From the NCBI GenBank assembly GCA_947172415.1, contig OX359195.1, positions 4,811,501 through 4,875,500 on the forward strand: a stretch of DNA of 64,000 bases, written 5' to 3'. This document shows, one piece after another, positions 1 through 64,000 of the stretch. The DNA is from Chondrosia reniformis (lineage: Eukaryota; Porifera; Demospongiae; Chondrillida; Chondrillidae). Within the stretch, counting starts at the first letter, position 1; every line of letters starts with the position of its first letter. The position numbers and the translations under genes are program-made. The notes beneath the pieces were generated by a model. It searched no databases, was not told the origin of the DNA, and saw only the letters and a list, made by a program, of their open reading frames with translations.

Positions 1-28
1 GAATGTCTCTCCTCACTTCAACTTGCAG

Positions 29-3000
29 AACATGTCAAAAACCCAAAGAGAAAATATTCTAAATCAGGCCTCATTTTCATCAAAGGTGTGGATGCTAACC
101 ACTCAGGTTATGAATGCTTTTGAGAAGGGACAGCTGAAGGGGCAATCTCAGCCCACAAATAAAACTCAACTTACCAACAGCATAAAGCAGCATCACTTAC
201 AACCTCTTCATCACCTTGAAGAAGATTTCCAGGTTTGAGCCAAATAATACTCATAACACTTCATTTACAGTACCTTTAAATAACTGGCCGACTTGTTGAA
301 AGGTACCGTAATGCTATAAACACAAAAAATGACGAATATATACACATGCAGATCACAATTGACCCAAACTTACCAATTTATGATATTATACCTCTTTCCG
401 TACAAAGATGGACATGCTACAAATGCTGCTTCAAAAGAAAATATCTTTTGGAGAGCTGAGGCAGAGGGCAATGAGCTTTAGAGCTTTGGAGGCTGTTAAG
501 GGTGCCTTCGTAAGAACTACTGATAGCAATAATTGGGAAACAGCAAGAGACAGGTTTCCACACCATGCAGTTCTGGAAAGATTGAAGACATTCACAAACC
601 TCTCCTTTAAAGGTACCACCTCATAACTTTGTAATCATGTAGAGAAGAGATCATCCTATGTCACTCTTAATAATGCATACAAATTTACAAAATCTATTAA
701 AATACAACTGAAATTCTTTTTTAACAGGTGGACTGCCTTCCGTATTTAAAGATTACTGCCGCAGTGCCATGTTGTCTACAGAGTCAGCATCCATGGACAC
801 TGCTACAAAAACAACCTTTTCGCAAGATGGCTGTACAGTTTCGTTTTTAAAAGCTGAGAGTACATCTCAGACAGGGGAGCACATCAAGCGGCACCTACCT
901 GACTTCTGTGGTGCAAATCTTATGTTTGCAGTCATTGCCAAGGTTATTAGAGTGACTACTTACTCCCCTGTAGAATAAATACTGTATAGATTCAGATTTC
1001 CATACCTCCACATTTAAGAGCTAAAAAGTTATTGAGCATCAACAACAAGGAATTCTTTAGTAGAACATTTCAACCCTCGTTGTTGACACTCACTAACTCA
1101 TCATACCTACAACAAATACTCTCTATCATTTCTTGATATTTAAATATAAATTTCCATAAGGTCTATATAGCAGTATACGTACGTATTACGTAGGTGTAAA
1201 GAGTATAGTACAAGGAGGTATACAGAATAATTAGAGTTAAAATAATCTATTACCAATGTACATTTATAAACTTTGAAATTCCCTAATGCAGGAGATGGAG
1301 ACAGAGCAGATTACCTCCCTGGCCTACACTGCCAGGGAGATTAATCGAATCTGGACGAATATTGAGGTCTTCAACTTTATAATATTATCAGACATGGAGG
1401 ACAAGAGTAGGATAGAATCCAGCCTCAGCTGCTTTGATTCAGTGGAACACGCCTATGCTTACAATACTAAGGCCACAGGAAACTTAAGTAAGAGTCATTA
1501 ACATGTAGACATTTTTATCAAAAGGAACATAAAACATAGATTCGAAACTGCTGGACGATAAACTGCGAATCAAATTTGTATGGCCTAATATATTATAGCA
1601 CCTACTATATACAAAGCTATATACGTAGGTACATAGTACCTTTGAATACCTAACTTAGTAATAAGGAGCATGCAAATTCTTTAGGGTTAGGGTTAGACTT
1701 TAATGCATGCTCATAATGAGTAAATGGGTACACAAAGATAAACAATAAATTTCGTTTTTCACTTTTGCATATATTAACCCGTTGTCATTAACAGCCATTA
1801 TTTTGGCTACAAAAGTTATGCAAAACAAATCGTTTAATTTAGAGCTTTGCTAACGGTGCACAAGCTTCAGGTATTTAAAAAAAGAATAATAGATCTTTGT
1901 CTTAGTATGCGTATGTAAACACTGCTTTTAGTATTATGTATATTTGCTTTTACAGCGTCCAAACTTTACGATCTATAAAACCTTTTAAAAAGCCTTTATA
2001 CATCTATTTGTAACTTACTGGCTGTGTCCAATCCTAAGAAAGGGTGATTTGGCGTATCACACGTCATGTCTTTGAGAATAATGATTGGTTCGATTCTGAT
2101 GAAGGCAATTAACAATGACCATCCTATACAAGAGATGACAATACTCAAAACTAACTTAATCACTATGAAAAACACTTTAAACTATTTCAATTCCAGCACT
2201 GTACCTTATACTGTTACGGTAGCCATTTTTATTTTTAATGTAAAATGGCGATGACGTTTCCAGAAATTATCTTACTGCTTTTTTGTTATATCTCCTTTAA
2301 TATAAAGGGCAATAGGCTATGAAACACAAATGTTAAGTATATATTCAAAGGACACTATAGTGGTATTCATTCATATATCCGTTTTCGTTTGAAATTTTTG
2401 TCGAAGGAAACTCTTCCCAAAGGGAAAGTTACTAGCGCTTTGGAACATCATTTTTTCGACACAGCTAGACAGAAATATATATTCTTACATCATAAGCATT
2501 AAAGAATGTGAAAATGAAAATAATAAGCCTCTCATAACTTTAATTAGTGTTTAATATATATATATATATTTAGGCCATTATTGTTAAAAATGACTTACAT
2601 TTTAAGTCAATGTTGTCCAATGTTGGATCTAGCTACCTAAATTTGGCTATTAATCAAATTGACAGAAGTTGCATCTATTGATCCTGCATGTTGTCTTGAT
2701 ATTTTGCTATATGAAAAGTTGTACTTTTGCTTACATTATTGTACAGCCAGCAATCTGTCAGCAGGCTTGACGATGTCGCAAGCTCTGAGACTGATCACTG
2801 TTGGCCATTGGGCCCAAAATGGAAAGATAAGTCCACAGCACATTAGGGGAGAGGTGTCCAATGTCTTGGACCATGCAACTCAAGAAGAGTTGCTGTTCAA
2901 GATATTGGACACCTTTTCTTTTGTCGGCAACACTGTTATCAACATGACAGGGGATGCCACAAATGGTAAGAATTATGTAATTATGTTGCAGTATAATCAT

Positions 3001-3341
3001 CTTTTATGGCTTGAGTCAATTATTCAATTATGAAAATATATGGCTTCATCAAGCACTTGTGCAAATTTGTATGCTGTTTACTAATTGATTAATTACAAGT
3101 GCAAATTTGCACATTGAGTAATACGTATATATGTATACACATGTGCAAATTTGTACTTTCTCCAACTTTAGGTCAATTTGCCGTTTCTTGTCTGAGGGGG
3201 GGAAGAGATGGGATCGTGTTTTACCAAGACCCAGATATTGGGGCCACAGCCACCGGAAGTCTTGCCGAGTATTTGTATCTTTTAGATGAAGATAAAAAAA
3301 ATAAAGAAGTAGTCGAAGAAGTAGAAGAAATAGAAGAATAA
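29..3341 (+). CDS. Unrecognised six-exon gene, 5' end outside window
   Basis: Exons joined by eye are 29-232, 408-612, 728-942, 1292-1487, 2747-2965 and 3172-3341. Every junction has GT/AG ends and keeps the frame, and the total is 1209 nt (402 codons plus TAA). The first exon starts at an acceptor, so the true start is upstream of the window. The protein has a Gln/Lys-rich beginning, a middle without a recognised domain and a very acidic Glu/Lys tail. Residues about 333-368 read VINMTGDATNGQFAVSCLRG followed by a D-x-D, which resembles the glycine-rich SAM-binding motif of DNA-methylase-like folds (the D-x-F-x-G-S-G-T-T-G type). That is a weak eye-only match and no catalytic D/N-P-P-Y motif is seen. 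The donor after exon 3 (GTTATT) is poor. Function unknown; the gene structure is more certain than the family. Confidence 0.6.
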
Positions 3342-4197
3342 AGTAGGATAGGGACAGTATAGACTAGAAGTAAACCTTTTTTTAATCTAATTTATCAAAC
3401 ACACTTCTTATTTAACATATTTTATCATTTTATGTACTTACTATTTATTCAGTAAGATTAAACTACAAATTTCTGAGCTGTCTTATACTCTTAAAAGAAA
3501 CATACAAGATGACTAAATCTTTAAAGACATTTTGGACCCAGAGCAAATGATGCGCAGAGAATAGAATCTGAACATTTAAAAATCTGATAAAAAATATTTT
3601 AACGGTTTATAGCAGATTGTGTTTTCTGTCCAAAAAGCTCTTTTTTCTGCATAATTAACATTCACATGTACCTAAGTGATTTGTTCATTGAATTGTTTAC
3701 ATTTAACTTTAGTTGCATATTTTTCCTTACTTTTTGGATTTATATACATAATCTGTGATTATTATTCTGAGGTTATCAACATACCAAGTTGATGGATTGT
3801 TGTTTGGTATAACTAAGGGCTTGGGCCTAACCTTAGTAGGTACTATTTTTTGTCCATCATAAAGGGCCGCTGTGAAGAAAAGTACTTAAATGCCCTTTGT
3901 ATACCTTCATGTTCCACAAACCTGTTCATATACCTAGGGCCTACATATAAATAAAGCCGTAGCTAATAACTGCATAGCTATGGTATATAAATACACTGCA
4001 TACAATTATGAAAATGATGGTAAGGTATATACTGACATAGACTGTCGATAGTTCCTTTGTTATTCAAGTGAAGGCAAACAAAGCTGTCTACCTTATTTCC
4101 ACAGGCTCCCACACAATTTTGAACCTACACAGATATTGATATTCAAATAAAATAATATGTATATTTATTGTTAAACTATTTTTATATACCCTTCTAT
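3342..4197. other. Intergenic, no gene seen
   Basis: AT-rich spacer between the 3' ends of two convergent genes. It contains short microsatellite-like A/T runs. I see no open frame with splice sites, no RNA gene and no clear repeat. Confidence 0.5.
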
Positions 4198-6253
4198 TTA
4201 AGCTGTTCCAAAAGTCTTGATTTTTTCTTCTGTTTTAATTTCCTTTGTACCATATTTAACACGTTTTTCAGGCTTGAATTTTAGACTCTTTGGTACATCA
4301 TCAATTACAGGGGCTTCAACTGTACTTTTGTATAAAGATTGGCATATATGCAGCTTTAGAGATGGACAATATCTTCCAAACCTACCTATCTGCAGACCTT
4401 TTCTTTGGCAGCATTAGTCTAGTGATCTTTTACATTGAACTATTATGCATACAGAAGAGATTTAGCTGAACTCCTTAAATACCTGCATGCCCAAAACCTC
4501 AAAACATTTTTAGTTTACCATGTGTATTGCATCTGTTGTTCATGACTTTGAAAACCACAAAACATTTTCTTGGAGGCATTGAGGTCATTTCAGGTGACAA
4601 TTCAACATTAATATTTGTGATACATCTAAATGTCACCTAGCAACAATTCAACCACATAATGAATTTAATTGAAAAGAGTCCTTCAAGACAACTAATTCTA
4701 AAATTAAGCCCCACGGACCACTGCTATAAGCAGTAAGCTATTGGAATCTTATAATTCTTTGCATGTTGGTTACCAGAGGTGCAAGCTAACTTGTTGTAAA
4801 GTTTAACTTGTATCCGAATTGAAATATGTCCTTGGCACTAACGACCACAATTAAGCCCCACGGACCACTGCTAAGTAGTGAGCTATCGGAATCTTATAAT
4901 TCTTTGCAAGTTAGTTACTAGAGGTACAAGCTAACTTGTTGTAAAGTTTGACTTGCATCCCAATTGCAGACCTGCCAAGGCTAGGCTTAGAGCATGCGTG
5001 AGACTTTCTCAAGAAATGAGTGAGACTGCCCCAAAAATGCGTGAGATTTCAAAGAAAATTTCGCTCGCTACGCTCGCGTACATTTCCCTCAATACCCTTA
5101 CTGTTAACATTAGATGGCTAATACCATACATTACGTCATCAGTTTTAAATGGAGGAGAAAGCGCCGCTACGCTTACGGATTACTGCTAGATCATGAGTCT
5201 ATAAGTCGTAATAAATGGGATACAGATAGATCATCGACAAGAATTTAAAGATATATACTCCACAGCCAAGGAATAGCCCCATCAGCCTGTATGGCTGATC
5301 TGCCTGCTGGGGGTCCTGCAAGACCTAGACTAGAGTAAGTGTGACAGTGAGTGAGAATCAGGAAAAGGCGTGAGATCTGGCACAGATATGCGTGTGAGCG
5401 TGACATGACAGTCAAATGCGTGTGTCTCACGCCAGATGCGTGAGACTTGGCAGGTCTGCAATTGAAATATGTCCTTGGCACCAACCTGAATCCATTTTTT
5501 TACCATCCTATACCCTATATTTTCGTATTTCATTGGAATATTTTCTTCAAACTTGCTTGCATGACAGAACATGCAGTTACCTGAATAGTTTTGTTGAATG
5601 AAATTGTAGTTCATGCATTTATCCATATATATATATTATCACTTTGCAGAATGTATAGGAGCGCAGCAGTATATACTAATTTTATAGATCTGGCCTATAG
5701 CTCTAATACTCCTTATATATAGCATGCACAATCAACTTAGCCCGTCTCTCAATATGGTACATTTGTTGTGTCAAAGTATTACACTAGCTGTAAGTCATCA
5801 CCATGCAAAGTGCAAATGGTAATATCTATAATTATGCAGACCTTCTTCCTCTAATGAACACAAGCAGTCCATTGTGGATTTCAAACTTCAGTTCATTAAA
5901 AGAAATAGGTAATATGACCTAGACACAAAGTTAATTAAGAATGCAGGCCTAATTAATTGGCACGTCGATACTCAAATCAATTTAAATGTGGTTACTCAGT
6001 CATATCAGGTCTAGCCTTGAGATACTATTAGGCTGGCCTATGTTTACTGGCATGATTCAGTTCGACTGACTCAAACTTAATGGATCAAAGTCAGTAGTTA
6101 ATAATCGCTATATCGACTGTTAAAGTCTTAAAAATAAAGCTGTCACTATCATACATTACGGACTCATCTGTTATTTATTTTAATTAAATCTACTAGGTGA
6201 CCTTCCACTTTCGCATCGATAAACAAAAGCGTTCGGAAGACTTGGGAGGCCAT
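4198..6253 (-). CDS. Four-exon gene for an unrecognised 150-residue protein
   Basis: Reading the minus strand, exons are 6253-6202, 5580-5486, 4636-4519 and 4385-4198 (TAA). All three junctions keep phase (1, 0, 1) and the total is exactly 453 nt. The ATG has a good context (AAAATGG). The middle exons carry several Cys (NCMFCHASKF, PRKCFVVFKVMNNRCNTHG) and alternate hydrophobic residues, suggesting beta strands. The last exon ends in a Lys/Glu-rich tail. I do not recognise the family. The first donor (GTCACC) and the last acceptor (GATAG) are weaker than usual. The start lies 236 bp from the start of the coiled-coil gene on the other strand, so the two probably share a promoter. The second intron (4637-5485) contains a tandem repeat and a transposon. 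Confidence 0.5.
4704..5485. repeat. Two-copy direct repeat of about 145 bp inside an intron
   Basis: The unit starting ATTAAGCCCCACGGACCACT occurs at about 4704-4851 and again at about 4852-5485, where it is split by the inverted-repeat element at 4967-5458. Both units run through TTGAAATATGTCCTTGGCAC, which in the second unit resumes at 5462 after the insertion. Confidence 0.75.
4967..5458. mobile_element. Non-autonomous DNA transposon (MITE-like), 492 bp
   Basis: Ends are inverted repeats CAGACCTGCCAAG at the left and CTTGGCAGGTCTG at the right. It is flanked by CAATTG on both sides (4961-4966 and 5459-5464), the likely target-site duplication. It interrupts the second unit of the local direct repeat, whose uninterrupted first unit shows the empty site. 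Inside are several GCGTGAGA-type direct repeats near each end and no transposase frame. Confidence 0.75.
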
Positions 6254-6489
6254 TTTATGAGCTGCATTTTATAGCATTTTACGAAGTACACTGGGGCTTA
6301 TGATTTATACGTGCGAGATAGTGTTATTATAATAATAATTGCTACAGTAAGTTGCTGGGGCTTAACACGTTTTTCATCGTTTTTATACCTGTCTCTCGTC
6401 TTTTCCATGCGACGAACGGAAGTTAAAGTGACACCGCCCTAAAACGGTAAGTAACGTTTTAGTTGAATTAACGCGGGATATTAGAAGGA

Positions 6490-9400
6490 ATGAACGATAT
6501 TTTGGAGCTGACAAAAGAAACTATCCTTATTCTAAATGACACCAAAGATTTAGAGGAAGTAAGCACTTTATAAACCTAAAATACCATGATACTATGCATG
6601 GTTATTATCAAATACTTAGAGGGGATTTAGATGACGCTGTAGTTACGTATACTTGATATCATATGATACCAGCTAAAACCCGAAAAGTTGTCTAATATTC
6701 ATCTGTTTTGAGCTACAAGAGGTCTCTGAATATCAACTTGTTCTGATCATCACTAATTAGTGTGAATAACAACTAGTAGCTACTTTCTAGTTAGTATAAG
6801 AGGGAAACATGAATGGGCTATTGCTGTGGCAATTGTGTCTCAGTGCCAGAACACTGGTGGTTATTGACAGATATTGCTTTTGTTGTTCCTTTTGAGAATG
6901 ATTAGTTGTGGTTTGATTATCACCTCAATACCTATTGTCCAAATCTATACAAATAAGAAATGCACTTCTAAGTATGTTGAACTCTTAGCAACCAGTTAGA
7001 AAAATGATAAAATTGTGACATCATGCATTTATTAATTAATATACTTATACAACTGTTCAAATATTGTAAATATGAACAATTGATTAGAATAAAAGGGAAA
7101 ACGCAACGTAATGGTTTGTATGTGATATTGTCCGTTATGTAATGTAGTTGGGACAATTAATTATTAAGGTGAAAACAAGGAGAGGAGATGTGCTGAAGAT
7201 TAATGAACACAAAAATAAGAGAGATAAAAGTGAGTGTTTTAGTCAAGGTAAAAGCAGGGTTTCTTTCAGGGGGTTGGGGGCAATTCAAAAGCATCTCAGG
7301 CAAGTCATTACAACGTTATACTTATGAAGACAAAGAATTATTGGTCTTTACCGCTGTAGGAAAACATATACTGTACACAAGGTATAGAATGGTACAGTAT
7401 AATGCTGTAATGGCTTATGCTGTAATGACTTGCCTGAGACGTTTTTGAATTCAAAATTGCAGGTATTCAGATGTTACCTGGCCGCTGCCTTCATTGACAA
7501 CTGGCCTAGCAAAACCTGAAGGTTAATAGAAACCCAATGCTACCGATGAGTGGTAGTATTCCATGAAAAGGCCTTCTAGCACACTGGTTCTGTGACAGCG
7601 TTTGAAGGCCATCATGGTGAGCACTTGCTCTTTCTTAATTTTTTGCTCAGGTTGAGCTCCAACTGCATTAGACTAAACGCCTACGGGTAATCTATGTTTC
7701 TTTATTTAGGTCTACAGACCATTCTATACCTGTGTATGTTTTCCTACAGAGGTAAAGACCAATAATTCTTTGTCTTCAATCCATACCATATCATTTTGCC
7801 CCCCCCCTGATAAAAAGCTGTAATAAACCTAGGAAAAGTACAGTAAAAATTTCAGATGCTATCAAATGTCCCTTCTTTATCACCTTACTCAATAGAATTA
7901 TGAAATAATGCACATATAATCCTCTAGCTGACTTTGCAACTATCAAAGTTGTATCTGTAGACTGTAGACTTCAATGGTTCCGTCCCCTCTCTAATTATGA
8001 AACCATAAGGTGTCACAACAAAGATCAAGCTTGGCCACTAGATTGATATGGTATTTTTTCAGGGATTATATACGTATCTTACAATTAGGCCAAGCTAATT
8101 TGCCTAGGCTTAGATCCAATATAATTTGATCACATTCATTATAGGGATTGAGCTAAAGGAGAGGATCAAGTGGTTTAATTTCTTATATTTCCTTCCATTG
8201 TGTGTTCTCTCAGTTTCAATATTAAGTTGACCATTAAGGATGACAGCTTCCAAAGCAGTATATGAAATTCAGAATTCCTTCTGGAGTTCCCAGTGCTAAT
8301 ACAAAAATGAATTGATTATGGTGTAGGTATAAGGTGTTAGGTACTATTATACTGGAACGTCAACATGGCTACTAGACAAGGTGCCTAGTGGATTGAATAG
8401 TGATAAAGTACAACTGTGGGACCTAATGTTGTTATGGCTGGAAGTATCACATATGAGACAGTTTCTTCTTTTCTGACTTGTAGAACTAGCTGCAACTCTG
8501 GCTACCTTGGAGAGCCAGAGGAATTGTGAAGTACAGGAAACATTACCTGAATTTGATGTTAATGATCTAAAGAGAAAGAAACTGGAAGAGTATCCTTCTG
8601 CAATATGTTGTACATGTACATGTTAAATGCTTTGGTTGTTTTTTTATAGGAAAGTTTTAATTTTATGTAGTTGCTTGAAAATATATTATCCCCAGTGATC
8701 TCTGTTGAAACTATATAGCTGTACTCATTTTGTACCTTTATAGAAATAGGCTAATGATTTGTGGCTGTTTCAAATTATTAAAAGATCAATTCTTGTTTTA
8801 TATTATATTTGTTGTATGTTAATATTTCTCTAAATGTATGACTCTATTTGTTTACGTACTGTACTCCTGTAACCATGTGTTTTCCCACTAAAACCACTCC
8901 ACTACTGGCATTCCTTAGCAGTTATGATAGCATGTTGAATCGAAAAATGAGAAGGACAGAAGAGAAGATATCAATCTACAAAGATAAGCTTAAAGCAGCT
9001 GAAGAGGCACACATGCGAATAGCACAAGCAGAGTATGTTTGTGTTTTATGTTTAACAGAATGTCCTACTTGAGCTCATTATAACAGTTTAAAGATTCTTC
9101 TAAAAGGCATGTCTATTTGCATGCAACTTTTTAGAAACAATACGTATCAGGGCTTCATTCAGGGGGGCGAGGTAGGACATTCACCCCCCTCTTGCTGAAG
9201 AGTTTTTAGGTTGCCACTTAACTATTTTATCAAGGTCTGACACCACCCCTGCGAAATTTTTAAAGTCAAATTCCCCCCTTACAAAAATTTCTGGATGAAA
9301 CCCTGTGTATATATGTAACATGTAATATTCATGTGTAAAGTATGTGCATGTACATATGTCTATGTACATCCCAGCAGTGCAGCTGATGCTGATTGTATAA

Positions 9401-10245
9401 TGTTATTTCTGGTGTCTCTGCTCAAGGGTGCTTAGAGATCTGCAGCTGTCTGTAGCTTCAGTTCAGTTTGATACTTCAGTTCCAAATGATCAGATTCGAG
9501 GATGTATCCTAAACACTTTTCCATGTGTCACAGTTAAGGACATCATTGTTGTATGTACGTATACCGTATAGCTTATTCACGCATGAGGAGACTGCCTGTG
9601 AAAAATTACAACTACGTACATATGCCCATTTTTATCAGATTGTACGTATACTTTCAAGCGTTATGGACAGTATAAATTTGTACATTTACGTACATACATA
9701 TTTCTGAAAGTGTAATACACATGTAAATTATAAAGCCATCATTTTGACTGCTGACAAGTTAACATTTTATCATTTATTTTACATACGTAGATGTTAGGCA
9801 TTAGTTTTATAGTGTATGTGAATAATCTAACACACCATTTTCAACATGATATATCTAAAATCTATAGTCAAATGAAGCCCATCTTAAAGACCCCTATTAT
9901 TGCATGCTACATCTACTTAATAGATGCACTAAACCTAGTGAGAGACTTGTACAAATATACAAGAGTTTTCTTCCTATTCGAATCTCCACTGGGAATCGCA
10001 CATTTAATGCATACTTGTATGTACTATATAAATACTAGAAAGTGATTGGTTGGAGAGTATTATATTATTCATTGAGGTGGTATGTATATAATTATGGAAT
10101 ATTGTAATTAAATGTATTAGACCATTTCAGCCTTAACTGAAGATTAGTTATTAAAAAGAAGAATGGAGAACTACAGACATTTTCTTTTGATGTCAAGACA
10201 ACCTCTGAGAGTACTATTGCCGAGCAAAACTGGCAAAACATTTAA
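6490..10245 (+). CDS. Coiled-coil protein, six exons, 170 residues (copy A, intact)
   Basis: Exons 6490-6558, 7169-7229, 8484-8589, 8931-9032, 9427-9503 and 10148-10245 (TAA) join in phase and total 513 nt. The protein is charged and mostly helical. Residues about 23-44 are Lys/Arg-rich, 44-78 include LAATLATLESQRN, 79-113 form a likely coiled coil with IYKDKLKAAEEA, and the C-terminal part VLRDLQLSVASVQFDTSVP reads like beta strands. A coiled coil followed by a small beta domain faintly recalls kinetochore Spc25, but I cannot confirm it. Two donors are GTATCC. The TAA at 10243 is followed at once by an open +2 frame (10245-10391, with SFLQRSFKDNIHKYLAAAE) that could be a missing C-terminus, an unseen exon or chance. 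It starts head to head with the 150-residue gene and has a decayed duplicate at 22.6-25.6 kb. Confidence 0.5.
7256..7822. repeat. Nested inverted-repeat element in intron 2 (copy A)
   Basis: GAAGACAAAGAATTATTGGT with CTTTACCGCTGTAGGAAAAC is repeated in inverse orientation near 7730-7780. CTCAGGCAAGTCATTAC (about 7295) is inverted at about 7425-7440. Outer G-rich and C-rich ends (GGGGGTTGGGGG, then CCCCCCCCC) match the same layout. The homologous element is in copy B at about 23455-24010, so it predates the duplication. Confidence 0.5.
9148..9305. mobile_element. Short MITE-like element (copy A)
   Basis: The left end CAGGGCTTCATTCAGG and right end CTGGATGAAACCCTG are near-perfect inverted repeats enclosing a G/C-tract-rich centre. 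The same element sits at 24473-24631 in copy B, and a similar GGGTTTCAT end recurs near 33485. Confidence 0.5.
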
Positions 10246-10908
10246 CCCTCTATGTGTCTGCATGCTTTAAGTCTTTTCTTCAAAGAAGTTTTAAAGATAA
10301 TATTCATAAGTACTTAGCTGCAGCAGAAATTTATTCTAATCCACCAATGTATAATTATGATTTTAGAGAACATCATAATATTGCATATCCATATGTACGT
10401 ATGTAGAGTTGTGAACTTCAATCCATGGCCTCAATGGTTTGTTAAAAACAACTAAAAGAGCCTTATAATTGCAACTACATTTGGCTAGTGAGTCATAAAC
10501 AATTAAACTATAACATACTTTCTTTGTGCAGCCTTGTATGATTGATATCCTTTTGAGGCTAAAGGAACTATGTAGGCCGTATGTATCAGTTATAACATAC
10601 ATAATAGTATACAAAGCGGGAACCTCTGATATTGCAGAATGCATGATACTTTAAAAATATTTTATTACCTTATTTACTCTTATGCAATGCATTGTGGTTC
10701 ACACATTAATACATGATGTATGTACATTTTCCACACCAATGACTTAGTATAATAATAAAAGAATACAAGAGTGGAGGAGAGTATACAGCATTATATACTA
10801 TTACTAGTGGAGGTACTATAGATATACAGTACATACATATGTTATTTTATGTATGTACGTGGGTAGTAAATGTTTTTGCTAACACACTAAAGAGAAAATA
10901 TTCCAATT
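10246..10908. other. Spacer between convergent genes
   Basis: Lies between the stop codons of the coiled-coil gene (+) and the death-domain gene (-). Its first 150 bp keep an open + frame discussed with the coiled-coil gene. The rest is AT-rich with TACGTA-type repeats and is conserved in copy B apart from one insertion there. Confidence 0.4.
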
Positions 10909-12040
10909 TTACAAACATTTGTCTTGAGCAATTTCTTCAGCTAGTTGAGTCATATCTAGTCCTGGTTGCTTTAGCTTGTTACAGAACTCTGTCCATGTTG
11001 GATTCTTAGTGATCTCTAACCATTTGTTGAGAATCAATATGCATTTGTCCTGAGGTGTTAATTCACCAGATTGTATGGAGAGGACATAGTCCTTAATACC
11101 AAGGACTATTCCTAATGGCAGCAATTTGCTTGATAGTTTGCCAACATAAGGTAACAAGGTTTCTATTGTAGGTGGACCTCTCGCAGCCAGCTCTGTATAT
11201 ATAACATACATGCATATAAGAAAGTAAAATACGTACATATCTGTATAACTTAAGGTATACTTCTTATTAACTGTTTAAGATTAGGTATGGAATCTCCTTA
11301 TTATGTAGCAATTAATTTTTGTACAAATAATTCATTTAATATAGTAGCAAATGTACATGTGTACCATTGGGTGTTGCATTGCCTTGGTTGGTCTGAGAGG
11401 TAGAGGAAGGTGTATGCTGCCGCTTACTGGCACCTAAACCATATATATACATGTGGAATTCATAAATGTTTATCATATGCGTAAATGTTTCTAACAACAC
11501 ATGTTCAGTAACATTTTAAGTAAATCTGAACAACTAACATTTCTTCAAATACTCTGAAACCTGTCTACATCTACTTTGTTCCAGTGCATCACATAATACA
11601 GCATAGGTGACTGGTACAGGTTTACCATCTATCCTACCATTTCCATCATACCAATCCTTTAGGGCATACATGAACCTGTTTGCTGGGGCACCTTCAGTGT
11701 GTAACGGATAGGTTTGCTCAGCTGACCTAAGTACAGCTTCACTAACTCCTAGTCGTCTACAAATTCCATTGGATTGACTGATAGCACTTGATTGTGAAAT
11801 CTCATCTAAATCAGTTATCAAAGGTTTCTTTTGTAAGTCCTCTATAGAAAAATATTTATACTGTATTCACTTATGTAGATATCAAGTTCCTCCAATGAAT
11901 TCATGCATACACTAAATACATATATCTAGTAAATTTATTGATAGTGGTACGTTTTTCTCTAAAACATTGAGTTTGCCATAATGTTTTGATCAATGTACGT
12001 ATTCCTAAACATTTGTAACATAAGACTTACCGTCATCCAT
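10909..12040 (-). CDS. Protein with two death domains, four exons, 221 residues
   Basis: Minus-strand exons are 12040-12031 (only ATGGATGACG), 11841-11539, 11433-11365 and 11192-10909 (TAA). Every junction is phase 1 and the total is 666 nt. Residues about 24-104 (ICRRLGVSEAVLRSAEQ, then LKDWYDGN, TYAVLCDALEQ and VSEYLKK) and about 132-210 (LGIVLGIKDYVLSIQ, ILNKWLEITKNPTW, AEEIAQDK) show the death-domain pattern: L-G-[VI] helix, [LN]-x-x-W, and a final helix pair. A 23-residue Ser/Thr/Gln-rich linker is its own 69-nt exon. Death domains act as homotypic adaptors in apoptosis and innate immune signalling; no enzyme domain is attached, so an adaptor role is inferred. The duplicate at 26.3-27.0 kb is degraded. 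Family assignment is by eye; the exon structure is well supported. Confidence 0.68.
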
Positions 12041-12745
12041 TTTCAACCTTATTTATATACTGAGAGTTTACCATATAAAAATGTATGTTATTCTAAGTAT
12101 TCATTGGGAGGGTTTACAGGGTTTATGTCAACTACACCTACACAATGTAGAAACTTTAATCAATTAATACCCTTATAGTGGGGACCTCCCTAAGTGGTTA
12201 CCAACATAAGATGGTCGACTGTAATTATAAGATGTATAGAATGTAGCAGACTATGTGTTTCCTAAACTATTTGTGTATATATCCATGCAGTATAGGGTCT
12301 TTCCTTTTTCTTCCTGGGCTAAAGAACTAGATATAGAGCTTTAGTTTATTAAAATACCCAATTGGACTCAGATGGGTCATAGATCAATTTTATACGTATT
12401 TAACTTTTGAAAATAGGCTTCAGCTTCATATGCAAGATACGAAGTTGGTCTATGACACAGTAGCCATATATGCATGAGTGTGAATGCAATCAAACTTCAT
12501 GGTCTTAGCTCCGCTTCAAGATATTTACACCTACTCTATACTGTGGTTGTTAACTGATTGGTGTTTAATTAGTGTAACATCTACATGCAGTCAAAAGTGT
12601 GCAAACAATTTCTGTTTTACTTTGTAATGTGAAATCATGCATACCTGAAGACCACCATTAAATTGTAAATAGATCATTTCTTAGCCTGTTAGACTACATG
12701 AATGCACATTCAATGATTTTATAATCAACTATATTATTCCTAATA

Positions 12746-12822
12746 CCGAACTTTTTTTGAGCTTATCCTTAGCAAAATTTGTGTAATTTGCTAAGGATAA
12801 GCTCAAAAAAACGTTTGGTATA
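12746..12822. repeat. Long hairpin / palindromic element
   Basis: TTTTTTGAGCTTATCCTTAG is followed after a loop of about 15 nt by its inverse CTAAGGATAAGCTCAAAAAA, and outer bases (ATACC, GGTAT) continue the pairing. Absent from copy B. It resembles a foldback MITE. Confidence 0.7.
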
Positions 12823-13201
12823 AGTATTAGTCAACCTAGCAAAATGAACCTCTACGATATATTATTCCTTACTACACATAGTTGAAGTACTATTCAGTAC
12901 GTGCAGTCCTATAATGTGAAATTCATTGATGTATGTACGTATACCTTGAGCAACATAATATATAAAGCTTATGTACATGAATGACATGAGAGTTTATATC
13001 AGCTATACAATATATCCAGTGTATTCAGTTACATGCTGTTAACAGTATACAGTATTCACTTCAGGTCTTATGGTCTAACTTATTTTTAAGATGAGTTATA
13101 ACCAAACCTAAGGCTGAAGCTACACGAAACCGTATAGGTACTGTATATATGTTATACATCTTCACTAACGCAAGTATATACATATACATACATGTAGCCC
13201 A

Positions 13202-13346
13202 TCCCAGTGGAAAAGTATATAAGTGTCCCAGGTGGGAGAGCCGGAAAGATGATATCTTTTTGCCTAAAGTTGAAGAAAGGCATCCCAATTTTGCATCCTT
13301 AACTGATGACATTCAATCTGCTGCAATCACAGAACTTAGCATGTGA
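13202..13346 (+). other. Conserved open frame, possible last exon of unknown gene
   Basis: One frame reads VYKCPRWESRKDDIFLPKVE and continues to NFASLTDDIQSAAITELSM and a TGA. No upstream exon can be joined in phase with confidence: the nearest acceptor (CATCCCAG) gives another frame. Copy B keeps the sequence (27205-27336) but with one T missing from the CTTTTTGCC run. The opposite strand also has a protein-like reading, so strand and reality are uncertain. Confidence 0.22.
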
Positions 13347-14723
13347 AGACCATGGGATTGCCCAGATGATCTATTTAATGTGGACTGCAAAAAGATTTGG
13401 CTGATTCAGCCTGACTATGTTAGTGGACTATGTTTATGTACATTTGACAGTGCCTCATTGGGTCTGTACCCTATATGCTGTTTTTGTTTACATGTGTGTA
13501 CTTTAATATGAAAAAATCAACATGAAATTGTATTGTCATCCAATGAATATGCATGCTCTACATACAGACTTATGGGAAAACAGTCTACTCCATAAATTTT
13601 ATATTTTGTTTTAGCTTCACATGTGCATGTCAACCATTTCACCAGACTACATTGCGTCTTAGATTATTCATGCACATATACATTTTTGTATGTATAGTAT
13701 ATATGTTAACGTTATCCATAATTTGCATGTTTGCACTTATCAGTGGCTTTAAATTTGGATAGACGTACATACTACATTTTGTAGTTAGTATACATATGTA
13801 CACATAAAAATGCTTGGAAAAAATTAGTATTAATGGTAGCTATTGAGTATATTACCTAAAATGTTTTTTTGTCTTATTAAGTAAAATCAAACTTATTGAT
13901 CTTAAAAAAGCTATTTGCTCTCTGATTTGTAATAAAGATAAAAATTGTAGAATCTATTAACACTGAGGGAAATGTAGAAAATGGTGCATGTATATACACA
14001 TATATATGATCCCTTTAATTTCCTATACGTATATGTTCAACCATAGACTCTCTACAATACTACATATATATACTTTTACTATAGCTGCTATATATAGTTC
14101 AAGCAAACCACACTGTTCATTATAATACTCATATGCTAGAGGGGTACTAACATAAATTCGAAAGCAAACCAAATATTGGGGAACCAGTAAAACTGGCTAT
14201 ATGAGCAAACAAGTAACTACAGAATTTAGCTATAGAGTATTACATGCAGTGATGCCATGCCTTCTGCCAAATATACATACAACTGTACATTATATGCATC
14301 TGTTGTGTTATTTGTATTTTTTATCAAACCCGATTATTTAATTGGTTAGTTTTTCACATTTCTAAGCTTAAACACTTTATGCATGATTATGGGACTCACC
14401 TGCCATTTTTCTATTCCCATCCCTTATTTGCATAAATATTTTACATAATGTTATTATAAGAAACCACAAGAATTTTGTTCTTTTTTGTGACTAGAAGGAT
14501 AAGTTTAGTTGTAAGATTCTGTAGCCATGAATTCTGAAGTACCCATGTATAAAGTACATGAAGCTTCATGTGAATACTTTAAGATGATCTGACTAGGTAT
14601 ATAGACTTGCGTGTACATCTGTTAAATCAAATAACAAAGTCAGAAGAGAATATTAGTAAGGAGATAAAAATAGCATTTCATTAAATTGACATCAAAAACT
14701 ACATATTTTGTGAATCTGTGAAC

Positions 14724-15164
14724 TCAATTGGTAGAGTAGTTAAATAACTGTCGTTCATCCACTTGAGAAAGAATCATATCAAACTCATCATGTGATATTT
14801 CAGGAGATGCCACTGATGAAACTGCAGAATTGGTCACTTCCCCAAACCCACTGGCTTCTTGAGTGGTCAAAACATCAACTGCTTCTGACCAAAAATCCAA
14901 TTCATCCTTGTCATTTACTCTTTCAGGACACTTAGGCTGAGTAGCTTCAGAGGTTGGAAAGGATAAGCAATTTCTTGTGCTGTTAAAAGGTGTCAAAACA
15001 AGTGAGGTTGGCAGAGCCTGTTATAACCAACCTCATGCTAATGTTACTGACAAAGATGTTAAATGTATTGAAGAAACAGCACCACCTTTAGTTGGCAAAG
15101 AGTGATCATGTGGCGGTAGCTTGTTAGTAGAAGTGCAACTTGTGATTACAGCCTCAGTTTTGAA
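14724..15164 (-). pseudogene. Truncated copy of the last exon of the 366-residue gene, with an internal inversion
   Basis: Matches 28901-29341 (last exon of the intact gene at 28901-32636) with few substitutions up to about 15018. About 85 bp (15019-15104) then appears in reverse orientation, after which similarity resumes to about 15164 and ends. No splice acceptor or upstream exons follow, so the copy is a non-functional 3' fragment at the right edge of copy A. Positions 14724-14996 remain open only because the C-terminal frame precedes the inversion. Confidence 0.75.
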
Positions 15165-16104
15165 AAATGTGCATGAACTAACTTAAAAATTGTCATTTTG
15201 CAAGAATATATATATGTTGAAATTTGTGGTGTGGTAAAAATTAGCTTCCTGGAGTGCTTATGAGATGTCTGCAGTGTATGTATAATGTGGTAATACTAAT
15301 GATTTTAACATGATGCATTTTCTTTTGTCTACATGTATTATACATATTGAAAATTGATGTCCGAAACTAATCTGTAAATATGGGATAAACATTATATCCA
15401 TTCTGATAGGAATCAGAATCATATAGAACTCAAAATTCTATATATATAAAATGTAGATCTCAATACATCTTTACACATGAAGATAATGGTAATGCAGGAT
15501 ACAACTAGTATTGTCAAGTTTTTATATAGATTCTACCTTTTGCAAAGAGATGAGGATTTGATATACTTCATATTTTGCGCAGATATTTTTCATTATATAA
15601 TATATAGAGGAACCACTAAATTGGTATAGTATGTCATATATATGTAGAGTGTATATGATATGTTGTATAAAAACATGCTATATATGGTGCCATGTTAGAA
15701 AACACTAAGTGTATTGCGTAGTCTGCACTAATATATACTTGCATGAATTTTATAAATTACTAAATGCAATTGATTTCTTTCACGATAATGCAGTATACTT
15801 TTTCCTCCTTATGAAATCTGATTCCAGCATCTTTCTTATGTACTGAAGATGTACGTGAAATGATGGGGGGTATCTGTTGCGATCATGATGATTAGGGAAG
15901 TTATGGAGCAGCAACTTTATCGACCCTTAGGCATACTTAAGTGTTTCTGCTTCTCAATAATGTATTTTACTATATATAGCGCAGTTATTCAACTGTTTGA
16001 AGCATTTAATAGTCACACAAATTTCTTCAATGCTTTAGTGTGTGTATATATAGGAAATTTCGTCAAAAACGGATTCGAATTAAGTGGACTGCACTGTACG
16101 TAGT
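15165..16104. other. Intergenic, no gene seen
   Basis: AT-rich sequence to the right of the duplication boundary, with TATATA-type runs. An open frame at 15885-16103 lacks splice sites, composition or motifs that would support a gene. Confidence 0.45.
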
Positions 16105-16390
16105 TGGGTTGTCAATTTGGAGTTAATAATTTTCCAAATCTAGTCGAGTGATTTCGACTGACTATTAATTAGTCACTCCATACAAATTGACAACCCGACT
16201 TTACCGAATCTAGTTGAGTGGCTTCGACTGACTATTAGTCACTCCATACAAATTGCAACCCAACTTTTACCGAATCTAGTCGAGTGGCTTCGACTGACTA
16301 TTATTTTACCGAATCTAGTCGAGTGGCTTCGACTGACTATTAGTCACTCCATACAAATTGACAACCCGATCATTACCGAATCTAGTCGGC
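16105..16390. repeat. Tandem repeat, about four units with a hairpin in each
   Basis: Units of about 70-75 bp (one shorter) read ACCGAATCTAGTCGAGTGGC then TTCGACTGACTATTAGTCAC and on to CAAATTGACAACCCGA. AGTCGA and TCGACT form a stem around GTGGCT in each unit. The left edge (GGGTTGTCAATTTG) is the inverse of the unit end, so the array begins with an inverted partial unit. Confidence 0.75.
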
Positions 16391-17221
16391 CTCTAAATTT
16401 TAGTCGACAAGTTTATCGAACAAAGCTAAATGGACTACATAAGAGAACCTTTTCGGTTTCAGTTATTAATTCGGGATAAAACTTGAGAGTGACCCCAATT
16501 TTTCGATGTTCTTATATCTTAAAAACGTGACTAAACTCAGAAACCATTGCGAATATTAAACTGATGAATGTGAATCTCTTAAGGCATGAAAGTGGCCTCA
16601 TTTTAAATGATAGTTGATTAAACTATCTTGAGATACATTTGCCGCTTCTTGACATCCCCTTGCGCGCCACTGTGTTCTTGCCTACTATAAGGGGCAGCAT
16701 GGTGAACGAAATATACGGCGAGAATTCCGATATAATACAGTATAGAGCAGATATTGCTGCTAGGCCGTATCATACGGGATATGCCTAATAGCGGCGATTC
16801 AGAAGTGATAATTGGTGTCCTTGTGATCAAATGATTGCAATTCCAGTTTTCACGCAAATTTCTGGGCAATCTCAGCAAGGAATCCTGAACGGGTGAAATG
16901 TCACCTTAGTGTTCAAACGCTAAGGTTTACTCTTCCGTACAAAGTGTATTCTTAATTCCAGACAATGATCTGCCTTTCTGTCCTAAATTCGTCAGACTTA
17001 TTGACTAAATGATCAAAAGTCTATGATTTAGGATTTAAGGTGAATTTTTGATTGCCTAGTAACAGGGATGTTTTGAATGACATGCCTGTGCAATCTCAAA
17101 AAAGCAAGGGTTGCTTAAGGGTTCTTGAGTAGAAAGAGCTTGAAACCAGTGAAATGGTACCGGTACTGTCACGTGACATGCCATTCAATCTTGGAGTCTA
17201 GCTGGCTTCAAAATCCAAATG
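16391..17221. other. Intergenic, no gene seen
   Basis: Somewhat less AT-rich than the surroundings. It contains only a short + frame (16699-16785, MVNEIYGENSD) and a minus frame (16878-16618) without family resemblance. No splice-supported gene found. Confidence 0.4.
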
Positions 17222-20200
17222 TGAATGGCCAAAATTGTAGCTCCAAAGGAGGTCGGCCTCCTAACTTGAGCGGAGAGCTGGGAATGAGCTGCATGGGAAT
17301 CCTGATATGCCAAAGGATTCCAAAGCAGCCGAGCTGGGATCAAAGTTGTAGCTCCAAAGGAGGTCGTCCTCCTACTTTGAGCCATGCAAGAGCTGGGATT
17401 CCTGAAGGATTCCAAAGCAGCCCTCTATTGGAGGTCGTCCTCCTACCTAGAGCTGAGAGCTGGGAATGAGCTGGGAATGCTAATATGCCGAAGGATTCCA
17501 GAGCAGCTGAGCCGAGACCAAGTTGTAGTTCCAAAGGAGGTTGTCCTCCTACCTTGAGCCGAGAGCTGGGAATCCTGAAGGATTCCAAAGCAGCCGAGCC
17601 CAAAGTTGTAGCTCCATAGGAGGTCGTCCTCCTACCTAGAGCTGAGAGCTGGGAATCCATATTTGCCAAAGGATTCCAGAGCAGCTTAGAAGGCCAAAGT
17701 TGTACCTTAGGAGGTCGTCCTGCAACCTTGAGTCGAGAGATGGGAATCCTGAAGGATTCCAAATCAGCCGAGCCGAGACCAAAGTTGTAGCTCCAAAGGA
17801 GGTCGTCCTCCTACCTTGATCCGAGAGATGGGAATCCTGAAGGATTCCATGCAAAAGCAGCCGAGCCGAGACCAAAGTTGTAGCTCCAAAGGAGGTCGTC
17901 CTCCTACCTTGAGCCGAGAGCTGGGAATCCTAAAGGATTCCAGTGCAACTCAGCTGAGACCAAGTTGTAGTTCCAAAGGAGGTGTCCTCCTACCTTGAGC
18001 CGAGAGCTGGGAATCCTGAAGGATTTCAAAGCAGACGAGCCTAGAGTGGTAGCTCCATAGGAGGTCGTCCTCCTATCTAGAGCCGAGAGCTGGGAATGAG
18101 CTGGGAATCCAGATATGCAGAAGGATTCCAGAGCAGCCTAGAAGGCCAAAGTTGTACCTTAGGAGGTCATCCTCCTACCTTGAGCTGAGAGCTGGGAATT
18201 CTGACGAGGCCAAAGTTGTAGCTCCAAAGGAAGTTGTCCTCCTACCTTGAGCCGAGAGTTGGGAATCCTGAAGGATTCCAAAGCAGCCGAGCCCAAAGTT
18301 GTAGCTCCATAGGAGGTTGTCCTCCTACCTAGAGGCGAGAGCTGGGAATCCAGATATGCCGAAGGATTCCAGAGCAGCCTAGAAGGCCAAAGTTGTACCT
18401 TAGGAGGTTGTCCTCCAACCTTGAGCCGAGAGATGGGAATCCTGAAGGATTCCAAAGCAGCCGAGCCGAGACCAAAGTTGTACCTCCAAAGGAGGTTGTC
18501 CTCCTACCTTGAGCCGAGAGCTGGCAATCCTGAAGGATTTCAAAGCAGACGAGCCCAAAAGTTGTAGCTCCATAGGAGGTCGTCCTATGGAGAGCCGAGA
18601 GCTGGGAATGAGCTGGGAATCCAGATATGCCGAAGGATTCCAGAGCAGCCTAGAAGGCCAAGCCGAGAGCTGGGAATCCTGAAGAATTCCGAAGCAGTAG
18701 GGCCGAGCCCTAAGTTGTACCTCCAAAGGAGGTCGTCCTCCTACCAGCCGAGAGCTGGGAATGAACTGGGAATCCTAATATGCCGAAGGATTCCAGAGCA
18801 GCTGAGCCGAGACCAAAATTGTAGTTCCAAAGGAGGTCGTCCTCCTACATTGAGCCGAGAGATGGGAATCCTGAAGGATTCCAAAGCAGCCGAGCCGAGA
18901 CCAATGTTGTGGCTCCAAAGGAGGTCGTCCTCCTACCAGCCGAGAGCTGGGAATGAGCTGGGAATCCTAATATACTGAAGGATTCCAGAGCAGCCTAGAA
19001 GGCCAAAGTTGTACCTTAGGAGGTCGTCCTCCTGCCTTGAGCTGAGAGATCGGAATCCTGAAGGATTCCAATGCTGCTGAGCCCAGACCAAAGTTGGCAT
19101 GTAGCTCCAAAGGAGGTCGTCCTCCTATCTTGAGCTGAGAGCTGGGAATTCTGACGGGGTTGTAGCTCCAAAGGAGGTCATCCTCCTACCTTGAGCTGAG
19201 AGCTGGGAATCCTGAAGGATACCAAAGCAGTCGGGCCGAGCCCAAAGTTGTAGCTCCAAAGGAGGTCGTCCTCCTACCAGCTGAGAGCTGGGAAAGAGCT
19301 GGGAATCCTAATATGCCGAAGGATTCCAGAGCAGCTGAGCCGAGACCAAAGTTGTAGATCCAAAGGAGGTCGTCCTCCTACCTTGAGCCGAGAGATGGGA
19401 TTCCAAAGCAGCCGAGCCGAGACCAAAGTTGTAGCTCCAAAGGAGGTCGTCCTCCTACTTTGAGCCGAGAGCTTGGAATGAGCTGGGAATCCAGATATGC
19501 AAATATTCCAGAGCAGCTGAGCCGAGACCAAGTTGTAGTTCCAAAGGAGGTTGTCCCCTCCTACCTTGAGCCGAGAGCTGGGAATCCTGAAGGATTTCAA
19601 AGCAGACGAGCCTAAAGTGGTAGCTCCATAGGAGGTCGTCCTCCTATCTAGAGCCGAGAACTGGGAATGAGCTGGGAATCCAGATATGCCGAAGGATTCC
19701 AGAGCAGCCTAGAAGGCCAAAGTTGTACCTTAGGAGGTCGTCCTCCTACCTTGAGCCGAGAGATGGGAACCCTTCAAGGATTCCAAAGCAGCCGAGCCGA
19801 GACCAATGTTGCGGCTCCAAAGGAGGTCGTCCTCCTACCAGCCGAGAGCTGGGAATGAGCTGGGAATCCTAATATGCCAAAGGATTCCAGAGCAGCCTAG
19901 AAGGCCAAAGTTGTACCTTAGGAGGTCGTCCTCCTACCTTGAGCTGAGAGATCGGAATCCTGAAGGATTCCAATGCTGCTGAGCCCAGACCAAAGTTGTA
20001 GCTCCAAAGGAGGTCGTCCTCCTGCCTTGAGCTGAGAGCTGGGAATTCTGACGGGGTTGTAGCTCCAAAGGAGGTCATCCTCCTACCTTGAGCTGAGAGC
20101 TGGGAATCCTGAAGGATTCCAAAGCAGTCGGGCGGAGCCCAAAGTTGTAGCTCCAAAGGAGGTCGTCCTCCTACCAGCCGAGAGCTGGGAATGAGCTGGG

Positions 20201-21110
20201 AATCCTAATATGCCAAAGGATTCCAGAGCAGCCTAGAAGGCCAAAGTTGTACCTTAGGAGGTCGTCCTCCTACCTTGAGCTGAGAGATCGGAATCCTGAA
20301 GGATTCCAATGCTGCTGAGCCCAGACCAAAGTTGTAGCTCCAAAGGAGGTCGTCCTCCTGCCTTGAGCTGAGAGCTGGGAATTCTGACGGGGTTGTAGCT
20401 CCAAAGGAGGTCATCCTCCTACCTTGAGCTGAGAGCTGGGAATCCTGAAGGATTCCAAAGCAGTCGGGCGGAGCCCAAAGTTGTAGCTCCAAAGGAGGTC
20501 GTCCTCCTACCAGCCGAGAGCTGGGAATGAGCTGGGAATCCTAATATGCCGAAGGATTCCAGAGCAGCTGAGCTGAGACCAAACTTGTTCCAAAGGAGGT
20601 CGTCCTCCTTCCTTGAGCGGAGCGATGGGAATCCTGAAGGATTCCAAAGCAGCCGAGCTGAGACCAAAGTTGTAGATCCAAAGGAGGTCGTCCTCCTACC
20701 TTGAGCCGAGAAATGGGAATCCTGAAGGATTCGAAAGCAGCCGAGCTGAGACCGAAGTTGTAGATCCAAAGGAGGCCCTCCTCCTACCTTGAGCCGAGAG
20801 ATGGGAATCCTGAAGGATTCCAACGCAGCCGAGCCAAGACCAAAGTTGTAGCTCCAAAGGAAGTCTTCCTCCTACCTTGAGCGGAGAGCTGGGAATGAGC
20901 TGGGAATCCAGATGTGCCAAAGGATTACAGAGCAGCCGAGCCAAACCAAAGTTGTAGCTCCAAAGGAAGTCTTCCTCCTACCTTGAGCGGAGAGCTGGGA
21001 ATGAGCTGGGAATCCAGATATGCCAAAGGATTACAGAGCAGCCGAGCCAAACCAAAGTTGTAGCTACAAAGGAGGTCGCCCTCCTACCTTATGCTGAGAG
21101 CTGGGAATCC
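17222..21110. repeat. Minisatellite array of roughly forty units of about 90-120 bp
   Basis: The unit reads AAAGTTGTAGCTCCAAAGGA, then GGTCGTCCTCCTACCTTGAG, then CCGAGAGCTGGGAATCCTGA and AGGATTCCAAAGCAGCCGAG. Each unit holds two potential hairpins: AGGAGG-TCGT-CCTCCT and GGAATCC-TGAA-GGATTCC. A longer unit type adds GAATGAGCTGGGAATCCAGA and TATGCCGAAGG. The sequence is much more GC-rich than its flanks. Open frames through it are translations of the repeat, not genes. It lies between the two copies of the segmental duplication. Confidence 0.9.
19816..20547. repeat. Higher-order repeat of 336 bp in the minisatellite
   Basis: A block containing several basic units is repeated at an exact 336-bp offset (for example AATATGCCAAAGGATT at 19871 and 20207) with no difference I can see over more than 300 bp. 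This points to a very recent block duplication. Confidence 0.8.
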
Positions 21111-21820
21111 ATTAAAGTTACAGTCGATTTTTCATCTCTTTGACAAAATTTTGAGATACATATTACCGTAAAGAGTCGCCATTTTATTTGTCACGATATG
21201 GAAACGATTTTGTGACGTCAGTAATATTCCCGTATTTCTATGGTAAATTAGATCTCCCTGTATTGATCATATCGATTTGAATTGATTTTATGAAAAAAAT
21301 TTATTGATAACCAAAAAGTTGACAGAAAAGAGTGACCTTTCGGAAGTCTATAGAGTCATTTAAGCGGTCCGTGCGACTTGAAAAGGGTTAAATTATTATT
21401 CGTTTTTTGAGACGCCCTTGGTTTGCAAAATGCCTCTACATGATTTCTCTTGGTTTGCCTCACCCTCTTGCAATTGTTAGATTCTTATACCTGGATTGTT
21501 CCTATAATTTATTATTGTAGGTGTATGCCGGCACCCCTATTTGTTTTAGTGATGTTGTGGCCTATAGTATATATATAAGTTTCTGCCCCGATGCCTGGGG
21601 TTCCAGTTTTTAAATTATATTTTTTTGTATTTTTTTTCTTTAAGGTAATTATTCAGTATACACCTCATGAAAAATATTAGTGGAAGCACTGGCGAATATA
21701 TATAGTTATTCCAATTTGTATAGTGGATATATATATACCTTTTATACAAACAGGAAATATATTATGTGATTTAGGCATTTTTGGACCATTCTAAAATTTA
21801 TGCATTTTTTAATTATTTGA
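21111..21820. other. Intergenic, no gene seen
   Basis: AT-rich sequence after the minisatellite, with T runs and TATATA stretches. No frame or repeat of note. Confidence 0.45.
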
Positions 21821-22041
21821 TTTGAAAGATTGCTGCAGCATTGCTGTTTTCAGCAACTAGCAGCTCTAGATCTCTTTTCATCGCTGAAGGCCGTATAATA
21901 AGTCTTCCGTTTAAGAAATAATTGTCTCTGTGGATTTGTCAATCGTGATAAGGCAGCATTCCCTTCCTTCATAGCTTTCTCGCTAATTCCTGTCTCTTTT
22001 GTAGTCGGTAGAGTGATCTTAAAATACTTTAGGAGTGCCAT
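21808..22041 (-). pseudogene. N-terminal fragment of a pogo/jerky-like DDE transposase
   Basis: From an ATG at 22041 the minus strand reads MALLKYFK, then KRKTYYTAFSDEKR. After a frameshift it reads LLVAENSNAAAIFQI before stopping. The order 'LLKYFK - basic KRK..Y..F...R - AENGNAA' is that of the N-terminal helix-turn-helix region of DDE transposases that are numerous in sponges and cnidarians. The catalytic domain is absent and the frameshift disables it. Identification is by pattern memory only. Confidence 0.45.
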
Positions 22042-22642
22042 CGTAAATCGTTCTTAAATGTTTGTCTTTTTAACACCTTAACAGAGGTAAGACTTTTTTG
22101 CACGGTTAAATCAAGTGCGAAATTATATTATGCGCTTCGGTAGTCACTCGCATATATAGCATAATTGAATACCACACATACATTTATTTAACTATGGTAA
22201 GTAAATATACTAGAGAACATTAAAAATTTTCTACAAAACTGATAGTAGATGTAGGGATGGCACAAAAAGCACAGAAACAAGAAAGGGATGTCACACAGTG
22301 AAGCATTATTTATGCATGACTCCTACAAACAGGGCTTTTGTATATATCGTTTGCAAATGGCGGCGTTCAGGTGGCCGGCTTTAGTTAGCGAAGCTTTTTC
22401 ATCATTATTTGTAATCATTACAAATAATGATGAAAAAGCTTAGGACACTTAAGCATCCTCAATCGTTAAGATGATATATGAATATATTAAAGCCCAACGA
22501 TGCGGCCAAGTTGTTGGAGTACATTTTTTAAACTTGTTTTTTTGCATGCGCATAGTGCGCGTGCGATGAACGGAAGAAAAATGACACCGCCCTAAAAGGG
22601 TATTAGTTGAATAAACGCGGGATATTAGAAGGAATGAGGGGA
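22042..22642. other. Intergenic with repeat end and palindrome
   Basis: Contains at about 22245-22340 an end of the inverted-repeat family that also forms the ends of the 37.1-37.7 kb element (CACAGAAACAAGAAAGG with CACACAGTGAAGCATT), the palindrome at 22392-22440, and from about 22560 the left boundary of copy B. Confidence 0.5.
22392..22440. repeat. Perfect 49-bp palindrome
   Basis: Arms of 24 nt, AGCTTTTTCATCATTATTTG plus TAAT, are perfectly inverted around a single C at 22416. DNA or RNA here can fold into a loopless cruciform or hairpin. It lies about 120 bp left of the copy B boundary. Confidence 0.85.
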
Positions 22643-25570
22643 ATGAACAATGTTTTGGAGCTGACAAAAGAAGCTATCCCTATTCTAAATGACACCAAAG
22701 ATTTAGAGGAAGTAACACTTTATAAACCTAAAATACCATGATACTATGCATGGTTATTATCAAATACTTAGATGACGCTGTAGTTACGTATACTCGATAT
22801 CATATGATACCAGCTTATTACAGAATCTATGATAACAATTGAAAGTGTATGGTTCAATCAACAATATAATAACTAAAATTAAAACCCGAAAGTTGTCTAA
22901 TATTCATGTGCTACTCTGTTTTGAGCTACAAGAGGTCTCTGAATATCAACTTGTTCTGATCATCACTAATTAGTGTGAATAACAACTAGTAGCTACTTTC
23001 TAGTTAATATAAGAGGGAAACATGATTGCTGTGGCAATTGTGTCTCAGTGCCAGAACACTGGTGGTCATTGACAGATGTTGCTTTTGTTGTTCCTTTTGA
23101 GAATGATTAGTTGTGGTTTGATTATCACCTCAATACCTATTGTCCGAATCTATACAGATAAGAAAAAAATGCACTTCTAAGTATGTTGAACTCTTAGCAA
23201 CCCGTTAGAAAAATGATAAAATTGTGACATCATGCATTTATTAATTAATATACATATACAACTGTTCAAATATTGTAAATATGAACAATTGATTAGAATA
23301 GAAGGTAAAACGTAATGGTTTGTATGTGATATTGTCCGTTATGTAGTTGGAACAGTTAATTATTAAGGTGAAAACAAGGAGAAGAGATGTGCTAAAGATT
23401 AATGAACACAAAAATAAGAGAGATAAAAGTAAGTGTTTTAGTAAAGGTAAAAGTAGGGTTTCTTTCAGGGGGTGGGGGGGCAATCCAAAAGCATCTCAGG
23501 CAAGTCATTACAATGTTATACTTATGAAGACAACAAATTATTAGTCTTTACCGCTGTAGGAAAACATACACAAAGTATTGAATGATACAGTATAATGCTG
23601 TATTGGCTTATGCTGTAATGACTTGCCTGAGACGTTTTTAAATTCAAAATTGCAGGTATTCAGATGTTGCCTGGCCGCTACCTTCATTGACAACTGGCCT
23701 AGCAACACCTGAAGGTTAATAGAAACCCAATGCAACTGATGAGTGGTAGTATTCCATGAAAAGGCTTTCTATTACACTGGTTCCGTGACATCGTTTGAAG
23801 ACCATCACACTGAGCACTTGCTCTTCCTTAATTTTTTGCTCAGATTGAGCTCCAACTGCATTAGACTAAACACCTACAGGTAATCTATGTTTCTTTATTT
23901 AGGTCTACGGACCATTCTATACCTCGTGTATGTTTTCCTACAGAGGTAAAGACCAATAATTCTTTGTCTTCAATCCATACCATATCATTTTGCTCCCCCC
24001 TTGGATAAAAAGCTGAAATAAACCTAGGAAAAATTATATTATAAGTATAAAAAATTCAGAATTCCTTCTGGAATTCCCAGTGCTAATGCAAAAATAAATT
24101 GATTATGTGTAGGTATAAGGTGTCAGGTACTATTATACTGGAACGTCAACATGGCTACTTGATAGGGTGCCTAGTGGATTGAATAGTGATAAAGTAAAAC
24201 TGTAGAACTTAATGTTGTTACGGCGGGAAGTATCACATACGACACAGTTTCTTCTTTTCTGACTTGTAGAACTAGCTGCAACTCTGGCTACCTTGGAGAG
24301 CCAGAGGAATTGTGAGGTACGGGAAACATTACCTGAAATTGATGTTAATGATCTAATTTTATTCTAATTTTATGTTTAACAGAATGTCCTATTTGAGCTC
24401 ATTATAACAGTTTAAAGATTCAGCTAAAAGGTATGTCTATTTGCATGAAATCTTTTTAGAAACAATACGTATCAGGGCTTCATTCAGGGGGGGCGAGGTA
24501 GGACATTCACCCCTCTCTTGCTGAAGAGTTTTTAGGTTGCCACTTAACTGTTTTATCAAGGTATGACACCGCCCCTGCAAAATGTTTAAAGTCAAATTCC
24601 CCCCTTACAAAACTTTCTGGATGAAACCCTGTGTATATACGTAACATGTAATATTCATGTGTAAAGTATGTGCATGTACGTATGTCTATGTACATCCCAG
24701 CAGTGCAGCTAATGCTGATTGTATAATGTTATTTCTGGTGTCTCTGCTCATGGGTGCTTAGGGATTTGCAGCTGTCTGTAGCTTCAGTTCAGTTTGATAC
24801 TTCAGTTCCAAATGACCAGATTCGAGGATGTATCCTAAACACTTTTCCATGTGTCACAGTTAAGGACATCATTGTTGTATGTACGTATACCGTATAGCTT
24901 ATTAACGCATGAAGAGATTGCCTGTGAAAATTACAACTACGTACATATGCCCATTTTTATCAGGTTGTATGTATACTTTCAAGCATTATGGACAGTATAA
25001 ATATGTACATTTACGTACATATTTCTGAAAGTGTAATACACATGTAAATTATAAAGCAATCATTTTGACTGCTGACATGCAAACATTTTATCATTTATTT
25101 TACATACGTAGCTGTTAGGCATTAGTTTTATAGTGTATGTGAATACTCTAACACACCACTTTCTACGTGATATATCTAAAATCCATAATCAAATGAAGCC
25201 CATCTTAAAGTTTCCTATTTTTGCATGCTACATCTACTTTAGAGAGCACTAAACCTAGTGAGAGTTTTGTACAAATATACAAGGGTTTTCTTCCTATTCC
25301 AATCTCCACTGGGAATCGCAAATTTAATACATACTTGTATGTACTATATAAATACTAGAAAGTAATTTGGTTGGAGAGTATTATATTATTCATTGAGGTG
25401 GTATGTATATAATTATGGAATATTATAATTAAATGTATTAGACCATTTCAGCCTTAACTGAAGATTAGTTATTAAAAAGAAGAATGGAGAACTACAGACA
25501 TTTTCTTTTGATGTCAAGACAACCTCTGAGAGTATATACTATTGCCGAGCAAAACTGGCAAAACATTTAA
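22643..25570 (+). pseudogene. Decayed duplicate of the coiled-coil gene (copy B)
   Basis: Exon 1 (22643-22711) and exon 2 (23368-23428) are kept. Exon 3 begins at 24270 but is cut at about 24356 by a deletion that also removes exon 4. The exon 5 acceptor CTCAAG has become CTCATG near 24750. Exon 6 has a 4-bp insertion (GAGAGTATATAC instead of GAGAGTAC) near 25530. No continuous product is possible. The copy in 6.5-10.2 kb lacks all these defects. Confidence 0.75.
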
Positions 25571-26040
25571 CCCTCTATGTGTCTGCATGCTTTAAGTCTT
25601 TTCTTCAAAGAAGTTTTAAAGATAATATTCATAAGTACTTAGCTGTAGCAGAAATTTATTGTAATCCACCAATGTATAATTATGATTTTAAAGAACATCA
25701 TAATATTATAGCATATCTATATGTACGTATGTAGAGCTGTGAACTTCAATCCATGGCCTCAATGGTGTGTTAAAAACAAACTAAAAAGCATTATACTTGC
25801 AACTACATTTGGCTAGTGAGTCATAAACAATTAAACTATAACATACATTCCTTGTGCAGCCTAGTATGATTGATATCCGTTTGAGGAAAAGAAACTAGGC
25901 TGTATGTATCATTTATAGCATACATAATAGTATACAAAGTGGGAACCTATGATATTGCAGAATGCATGACACTTTAAAAATATTTTATTACCTTATTTAC
26001 TCTTAAGTAATGCTTTGTGGTTCACACATTAATACATGTA

Positions 26041-26158
26041 TGATATTGCTGATGAAGACCTACGGGTTGAAACGTTCTATTCCAAAGATTTAATGTTGCT
26101 GTTGCTCAATAAACTTCATACATCATCATGATCGTGACAAATAAACCCTATCACTTCA
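26041..26158 (+). mobile_element. Short inserted element with hammerhead-ribozyme-like core, copy B only
   Basis: About 118 bp are present here and absent at the matching place in copy A (near 10715). The insertion is flanked by ATTAATACATGTATG on both sides, the target-site duplication. It contains CTGATGA (26049-26055), a short stem AGACC-TACG-GGTT and GAAAC (26069-26073), the arrangement of a hammerhead catalytic core. Such cores are known in Penelope-like elements and other small retroelements. Its 3' part, GTTGCTGTTGCTCAATAAAC, matches the arms of the element at 50424-50579. Stems I and III could not be confirmed by eye. Confidence 0.5.
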
Positions 26159-26344
26159 TTAATACATGTATGTATGTACATTTTCCACACCAATGACTTA
26201 GTATAATGAATGCAAGAGTGGAGGAGAGTATACAGCATTACTATTACTAGTGGAGGTACTATAGATATACAGTACATACATATGTTATTTTATGTATGTA
26301 CGTGGGTAGTAAATGTTTTTGCTAACACACTAAAGAGAAAATAT

Positions 26345-27012
26345 TCCAATTTTACAAACATTTGTCTTGAGCAATTTCTTCAGCTAGTTGAGTCATATCT
26401 AGTCCTGGTTGCTTTAGTTTGTTACAGAACTCCGTCCATGTTGGATTCTAAGTGATCTTGAAACATTTGTTGAGCCTGGGGTGTTAATTCACCAGATTGT
26501 ATGGAGAGGACATAGTCCTTAATACCGAGGACTATTCCTAATCTGTATATATTCCTATACGTATGGATTTAACTTAAGGTATAACTGTTAAGATTACTGT
26601 AGGTATGTAACCTCCTTATTATGTAGCAATTAATTTTTGTACATAAATAATACATTTAATGTAGCAACAAATGTACATGTGTAACATTGGGTGTTGCATT
26701 GCCTTGGTTGGTCTGAGAGTTAGAGGAAGGTGTATGCTGCCGCTTACTGGCACCTAAACCATACATGTGGAATTCATAAATATCATGTAAAATAGAATGT
26801 TCATATCATATGCGTAAATGTTTCTAACAACACATGTTCAGTAACATTTCAAGTAAATCTGAACAACAAGCATTTCTTCAAATCCTCTGAAACCTGTCTA
26901 CATCTACTTTGTTCCAGTGTCTCACATAATACAGCATAGGTGACTGGTACAGGTTTACCATCTATCCTATATACCATTTCCATCATACCAATCCTTTAGG
27001 GCATACATGAAT
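26345..27012 (-). pseudogene. Decayed duplicate of the two-death-domain gene (copy B)
   Basis: The last exon (second death domain) is interrupted by a stop where CTAAGAATCC has become CTTAGAATCC on the coding strand, and by deletions. The middle exon is recognisable near 26690-26760. The first death-domain exon is cut off at about 27012, and the remainder with the start codon is missing. Compare 10909-12040. Confidence 0.75.
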
Positions 27013-27524
27013 CATACAATATATCCAGTGTATTCAGTTACATGCAGTATACAGTATACAGTATTCACTTCAGGTCCTATGGTCTAACTTATTTTTAAGA
27101 TGAGTTATAACCAAACCTAAGGCTGAAGCTACACGAAACCGTATAGGCACTGTATATATATGTTATACATCTTCACTAACACAAGTATACACATATACAT
27201 ACAAAAGTATATAAGTGTCCCAGGTGGGAGAGCCGGAAAGACGACATCTTTTGCCTAAAGTTGAAGAATGGCATTCCAATTTTGCATCCTTAACTGATGA
27301 CATTCAATCTGCTGCAATCACAGAACTTAGCATGTGAAGACCGTTGGATTGCCCTGCTGATCTCTTTAATGTGGACTGCAAGATTTGGCTGATTCAGCCT
27401 GACTATATTTGTGGACTATATTATGTACATTTGACAGTGCCTCATTAGGTCTGTACCCTAGTGCTGTTTTTGTTTACACGTGTACTTTAATATGAAAAAA
27501 TCAACATGAAATCGTATTGTCAAC

Positions 27525-27810
27525 ATGATCAAAAAGTCCTTAAAATCTATATATATAGCTAATGCTTACGGGAGTTATCAGCAGCTGCTACTAATTAATT
27601 AAGAGACTTAAAATAGTTAGTATACGTATGTATGTATGTATGTATGATTGTTATTTAAATCTAGCTGCTACCGAAGATACATATAGTGATATAAAAGAGT
27701 GTTCCATCAATAATTCTCAACACACTCTGCAGGGGTTCTGCAACAGCAGTATAAAGTGTTAATCCTTGGCTAATTCAGCAAGACTAGACCCTCCAAAAGT
27801 GAATATCACC
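27525..27810. repeat. Copy-B-specific segment of about 285 bp
   Basis: Between GTATTGTCA and CCAATGAATATGCATGCTC copy B has about 285 bp that copy A (near 13540) lacks. It contains a TATG/TACG microsatellite at about 27625-27648. It is either an insertion here or a deletion in copy A; no clear terminal repeats. Confidence 0.55.
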
Positions 27811-28900
27811 AATGAATATGCATGCTCTGCATGCAGACTTATGGGAAAACAGTCTACTCCATAAATTTTATATTTTGTTTTAGCTTCACATGTGCATGTC
27901 AACCATTTCACCAGACTACAGGAATATTGCGTCTTAGATTATTCATGCACATATACATTTATGTACGTATAGTATATGTTATGTTTGCACTTATCAGCGC
28001 CTTAAATTTCAATAGACGTACATACCACATTTTGTAGTTTGCATATGTATGTACACAAGAAAATGCTTGGAAAAATTAGTATTAATGGTAGCTATTGAGT
28101 ATATTACCTAAAATGTTTTTGTCTTATTAAGTAAAAGCGAACTGATTCATCTATAAAAAGCTATTTGCTCTCTGATTTGTAATAAAGATAGAATCTATTA
28201 ACACTGAGGGAAAATGTAGAATATATATACGCATATACAATACTACATATATATACTTTTACTGTAGTTGCTATAGTTCAACCAAACCACAACTGTCCAG
28301 TATAATACTCATATGCTAGAGGGGCAGTAACATAAATTTGAAAGCAAACCAAATATTGGGGAACCAGTAAAACTGGCTATATGAGCAAACAAGTAACTAC
28401 AGAATTTAGCTATAGAGTATTACATGCAGTGATGCCATGCCTTCTGGCAAATGCATCTGTTGTGTTATTTGTATTTTATATCAAACCCGATTATTTAATT
28501 GGTTAGTTTTTCACATTCCTAAGCTTAATCACTTTATGCATGATTATGGGACTCACCTGCCATTTTTCTATTCCCATCCCTTATTTGCATAAATATTTTA
28601 CATAATGTTTTTATAAGAAACCACAAGAGTTTTGTTTTTCTTTGTGGCACAATTTAGTTGTAAGATTCTGTAGCCATGAATGACTAAACATTTGTCCATG
28701 GCTTATCTTTCTGAAGTACCCATGTATAAAGTACATGAAGCTTCATGTGAATACTTTAAGATGATCTGACTAGGCATATAGACTTGTGTGTACATCTGAT
28801 TAATCAAATAAGAAAACCAGAAGAGAATATTAGTAGGGAGATAAAAATAGCATTTCATTAAATTGACAACAAAAACTACATATTTTGTGAATCTGTGAAC

Positions 28901-31900
28901 TCAATTGGTAGAGTAGTTAAATAACTGTCGTTCATCCACTTGAGAAAGAATCATATCAAACTCATCATGTGATATTTCAGGAGATGCCACTGATGAAACT
29001 GTAGAATTGGTCACTTCCCCAAACCCACTGGCTTCTTGAGTGGTTAAAACATTAACTGCTTCTGACCAAAAATCAAATTCATCCTTGTCATTTATTCTTT
29101 CAGGACACTTAGGCTGAGTAGCTTCAGAGGTTGGAAAGGATAAGCAATTTCTTGTGCTGTTAAAAGGTGTCAAAACAAGTGAGGTTGGCAGAGCCTCTTT
29201 GCCAACTAAAGGTGGTGCTGTTTCTTCAGTACATTTAACATCTTTGTCAGTAACATTAGCATGAGGTTGGTTATAACAATGATCATGTTGTGGTAGCTTG
29301 TTAGTAGAAGTGCAACTTGTGATTACAGCCTCAGTTTTGACAGATTGGTTTGATAGCAATTCATCTAAACTTGAAGAACTATGGAAAGAACATAAGAAGA
29401 TACAGGACAATTAAAAATACAGAAACGTTTACGTAAATGCTCATAATTTCATATCATATGGTACACCTTAGTAAATTTTAAACTGGTAGACAAATCATTA
29501 TACATAAAGTAATAATGATTACCCTTGGGATACAACCAAGTGCTAGTTATAATGTGTTGGCCTTCTTATCAAGATAAGGTTCCTTGTAAATGTGCATGTT
29601 GTATATTTGGTGTCACTGAGTAAAGGACCATTAAGGAGTATCATAAAGTTCCCTACATATACGCACATATATGTACATACGTATATACGTACGTAGGTTG
29701 TACAGCAGGCAGAGGAAATTTAAAAATTGAAAATAATTTTAAATTAAAACATGTTTTGAAGTGACTGTTATTTAGAGACATAATTTATTCCATTTATAAA
29801 GCATACAAAATCATTCTGACTGATATACACAATTTTGAGTGACCACTCTATAAATCAGTGTAAAATGTATACAACTTTTTGTGGGACTCTTCATAGTGAA
29901 AAGTATATTGTAGCCAACCACCTTACCCAGGTAATTATTAAGCGAGGCTTCACTGTTTTACCATACATTACTACATACGTATATACAAACTGTCAATGTG
30001 CATCAATTTTTAGGGAAAGAATTTTACATATAAAGAAACCAGACACTTGAAGTCAAGAAATTACAGATACGTACACAAGATGCATAAAAAATGTATAGTG
30101 AGTTCATTGTACACTTATACCTTGCGTTCAGTAATTCTGTAAGAACATTACTTTGATTGAAAAACTCATCTTCTTCACATTGCTCATCACACTCCAAGAT
30201 GACAGCACCTTCAAGTCCTTGCAGTTAAAGAATATACACATGAACATGTATGATTGGTATGTACTATTTAGGTTAGGTACATTCATTCATATCTATTGCT
30301 GTAGATGTACAGACTTGTCAGATTCAACTACTGTGCTATTAAGTATACAACATGTACAAACAGACAGGTAAGTATACAACTAATCTAAAGTACATAAGTA
30401 TATTTACAAGTACACAGAACTAATCTAGAGTACGTACTGTACATATGAGAGCATTAGAATATGCACAGATACTAACACATGCACATACATGTACGTATGT
30501 ACATGCATGCAATGCACTAAACAATTGGACACTCAACTTTGAGGATAGGCTGGCTAGACATGAAGCTTCTAGTTGAATATTCCACCCAAAAATATAATTA
30601 ATATTTATCTAAGAGCCAGATGTAATACGAGTTGATTAAATAAGCATCCTGTACCTTGATTTTCTTTTCCCATACTATTAAGTGCCTCTGTAAGGGATTC
30701 GAGAAATTGCTGAGCATTTTGGCCTTCATTCAGAGCTCTCCTGGACTTATAATTTCCTCTTTTTGTAAGCTTTGATTTTTGCTTGGCTCTATCCTGTTTT
30801 TGAACACCTATGTACGTATGTACGCACATGACACATAAGCACACTTGGTACACATGGTATATGTTTAAAAGAAGGTACATGTGCAACCATTAACATATAA
30901 ACTCACTTTGTAATGTAGAGACAGTACATATGCAACCATTAACATATAAACCCACTTGGTAATGTAAAGACAGTACATATGCAACCATTAACATATAAAC
31001 CCACTTGGTAATGTAAAGACAGTACATATGCAACCATTAACATATAAACCCACTTGGTAATGTAAAGACAGGTGAAATTGGTCCCCATGTTACTATTGCG
31101 GTCTGAGAACATATTGAACCATTTGGACTATAGTAGCAGGTTGAGGTTCCTCCATGTGGAGAGGTGAAGGAGGCATCATCCCTGGTAACTGAAGCTGGAA
31201 AGGCCATCATTCTATTCTCACCTACAGACAATGAATGATCCTTAGTGGCTGGCGCAAGAGTAGCCAGTTACACAGAAGACAGCTATATGGAAGATGCCAT
31301 CATCAGTTGACTCTGGATTTACCCCACCCACTCATGTCTCCTGAGGAGCTCGATGAGCTAATGGATGGAACCCAAATCCACTTAATGGGAACCAGAGTCT
31401 ACCCTTAGCCACTCAAAAGATGGTCAAGCCATAGATAGTTGTTTTGTCCTATAATACGCACTTATTTATTTTTCCATTACTATCGACTCTAACTAACTTC
31501 ATTAAATACAGATTGAAAGTGGATTAGGTAGGTTGTTGACTGAATCTTGCTGTGCATCATTATCCACTGAAGGTACGTACAATCTAGTATCAGTCATTAG
31601 CAGTATTTTTATGTGCACAGTCAGCCACTTTAGAAATACATATGTACAAACCATGATGACACACTCACTCCTTCTGGGCACTACAGATGACAGGGAAGCA
31701 TGTGATTGTATGACTTCCTGATTGTTTTCAGTTGGCTTTAATTTAGCTTCAACCTGGCACTCTTGAAGTGGTTCTTTAGTTTTAGTTGCTTGCTTCTTTG
31801 CTACTTTACTTTGTGGCTGTTGTGAGTCTTGATGGCCTAAACAAGATAGCAGAAAGGTACGTATATATGTACATACTCATACAATCTTCGGATTAATACA

Positions 31901-32636
31901 ACCAAGATTTAGGGTATTGTGTACTAATAACTACATACGTACACACATAAGACACATTTGGAAGGTACACTGTAAAGTCAAAAAATATCAAAGTTGTCCA
32001 ATAAAGTATTTTTGTGCATGTAACATTCATGACATCATAAAGTCGTACCACTGTGTACAGCTTGCTATGGCCCACTTATCAAACGCATAGCTAAAAAGGA
32101 ATCAATTTGTGGTGATTGTAGTTATGCAATTAGTCTGTTTGACAGCTTTGCTTGAAAGAACGATGCCTAGACTATTATGTTTAGTTGACCTACGTATTTG
32201 GTTAATCTGTATACAAAATGTCTTCCACTTGCCATTTTGTAAAGTATTTCAAACCAGTTTGCCTAATTTATAGTACATATAGAGGTATGCATTATGATTA
32301 TAGCTATTATTTGAATGAATGAATTTGACTACTAACAATTATAGAATCCACTATACGTATATGTACACCAACAAATTGTTGCCTTAATTTAAAGGTAAGT
32401 CACAAATCAAAGTAGTCAAAGTATTCACTGTTAATGTGCGCAAGGGAGCTATTGCTTATATGCTATCTAATATGCTAAGAATGCAAATTTGCATATGAAT
32501 ATTATATAGCTAAGAAACGCACCTTAAGCTAGGTTCGTAAAATTAGCACATCACAGTTGGGATTTTAAGCGTGTACTGTAAGCCTATAATTTAACTAACC
32601 AGCTGCAGATCGTTTTCTACCTCGCTTCTTCAGCAT
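28901..32636 (-). CDS. Six-exon gene, 366-residue unrecognised nuclear-like protein
   Basis: Minus-strand exons are 32636-32600, 31836-31669, 31221-31054, 30807-30655, 30217-30121 and 29378-28901 (stop). All five junctions keep phase (1,1,1,1,2) and the total is 1101 nt. The N-terminus MLKKRGRKRSAAG resembles an AT-hook (R-G-R-K) or nuclear signal. A second basic patch (QKQDRAKQKSKLTKRGN, about residues 126-148) precedes a helical stretch QFLESLTEALNSM. The C-terminal half is acidic and Ser/Thr-rich (ECDEQCEEDEFF, SSSSLDELLSN, DEFDMILSQVDERQLF), as in activation domains. A chromatin or transcription role is inferred from composition only. The exon 3 donor lies inside a 49-bp tandem repeat. 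Its last exon is duplicated, broken, at 14724-15164. I do not recognise the family. Confidence 0.62.
30883..31072. repeat. 49-bp tandem repeat spanning an exon-intron junction
   Basis: About four units containing CAACCATTAACATATAAACC and CACTTGGTAATGTAAAGACA, spaced 49 bp (30883, 30932, 30981, 31030). On the minus strand each unit carries the last exon bases and donor TTACCAA|GTGGGT of exon 3 of the 366-residue gene. The unit at the far end has diverged to TTACAAA|GTGAGT. Confidence 0.85.
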
Positions 32637-34236
32637 TACTAAAGTTGACAGCCATTTAATTTATTGCTTAATTGCATAAATAATATGTGTAACCATGGTG
32701 ATGGAAATGTCTTATGGTATGAATAAACCACACCTCTGTATTACAATAGCAAATCCAATCTTTTTGTATTAGCTTTGCAAGTATTTTTTTATTTTTGGTA
32801 TCATGGCTATTTGAGAACAATCTGTGTTGTTGAGCAAAATATCAATCAATAAAATTTGCTTTCTGTAATTAAGTAGTGCACTTTCATGTATATATAGCTT
32901 AAAAGCATAGCTCCCCATTATTCTAAGAATAAGGGAGCCTGTATCTGTTTTACTAGCCGTAAATAAATGCAATTGCAGACATGTGGCTAGTTCCAGTGAT
33001 TCCAATTCCAGACTGCTAACTACCTGTTGGCCATCCGTGACCGGCGCACACCTGTATATTGTAATTTGGATATTAAAAGAATCAACTTTTCAACGCCTAT
33101 GTCCTCTAGCTACTATTAGAGACAAGCTATCAAAGTACTGGCCTTTTACGCGCCAGAACTGTCCCTATGACAACTGATTAACCCAAAATGGCATCCGTTA
33201 AGCACCAATCTAGCTTTCTTCGATCGCATCGTTGAAGAGTCTTTTGGGTAATCCAGTACATGTTTATAATTCTTACATGGTTAGTTGTGCATGTGTGTCG
33301 TGATTATGTAGTTCCAATATATATTGATTATATGGTTGTACTACAGAGGTAAACTTTGTAGATACGTACGTATGTGCTACTTTATTTCTGAAGCTATATA
33401 GGTATAGCAGTGTATACTTATCATGTATCATACATATAATTGGTTTATTTGCCCTCACATACCTACGTACATATGTGCACACAGGGTTTCATCTAGGGTT
33501 TCATATACATATGTATTGGTATGAACCCTATATGTACCTCTGTATATGGCTTCAGGCTGATCAAATTATAAACCTATTACTTTGAATTCTTTTTATATTC
33601 TAAATAATGCGTACATACGTACATATGTACTTTATTAGTTTAAAGATGATACTGTAAAGGCTCATTGCTGCTTGGAGGGTACTGGTTATAGATAGTTATT
33701 GAGCGTAATCGCAGCGCAGCGACTGGAATACACAATGAACAATTCAATTAATTTCCAGGACGTTTAAAGATACACACAGCCTATTTTTAGAATGTTCTTT
33801 AAATTACAATAAGATAATCAACAGAAGTGGTCATTTGTGGTAGTATAATGTATATTTTTCAATTAGCCCAACATCATGAACATCATAAGGGTGGACCTCC
33901 TTGGTTAATTACCCTGTACTACAGTACTTGTTTGTATTTGGCCCAATAATGTGTTATTGTTAGAACACTGAACTTGGGTTTATATTGATTATGTGGTTGT
34001 AGTACAGAGGTAAACTTTGTATTGCTGTTTATACTGTAAATGGTATGTACCACCTCATTCAGGTACATATGTAAACGGGATGACTTACAATCTGATATCA
34101 GTTTCACCAGAAACCATAGGGCAGTACCAGATACAACATCACAGGCATTCTTTGAATTTCTAATAAAGCTTCATACATTAAGTTGAAATGAATTTTCTTG
34201 GAAACCACTTGTTATGAATTTGATTCTGGAGAGGAC
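32637..34236. other. Intergenic upstream of tyrosinase 1
   Basis: AT-rich with TACGTA words and a direct repeat (TGGTTGTACTACAGAGGTAA with AACTTTGTA) at about 33328-33362 and 33988-34022. Frames at 32769-33005 (-) and 32983-33177 (+) overlap and have no recognisable domain. The less AT-rich patch 32980-33240 (ATGGCATCCG context at 33188) may be a promoter of an unseen gene. Confidence 0.35.
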
Positions 34237-34245
34237 TATAAATAG
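34237..34245 (+). promoter_or_regulatory. TATA box of tyrosinase 1
   Basis: TATAAATAG, 88 bp before the ATG at 34325. The same word stands at nearly the same distance before tyrosinase 2. Confidence 0.65.
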
Positions 34246-34324
34246 GAAGATATCTGCGTAGGTTCTTACAACTCTTCCTCCTCAATCCAGAGAGAGCTAG
34301 TGGTTAGATTTGTGGGCTAACAAA

Positions 34325-36019
34325 ATGGCTACAGTAGCTAACTGTCTAGTGCTGGCAGTTTTACTTTTTTCTGACAGGTTTAGCTTTGTAAGTGGTCAGT
34401 TTCCCGCCGTTTGTAACACTGAGTATCACTTGACCAACAAGATATGCTGTCCTGATGACTGTAACACAGCTAGTGGAAGAGGAGTTTGTACTGATATCAC
34501 AACACAGGCTTCGGAGCAGTGGACATCTGCTGATCAAAACTCTGTACTCTCTGATATAGTCTGGACAATGGAAAATATTATTCCGCTTTCTGAATTTGGA
34601 AATAAGCTAGATTCCCGTCTCCGTTGGCCTACAGCTGTATTTAATGAAGTTTGCATGTGCAGTGATCCCTTCTTTGGACCCGATTGTAGTGAGTGCAAAT
34701 TTGGATATGAAGGACCTGATTGTGCCAATAAATCACAGCCTCTATTGCGACAACCTTATGTTGACTTGGAAGTAGCAGATCAAGAGGCAATTGTAAGCAT
34801 ATTGCATTCAGCTAAAGTTACTGACCATAAGCCTTGGGCTGTTATTGTTGATGAACCTGAAAGTGGCAGTAATGATACAGTAAAATTACAAAATGTGACT
34901 ACCTACCATCTGTTTGTCAATTTGCACTTTATGTCAGCAAGGGATGGTGATAGCAACTGTCAAACAAAATTTAATAGCAAATTCCTGAATATGACAGGAA
35001 GAGACTTGCAATGTTATGTTGATTTTGCCCATCAAGGACCTAATTTTGCGACCTGGCACCGATATTTTCTACTACTACTCGAAAGAGAACTTCAGAAAGT
35101 GTCTTTAAATCCTGAGTTTGCCCTGCCTTACTGGGACTGGGAGAGAGATGATGGTAGAAGCATATTAAACAATGATTTACTGGGTAACTTTGACTTAGAT
35201 GGTAAAGGTGACGCCAAAGTGTGTGATGGACATTTAAAAATTGGTAGAAACTGGTGGCATACAGTGTGTGACCAGAATTTCCAACTAAGAAATAATTTAG
35301 CAGATGGTGAAGAAGTAGAGTGTAGGATGACAAGGAAGGCTTGTGATGTCGATGAAGACTTAGAAAAGTTAAATGAACTTTGCCGATTTGGAAATCCAAA
35401 CCAGAAGAGGAAACTGCCTTATCCATTTGAACTTACAGAAGCATTAAAGGATTCCACCTTTGAAGAGCCCAATAGATCATGGAATGAATCTCAAGGTTTT
35501 AGAAACAAATTGGAAGGGTTTGAAACACTTTCCTGTGGAGATGATCCCGATATAAACTCTAGTGATAAAGCCCTTCACAATAAAGTACATATCTATATTA
35601 ATGGACACATGGATAGTGTACCTACTGCTAGTAATGATCCTATTTTCTTCTTTCATCATGCCAACGTTGACCGTATCTTTGAAATGTGGTTAAAGGAGTA
35701 TGGTGACAATGTTAGTGCATATGAGCCTAAAACAAATGGTCATCCAGGACACAATGTTGATGACTGGCTTGTTCCACTCTTTCCTCTTATGACCAATGCT
35801 GACATGTTTAAACGATCTACTGAACTAGGTTATGAATATAATAACCTTGAATTTACAGATCCTAACACTTGTGAACGACTATCTGCTCCACCTATACGTT
35901 TGACAACAAGAGGAACATCTACTCCAGCCACCAAAGGACCCTATACAGACTCTGCAAGAGCTCTCTCATTCTGGATCAGCTTGATCATAGTTCCTCTTGT
36001 CATGTTGCTAGTCTTGTAG
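34325..36019 (+). CDS. Secreted/GPI-anchored tyrosinase 1, 564 residues, single exon
   Basis: A type-3 copper enzyme that hydroxylates monophenols and oxidises diphenols to quinones. The ATG at 34325 begins a signal peptide (CLVLAVLLF, ending near GQFPAVC). A Cys-rich region (residues about 30-135) includes CMCSDPFFGPDCSECKFGYE, like the EGF-like part of vertebrate TYR/TYRP. CuA ligands are H201, H236 and H245 (FATWHRYFLL). CuB ligands are H418, H422 and H445 (FFFHHANVDRIFEMW). The PYWDWER motif is present, and several N-x-S/T sites suit a secreted glycoprotein. A Thr-rich linker leads to a hydrophobic tail (SFWISLIIVPLVMLLVL) that ends the protein, typical of a GPI-anchor signal rather than the TM-plus-cytosolic tail of vertebrate enzymes. 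No intron interrupts it, unlike neighbouring genes. A TATA box lies 88 bp upstream. Substrate is unknown. Confidence 0.92.
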   Translation: MATVANCLVLAVLLFSDRFSFVSGQFPAVCNTEYHLTNKICCPDDCNTASGRGVCTDITTQASEQWTSADQNSVLSDIVWTMENIIPLSEFGNKLDSRLRWPTAVFNEVCMCSDPFFGPDCSECKFGYEGPDCANKSQPLLRQPYVDLEVADQEAIVSILHSAKVTDHKPWAVIVDEPESGSNDTVKLQNVTTYHLFVNLHFMSARDGDSNCQTKFNSKFLNMTGRDLQCYVDFAHQGPNFATWHRYFLLLLERELQKVSLNPEFALPYWDWERDDGRSILNNDLLGNFDLDGKGDAKVCDGHLKIGRNWWHTVCDQNFQLRNNLADGEEVECRMTRKACDVDEDLEKLNELCRFGNPNQKRKLPYPFELTEALKDSTFEEPNRSWNESQGFRNKLEGFETLSCGDDPDINSSDKALHNKVHIYINGHMDSVPTASNDPIFFFHHANVDRIFEMWLKEYGDNVSAYEPKTNGHPGHNVDDWLVPLFPLMTNADMFKRSTELGYEYNNLEFTDPNTCERLSAPPIRLTTRGTSTPATKGPYTDSARALSFWISLIIVPLVMLLVL

Positions 36020-37144
36020 CACCAAATTAGGTTATTTGGAATTGTAACTCAAACTCAAAACTAACAATTAAGAAAACTGTATATAAGTACTTACGTAGCT
36101 GTTATCCCTCATTAGTGTTTTAGAAGTGTTAATCATTACATTACATATAGAAGACATGTGAATTAACTTAATTCGGTACTTTTTAGGTCAGTTGTCCAGA
36201 CCGTACGTTGCAATTGGTAATCGGTAAAAAGGTTATTCTAGTGGGAAAGTTTGTTCAAATGGTAGTCGCGAGTGCTAACCGATTATCGATTGCAATGTCT
36301 GGTCTGGACAACTAACCCAATATGTATTGTAATAAGAACTAAATACATGTACGTATGTAACTATGTTCAATTGATATACACAAGTAGTTTGATTCTTGAT
36401 AATACAGTATATGTACGTACATACCTCTTGATTGACTAATTAACAAATTACCTGAAGCTAAACCAATTATGTACCTCTAGTGGCTAACCGATAATTACTG
36501 TTTTTGGTTTAAATGTTTGTAACTGACCTGTATGTTTAAATATGCTTGCGTAATAGGCTAATTGGATTTGGACTGGAATTTACTTGTCTACAGTCAACAA
36601 CTTGGACACTGTCAGATGGATACAGAATGCAAGCTTGTGTGTGTATGTAGATAAAGCATATTGATGTGATGCTGAGCAAAGCATTTGTAAGCTCTTATCA
36701 GAGAGTACGGTACTACTCTGAGTAGGGATCATATACATACTGGTTGTTTCGTTTTCCTATATACGTATAATCCCAAAATAGGCTGAAAGCTGCCGAAACA
36801 AGGCTATGTAGAGTTAAATATAGAACAGCTAAAAACTTGTCTTTAAGGCAAGTGATCCACTGGCAAATGAACAAAATTTGGGTCAACCGAAATTTGAAAT
36901 CTCCCATTTTCTTCTTCATCTTCTTTGCCTGCTGTGACTAAAAAAGGAAATAAGCTTTCGGACTACTTCTTAAGCGAAACGACTCTAAATTTTCCACACA
37001 ATTTTTTGTAGGAGTGAAAGCGATAGTTTTTGTGTCCCCAGAGTCAAGGCTTCAATAAATTCACCATTTTAATGGCATCCTATTAAGTCTGAGATTGCGA
37101 AACCAAAATGGAAATATAAAAATCTAATTCCTAGCTCTTGCTCC
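36020..37144. other. Intergenic, with an inverted-repeat element
   Basis: Contains the inverted repeat at 36187-36315. A minus frame at 36919-36713 (MKKKMGDFKFRLTQ, hydrophobic) has no known relative. The rest is AT-rich. Confidence 0.4.
36187..36315. mobile_element. Inverted-repeat (MITE-like) element
   Basis: GTCAGTTGTCCAGACC and TTGCAATTGGTAATCGGT at the left pair with ACCGATTATCGATTGCAA and GTCTGGACAACTAAC at the right. The core of about 40 bp has no coding potential. Confidence 0.65.
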
Positions 37145-37720
37145 ACAGAAACAAGGAAGGATGTTACACAATGAAGCATTAGCTGGGCATGAATCATACA
37201 AGCAAGGGTACCGGTGTTACATGTTGCAACATATCCCTACATTTGGCAGCATTTTGCATTGTGTATGTGCTTCCCACTAGAAAATGCATGGTTTCTACTC
37301 TTATTCTTCCCATGTACATAGGTATATATAGTACTACCATACAGGAAGCCTTTGTCATTCCATTCTTATAACTAGTGTAAACAAATGTTTTATTCCTTGA
37401 GCCATTTAAATTTACACATAGCATATGTGTAACTAAAATCTTATTTGCTCTACTCAAGAGAAATATTGTTACCTCTATGTCCTAGTTCCACTTATTTGCA
37501 GCCTTTACGCTTACTGATAATTTCACTGCATGTCTTTGTGTGGAGCATACATATTAGGGGACTGTAGCTTCATCTGCCCCAATTCCTATACCAATGCTGC
37601 CAGACGTAGGGATATGGTGCAACACCCTTGCTTGTATGATTCATGCACAGCTAATGCTCTTCACTGTGTAACATCATTTCTTGTTTCTGTATTTTTGTGC
37701 CATCCCTACATCTTCACTAT
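37145..37720. mobile_element. Non-autonomous element with about 100-bp terminal inverted repeats
   Basis: The left arm (ACAGAAACAAGGAAGGATGT to CCCTACATTTGGCAGC, about 37146-37255) is repeated inverted at about 37592-37700 (GCTGCCAGACGTAGGGATAT to ACATCATTTCTTGTTTCTGT). One end of the same family lies alone at about 22245-22340. No transposase frame inside. Confidence 0.65.
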
Positions 37721-37880
37721 TTTTGAGAAACGTTTAATGTTTCTAGTTAATTTGCTATCAGTAAATTTCCTCTATAATTGGCTTACCATTCATAAACTGT
37801 TTGTTAGTGCAAACCTTAAAAGTGTGTGAGTGATGTTTGTAAAGCATACGTATAAGTAGTATATATGATGCTGTATTTAA

Positions 37881-38282
37881 ATGATAGGGATTTCTTCTAA
37901 CTGCACCAAACTTATTGTTGAGGTGGTTCATCTTTTAGTCTTTTTGAACATCTTAGAGACGCAGTTTGTTCTTGTAAGGATTCGGATGTTTCAACTCTTG
38001 GGGGCCCTGGGGAAATGGTGGGAAAATTTCTTCATTAAAGAGCCAACCTCCAGCAGTCACCATCAGTTGTTGAAGAAGACTCCCAGGGTCAAAACGTCCA
38101 AATCTCTAAAAGAACCAACTGCATCACTAGACACTCAAGAGACCATGATGAACCATCTCAAAGATGCTCTATTTAGCTGTACTGTGTATATTGAAGATTT
38201 GAATGTAGAGGTCTATTGTAATTGCCAAACAACACATTGTATACTTAATATTATGTGTGAGAGCAGCCACCCTTGTTGTTAA
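37881..38282 (+). other. Unrecognised open frame, 133 codons
   Basis: The part from about 37970 is less AT-rich and protein-like (LGALGKWWENFF, TPRVKTSKSLKEP, MMNHLKDALFSC). An acceptor-like TTCTTGTAAG precedes it. No partner exon or family could be found; it may be an old transposon or exon remnant. Confidence 0.22.
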
Positions 38283-40959
38283 GCACCTTTAGTTTAAGTT
38301 AGGTCATCATATTTTTATTGAGAAGTAAAAATCTTTCTGTGACTGTGGGAATCTTAGACTACTGCTACTTGATTTCTGACAGATGTGTAGAAACAGTTTG
38401 TGATACCATTTACTCACGTACTCATTGCTTACATATACCTGTACATGAATAATCAATATGCCATTTTACTTATGTACATGCTGTACATCTATAGATATAT
38501 TTTAGAGTAAAAGGGCCTATAGAAGACTAAACCTAGTAAGAGCTTTGGATTACAAGAGTTTCTCCTTTTATTTTTCTTCTTCTCTACTGGGCCTTGTATT
38601 TATTGTGAACCTTGGGTAAGGTGCAGTAAACAGTGGTACGCATGTACCTTGGACAATACGTATGCATGTATGTACGTACATACGTAGTACGTAGCTCAGG
38701 TGTGTAATTTACATTAAATTATTGTTTCCATACCTAATGTAGTATACTAGCTGTTATAATGTACTTGCTATGGTTGTCCCTACAGGATAGCTTTACTAAT
38801 TAAGTGCTTTAGTTTACAAATTTACATCTGGGTCATCCCTTATGCGTATATAGCAAATATACGCATAAGGGATACATTTTCTGAGCTAAATACATATGAG
38901 GTTTTTAGACAGGTCAATATATGCTTAGATACGTACCTCTTGTTAAAGTACATGTACGTATGACAGTTGCCCTGACTGTGTTTATTCTGTAATCTGTTAT
39001 TGGGCTTATCTCTTTTAATCTGTTATTGGGCTTATCTCTTTCAAACAGTGTCATGAATATATTTGTACCTATAATCCTGGGAAGACAGGGAGTGGTCCAC
39101 TGGTAGGAAGCCAGACAGAGTTCTATTATTATGCAATCTTAGAATGTGCAATGAATATACTTAAGTGGTCCTATGGGGCCCAATGAATATGTATCTCCTA
39201 TAGGAGGATGTTTAGCTCAAGATAATGACTTTGGTGGTTTATAACAGACTTACATACTTATAGTATATAGAGACTTATATATACGTATGTACAATGATTA
39301 TTTGCACAATACATGTACTGTATAATATACTATGGAAAATCACTAGAGTATTATACTGGTTTGGCATAATATACAGTACTCCAGTGATATACGAATGTAT
39401 CATAGCCTTTGCACCATGATGAACCAGTTTACTGTGAGTGCTCAGTCTCGCTTGTAGACTACAGGCTCCAACTTTACCAATTTTAACTCTTTGCAGGTTT
39501 CAGTCTTGTGCTGGCCAGTTTAGGATAGCTGTATTTCAAGGTAGCAAGGTGCTACAAGATTGTAATGCAAAGGTGACAGCTTCTAAGTAGTGGTACTCAG
39601 GTGAGAAGAACAGATAAAATTGTTTTTTTAAGCATCTTCAATGAATATGTTCAGTAGCTGCTAATAAGGGTAAAGGTGAGTGAGTCTTGTTTTGAGGTAA
39701 TTAAAGTGATGCTGCTACATAAATATGTATATTCCTGCTTAAAAGTTAAGACATGAAGTATGCATGTATGTACGTACGTACGTACGTATGTGAAAGGAGT
39801 TAATTGCATAAAAAAGTCAAATGACTTTGGTCCAACAGCCAATATTAGACTGCCATCTTGGCTGGTTTGGTAATTAAAAAGATTTTTTTGCCATCTTTTT
39901 AGTACAAGTTAAGTATTTACTTTTAAGTTATGGTCAGTGGTATACGAATATGTAGGGGAGACATGAGTGTACAGACATACCTATTCACAATGATATGTAC
40001 AACATCATGCTGTTAATGATGTAAAACATTTTTGCTTCAACTTTGTGGTTTAAGATAACATACTAAATTCCTGTTGTAATTGCATATGTACGCACATACA
40101 TGCATAGTTCTATGATTGAATTGTTCAGTAAGCAGAGCTAGACTTTATTAATGTGCATGGAAAATATGTTTTTCTTGGTAGCCTTTTGAGCTTCATTTTA
40201 ATGTATACCATGTGTTGCAGCCATGCATGAGGCATGATTGAGATCTTAACACATCTAAGGATGTCTTGCTTCTATGATTGCCAAATATTGTTGGCCAGAT
40301 ACCTTAGCTTGGTGACCCGGGAAGTATCTCCTTGAGTCTCTCAGTCAGCTTCCAGTGTTCCTCAGGTCATCCAGCCGTTTAATTATTTAGGCTACTTAAG
40401 GTTGGTCTGAACAGGTAACATACGTATGTTCCATTCTGGCCCTAGAAATAGTGTCATACACTTGAAGGAATCTGAAATTCAGTGTGGATATGTACGTACG
40501 TAAGTCTGGATCAAAACCATTTCATTGTTTTGAATAAGGTGTTCTTACCTCTCCCAATTGAGGAATACTCTAAAGCTTTCCTAGCAGGGACATGTTGGAG
40601 ATCCCCCTATAATTAGCTTAGCAATTCTAATTACCCTTCTTAGCACAGATAGGTGAGCGGCCTGCCTCCATTTTGAGGGATACAGCCAGTCTCCAGGGGG
40701 TGGTTAAGAAAGGGAGGATGATGTCTTCAATGCCCTTTGTGTGTTTAGGTAAAATCTAGGAACCAATTGCAAAGAATATTCTCCTTACACCTATATAGGT
40801 ATATGCTGAAGTGTGGGATTGAAGTACAATTGTTGTTGTTATCATCTAGAGGTTGCAATGAATATTTTATCAGGCAATGGCATTATCATTGTAAGGTGTG
40901 GGTGGGCTCTGTGATAAGCAAGTGATTCTGGTTAAAGCAGTGTTTATTTAATTTGAGAG
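38283..40959. other. Intergenic between tyrosinases 1 and 2, rich in repeats
   Basis: Holds the hairpin at 38837-38875, a TACG microsatellite at 39764-39790 and flanking blocks shared with 43.3-44.7 kb and 61.2-62.5 kb (for example TCCTGGGAAGACAGGGAGTG near 39075 and GGGTAAAGGTGAGTGAGTCT near 39668). About 39950-40240 resembles 59430-59770. 40250-40760 is less AT-rich and could be old retroelement DNA; no intact gene. Confidence 0.45.
38837..38875. repeat. Near-perfect hairpin
   Basis: ATCCCTTATGCGTATA and TATACGCATAAGGGAT are exact inverses separated by about 7 nt. Confidence 0.75.
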
Positions 40960-40968
40960 TATAAATAG
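40960..40968 (+). promoter_or_regulatory. TATA box of tyrosinase 2
   Basis: TATAAATAG, 86 bp before the ATG at 41046. A TGATTCTGG word occurs upstream here and upstream of the TATA box of tyrosinase 1. Confidence 0.65.
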
Positions 40969-41045
40969 ATGCCTACCTGTTTGCCTTGCTAGTTTATCAT
41001 TAGTAGCCAATTTTCACTCATTACTATATTTGTGATATTCTGAAG

Positions 41046-42773
41046 ATGAGAATTCTGTGCCTTTTGTCTGCAGTTTTGCTATTTACTGACAGGCCTATCC
41101 CCATTAATGGTCAGTTTCCAGCTGTTTGTAATACTCCTGAGAACTTGAATTCCAAGAGGTGTTGTCCTAATAATTGCAACGCAACCAGTGGAAAAGGAAA
41201 CTGCATTGATATCACAAATGTGAAAAATACCCAGTGGCTAAATTCTGATTCATCTGTTGTGGATAAAATTGAAAACATTATTCCAAGTATGGTTGGTAAT
41301 AAGGTAGATTCTCGTCTCCGTTGGCCCACAGCTGTATTTACTCATGTTTGCAAGTGTATAGATCCATACGCTGGACCGGATTGCAATGAATGTATATTTG
41401 GGCGGAAAGGAGATGCCTGCAATAAAAATTCCAATCTTGTACGTAAATCAATAGTAAGCATGACAGAAGAACAAATAGGAACACTTTCAGAGCAAATATA
41501 CAATGCTAAGAATTCCAATCGTAAAGAATGGGCCATTATTGTAGAAGAACCTGAAAAAGGCAGCAGTGGTACTGTTGTAATGGAAAATGTTAATGCCTAC
41601 CATCTCTTTGTGTATCTACACTTTATGGCAACTAGGGATAATGATGGAAGCTGTAAAGATATAGGTAATAAAAATGTTACTGTAGATTTTGCTCATGAAG
41701 GACCCACCTTTGCTACTTGGCATAGATATTATCTACTATTGTTTGAGAGAGAGATGCGTAAGGAGGAAGACAATGCAGATTTTGTGTTGCCCTATTGGGA
41801 CTGGGAGCGAGATAGAGGCTTAAGGATATTAAAAGATAGATATTTTGGTAGTTTTGACTCAGACAACACACAACCAAATGATGAGTGTCTAAATCCAAAG
41901 ATTAATGGTAGTGATTGGATAACAGTATGTGATCATCCTTTTCAAATACAACACCGCAACAAGAAAACAGATACAGTTACAGTATGTGACGATATCAGAA
42001 GACTTTGTAGTGTGACTGCAGACTTGACCAAAGATGATTATAAAACACTTTGTCGTTATGGCAACAAAAAAGAAGATAACAAAAAAGAAGGGCGACTACT
42101 TCCTTTTCCTTATGAACTTGAAGAAGCACTGAAAGATCAGAGATATGAGGAAGGAACTGGGCCATGGAATGGAAATTCAGGTGCTTTTAGAAACAAATTA
42201 GAAGGCTTTGTCGGAATGAATTGCATTGAGAGTGGGAGTGGAATAGTAACAAGTTCTGCTGAAATGGGTTCTACTGAAGATGAGCCACAGAGAGCCCTCC
42301 ACAATCAGGTTCACCTTTTTTTTAGTGGGCACCTTGGCAATGTACCTTCAGCAAGTAATGATCCAATATTTTTTCTCCATCATGCAAACATTGATCGAAT
42401 GTTTGAAATGTGGTTGAAAAAGTATAATGCTGATGTAAGTGCATATATTGCAGAATCAGGTGGTCATCCAGGGCACAATCTTGATGACTGGCTTGTTCCA
42501 CTCTTTCCTCTTATGACCAATGCTGACATGTTTAAACGATCTACTAACTTAGGTTATGAATACGAAAGTCTTGAAGTTGTACAGGCAAAAGACTGTGGTC
42601 AACTGTCAGGAGATTCACCCACTGATTCTCCTCCTACCACTCGCTCGTCTGGTTCTGGTGGTGGTTCTGGTGGTGGTTCATCTGGTCAAGGAGATCATTC
42701 CTCTGTTGTTCATGTGTCAGCTTGGTTGATTGTCCTCACTCTTCCTCTTGTAATGCTGTGGAATGCTTACTAG
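41046..42773 (+). CDS. Secreted/GPI-anchored tyrosinase 2, 575 residues, single exon
   Basis: Same architecture as tyrosinase 1. Signal peptide at residues 1-22 (ILCLLSAVLLF), Cys-rich EGF-like region with CKCIDPYAGPDCNECIFG at about 102-119. CuA ligands H192, H217, H226 (FATWHRYYLLLFE); CuB ligands H419, H423, H446 (FFLHHANIDRMFEMW). PYWDWER and the GHPGHNLDDWLVPLFPLMTN block are conserved. It differs from gene 1 by a Gly/Ser-rich stalk (SGSGGGSGGGSSGQG) before the C-terminal hydrophobic segment, again at the very end and GPI-like. The stalk would hold the catalytic domain away from the membrane. It is the parent or closest sister of the pseudogene at 44758-47320: the pseudogene and its 3' flank match this gene and its 3' flank. 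No intron. Confidence 0.92.
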   Translation: MRILCLLSAVLLFTDRPIPINGQFPAVCNTPENLNSKRCCPNNCNATSGKGNCIDITNVKNTQWLNSDSSVVDKIENIIPSMVGNKVDSRLRWPTAVFTHVCKCIDPYAGPDCNECIFGRKGDACNKNSNLVRKSIVSMTEEQIGTLSEQIYNAKNSNRKEWAIIVEEPEKGSSGTVVMENVNAYHLFVYLHFMATRDNDGSCKDIGNKNVTVDFAHEGPTFATWHRYYLLLFEREMRKEEDNADFVLPYWDWERDRGLRILKDRYFGSFDSDNTQPNDECLNPKINGSDWITVCDHPFQIQHRNKKTDTVTVCDDIRRLCSVTADLTKDDYKTLCRYGNKKEDNKKEGRLLPFPYELEEALKDQRYEEGTGPWNGNSGAFRNKLEGFVGMNCIESGSGIVTSSAEMGSTEDEPQRALHNQVHLFFSGHLGNVPSASNDPIFFLHHANIDRMFEMWLKKYNADVSAYIAESGGHPGHNLDDWLVPLFPLMTNADMFKRSTNLGYEYESLEVVQAKDCGQLSGDSPTDSPPTTRSSGSGGGSGGGSSGQGDHSSVVHVSAWLIVLTLPLVMLWNAY

Positions 42774-44757
42774 AGGCAGTCTAGCACCCAAGGAACGCCT
42801 AACAGTAGTAACTATATACGTAGTACCCATATGTACACCATACGTTAGTATTCCTTTATCTTTAATTTGTAACCTTTTTGCTATCAATTAACTTGAACTG
42901 ATAGAATGTTTTTCATATTAGGTAAATTTACTGATTAAACTTTGCAAATTTGATTTATATAATTCATAAGTTACGTATATGCTCGAAAGAGGCCATTTTT
43001 GTTCATATATATACATATACCCAGCTTTTTAGGATTGCTATATTTGTCATTTGATGTACGTATGATGGTATTCTTATGTTATGGGTAAGTACAACAGTAT
43101 AATGTAGTGTAAACACAGCAGTAGTAACTAGTGGTTATGTATCCATGGAAACATCTTGCAGTAATAATTCTTGTCTTTGTTGTGCTTCTTTTGCTATCGA
43201 TGTAGTATTACTTTATGCTTCAGTATTCTATTACATTTTTTACAATCATTATGACAATGTTGCAAAACTGATGGGAAATAGTGATAAATTTGTTTATGGG
43301 AGTGTTATTCTGTAATCCTATTGTAATAGGTAGGTATTGGGCTTACCTAGTCTCTTCAGTACTAGTGTCATGAATATATTTGTATGTACCTATATTGTCC
43401 TGGGAAGGTAGGGGGTGGTCTACTGGTGGGAAGCCTGACCAAGTTCTATTATCTTTAATTTGAATGTGCAATGAATATACTTACATGTAACTCCTAAGGG
43501 TGACCTTATTTGTTTATAACAGACCTACACATACCTACTTATAGTATAGGTAAAAGGTATAGATAAAGACATACAATTGACAAAGTATGAGTTATGGTTT
43601 CATATAATAAGCTCTCCCTTTCAGAAGAATATCTTCCAAGGGAATTGAAATGTCTAGTCTGTCTCCCAGTCAAATTAATGTAAAGTATGAGTGAACTAGT
43701 TGATTCTAAGAAGTGCATTCTCTACCTAACAATGTAGGCGGCTTCAGACTTCTCAAAGATGTTGCTATATCTGTGGGAAGTTAACTGTTTATTTTAGAAG
43801 AGTAGCTTTATGTATTTAGGAGTTAATACAAACTTGCATTCCAGCATGCATAGACACCTTTGAATATAATCACTGGAGAAATGTATTATCCAAGGTACCA
43901 GTTATAATCTGTAGTGTGAATACAATGTCATGAACATATGTATTTTCATCAGCTGCTACAAATTTTCTTTATCAATTTTTAGTGGAAACTCTATGACAGA
44001 GGTCATTTATTATGTGCAATGAATTTACTTACTCAAGTGGTCATATGGGCCTCCAATCAATTTGTGACATTGTTTCCAAACTATAATTAACAAGTAATAC
44101 AGTATTAGTAGCACTGTATGTGATGTTAGAAGCAGAGGTGAGAGTGCTGCTACAGTGACTAGCATATGTACATGAATATGGTAACGAAACAAGACCTTTT
44201 TCCATCCTACTTCAGCTACCATGTTGGGTTTTCCCAATAACAGTAGTAATATGTTAAGTTTCAGTAGCTACGTAGCCATGCCCCTTCTGTACATAATCAT
44301 TGTCTTGTGTCCTTACATTTGCCAGCTTAAAGATGTGACAAGGTACGTATAGGCAGAGGTGACAGTTTAGTAATCAAGGGAGTGGTCCTTTGGGGAGGAG
44401 AACAGATAAAATTGTTTTCTTAAGCATCTTAAAGTATACAATGAATATGCTCAGTAACTGCTAATAGGGGTAAAGGTGAGTGAGTCTTGAGGTAATTGAA
44501 GTGCTGGGGCCATAAATGTATCCCATAAATGTACATACACATATATTTCCTACCTGCTATAAAAGTTAAGACTTGAAGCATGCAATAATATTAATTATGA
44601 TGTTTATACCTTCATACTGTAATGTACATTTGTACATGTATTTGAAGGGAGTTAATTGCATAAAGCCTGTGCAAAGATATGATGTGATAGAAATATTCAA
44701 TGGAATGTATTAAGCCAAATCATAGCCATTGTATAGGCTTTGTACAATTAACCTGTA
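42774..44757. other. Repeated 3' flank of tyrosinase 2
   Basis: 42860-43260 is repeated after the pseudogene at about 47315-47740. 43300-44670 is repeated at about 61190-62545 and partly at 38.99-39.8 kb. No coding frame is kept among the copies, so these are flanking DNA carried along with the tyrosinase duplications. Confidence 0.6.
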
Positions 44758-47320
44758 GTTTATCCACATTAATGGTCACTTTCCAGCTATTTGTAATACT
44801 CCAGAACTTGAACTTCAGGAGGTGTTGTCTATAATAGTAATAATAATAATCCAGCAGGGCGACCCCCCTTGGCCTCATGCTTTTCTGCCTTATGATCCAT
44901 GAGCTTGTATCCAGTCTGGTATATATCAGAGTTCAAGGACGACGGCACCATGGGAGGCAACCTTGATGACCTATATAACGGCTGATTTGAAGAGCATTGA
45001 AGAGCAAAGCTAGGCCAGAGGACTGATCCTTAATATGTCAAAATATCAAAGCTGATTTCTCATGACTGGTCTGTAGCGGATGCATGATTTCCAACTTCCC
45101 TGGCCTCAGGTTCATTGACCCCAGGCAGCAACTTTGTTGGGACCTCCCCTGGGATGCAATTCTGTGGTTAAATGCCTAGATGACCAACTTCTCCAGTTGA
45201 AGTTGGTAGGGAGTGTCTTTGTCTCCTTCAAGTCCATGATGCTATTACTATTCTGTGTCACTCCTTTCCATCCTAAAACCTTTACATATCCTACCCACGT
45301 TCCCAGCATTTTCCTCACCTGGCCTGTTATTCTGGGAATAGCAGCTCCTGTCAATCGTATCCAAGATTGCCAACATTGATTTCCGACCAGGAGTTCCATC
45401 TTGGCTGCAAGCATCACTGCCAGTTGGATCTGGCGGACTGGGGTTTAGGAGTGCCTCTCATCTTGCACCTTATGCCCTCTTGGCCCCCTGCTGATGGAGC
45501 GTCCGCCCTGGTGCAGCAGCTACTTCCACCACACTTGGCATCCACCGCCTACAGCAAAGAGATTCATCCCTGATCGTATGGCATCTTCGCCTCCCAGAGA
45601 AGACACTCCTCTTCCCACATGCAGTTCACACAAGCGACAGAAGTCATGGGACAAAAATGAAGGGTTGATCAAATGTTCCATGCTTTCCTGTCCAACTGCA
45701 ACGACGAGGTATCCAGAGCCTGCCTCTTAACAGTTTGTTCCAGCCAGTCTGGTGCATGGCTCAGTGCACTCCCAGTCTCGTCTCTTGGTCTGCAAATGTC
45801 TAATGACACTATTTGGATTGCTATTAGCCTCAGAGTGGGGGCAGCAATTTGTCAACCACACTCCTGTGTGTTCTGTGGCAGGGGGGTGGATCAGCTCGGT
45901 CATCATGACCTGTCTTGTACGTCAAGGATGCACTACACTCCACAACATCCTCAACAACATCATCTACCACTCCCTGGCCACAGCAAAGGTGCCTTCTCGT
46001 CTGGAACCAATAGGGCTATGCCGTGCCGATGGAAATCGCCCAGATGTCACCAGGATCCCGTGGTCACAAGGGATATTCCTAGTCTGGGACGCCACATATG
46101 TGGATATCTTCTGCTAATTCCACAGAGATATGCTAAGGAGGCTGGCACAGTGGCTGTATATGCAGAGGGAGAAAAAGTGAGGATCTACTTACACCAGGAC
46201 CACGGGTACTCTTTCCAGCCTGTTGCCCTGGAAACTACGGGTTTGGTCGGACCAGAGTCCATGTCCTTCTTGAAGGACCTTTACCACTGCATTAAGATGA
46301 CCAAAGGAGAGCCTTAGTCATTTACATTCCTGATGCAGAGGCTCTCTGTGGCTGTCCAAATGGGGAATGCCACTTCAGTGCTGGGCACACTCAGGTCTCT
46401 CGATTTGTTTGATAACTATTAGGGACAATTCATTTTTATTACTATCAATGTATATGAACTACTTATTATTATTACCTACATAATAATAATAATAATCCAG
46501 TGGATCCTCATCTCATGTTGGCAAGTGTATAGTTCCATACTCTGGACCAAATTGCAATCAATGTATGTTTGGGCGGGAAGGAGATGCCTGCAATGACAAT
46601 TCCTATCTTGTACGTAAATGAATTATAAGCATGACAGAAGATGAGATAAGGACACTTCAAGGCAAATATACAATGCCAGGAATTCCAACTGCAAAGAATG
46701 GGCCATTATTGTAGAACCTAACAATGGCAGCAGTGGTACTGTAAAAATGGAAAATGTTAATGCCTACCATCTCTTTGTGTATCTACACTTTATGGCAACT
46801 AGGGATAATGATGGAAGTTGTAAAGATATAGGTAAAGTTATTGTAGATGTTTCTCATGAAGGACCCACCTTTGCTACTTGGTATAGATATTATCTACTAT
46901 TGTTTGAGAGAGAGATGCGTAAGGAGCAAGGCAATGAAGATTTTGTGTTGCCCTATTGGACTGGGAGTGAGAGAGAGGCTTAATGATAATAAAAGATAAA
47001 TATTTTGGTAGTTCTAACTCAGATAATACACAACCAAATGATGCGTGTCCAAATCAAAAGATAAATGATTATAATAGGATAATAATAACAGTATGTGATC
47101 ATCCTTTTCAACAAAGCAACAAAACGAAGAAGGAAGTTACAGACTGAGCCAAAATCAGAAAGCTTTGTAGTGTGACTGAAGACTTAAAGATCAGAGATAT
47201 GAGGAAGGAACAGTTGGGCCATGAAATGGAATTCAAAAACAAATTAGAAGGCTTTGTAAAAATGATTTGCACACTACATACAAGGGAGTCAGATAAATAC
47301 AAGTTCTACTGCTGCTGAGT
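44758..47320 (+). pseudogene. Tyrosinase pseudogene split by a retroelement
   Basis: 44758-44836 matches the mature N-terminus of tyrosinase 2 (its 41096-41166). The copy resumes at about 46507 (matching from 41338) and runs through the CuA region (TFATWYRYY: the third CuA His has become Tyr) to about 47300. Damage includes a TGA at about 46619, loss of one G in PYWDWER near 46959 that shifts the frame, further indels, and complete loss of the CuB region. Its 3' flank then continues as in tyrosinase 2. A retroelement occupies 44855-46483. Confidence 0.88.
44855..46483 (+). mobile_element. 5'-truncated retroelement with reverse transcriptase and C-terminal endonuclease-like region
   Basis: Flanked by TAATAATAATAATCCAG on both sides (44838-44854, 46484-46500), a likely target-site duplication. 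The left part keeps reverse transcriptase pieces: (Q)QGDP-L-G-L-MLFCL with an extra C, then DDGTM(G)G. The right part (45673-46317) has GAWLSALPVSSLGL, a zinc-knuckle-like C-x2-C...H...C (CVFCGRGVDQLGHHDLSC) and R-P-D with WDAT downstream, a layout seen in elements with a restriction-like endonuclease. Two frameshifts break the reading frame. It is GC-richer than its surroundings. 5' truncation plus target duplication suggests target-primed insertion. Its family is uncertain. Confidence 0.72.
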
Positions 47321-47845
47321 TTGTAACCTTTTACCAATCAATTAACCTTGATGGTATGTGTTTGATATTAGCTAACTTTACTGATTAAACTTTGCAAATT
47401 GGAACTATTTAATTTGGAAGTTAACAATGCTCAGAAGAAGCCATTTTTGCTCATATACGTACATATACATATGTACAGTGTGAAATCTTTTGGGTTAGCC
47501 GTATTTGTTGTTTGTTTGTACTGTGATGGTATTCTTACGTTGTGAGTGCAACGGTAATGTAGTGTTAAATCCAGCAGTAGTAACTAGTGGTTTTGTATCC
47601 ATGGAAACACCTTGCAGTAATAGATTTTGTCCTTGTTGTTGTGCTTCTTTTGCTATCAATGTAGTAGCATTTTATCTAATTAATAGGACATACATATATT
47701 TCAGTATTATATAACATTTATTTAAGTCATTATAACAATGTTGCAAGATTGATGATATGTATACACTTACATCATATATATGATGATTATTAGAGTGACA
47801 ATAAAATAGGCTTACTAGTCACAAAAAATTGGTGGGGTGATTACA
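47321..47845. other. 3' flank of the tyrosinase pseudogene
   Basis: Copies 42860-43260 (for example ACTTTGCAAATT and AGCAGTAGTAACTAGTGGTT). No gene. Confidence 0.6.
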
Positions 47846-48296
47846 TTAAGTTGTGAATAAAAGGGAATGCCTAAGTTTATACATCTTAAACAAAAAGTGG
47901 ATAATTCTATTATTGTCTGTGTTTAAGAGAAAATATAGCTTGTTGCTTTGGGATATGGACATGAATTTACAGTTGATTTGGTTACTATAAGCAAACAAAT
48001 CAGTACTGATAGAGTTCAGTTTAGTACAGTACAATAGAAAATGAGCTTGGTCCTCTACTGTACCCCCACGACATACTTGGCAGAGCCTCTACGCAAATGG
48101 TATGGAGGTGTAACGACCAACCAATAGCCAGGGGAAGACAACCAGTATGCAGACCAGCCATGATTCTTATGCCACTGTCACAACTAATTACATTGGGTCT
48201 AAATTTAATGTTATGGTATATATTTAATCTACCTCCAGAGTTTGAATCACTAGGAATTATGTTGTTATTGTTGAGCCATCGCCCTTCATACAACAT
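47846..48296 (-). pseudogene. LINE remnant, C-terminal region
   Basis: On the minus strand two frames joined by a frameshift read IRIMAGLHTGCLPLAIG, then CRGGTVEDQAHFLLYC, then a leucine/phenylalanine-rich tail. The C-x-x-G-x-V-E-D-x-x-H-F-L-x-x-C motif is the standard zinc-knuckle-like end of jockey/CR1-type LINE polyproteins. No reverse transcriptase core is left. Confidence 0.6.
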
Positions 48297-49943
48297 ACAT
48301 GTATATTCAATAAAGAGGTTAATAATTGAGGTAATAATTGATGTATGTATATATAGTAAAAAGAAGCTAGGATATATTATACGATATACGTATACTATAA
48401 TTTAGTAGCATATATGTTGGCAGGTGTTCTAGCTTCCTAAGCTTCCATCTTCCCCCTTGGCCATGATTGTTTGATATCCTAGTATATAGTTTCATAGAAT
48501 ACATACTTGTTATTAGTGAAGTCATGAGTGATATTGAGCTGTGCCATTCTGTAGAATCCTGCCCAGTAGAGGAATTGTACTTAAAAGCTACTCTGATCCC
48601 TCTAGCAATCAAGAATTGTAAGAACCAGATTCCTCAAGGTGTGTAGGTAATTATAAGTTGCTTTAATTGGTTTATGGTAATTGATAATCTCTTGGGAGAA
48701 ATTGTTTACATTTCATTGGTGTCTTTATTCATTAGATTGCAACCCAAAATTGAGCACATATAGCGTACTCAGTTTTACATATAGCGTTCTAAATTATATA
48801 CAGTATATATAATATGGATAGTCATACTTCTCCGGTTTCAATCTAAGCTAGCATGATATGCACACTTCAAGGAAAATTGTAAAAATACGTAAGGTTGAGA
48901 TGGTAATTTTAATAATCAAAGTTCCTTTGTTGACAAGACCTGATAGAATTGTTTTCTTTAAGCATTCTTAGAATAAACAATGAATATACTCAAAGTTGCC
49001 AGTAATAAGGGTAATTACCAATAGGCCTTACCCCTGTGGTAATAGAGGCAAAAACCTATGGATGTACTTACATTACCTATACATACACTCCTTTGTCGGG
49101 GCAACTGCCTGTGTTTATAAATTTCGTAACCGTGATATAACAGGATTTAGGAAGCTATATACTGCATCGGCTTCTTAAATCCTGTTATATCCCTGCCCAA
49201 ATATGGAAGGTAGTACCGGTAATTGATTTCATGAAACACAATACCAAGCTTATAATACAATAAATCTCCTTACATTTAGGACAGTTGAAGTAGTCAAGGT
49301 AATAGCATTCTATAAAGTCGTCAGTGTTTAAACAAAAACAACCAGAGCCATCCTGAAAGTCCCACCAAAATAGGGATAAAAGCGACGGAGTATATATCAC
49401 TTATACCACGGCTCTGAGGTGTATATGGATTTTATATGTACAAATCACGAGGGCAGCGTGGTATAACTAATACTTATACTTACCTGCTGTACAACTTAAG
49501 AAACAGAAAACGTAAACTTGACATATTGCTTACTGAAATACAGTGAGATTCACATGTAATTTTGATAGAAATAATCACTGGGATATATTATTATAATTTC
49601 TATCCCATCTTTGCACTGGCTTAGTGCAATTAAATTCCTTTTCACACATGATATTATAGATATTTCTCCATCCTTCAGTGACACTAACTGTTTATATCAT
49701 TGTGTCCATCAGTTACAGATATAGTCAGATACATTTAACATTATACTATACAGTTAGTGCCATAAAAGGAGTTGTATTTATCTCTTTGATAAAATAAAAT
49801 ATCGATCATTATAACTGCTACTTACACAAGTAAATAAACAAGTATTTCCAGTTTAAAAACTCATGGGGCTACTGCCCCCGAATTAACTCGAACTACTTGG
49901 CCGCATCGTTGGGCTTTGATGTCCCTTGTGTACAAGTTACAAA
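48297..49943. other. Intergenic with palindrome
   Basis: Contains the hairpin at 49133-49190. A short + frame near 48520-48645 (CHSVESCPVEELYLKATL) and a minus frame 49400-49185 (Cys/Trp-rich) are unexplained but too short to call. Otherwise AT-rich. Confidence 0.35.
49133..49190. repeat. Long hairpin
   Basis: GATATAACAGGATTTAGGAAGC pairs with GCTTCTTAAATCCTGTTATATC (one mismatch) around a loop of about 14 nt. Confidence 0.75.
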
Positions 49944-50036
49944 ATGGTCTCTAACCCTGTTGATTATGCGAATGCATGCATGCAACCGACCGTCGGTATT
50001 CTTAGCTCCCTCATAAGGCAAATCAAATCTGCTGTG
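49944..50036 (+). CDS. Candidate first exon of an unknown gene
   Basis: ATG in good context (CAAAATGG) opens 31 codons (MVSNPVDYANACMQPTVGIL and on to IRQIKSAV) ending at a consensus donor GTAAGA. The sequence is richer in CpG than its surroundings, as in the other gene starts here. I could not find a following exon with confidence, so the gene may continue past the repeats or be dead. Confidence 0.32.
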
Positions 50037-51292
50037 GTAAGACTGGAACCTTTGTTGATATATGGCATGCAGATACATCATCTTCAGTCTATACTAAGGT
50101 GTGAAAAGGTAATTGGTAGGCCATGTGTTCAACCTTGCAATTGGATGATCTGTATCAACTACTACTCCCTATGCAGTAGTTGAGGATTTCAAAGCCTGCA
50201 ACTATATGTACTATTTGAAATACTGATTATCCTAGGGGTCACTTGGATTTCTAACTTGCACTGTGTAGCTAGTACTTGATTGTAATTTTAATATTTTATA
50301 TATTTGCTAGTAACTTGCACTGTGTAGTGTACTTGAGTGTAATTAGCTAACAAAGTATTTCACTATAGTTATAGACATTCGCTATGAGCAATTTCGTTAC
50401 TGTATGTAGTACACATGGATAAGAATAAAGCTTTGTTGAACGTCAACAACATGAATTTACTAACTCTAGACGTTTCGACCCAGAGGTCTTCATCACAAAT
50501 ACATGAGGAATGGGAATACAATTCAGTATAAATAGGACATTAGTAAATTCATGTTGCTGACGCTCAACAAGGCTTTATTCTCGTAATGATCGCACCAAAC
50601 ACTCCTTATTCCTACACATGGACAAGTAAAAATATTAACAGATAACGTAAGAAGAGAAGACAGAGCTTAAATTACCAAAGTAGTAACGGTCGACTAAACG
50701 AATTCAGTCTTTCGCATCAATATAGGAACAACTCTGCCTCAAACTTGACGGGGACGTATACAAAAACGCTTTGTCTAACCTTCGCTACAACTCGCCTGTT
50801 CGGTAGCTCCTCGTAGGAGAGCGTCGACTAGTTATAGTCGTTCACAAAGGGATCGATCTTCTTTTGCAACGATGAGGTGACGTTTACCCAACGTCACAGA
50901 TTCACGACCATGTGGAGGTACGGAGTGACATACGAGGGTGTCAGTGACGCAATACAAAGACATCATAATACATCACCAGATTGCACAATCATAACCTTGA
51001 ATTCTTCATTATATCTTGATTTTTTTGCAAACAAAATTTCGCCAGATGTTTGTCATAGACATGTACCATGATATACGTTGGTTTCAAAGTGATCTGACCA
51101 ATTGAAACTTTTTATCAATATAACACCTGGTTTCAATATAAATTTCCTATAATATATAGGTTTTCTATAGTCCTATGGCATTTTATATGGTATGGCAGAC
51201 TTTGCCATTGTCATTCAGCCATACTTGACCAGTGTTTCACATGTAATCACGTGACTATGATATCACGTGCTGATTATTTTTCGACAGCAATA
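50037..51292. other. Spacer with foldback element and CpG-rich patch
   Basis: Contains the foldback element 50424-50579. About 50640-50960 is clearly richer in CpG and includes a hairpin GTGACGTT-TACCC-AACGTCAC near 50876. This may be a promoter region; a + frame (50877-51071) is open but unsupported. Confidence 0.35.
50424..50579 (-). mobile_element. 156-bp foldback element with hammerhead-like sequence
   Basis: Arms of 39 nt (AATAAAGCTTTGTTGAACGT and on to AACATGAATTTACTA) are inverted at 50541-50579. On the minus strand the centre reads GTGATGA, AGACC-TCTG-GGTC stem, GAAAC (50472-50496), a hammerhead-like core in which the first conserved C is G, so it is probably inactive. Related to the copy-B insertion at 26041-26158. 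Confidence 0.55.
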
Positions 51293-51550
51293 TGATTGTT
51301 TAGCTATATGCCTATATATGATCTATTATAGATGTCTGTTATTAAGTATCACAATAGACCATGACCTCATAAGATCACAAATTATGTAGTTGATAAAACC
51401 ACCACATACAAATACTACATTAGAGTTAATAGGTACTATCCACTCCTTATAGTGTAAGTTGTCAGTTGTAATATGTGCATACATAAGTTGTACATGTTTG
51501 TACAATAATATCAATCTCTATATATTACATTCAAAACTGTATATTACAAA
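51293..51550. repeat. Downstream repeats of the Kelch gene
   Basis: 51371-51437 duplicates the end of the Kelch exon (minus strand reads IVPINSNVVFVCGG against VVPINSYTVFVCGG). 51293-51377 is also similar to 54566-54651 (GATTGTTTAGCTATAT and CACAATAGACC), so the kinase-Kelch gene is bracketed by direct repeats of about 85 bp. Confidence 0.6.
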
Positions 51551-54488
51551 TTAACACATTACAAGAAGTTCAGTTTTGTTTGTACAACTGTTATTATCCA
51601 TAGAACCACCACATACAAATACTGTATAAGAGTTAATAGGTACTACACAGGGATAAGTACATTCTGTATTAATGTTGCCTACTGCTGTCCATCTCTTCTG
51701 AGTTGGGTCATACACAAAAATGTCTGATCTTGCTTTGCCATCCAATCCTCCAAATAAGACTGGCAGCTTGCTGTTGAGTAAGAGAGATGATCCATTAAAC
51801 GGTGAATCAGCTATCTTCTCCCAAGTGACTGGTGATGATGTATTATCTCTGCTCTGTACTGACTTTTGTATTGCATTCCATGGTAACTTCCAATAACTCA
51901 TAGTTGGCTCCTCTGTAGCATTCATTCCTCCTCCTATATACACATATCCACTGGAAATAGTCATACCACATGAATATATAGGTTCTGGTAACTGTAGACT
52001 CCTCAGAGAGTACCACTGCTTTGATTCTGTGTTTAACACTTCAACTGTACTCACCGCTACTTCAGAAAGGCACCCACAAGCTGTGATCAAAAGGTTGTCT
52101 TCAAGTGCTACTCCAAATCGACCTCTAGGTGTTGGCATAGAAGGGTAGATTTCTTCCCAATGATCATTAACATATGTAGACAGCTTTCCTGTAACTTGAC
52201 CGGTAACTGCATCTGCTCCTCCAATCAGTGTCAGGTGACTTTGTATAATATCTGCTCCACATTCGTATTGTGGAATATCTGAAATTCTGGTCCATTTCTG
52301 ATCATCAATATGGTAGACCTGCATTGCCTTACAAAGGTCATTATTATCTAGAATTCCCCCTGTAATGAAGACCTTACCATCAAGGTAGTGTGCACTTGTA
52401 GCCCAAACAGCTACTGGCATATCTGGTAAGTTTGATTTAAGAAAGTGATGACCACTTAAGAGGAGATCACTCCTGAAACACTACAAAACAGAAAAGATCC
52501 AATTATATAATGTGACTGTAAAATATACATACGTATGTACATACAATGTTTACACACATTACTAGAGTGTAGTTTCACATAAATTATGTATAGAACATTC
52601 TTGTGTGAACAGATACCAGATACAGTTAGAGTATGTGTGTATGGATAGATAATCTATATAATAAAACTATACGTACCTTATAATAATAATATATAAGGAA
52701 GTACGTACATAAACAATATTTGAAGACATTATTCAGCGAAACATGTTACTACAGATCAAAGAGGGAGGTTGGGGACTTATAAATTAAATGATTAAATGGT
52801 TAAATTACGCAGAGGATCCGTAAAGGTACAATTGTATGTGTGTGAAAAATAATGCAATTTTTGAAAATTTGGCCTCTAAACAAATTTATGAGCTTTTTAT
52901 TTATGCATTTTTGTCTATTGATGGTCTACTGATTGTCGACTGTCTATTGATTAAGAAACATATCCACTCAAAAGAAAAACTTTCAAATAATTATTACATA
53001 GTGAACGGAAGTGACGATTCAACTCACTCAAAATGGCCTCTTCAAAGTTACTGCCAGTACTGATTCTTCTACGGACGCATTCACTGTTATAGTACACTTT
53101 GTATCAAAGCTTGAAGAACGAATTTATTGTAACGTGCTTGAAGTTGGCGTGGTCGAGTTTTATGAGGTAATAAAATAGTGCAATAGAAAAATCTATGCGC
53201 CCAGGCATTGCCTTGCATAATTCGCATAAATAAAACTCACGCATACATATTGTTGCTTTACCGTATATCAGATGTTAATGATATTCATAGAACACCAATC
53301 ATCACCAATTTAATGCAGTCAATCACTTTTTTAATTATGTATAATAGGCTCTACTGTGTACTCGCTTACATTGAGACTTTCACTATTCAGTTTCTTTGAC
53401 ACTTCATGAGGAGAGATCTGTACTGCTCCCATGTCAGATATCAGTAGCTATATAGAAATGAGGAAAGATAATGATATCACTTACATAGTCGTAATGTATG
53501 TAAAGACAGTATAAATCACTTGTACTCCATACATACTGCTATTTAAAAGGAGTTTTCATGACCAAAAACACTAGTCATACATTTCTCACTTAATACAATC
53601 CTAATATACATATTCCAAGTCAACATGTAGACTTACCTCATCATTAGCGTGTTCCTGTATTGCCGCATACAGTGCTTTTATCAGATCTTGGACTATTCTA
53701 ACATCAGGTCTGTTCTCATAGTTATCCTTCAGACACAACTTGATCAACGGCCTAAGAGAATGTTCACTTGACAGTTTAGATAGATCACCTCTCCGACGCT
53801 CTAACTCTGGTACAGTACCAATACCAACCAGACCACATGTTGGTTGGCACTGAGTAGCAATCTGCAACATCAGCACTCCTAAGGAGAACACATCCACCTT
53901 CACGCTGAAATGAGAATCGCCACTTTTCAGTGCTTCTGGTGGCATGTACACGACATTACCGGGAGCAGTAGTGCTCATGTATACGTCTCCGTTCTCCAGT
54001 AGTTTGGATTGACCGAGGTCGCTCACTTTCACGCTACCGTCTTCACCGATCAACACGTTTCTATCCGTCACGTCGCGATGGGCCACGGGAGGATTCCTTT
54101 CGTGAAGAAACTTCAGACTAGACGAAATTTTCAGACATATTTCCAATTGTCTCTTTTGGCTCAAAGTACCGCGATTTCGACTGAGATATTGACGGAGATT
54201 CTCCTTCATTCGTTCTAGAACCAACATGGGCTCGCCGGTCCTGCTTTCGAAGGCACCGTACGATTTGACGATATTGGGGTGGTCCTCGAGACTGGCTAGA
54301 AGCTGACATTCTCTGATGAAATCCTCGAGAGGTTTACCTTGAGCTATCTCACTGTGGACAGTTTTCACTGCTACAAGGCGACCATTAAATTCTCCTTCTC
54401 GTACAACACCATAAGCTCCTCGTCCAAGTTCTTTGGAAGAAAGCTTCAAGTTGGTAGGGCATTTTGGGAGGGGTGTACGTTCAGCCAT
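51551..54488 (-). CDS. Protein kinase - Kelch fusion gene (two exons, 593 residues as modelled)
   Basis: Exon 54488-53637 (ATG to GATGAG|GTAAGT) encodes a complete kinase domain. GRGAYGVV glycine loop at 22-29, VAVK with K42, E60, catalytic loop HRDVTDRN (137-144), DLG instead of DFG (157-159), PPEA (183-186) and D199. The HRD-x-x-x-R-N loop and overall look suggest a tyrosine-kinase-like (TKL) type. Exon 52480-51551 starts after TTTTGTAG, in the same phase 0, and encodes a six-bladed Kelch propeller; glycine doublets occur in VFITGG, LTLIGG, VYIGGG, PVLFGG and VFVCGG, with LLITACG as the odd blade. Kelch blades bind partners or substrates. The joining is inferred from phase, spacing and the lack of a promoter-like start before the Kelch exon; an extra exon in the 1.16-kb gap is possible. 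Confidence 0.65.
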
Positions 54489-54712
54489 ACTTTACGAGTG
54501 GGAGTGTTGAACATGTCATTACGTAACAATGGTCTATGTTTTACTGCATTCTTCTTTAGCTAGACATTGTGATTGTTTAGCTATATACGCCTACATAATA
54601 TCATATTGTCACAATAGACCTCACAAGATTACCTATGTAGTTTATACAATACTATTAAATATTTAATTTCTCACATGTAAACATGTACAGACAATAATTA
54701 AATGTGCAATAA

Positions 54713-56215
54713 TCAGTGAACAGTTCCATTTTCATTTTCATCTAAAGAGAAGAAATAAAGAAAAACATTTTAATTACAAAAGGTATCACCAACTAATCTA
54801 GACTCACTTTTCATTGTCCCCACAATGTCCGAAGGTCGCATAGTCTCTTCTCCACCTGGTTATATTCAATAAAAAGGAACAGAGTAGTCACATGATATAG
54901 TCACGTGACTAAACAACTCACTTTGATGCAGTAAGCCAACTGGTAAAGTAGAAGGATCACTGTGACTAGTCTGTATAGAGTTGGGATGGGAAGGGAGAGG
55001 CAGCACAGCACGTCCAGTGTCTCACCTCCATTCCTAATCCCCTTAGCCGGGAGTGTCAGGTCAACATCCTGAAGATCAGTCACAGCTGGAGGTGATGCAA
55101 TAGGCTGTCTAGTCTCTGAATAATCTAAAGTACCCACATTGGAGGTACTTGAAGAGGGAGATGGTTCTAGAAGGTCTGGCAAACCTTCCACACTAGGACC
55201 CATGTCCTCCAACAATGATGTCTGTATGCTAGGTTGACTGGAATCAGAGCTCTTCTTTCCAGTAGGATTTGCAGAAGGTAATAAAGCATGTTTCTGACTA
55301 GTTTCTTCTCCACTGACAACATCAGAGGGATCCTCAGATGGCGCTCAAATGCTACTAGTTTATCCAGCTTCTTCTCGTCCGGCTTATCTGTCTCACTGAG
55401 TACAGGCACCACTGCTTCAAAGGGATCTTCGGGCGGTGATCTACTGTCGGTATCCTCAGCTTCTTATGTCCTTCAATCTCCAGCTGTTTGGCCTCTGGTG
55501 TGGGAGGCTCTTCAGTAGCAGATCTGTCAACAGGAGATCTCACTTGATCCCTTTCCTGAACATTCCGTAGTGTGAAATTTTCAATCTTAGATAGAAGATT
55601 GCTAGTCATTAGACAATCACACTACAACCACACACGTACATAAAAATACACTATATGTACACAGTATAGGAAGCAAGTATATATATCATATATGGACCAT
55701 AAAATGATAGCAAAACCACAACTGTTGATCCTCTCATACATATGATACAGAGCAATCCTCAGTGGAGAGGACATAGACATTAATCTAAAACAAAATGTCT
55801 ACCAGCAACTGAACCCTTAGTCTGGCAAGCCAGACCTTATATCTTCCTCTTGAATACAAGTTAGACCAGACCCCTTACACTTTCAATGTGAAGCAGATCT
55901 GGCTCGCCAGACTACTGATCCCCTTCCATCTATACTACTGTAGACACTGAATAACCACTGACCTGATCTGACTTAACATTCTTTGGAACATCCAGCTGCA
56001 GTAACCTGTGATTGATCTTGTGTGCCCAACTGAGAGCCATCAGACCAGCTATCCTTATGTCATTGTCTCAGATGTCCAAATACTTTATGTGCCTATTTTC
56101 TGCTAAACTTTATGCTAAAGCTATAGCTCCTAAACAGTGATAGTCGTATGCCACATTAAAGCTAAATGAACTGGTAAAGATTGATCCTATATGATTGAGC
56201 TCATGCGAAAAGGAA
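54713..56215 (-). pseudogene. Truncated PPP1R37/LRRC68-like pseudogene
   Basis: From about 56215 to 55963 the minus strand encodes leucine-rich repeats (LAENRHIKYLDI, DNDIRIAGLMALSWAHKIN, LLQLDVPKNV) ending at a GTCAGT donor, with in-frame TAA and TGA stops. The pattern matches the last LRRs of protein phosphatase 1 regulatory subunit 37. Exon 55621-55026 follows in phase (SNLLSKIENFTLRNVQERDQ), then a Pro/Ser/Glu-rich stretch in which two frameshifts occur (near 55455 and 55345). Small exons 54855-54808 and 54741-54713 (TGA) complete the C-terminus in phase. The N-terminal LRRs are missing. Two stops, two frameshifts and truncation argue for a pseudogene; single-base sequence errors are the alternative for the frameshifts. 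Confidence 0.6.
55819..55915. mobile_element. Short MITE-like inverted repeat in pseudogene intron
   Basis: TAGTCTGGCAAGCCAGA at the left and TCTGGCTCGCCAGACTA at the right are near-perfect inverses about 97 bp end to end. No coding content. Confidence 0.65.
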
Positions 56216-56370
56216 AAATAAGAAAAAGCCTCACCTTCACATGTTAATCTCTTGCGTTCATTAATAAAAGCTTAGTCAAATATCTGTTGACTAAAAAACT
56301 CGCCAGACTGACCTCCTTTCCATCTATATACTTTTTTATACTTGAGAATAACTACAGACCTGTACTTCAA

Positions 56371-56673
56371 TTAAAAATGTCTTCCTCTAATTTCGCGTGC
56401 AAAATCTTCAGCCTTTAAAGTCCCATCGATGGATTCACAGTTTTTGTTAAACACAGAATAGGCGCTGGGTTCCCAAGGTCGTCTCCTACTGCCTCTCAAG
56501 CTGGCGTAGATGAGATAGAAGGCGGAAAGCATCAGAAAAACACTTACAAATCCAAAGTGTATTAACAGTCCCAATCCTCCCAACCAGATGACGCACTTAA
56601 CGGCCACGAGGATCCAGGAACACGTTAGTGAATCTGAGGTATGGGCTGTAGCACTCTCATTCTTCTCTTCAAC
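56371..56673 (-). CDS. SAYSD1: SAYSD1-like exon (SAYSvFN domain), 5' part not found
   Basis: The minus-strand exon 56673-56371 encodes 100 residues and a TAA. A polar start is followed by one long hydrophobic segment (VIWLGGLGLLIHFGFVSVFL and on to AFYLIYASLRG), then the family signature SAYSVFNKNCESIDGTLKAE and a REIRGR ending. In animals SAYSD1 is a membrane protein of the ER/vesicle system. An acceptor-like CGATTAAG precedes GTTGAAGAG. The frame is closed by TGA just upstream, and no first exon is visible in the 600 bp before tyrosinase 3. The gene may have a distant first exon or be truncated. Confidence 0.7.
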   Translation of the reverse strand, partial: VEEKNESATAHTSDSLTCSWILVAVKCVIWLGGLGLLIHFGFVSVFLMLSAFYLIYASLRGSRRRPWEPSAYSVFNKNCESIDGTLKAEDFAREIRGRHF

Positions 56674-57266
56674 CTTAATCGGTCCAGCGGGGCATATTCA
56701 CTTGCCTTAAAGGTCTATTTAGAATATGTATATTGTATAGTTAGCTATACATAGCCTTATTTTGTCGATTTTCGGCCTATTTCGGGATTTCGCTCCTATA
56801 CGTATGGGCAAAACGAATAAAACCGCGTACTCCCCGATAGTCCTGGGAAGCTAGGGAGTGGTCAACTGGTTGGAAGCCAGACAAAATTCTATTCTTAGAA
56901 TATACAATGAATATACTCAAATTATTTACTGCTAAGGATGTACATCAATTATTTAGTATTTAACCTTATTCTTATTCAAAACTCTACAGACAAGATAGAT
57001 AACCATGTAGGAAAGGTTGCTTAAATTATTTGTGTCAGCATGTTACTTAGTCAATTAATAACTGTCCTTAGCTCTTATGACACAATATTAGTGAAAGCTT
57101 CTTAGTAATGTACGTACATATACATGCAAGTTAAAGATTTGTTTTGTCTGTGTATTATGCAGTAGGGAACAGCTCTTATCATCCGAAGAAACTATGAATA
57201 TAATTATGCTGTTAGCCAGGTACCTACCTATGAATATGTTGAATGTTTATAACAGTTGGTCTCAAG
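56674..57266. other. Spacer between SAYSD1-like exon and tyrosinase 3
   Basis: Includes another copy of the dispersed flank repeat (TCCTGGGAAGCTAGGGAGTG, about 56845-56930). No coding sequence seen. Confidence 0.45.
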
Positions 57267-57275
57267 TATATAAAG
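57267..57275 (+). promoter_or_regulatory. TATA box of tyrosinase 3
   Basis: TATATAAAG, 69 bp before the ATG at 57336, matching the spacing seen at the other two tyrosinase genes. Confidence 0.6.
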
Positions 57276-57335
57276 GATATATCTGAATATTTTATTACCC
57301 ATGTTACTGCGTATACACTGTAGCTGCTAGTAGTG

Positions 57336-58955
57336 ATGTTACTAAGGATCAGTGATATCTTTTTTACTATGTTGCTATTCTGCCAAACCTATGGACAATT
57401 TCCCATTGAATGTAGCTCTGATGAAAACCTTAGGGACAAAATCTGCTGTCCTAATAACTGTAATGGAAGGGGAAGTTGTGTAGACGTTACCTCTGAAGCT
57501 ATGACGCAGTGGAATAGATCTAATAGCTCTATTGTGAACATATTGCAATCAAAGATACCAAACGTTTTTGAAAAAATTGATTCACGTTTATTTTGGCCGA
57601 CACAAGTCTTCACAAGGGTATGCCAGTGTAATGGCAACTTTTTTGGTCCTAGTTGCAGTGAGTGCAAATTTGGATGGAGTGGAAGTGACTGCTCCACAAT
57701 GAAAGAAACTATTGAACGCCGCTCTTTTTATAGCTTATCAGATGCTGAGAAAAGGAACTTTACCAGAATTATCAGAATGGCAAAGGATGAAACCACACTA
57801 AGGTGGGCTATTATTTCTAGCGAGTCTTCTGTTAACACAACTGATCCTATTACACTCCAACCTGTTTCAACATATGACCTTTTTGTGTATCTCCATTTCT
57901 TAACAACAAGAGAAAAGGTTGATGCTTGCAAAGGCATATTCACTAGTAACAGTAAGGACAGTAGACCAGATTTTGGACATGAAGGTCCAGCGTTTCTCAC
58001 TTGGCATAGGTATTTCCTTTTGTTTATTGAGAGGGAACTGCAGAAGATATCAAATAATGATAATTTTGCATTGCCTTACTGGGATTGGGAGAAAAATGAT
58101 GGTAGAGAGATTATGAAGAATGGATATCTGGGAGAATTTGATTTTGATTATATGTATGATAAAAATAAGTGTAGGTACCCAAAGATTGAATCTAAACAGT
58201 GGATTACTGTATGTGACAAAGCTCTCCGGGAAAAGGATGCTACATGTAGTCAACTAAGGGAAGTGTGTAATGTTGCAGAGGACTTAACAAAGGGCAACAA
58301 CCTATGCAGGAACGGAACCCAGGGCATTACCATGGATGATGATCGACGTTTTCCAGCTGCTTATGAAATTGTGGAGGCTTTGAATAAATTCGAATATGAA
58401 AATAAAGCAGAAGATTACACTTGGATACAGTCAGTTGGATTCCGAAACGCTTTAGAGGGCTTTGTTGGTTTGCACTGTGACAGTTCAACTTTAATGTTAT
58501 CATCTGATGAAAAAGGAAATGAAGATAATGCTCACGGGTATCTTCACAATGCTGTTCATCTGTATATAAGTGGCCATATGTTTTTTCCTCCTTCTGCTAG
58601 TAATGATCCCATTTTCTTCCTTCATCATGCAAATATTGACCGAATCTTTGAAATGTGGCTAAGGAAATATCCAAATGCAACCTATTACCCAGAAACAGGT
58701 GCTCATCCAGGACATAACCGTGATGACTGGCTAGTACCACTTTTTCCTCTCATGACTAATGGAGAAGTGTTCAAGAGATCATCTGAATTGGGATATGAGT
58801 ATGAAGACTTGAATGTTCCTCCTATTAATAGCTGTGATCCTCTTTTAAAACCCCCCGATGATGATCCTGGTTCTTTTGCAGTTCTAAAACCAGCTGTATT
58901 CTTGTCAGTTCTTTTCCCTCTTGTGATTTCAATGTTGCTTTATTGGCAAATCTGA
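57336..58955 (+). CDS. Secreted/GPI-anchored tyrosinase 3, 539 residues, single exon
   Basis: Third member of the cluster and the most divergent. Signal peptide at residues 1-20 (FFTMLLFCQTYG); Cys-rich EGF-like region with CQCNGNFFGPSCSECKFGW at about 96-115. CuA ligands H187, H215, H224 (FLTWHRYFLLFIE); CuB ligands H404, H408, H431 (FFLHHANIDRIFEMW). PYWDWE and GHNRDDWLVPLFPLMTN are kept. The C-terminal tail LSVLFPLVISMLLYWQI ends the protein, again GPI-like, after a short Pro/Asp linker with no Ser/Gly stalk. Intronless. I chose the ATG at 57336 because no in-frame ATG precedes it and it follows the TATA box at a normal distance. Confidence 0.92.
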   Translation: MLLRISDIFFTMLLFCQTYGQFPIECSSDENLRDKICCPNNCNGRGSCVDVTSEAMTQWNRSNSSIVNILQSKIPNVFEKIDSRLFWPTQVFTRVCQCNGNFFGPSCSECKFGWSGSDCSTMKETIERRSFYSLSDAEKRNFTRIIRMAKDETTLRWAIISSESSVNTTDPITLQPVSTYDLFVYLHFLTTREKVDACKGIFTSNSKDSRPDFGHEGPAFLTWHRYFLLFIERELQKISNNDNFALPYWDWEKNDGREIMKNGYLGEFDFDYMYDKNKCRYPKIESKQWITVCDKALREKDATCSQLREVCNVAEDLTKGNNLCRNGTQGITMDDDRRFPAAYEIVEALNKFEYENKAEDYTWIQSVGFRNALEGFVGLHCDSSTLMLSSDEKGNEDNAHGYLHNAVHLYISGHMFFPPSASNDPIFFLHHANIDRIFEMWLRKYPNATYYPETGAHPGHNRDDWLVPLFPLMTNGEVFKRSSELGYEYEDLNVPPINSCDPLLKPPDDDPGSFAVLKPAVFLSVLFPLVISMLLYWQI

Positions 58956-59318
58956 CATTTCCATTAAAAACCTAACATTTACTTATGTAGTATACCAATC
59001 TTAAAACATATCTTTTCGGTATCATTTTTGTAGAATTCTTGACTACTAGAATTACTTTCAAGGTTTTCCATGACTATAGATGTACGTACATGTCTGTAAG
59101 TAATACAGTATATATGAGAAATTATTTGTTCAAGTCAAATAATGTCAATGTTTTAATGTTAAAATAGGCTATATGGTATATTAATATCTGAGTACTAAGT
59201 ATATCTATTTTGTAAGTTTTACGTCAGATAAATAAGTAGAATAGTAATCACAATAACTTACACTTTCTAATTGTTGAGCAATTCCTCATTTAATTTGCTT
59301 ACATGTATAAACTATAGG
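58956..59318. other. 3' flank of tyrosinase 3
   Basis: AT-rich; nothing recognised. Confidence 0.45.
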
Positions 59319-59398
59319 TACTATTAGAGATTTTGCTCATGAAGTTCCATCAGTTATTGCATTACATGGGTATTATCTCTTATTAAATACAACTGATT
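59319..59398 (+). pseudogene. CuA fragment of a tyrosinase
   Basis: One frame reads IRDFAHEVPSVIALHGYYLL, matching DFAHEGPTFATWHRYYLL of tyrosinase 2. W-H-R has become L-H-G and the surroundings have no tyrosinase similarity I can see. A relic of a further gene copy. Confidence 0.65.
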
Positions 59399-62300
59399 GA
59401 CCGAGGAAACCCCCATATTTACGTAGCTTGTGGATATATGTAAGGAAGACATGAGTGTACAGATATTCCTATTCACACTGACATACAACATACATACTAA
59501 TATGTGAACAGAGTTTTTCTTTTTAACTTTTTGGTGCGACAATTGGTAGACTAACTTCCTGTTCTAATTACATCATTGAATGTGGATTTGGTAAGCAGAG
59601 ACTGTGGTAATGTACATGTAAAGTTTGTTTGCTTGGTAACCGTTTGACTCCATTGATGTCTAGAGCTCTACTAAATGTTCCAATGAGGGCTCCATCAAGC
59701 TTCATTCCATCCACTCACTTGTATGCCATGTCTCACAGCCATGCAAAAGTTAACAATTTTCGCTATATTTTGCTACATTTCCAATATACATGCCATAGCT
59801 CTACAGGGCTAATTTACACTGTATCTTTGAATAAACATTAAGCTGCCTTTCCTTTTAATAATTCACTTAATAATGAAACAAATTATTATTATTTTTACCT
59901 CATATATGCTCTTGCATTCTTGCATCAAAGTTAGCTTCTTTAGTACACCAGATTGGACAACAAAAATCATAATACGTACGTACATAAAAGTGTTTGGCTG
60001 TGTCAATTTTTCTTTCAATACAGATTTTATGTTCCACATGATGTATTGGGTTTGATTGTCTTGTGGTATTGGGTTCAGTTTTACATTTGCAAGCTTAGCT
60101 ATCAAAAACATATGACTTTGTCCATGTAAGACCTGGCTTGCAATTGGAGTTTGGGCTGTACTTTACAGGATGTAAATGTCTGTCTGTCTTCACACTAACT
60201 TTTGTAATTTATGTACATACGTACGTATATGTATTACACATACGTACGTATGTACATAATGGTGTTTCATGTGTTTTATTATGTTTCCTTTACTATTAAT
60301 TTGCTTGTTTGATATAACTAAACTCATTAAATTCATTTGTCTTGTCTTGTCAGAATTAGTGGAAAGAGTGAGGGAATTGCATAACTGATTGAGAATGACC
60401 TTCTCCAGTGTACGTAGACATATAGTTCCTACAGCAAAGATTTGGTTAGTAGTCCCACAGGAGGTTAGTTGTTTATTTACTTTAGAAGTCACAAACTGTT
60501 TTGTCATATTTATATTATACAAAGTCTCCTTTATCTCAATATAATGCAATTAATCTCACCATAATATTGTACATCAAATGCTGTACATACATTTGTGTGT
60601 TCATGTTTTTGGTGGAAGTGTTTAAGTAACCATCAAATTTGAATGTACACTTATTGCTAGACCCATAATAGTTGCTTGTCTACAGGCAATACCTTGAATA
60701 TTGGCTTATACAAACTTGTGTGTGTAACTGATGTACATGTAACTTGTTTATGTACTTTCTGTGATTGTCTCTACAGAATAGGCTAAATAGGCTAAGTTTA
60801 ATAGGTTTTTAGTACACAAACTTTTGTTTCCAGTTTTCTAAGCTAAATGTAGGGATTATCCAGGGACCAATCTGAATGACTTGCCTGTTACACTCTTTTC
60901 TTTATGACCTAAGGATGCATATGTATGGACCCCATAAACTATGATAGTAACATCATATCATGGACTTAAAGTTCCACTTATCAATGTTCATGCAGATGAG
61001 ATGTGTACTAAAATCACTGCAGTAACTGGCAAACATTGGCAAGCCTACATGCATAAGTCAGCCTAGCTGCATCGGTTTGGTCATATGAATGGTTCTTTCT
61101 TTCCTGCTGCTACTTGTAGTTAAATTATATGTCATTATACAAGAATTAGTCTCTGACTCCAGTTGATATACTGTAACACACTATTATCTAGTCTCTTTCA
61201 AACAGTGTCATGAATATACTTGTACCTATTATCCTGGGAAGATAGGGAGTGGTCCACTGGTGGGAAGCCAGACAGAGTTCTATACCTTAGAATGCAATGA
61301 ATATACTTACATATAACTCCTAAGGGTGAATGTTTATATAGCTCAATTAAGGTAATTGACCTTAGTTGTTTATAACAGACCTATATACAAATGTACGTAC
61401 ATACCTATACTCACAGTATAGGTAAAAGGTACAAGATGAAGACATATAATTTGCAAAGTATGAATTATGGTTTCACATAAAGCTATTCTTCTAAAGTAAA
61501 CAGTTAATCTCCCATGGATATACATACTAAACATCTTTGAGGAATCTGAAACCTCCTACGTAGTTAGGTAGAGAACGCAATTCTTAAAATCAACTAGATC
61601 ATTCGATCATTCTTTCCATTAATTTGACTGGGAGACAGACTAGATATTTGAATTACCTTTGAAGATATTCTTCTGAAAGGGACAGTCTATTATATAATGT
61701 ACATAGGAGTTAATACAAACTAGCATTCCAGCATGCATAGACACCTTTCAATATAATCACTGGAGAAATGTATTATCCAAGGTACCAGTTATAATCTGTA
61801 GTGTGAATACAATGTCATGAACATATGTATTTACATCAGTTGCTACAAATTTTCTTTATCAATGTTTAGTGGAAACTCTATGACAGGGTTCATTTATTAT
61901 CTTAGAATGTGCAATAATATACTCAAGTGGTCAATGGGCCTTCAATGAATTTGTGACATTGTTTCCAAACTAAAATTAACAAGTAATATGTGATGTTAAA
62001 AGCAGAGATGACAGTGTTGCTACAGTGACTAGCATACATGCATACATGGATGGATGGATAAGGTCACGAAACAAGAGTCTTAGACCATTACCATCCTACT
62101 TCAGCTACCATGTTGGGTGTACCCAATAACAGTAGTAATATGTTAAATTTCAGTAGTTATGCCCCTTCTGTGTAACCTTATCACATAATCACTGTCTTGT
62201 GTCCTTACATTTGCCAGCTTAAAGATGTGACAAGGTATAATGCAGAGGTGACAGTTTAGTAATTAAGGGAGTGGTCCTCTGGGGAGGAGAACAGATATAA

Positions 62301-62546
62301 TTGTTTTCTTAAGCATCTTAAAGTATACAATGAATATGCTCAATAGCTGCTAATAGGGGTAAAGGTGAGTGAGTCTTGTTTTGAGGTAATTGAAGTGATG
62401 CTGCTACATAAATATATCCCATATACATATGTATTTCTTACCTGCTATAAAAGTTAAGAATTGAAGCATGCATTAATAGGATGTCTATATCTTCATACTG
62501 TCATGCACATATACGTATGTATTTGACGGGAGTTAATTGCATAAAG
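59399..62546. other. Intergenic, duplicated tyrosinase flanks
   Basis: 59430-59770 resembles 39950-40240 upstream of tyrosinase 2. 61190-62545 repeats 43300-44670. Contains the TACGTA palindrome at 60209-60259. Frames such as 60549-60190 (-) have no supporting motif. Confidence 0.45.
60209..60259. repeat. TACGTA-rich palindrome
   Basis: TTATGTACATACGTACGTAT is followed by a near-exact inverse ATACGTACGTATGTACATAA, with only a few bases between. Confidence 0.7.
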
Positions 62547-62755
62547 CCCCATGTTTTCTGCCTTACAATCCATGGGCTTGTATTCAACCTGGTATTGGAG
62601 TTCAAGGTTTTCTTTCTGGAGGACGGCACCATGGTAGGCGACCTTGATGACCTAGAACCACCTGGATGGTGTCACCATGATCCCCTGGTCAGAAGGGAGG
62701 TTCCTAGTCTGGGACGCCGCATATGTGAATACCTTCTGCCAATCCCGCAGACATA
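62547..62755 (+). pseudogene. Fragment of the retroelement seen at 44.9-46.5 kb
   Basis: Begins with reverse transcriptase sequence (FCLTIHGLVFNLV, FFLEDGTMVGDLDDLE) and jumps to the C-terminal part (CCCTGGTCAGAAGGGAGGTTCCTAGT, a WDA-like stretch). The middle is deleted. It sits at the place where the flank repeat of 43.3-44.7 kb has none. Confidence 0.65.
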
Positions 62756-63551
62756 AACTGTGATAGTAACATCATGGACTTAAAGTTCCACTTATCAATG
62801 TTCATGTAGATGAGCTGTGTACTAAAATCACTGCAGTAACTGGCAAACATTGTCAAGCGTACATACATAAGTCAGTCTAGCTGCATCAGTTTGCAATTGG
62901 TCATATGAATTGTTCCTTCTTTCCTGCTGCTACTTGTAGTTAAATTATATGTCATTATACAAGAATTAGGCTCTGACTCCAGTTGATATAACACATTATT
63001 ATCTTGAATTATCTATATAGTCTCTTTCAAACAGTGTCATGAATATATTTGTACCTATAGTCCTGGGAAGATAGGGAGTGGTCCACTGGTGGGAAGCTAG
63101 ACAGAGTTTCTTAGAATTTGCAATGAATATACTCAGTGATATTGCTGAAAGGGGTGGATGCCTAGAGGTGAAAAAGTTAGCATTATAACCTATGTACATG
63201 CATACATATCTGCATACCTACAGTACATAGATAAGGACTTAGGTACAATGGTGGATTTATGTAACATACAAAAGTACATACAGTTTCCTTTAGATCAACT
63301 TGATTATTGAAAATTGCAGTTGTTTAAGCTCAAAAGTAGGTTTGAATGTATGGGCAATTGCAAGGGGTAATTATTGCGCTTCATTGTCAGTAGCATTGAT
63401 CCGTTTCTTTAGAATAGAATCTTTTAACCGGAATATTTTCAATAACTTCGTAACATTCTTGCATTTCTTCATTTTCAGTTTTTATTCCTTCACTGTACAT
63501 AACTATATCTGGACTAGTCTACATATGAATGTACATATACATACGTACCTG
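62756..63551. other. Intergenic repeats
   Basis: 62760-62990 repeats 60950-61180 (AGTTCCACTTATCAATGTTC). 63025-63135 is another copy of the dispersed TCCTGGGAAGATAGGGAGTG repeat. No gene. Confidence 0.5.
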
Positions 63552-64000
63552 TATGATGAAATAAAGGGAGTTAATTGCACAAGGCCTGTGCAAAGGCTAT
63601 ATGATGATAAACTAATACACTGGAAATAATTACGCCAAACCAGCCAAGTGACCGAAGTCTAATCTTGTCTGGGGGACCGAAATTCTATTAAATTGACAAC
63701 CAGTGATCGCCTCCCAGTCATCCAAGATGGAAAAATTCATCAAAGAACCACAGACAGCTGTTTCGCCCTCAGTGTGGTACACTTCAACGATGGTAAGTTT
63801 GGATGACTGGCTTCGCCTATTAATCTACCACAAGTGAGAAAGACTTGTGGTTTCATAAGAAGCGAAGATGGAGGCTACAGTCTAAGCAGGACTGAGCGCT
63901 CATGGTGAAATAAAGGGAGTTAATTGCACAAGGCCTGTGCAAAGGCTATATGATGATAAACTAATACACTGGAAATAATTACGCCAAACCAGCCAAGTGA
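63552..64000. repeat. Direct repeat with 352-bp period, running off the window
   Basis: TGAAATAAAGGGAGTTAATT and on to GCCAAACCAGCCAAGTGA occurs at about 63556-63652 and again at about 63908-64000 with almost no difference. This suggests a tandem array or long terminal repeat pair continuing beyond the window. Confidence 0.7.

Follow-up and report, generated by a model that had tools for sequence, protein, structure and literature searches.

An intronless gamma-class tyrosinase family in the sponge Chondrosia reniformis, with tandem copies and mostly GPI-like tails

The sponge Chondrosia reniformis carries a set of intronless tyrosinase genes that probably represent one gamma-class family, multiplied at least in part by DNA-level and tandem duplication, most of whose products would act as GPI-type phenol oxidases at the cell surface. 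Three of the genes lie on the forward strand of the window, the 64,000-nucleotide stretch of contig OX359195.1 analysed here: T1 (34325-36019, 564 aa), T2 (41046-42773, 575 aa) and T3 (57336-58955, 539 aa), identified from the ORF list, Pfam and alignment. In each, the signal peptide, the hydrophobic tail and all that lies between them are encoded in a single open frame. T1 consists of a signal peptide, a Cys-rich domain, a tyrosinase domain at residues 193-457 and a GPI-like tail; T2 has a Ser/Gly-rich stalk and a GPI-like tail, and T3 likewise has a GPI-like tail. All three match the Pfam Tyrosinase profile PF00264 (E = 1.3e-39, 9.4e-40 and 3.2e-38 for T1, T2 and T3) from profile position 2 or 3 to 213 of 214. 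Six histidines that we take to be the copper ligands (H201, H236, H245, H418, H422 and H445 in T1 numbering) are invariant in all eight aligned members of the family. The first-pass annotation, which described three complete same-strand tyrosinases with six copper histidines and no introns, thus holds for T1 to T3, and its count of three was too low. T4, a fourth open single-ORF tyrosinase, lies 1.8 kb beyond the window end, and the locus on this contig (C7) comprises four open genes, one clear pseudogene (psi1) and one weak remnant (psi2). A structure prediction of T3 from an alignment of the three window proteins had a mean pLDDT of 31, and the model was not used.

Four further open copies are found on other contigs: a pair on C2 (C2a and C2b), one on C5 and one on C9. 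The family therefore numbers eight open copies on four contigs, all eight single ORFs, where open copies were recognised by their openness and the genome search works exon by exon. That every copy is a single ORF argues for one shared intronless founder, as had been proposed, and this founder likely predates the cluster. Other pieces found genome-wide are psi1, two groups of broken fragments (on C1 and C2), one divergent protein on C5, and a marginal match on C11 (E = 0.00995) to the tail region of the C5 copy. For this genome the Ensembl annotation averages 7.20 exons per transcript and BRAKER3 averages 7.91, according to the part of the genome report drawn on here (PMC12181767). In 200 kb of random genome (20 random stretches, confined to four contigs) there are two ATG-to-stop ORFs of at least 500 aa, one composed of filamin repeats and the other without a Pfam match. 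The contrast first drawn between intronless tyrosinases and intron-rich neighbours is not absolute: a single ORF in the window (53601-54488, reverse strand) likewise encodes a 295-aa kinase that spans positions 4-255 of the 258 in the kinase profile.

By their sequence features, all eight copies have the design of the animal gamma class, the class of TYR and TYRP. Each has an N-terminal signal peptide, a Cys-rich region ahead of the tyrosinase domain (ten cysteines within residues 21-140 in 8/8; T1 aligns with TYRP1 there) and the six copper histidines. The signal peptides were judged from simple sequence features, namely a hydrophobic 19-mer that begins within the first six residues (Kyte-Doolittle mean 1.22-2.49) and a Gly or Ala preceding the sequence QFP, both in all eight copies; QFP is the mature start in all of them and in TYRP1. 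The remaining gamma-class feature, a C-terminal transmembrane region, varies: C5 carries a membrane-spanning helix and a cytosolic tail of about 20 residues, the C9 copy a helix followed by two residues, and the other six a terminal hydrophobic tail that is a better fit to a GPI signal.

In T1 to T4 and the C2 pair, a GPI anchor most likely replaces this hydrophobic tail, to judge by tail chemistry. In T1 to T3 the last 19 positions are free of charged residues (3/3), in agreement with the earlier description of hydrophobic tails lacking cytosolic residues. A simple GPI-type rule (uncharged terminal hydrophobic tail, spacer and small omega residues), home-made and set after the tails were seen, is passed by T1 to T4 and the C2 pair and failed by C5 and C9, so that the GPI anchoring first suggested as probable would apply to six of the eight copies. 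Among control ORFs of at least 100 aa, 4/81 pass, and none of the 27 that reach at least 250 aa, a group that includes exon-like and repeat ORFs. The tails might instead be plain membrane anchors without a cytosolic part, or the true tail might lie on an unseen downstream exon, placing the enzymes in vesicle membranes like vertebrate TYR. We regard this as possible but unlikely. A transmembrane region is part of the definition of the gamma class in the consulted part of Aguilera et al. 2013 (PMC3658974), and within the family the C5 helix with its cytosolic tail and the strongly hydrophobic C9 19-mer, followed by Cys-Arg, also favour it. Against it, the six GPI-like tails have no basic stop-transfer residue at the end, carry small residues at omega-like positions and are less hydrophobic than those helices (C-terminal 19-mer Kyte-Doolittle mean 2.1-2.7 versus 3.05 in C9 and 3.58 in C5).

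Two duplications can be traced, and both are DNA-level events. The first produced psi1, a decayed tandem duplicate of T2 that is split by a retroelement-like fragment and was copied along with its 3' flank. Similarity to T2 places its 5' piece at 44761-44836 (+; 87% nucleotide identity to T2 41096-41172) and its main piece, with in-frame stops, at 46512-47271 (+). Within the main piece, identity to T2 is 85.5% for 46512-47185 (against 41341-42025) and 78% for 47178-47271 (against 42123-42225). Copied T2 3' flank follows on the same strand at 47320-47754 (74% to 42866-43273) and 48873-49014 (73% to 44329-44473). The stretch between the pieces (44837-46511, +), its ends set by the ends of T2 similarity, is presumably a LINE; the ATG-started form of its ORF (45673-46314) has no match in Pfam. 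The second traceable duplication is the C2 pair, which is similar from 47 bp 5' of the ATG to at least 1.2 kb past the stop (dS 0.04, dN 0.002). All other pairs have dS of 1.1 or higher, up to saturation, yet their frames are still open; in most pairs synonymous sites are nearly or fully saturated, and we quote no dN/dS for them. T1 and T2 are sisters (support 98/98), which together with the decayed tandem copy of T2 and its 3' flank supports the local expansion proposed at first. The weak remnant psi2 consists of two stretches on the same strand. One, at 59328-59384, falls in the copper-A region and is 72% identical to T2 across 57 bp (E = 1.3e-5); the other, at 60858-60924, corresponds to sequence 3' of the copper-B region and is 79% identical to T2 across 68 alignment columns (E = 1.7e-9).

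Each of T1 to T3 is preceded by a TATA motif, as originally noted. A TATAWA scan places these at 34237-34242 (+; 88 bp 5' of the T1 ATG), 40960-40965 (+; 86 bp, T2) and 57269-57274 (+; 67 bp, T3, where the motif distance is 69/67 bp), against a background in which 11.4% of 2000 random 60-bp windows from the region contain one. The position is similar across T1 to T4 and the C2 pair; the C5 copy has its TATA at least 124 bp from the ATG and the C9 copy at 36/34 bp. We predict that T1 to T4 each use their own TATA for transcription.

These observations bear on whether the copies are retrogenes, that is, repeated insertions of reverse-transcribed tyrosinase mRNAs. Such an origin would account for the lack of introns in 8/8 open copies and their spread over C2, C5, C7 and C9; it would also suit the coding-only similarity of T1 and T2, for which no flank similarity was found, and the presence of a LINE-like family in the genome (173 matches to the ORF at 45661-46314 of the psi1 element, some being pieces of one copy). 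We nevertheless consider it improbable: 3' flanking DNA was copied along with psi1, the genes stand in tandem order on the same strand, the C2 pair shares its long downstream DNA, and a retrocopy would be without the TATA that T1 to T4 and the C2 pair carry at similar positions. Because both traceable young duplications carried flanking DNA, retrocopying is unsupported as the engine of expansion. Of the initial suggestion of retrocopy or intron loss at the origin followed by local expansion, the shared intronless founder and the local expansion are supported.

Among solved structures, TYRP1 is the best single-stretch match to the family profile (positions 23-493 of 540, E = 9.6e-83), and over residues 25-506 T1 and the TYRP1 ectodomain are co-linear. 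Similarity to hemocyanin units and to bacterial tyrosinases lies around the copper sites, and the matches seen exclude the Cys-rich N-terminal domain. Relatives are encoded at 49 bacterial or archaeal loci. All 49 matches start at query residue 125 or later, so none covers the Cys-rich domain, and their best segments are 23-49% identical; by eye, none of 12 translated relatives has a QFP start or a ten-cysteine domain. A search of a viral collection gave no relative (34 pattern matches, 0 confirmed). In a tree with several long branches and TYRP1 as the sole other animal tyrosinase, the eight sponge rows and TYRP1 are split from eight prokaryote rows, taken from those 12, by a branch with 100/98 support. 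That the family descends from a bacterial tyrosinase without introns, transferred horizontally by symbionts for instance, could draw on these prokaryotic relatives, on the lack of introns in bacterial genes and on a specimen described as symbiont-rich in the part of the source consulted, but is very hard to credit given where the matches begin, their low identity, the absence of QFP and the ten-cysteine domain from the translated relatives, and that branch.

Rooted on the prokaryotes, the tree separates seven sponge copies from C5 (98/99), and on this the proposed transmembrane-to-GPI polarity is based. If TYRP1 alone serves as outgroup, the tree resolves only a minority of forks, and the test does not reject a grouping of C5 and TYRP1 (p-AU 0.581). 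Exclusive monophyly of T1 to T4 is neither supported nor rejected (p-AU 0.264).

Our preferred model is that of a founder that would have lost, or never had, coding-region introns before the present copies split, and that would have multiplied, at least partly through ordinary duplication of DNA, both in tandem on C7 and onto other contigs, with birth and death of copies. Each cluster gene would have its own TATA promoter 62-88 bp 5' of the ATG, leaving no room in the leader for a 5'-UTR intron. The product would enter the secretory pathway and lose its signal peptide ahead of QFP; the Cys-rich and tyrosinase domains would then fold, with the six histidines binding two coppers, and the predicted enzyme would oxidise phenols to o-quinones. 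The C5 member would remain a type I membrane protein with its short cytosolic part, whereas in T1 to T4 and the C2 pair a GPI anchor would replace the C-terminal tail and the enzyme would act on the outer cell surface. In the cortex, the quinones formed there could serve to tan matrix such as collagen or to make melanin. The gene structures, the number of copies found, the domain design, the copper ligands, the DNA-level duplications of T2 and of the C2 pair and the chemistry of the tails are observed; promoter use, GPI attachment, enzyme activity and tissue role are what we infer for the family from these features.

Vertebrate TYR, TYRP1 and DCT share with the sponge proteins the signal peptide, the QFP start (TYRP1), the Cys-rich and tyrosinase domains and the six copper histidines. 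They differ in the cytosolic tail, which is absent from six of the eight sponge copies and comprises two residues in C9 and about 20 in C5, and in gene structure, the vertebrate genes being multi-exon and the sponge copies intronless. Among the poriferan proteins listed by Aguilera et al. 2013 are a gamma-class tyrosinase and also one of the beta class, which is of a different kind (PMC3658974). A further report, which leaves the class unstated, describes a protein cluster from Sycon ciliatum and, from Halisarca dujardini, two proteins in which a signal peptide but no transmembrane region was detected (PMC12665527). In the consulted parts of these two papers, poriferan tyrosinases are not described as forming an intronless cluster or as having a GPI-type tail. 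Linked genes of the same class in a different lineage, amphioxus, are attributed to tandem duplication in the part of Aguilera et al. 2013 consulted (PMC3658974). Our literature search found no tyrosinase described as GPI-anchored or GPI-linked, or as intronless, single-exon or a retrogene.

C. reniformis is not known to have a mineral skeleton. We tentatively propose that within this family a pigment-type enzyme that spanned the membrane and had a cytosolic tail gave rise, via an intermediate that survives as the C9 copy, to a GPI-anchored surface phenoloxidase, and that this surface form then expanded, would be the first GPI-anchored tyrosinase set in the literature searched, and may tan the collagenous cortex of the sponge. 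If the tails are GPI signals, sponges took an enzyme of the pigment class that had been an internal or sorted membrane protein and moved it to the surface, and transmembrane and GPI states coexist in one family. With both tail states in one family, pigment granules versus matrix tanning as roles of early animal tyrosinases would become testable within one animal, and the intron-free genes are handy for expression.

Elsewhere in the window, Rfam gave no match at gathering scores. Ten ORFs, nine from the window, were scanned with Pfam and yielded a single match above the cut-off, SAYSvFN at 56374-56697 on the reverse strand.

We read the tyrosinases of this region, with somewhat more confidence than doubt, as part of an intronless gamma-class (TYR/TYRP class) family shaped by tandem birth and death and by a likely anchor switch; for this sponge family we infer enzyme activity, a GPI anchor and expression. 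The three tyrosinases that the first-pass annotation had placed on one strand are open reading frames, all on the + strand: T1 (34325-36019), T2 (41046-42773) and T3 (57336-58955). A fourth, T4 (516 aa, L010:1769-3319), is likewise open and lies 1.8 kb beyond the window end. A PF00264 search of the genome (117,379,552 bases on 15 contigs, with 8,459,200 bases on C7, the contig that carries the window at 4811501-4875500) scored only best candidates, giving a lower bound of at least 10 matches: the four cluster genes, single open copies on contigs C5 (587 aa) and C9 (536 aa), a near-identical open pair on C2 (559 aa each), the cluster pseudogene and a divergent C5 protein. The published assembly comprises 117.37 Mb in 14 scaffolds plus the mitochondrial genome, with a scaffold N50 of 8.46 Mb (PMC12181767). 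The C2 pair is found in stretches L007 and L008, at about C2:7153217 and 7177661, some 24 kb apart. Protein searches with T2 and the C5 protein as queries also returned broken tyrosinase pieces with stops (C2:6271644-6272428 and C1:2396290-2396817), which we read as putative pseudogenes, and a marginal C11 match was obtained in a protein search (E 0.00995). The C1 pieces share 75-78% identity with the transmembrane copy on C5.

In each of the eight open copies one unbroken frame covers the whole span between signal peptide and C-terminal tail; the lack of introns claimed for T1-T3 extends to the other five. Transcripts of this species are reported to average 7.20 (Ensembl) or 7.91 (BRAKER3) exons (PMC12181767). 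Of ATG-to-stop ORFs that reach 500 aa, the 64-kb window holds three, every one a tyrosinase; random genome samples totalling 200 kb on four contigs hold two, one of which encodes filamin repeats. The contrast originally drawn with multi-exon neighbours is weaker than claimed, because a 295-aa kinase (53601-54488, −) is also a single ORF. The literature searched, which covered few subscription journals, yielded no report of GPI-anchored or intronless tyrosinases.

TATAWA motifs are positioned upstream of the ATG by 88 bp in T1, 86 bp in T2, 69/67 bp in T3, 62 bp in T4, 50-46 bp in the C2 pair and 36/34 bp in C9; the nearest at C5 is at least 124 bp away. As TATAWA occurs in 11.4% of random 60-bp windows of the region, a background of arbitrary positions rather than of sponge promoters, its presence in 4/4 cluster genes is unlikely to be due to chance. 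The description of the genes as TATA-driven holds for the motif itself, 62-88 bp before the ATG in T1-T4, and we infer its use as a promoter. Were these sites the promoters of T1-T4, the leader would be too short for a 5′-UTR intron.

All eight open copies begin with a hydrophobic, signal-like stretch, have QFP at the mature N-terminus and carry ten cysteines within residues 21-140. QFP also begins TYRP1, the animal tyrosinase-class protein of solved structure used for comparison, which we take to be the human protein. The six copper-binding histidines noted at first pass in T1-T3 are present there and invariant in 8/8, as are two further residues, a Glu in the LEG stretch and the Asn following the first copper-B histidine (E397 and N419 in T1), whose counterparts in bacterial tyrosinases reportedly favour the hydroxylation of monophenols. 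TYRP1 is matched by the family profile in one stretch (positions 23-493 of 540, E 9.6e-83). Multi-unit hemocyanins ranked above TYRP1 (two in one comparison, three in the family-profile comparison) on scores summed over repeat units, and alignments of two of them locate the likeness to the sponge family around the copper sites.

The most interesting aspect is a graded series of C-terminal tails, which falls short of proof of GPI anchoring. In C5 a strong helix (3.58) precedes a cytosolic tail that includes basic residues; the helix of C9, also strong (3.05), has Cys-Arg after it. The helices of T1-T4 and the C2 pair are weaker (2.12-2.70), and these proteins either stop there or go on for 2-5 residues that carry no charge. 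We applied a home-made GPI-type rule, set after the tails had been seen (a small residue, another two further, and a post-spacer segment with no charge and mean hydropathy >1.2). It was passed by 6/8 copies (T1-T4 and the C2 pair) and failed by C5 and C9; among control ORFs it was passed by 4/81 of at least 100 aa and by 0/27 of at least 250 aa, the latter including exon-like and repeat ORFs. The suggestion that T1-T3 are probably GPI-anchored stands as far as their uncharged, rule-passing tails go, and the anchoring itself is predicted from these.

In a tree with eight prokaryote proteins and TYRP1, which has several long branches, sponge sequences and TYRP1 are separated from the prokaryotes (100/98), the eight sponge rows group together (93/94), C5 falls outside the other seven (98/99), and T1 and T2 are sisters (98/98). 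T1-T3, for which one founder had been proposed, lie within one sponge group, with TYRP1 the sole other animal row. Most forks lack firm support in the tree without prokaryotes, where a grouping of C5 with TYRP1 is not rejected (p-AU 0.581). In the definition of Aguilera et al. 2013 (PMC3658974), gamma-class proteins have a signal peptide, a Cys-rich region and a transmembrane region; these authors include a poriferan member and report linked tyrosinase genes in amphioxus; the outgroup in Esposito et al. 2012 (PMC3334994) is a Suberites sequence. Among sponges, one account (PMC12665527) describes tyrosinase proteins of Sycon ciliatum that form a cluster and two from Halisarca dujardini with no detected transmembrane region; it reports none from Amphimedon and proposes that matrix is cross-linked through DOPA-quinone.

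Local expansion is borne out by psi1, a pseudogene split by a retroelement-like stretch, whose body (46512-47185) is 85.5% identical to the T2 coding sequence. Because T2 3′ flanking DNA is shared as well (47320-47754, 74%; 48873-49014, 73%), psi1 is a tandem DNA duplicate of T2. Its 5′ end (44761-44836) is parted from the body by ~1.7 kb, and the ORF of the insert (44837-46511), presumably a LINE-like fragment from its wording, has 173 matches across the genome and no Pfam match. Two short stretches, 59328-59384 and 60858-60924, make up a weak second remnant, psi2. Between T1 and T2 no flank similarity reached the threshold applied; short stretches of similarity near T2, T3 and T4 each recur at several places and look like a dispersed repeat. 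In the C2 pair (dS 0.04, dN 0.002) the similar DNA begins 47 bp before the ATG and continues for at least 1.2 kb past the stop codon, close to the end of the DNA compared. All pairs except the C2 pair are old, with a dS of 1.13 for T1/T2 and larger, often saturated values for the others. The similarity of the C2 pair has its 5′ limit exactly at the TATA motif; beyond it the two upstream regions differ.

The divergent C5 tyrosinase domain (67.9 bits, C5:7417379-7418392, equal to L012:4380-5393, −) belongs to an apparently multi-exon protein, with more exons to about 8985 and many sushi repeats (two ORFs by Pfam, the rest by eye) besides this one tyrosinase domain. Trp-Asn-Arg replaces the usual Trp-His-Arg copper ligand, and the protein is probably a copper-less tyrosinase-like protein. 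Between psi1 and T3, the single-ORF kinase is accompanied by a kelch-repeat ORF (51551-52420, −) and a SAYSvFN-domain ORF (56374-56697, −), and a TIR-domain ORF (L010:3667-4272) lies 0.35 kb 3′ of T4. An integrase-like ORF whose end is repetitive and acidic (L011:7828-8901), judged by eye, is probably a retroelement remnant. Window positions 17468-21108 form a GC-rich minisatellite region with units of ~61 to 373 bp.
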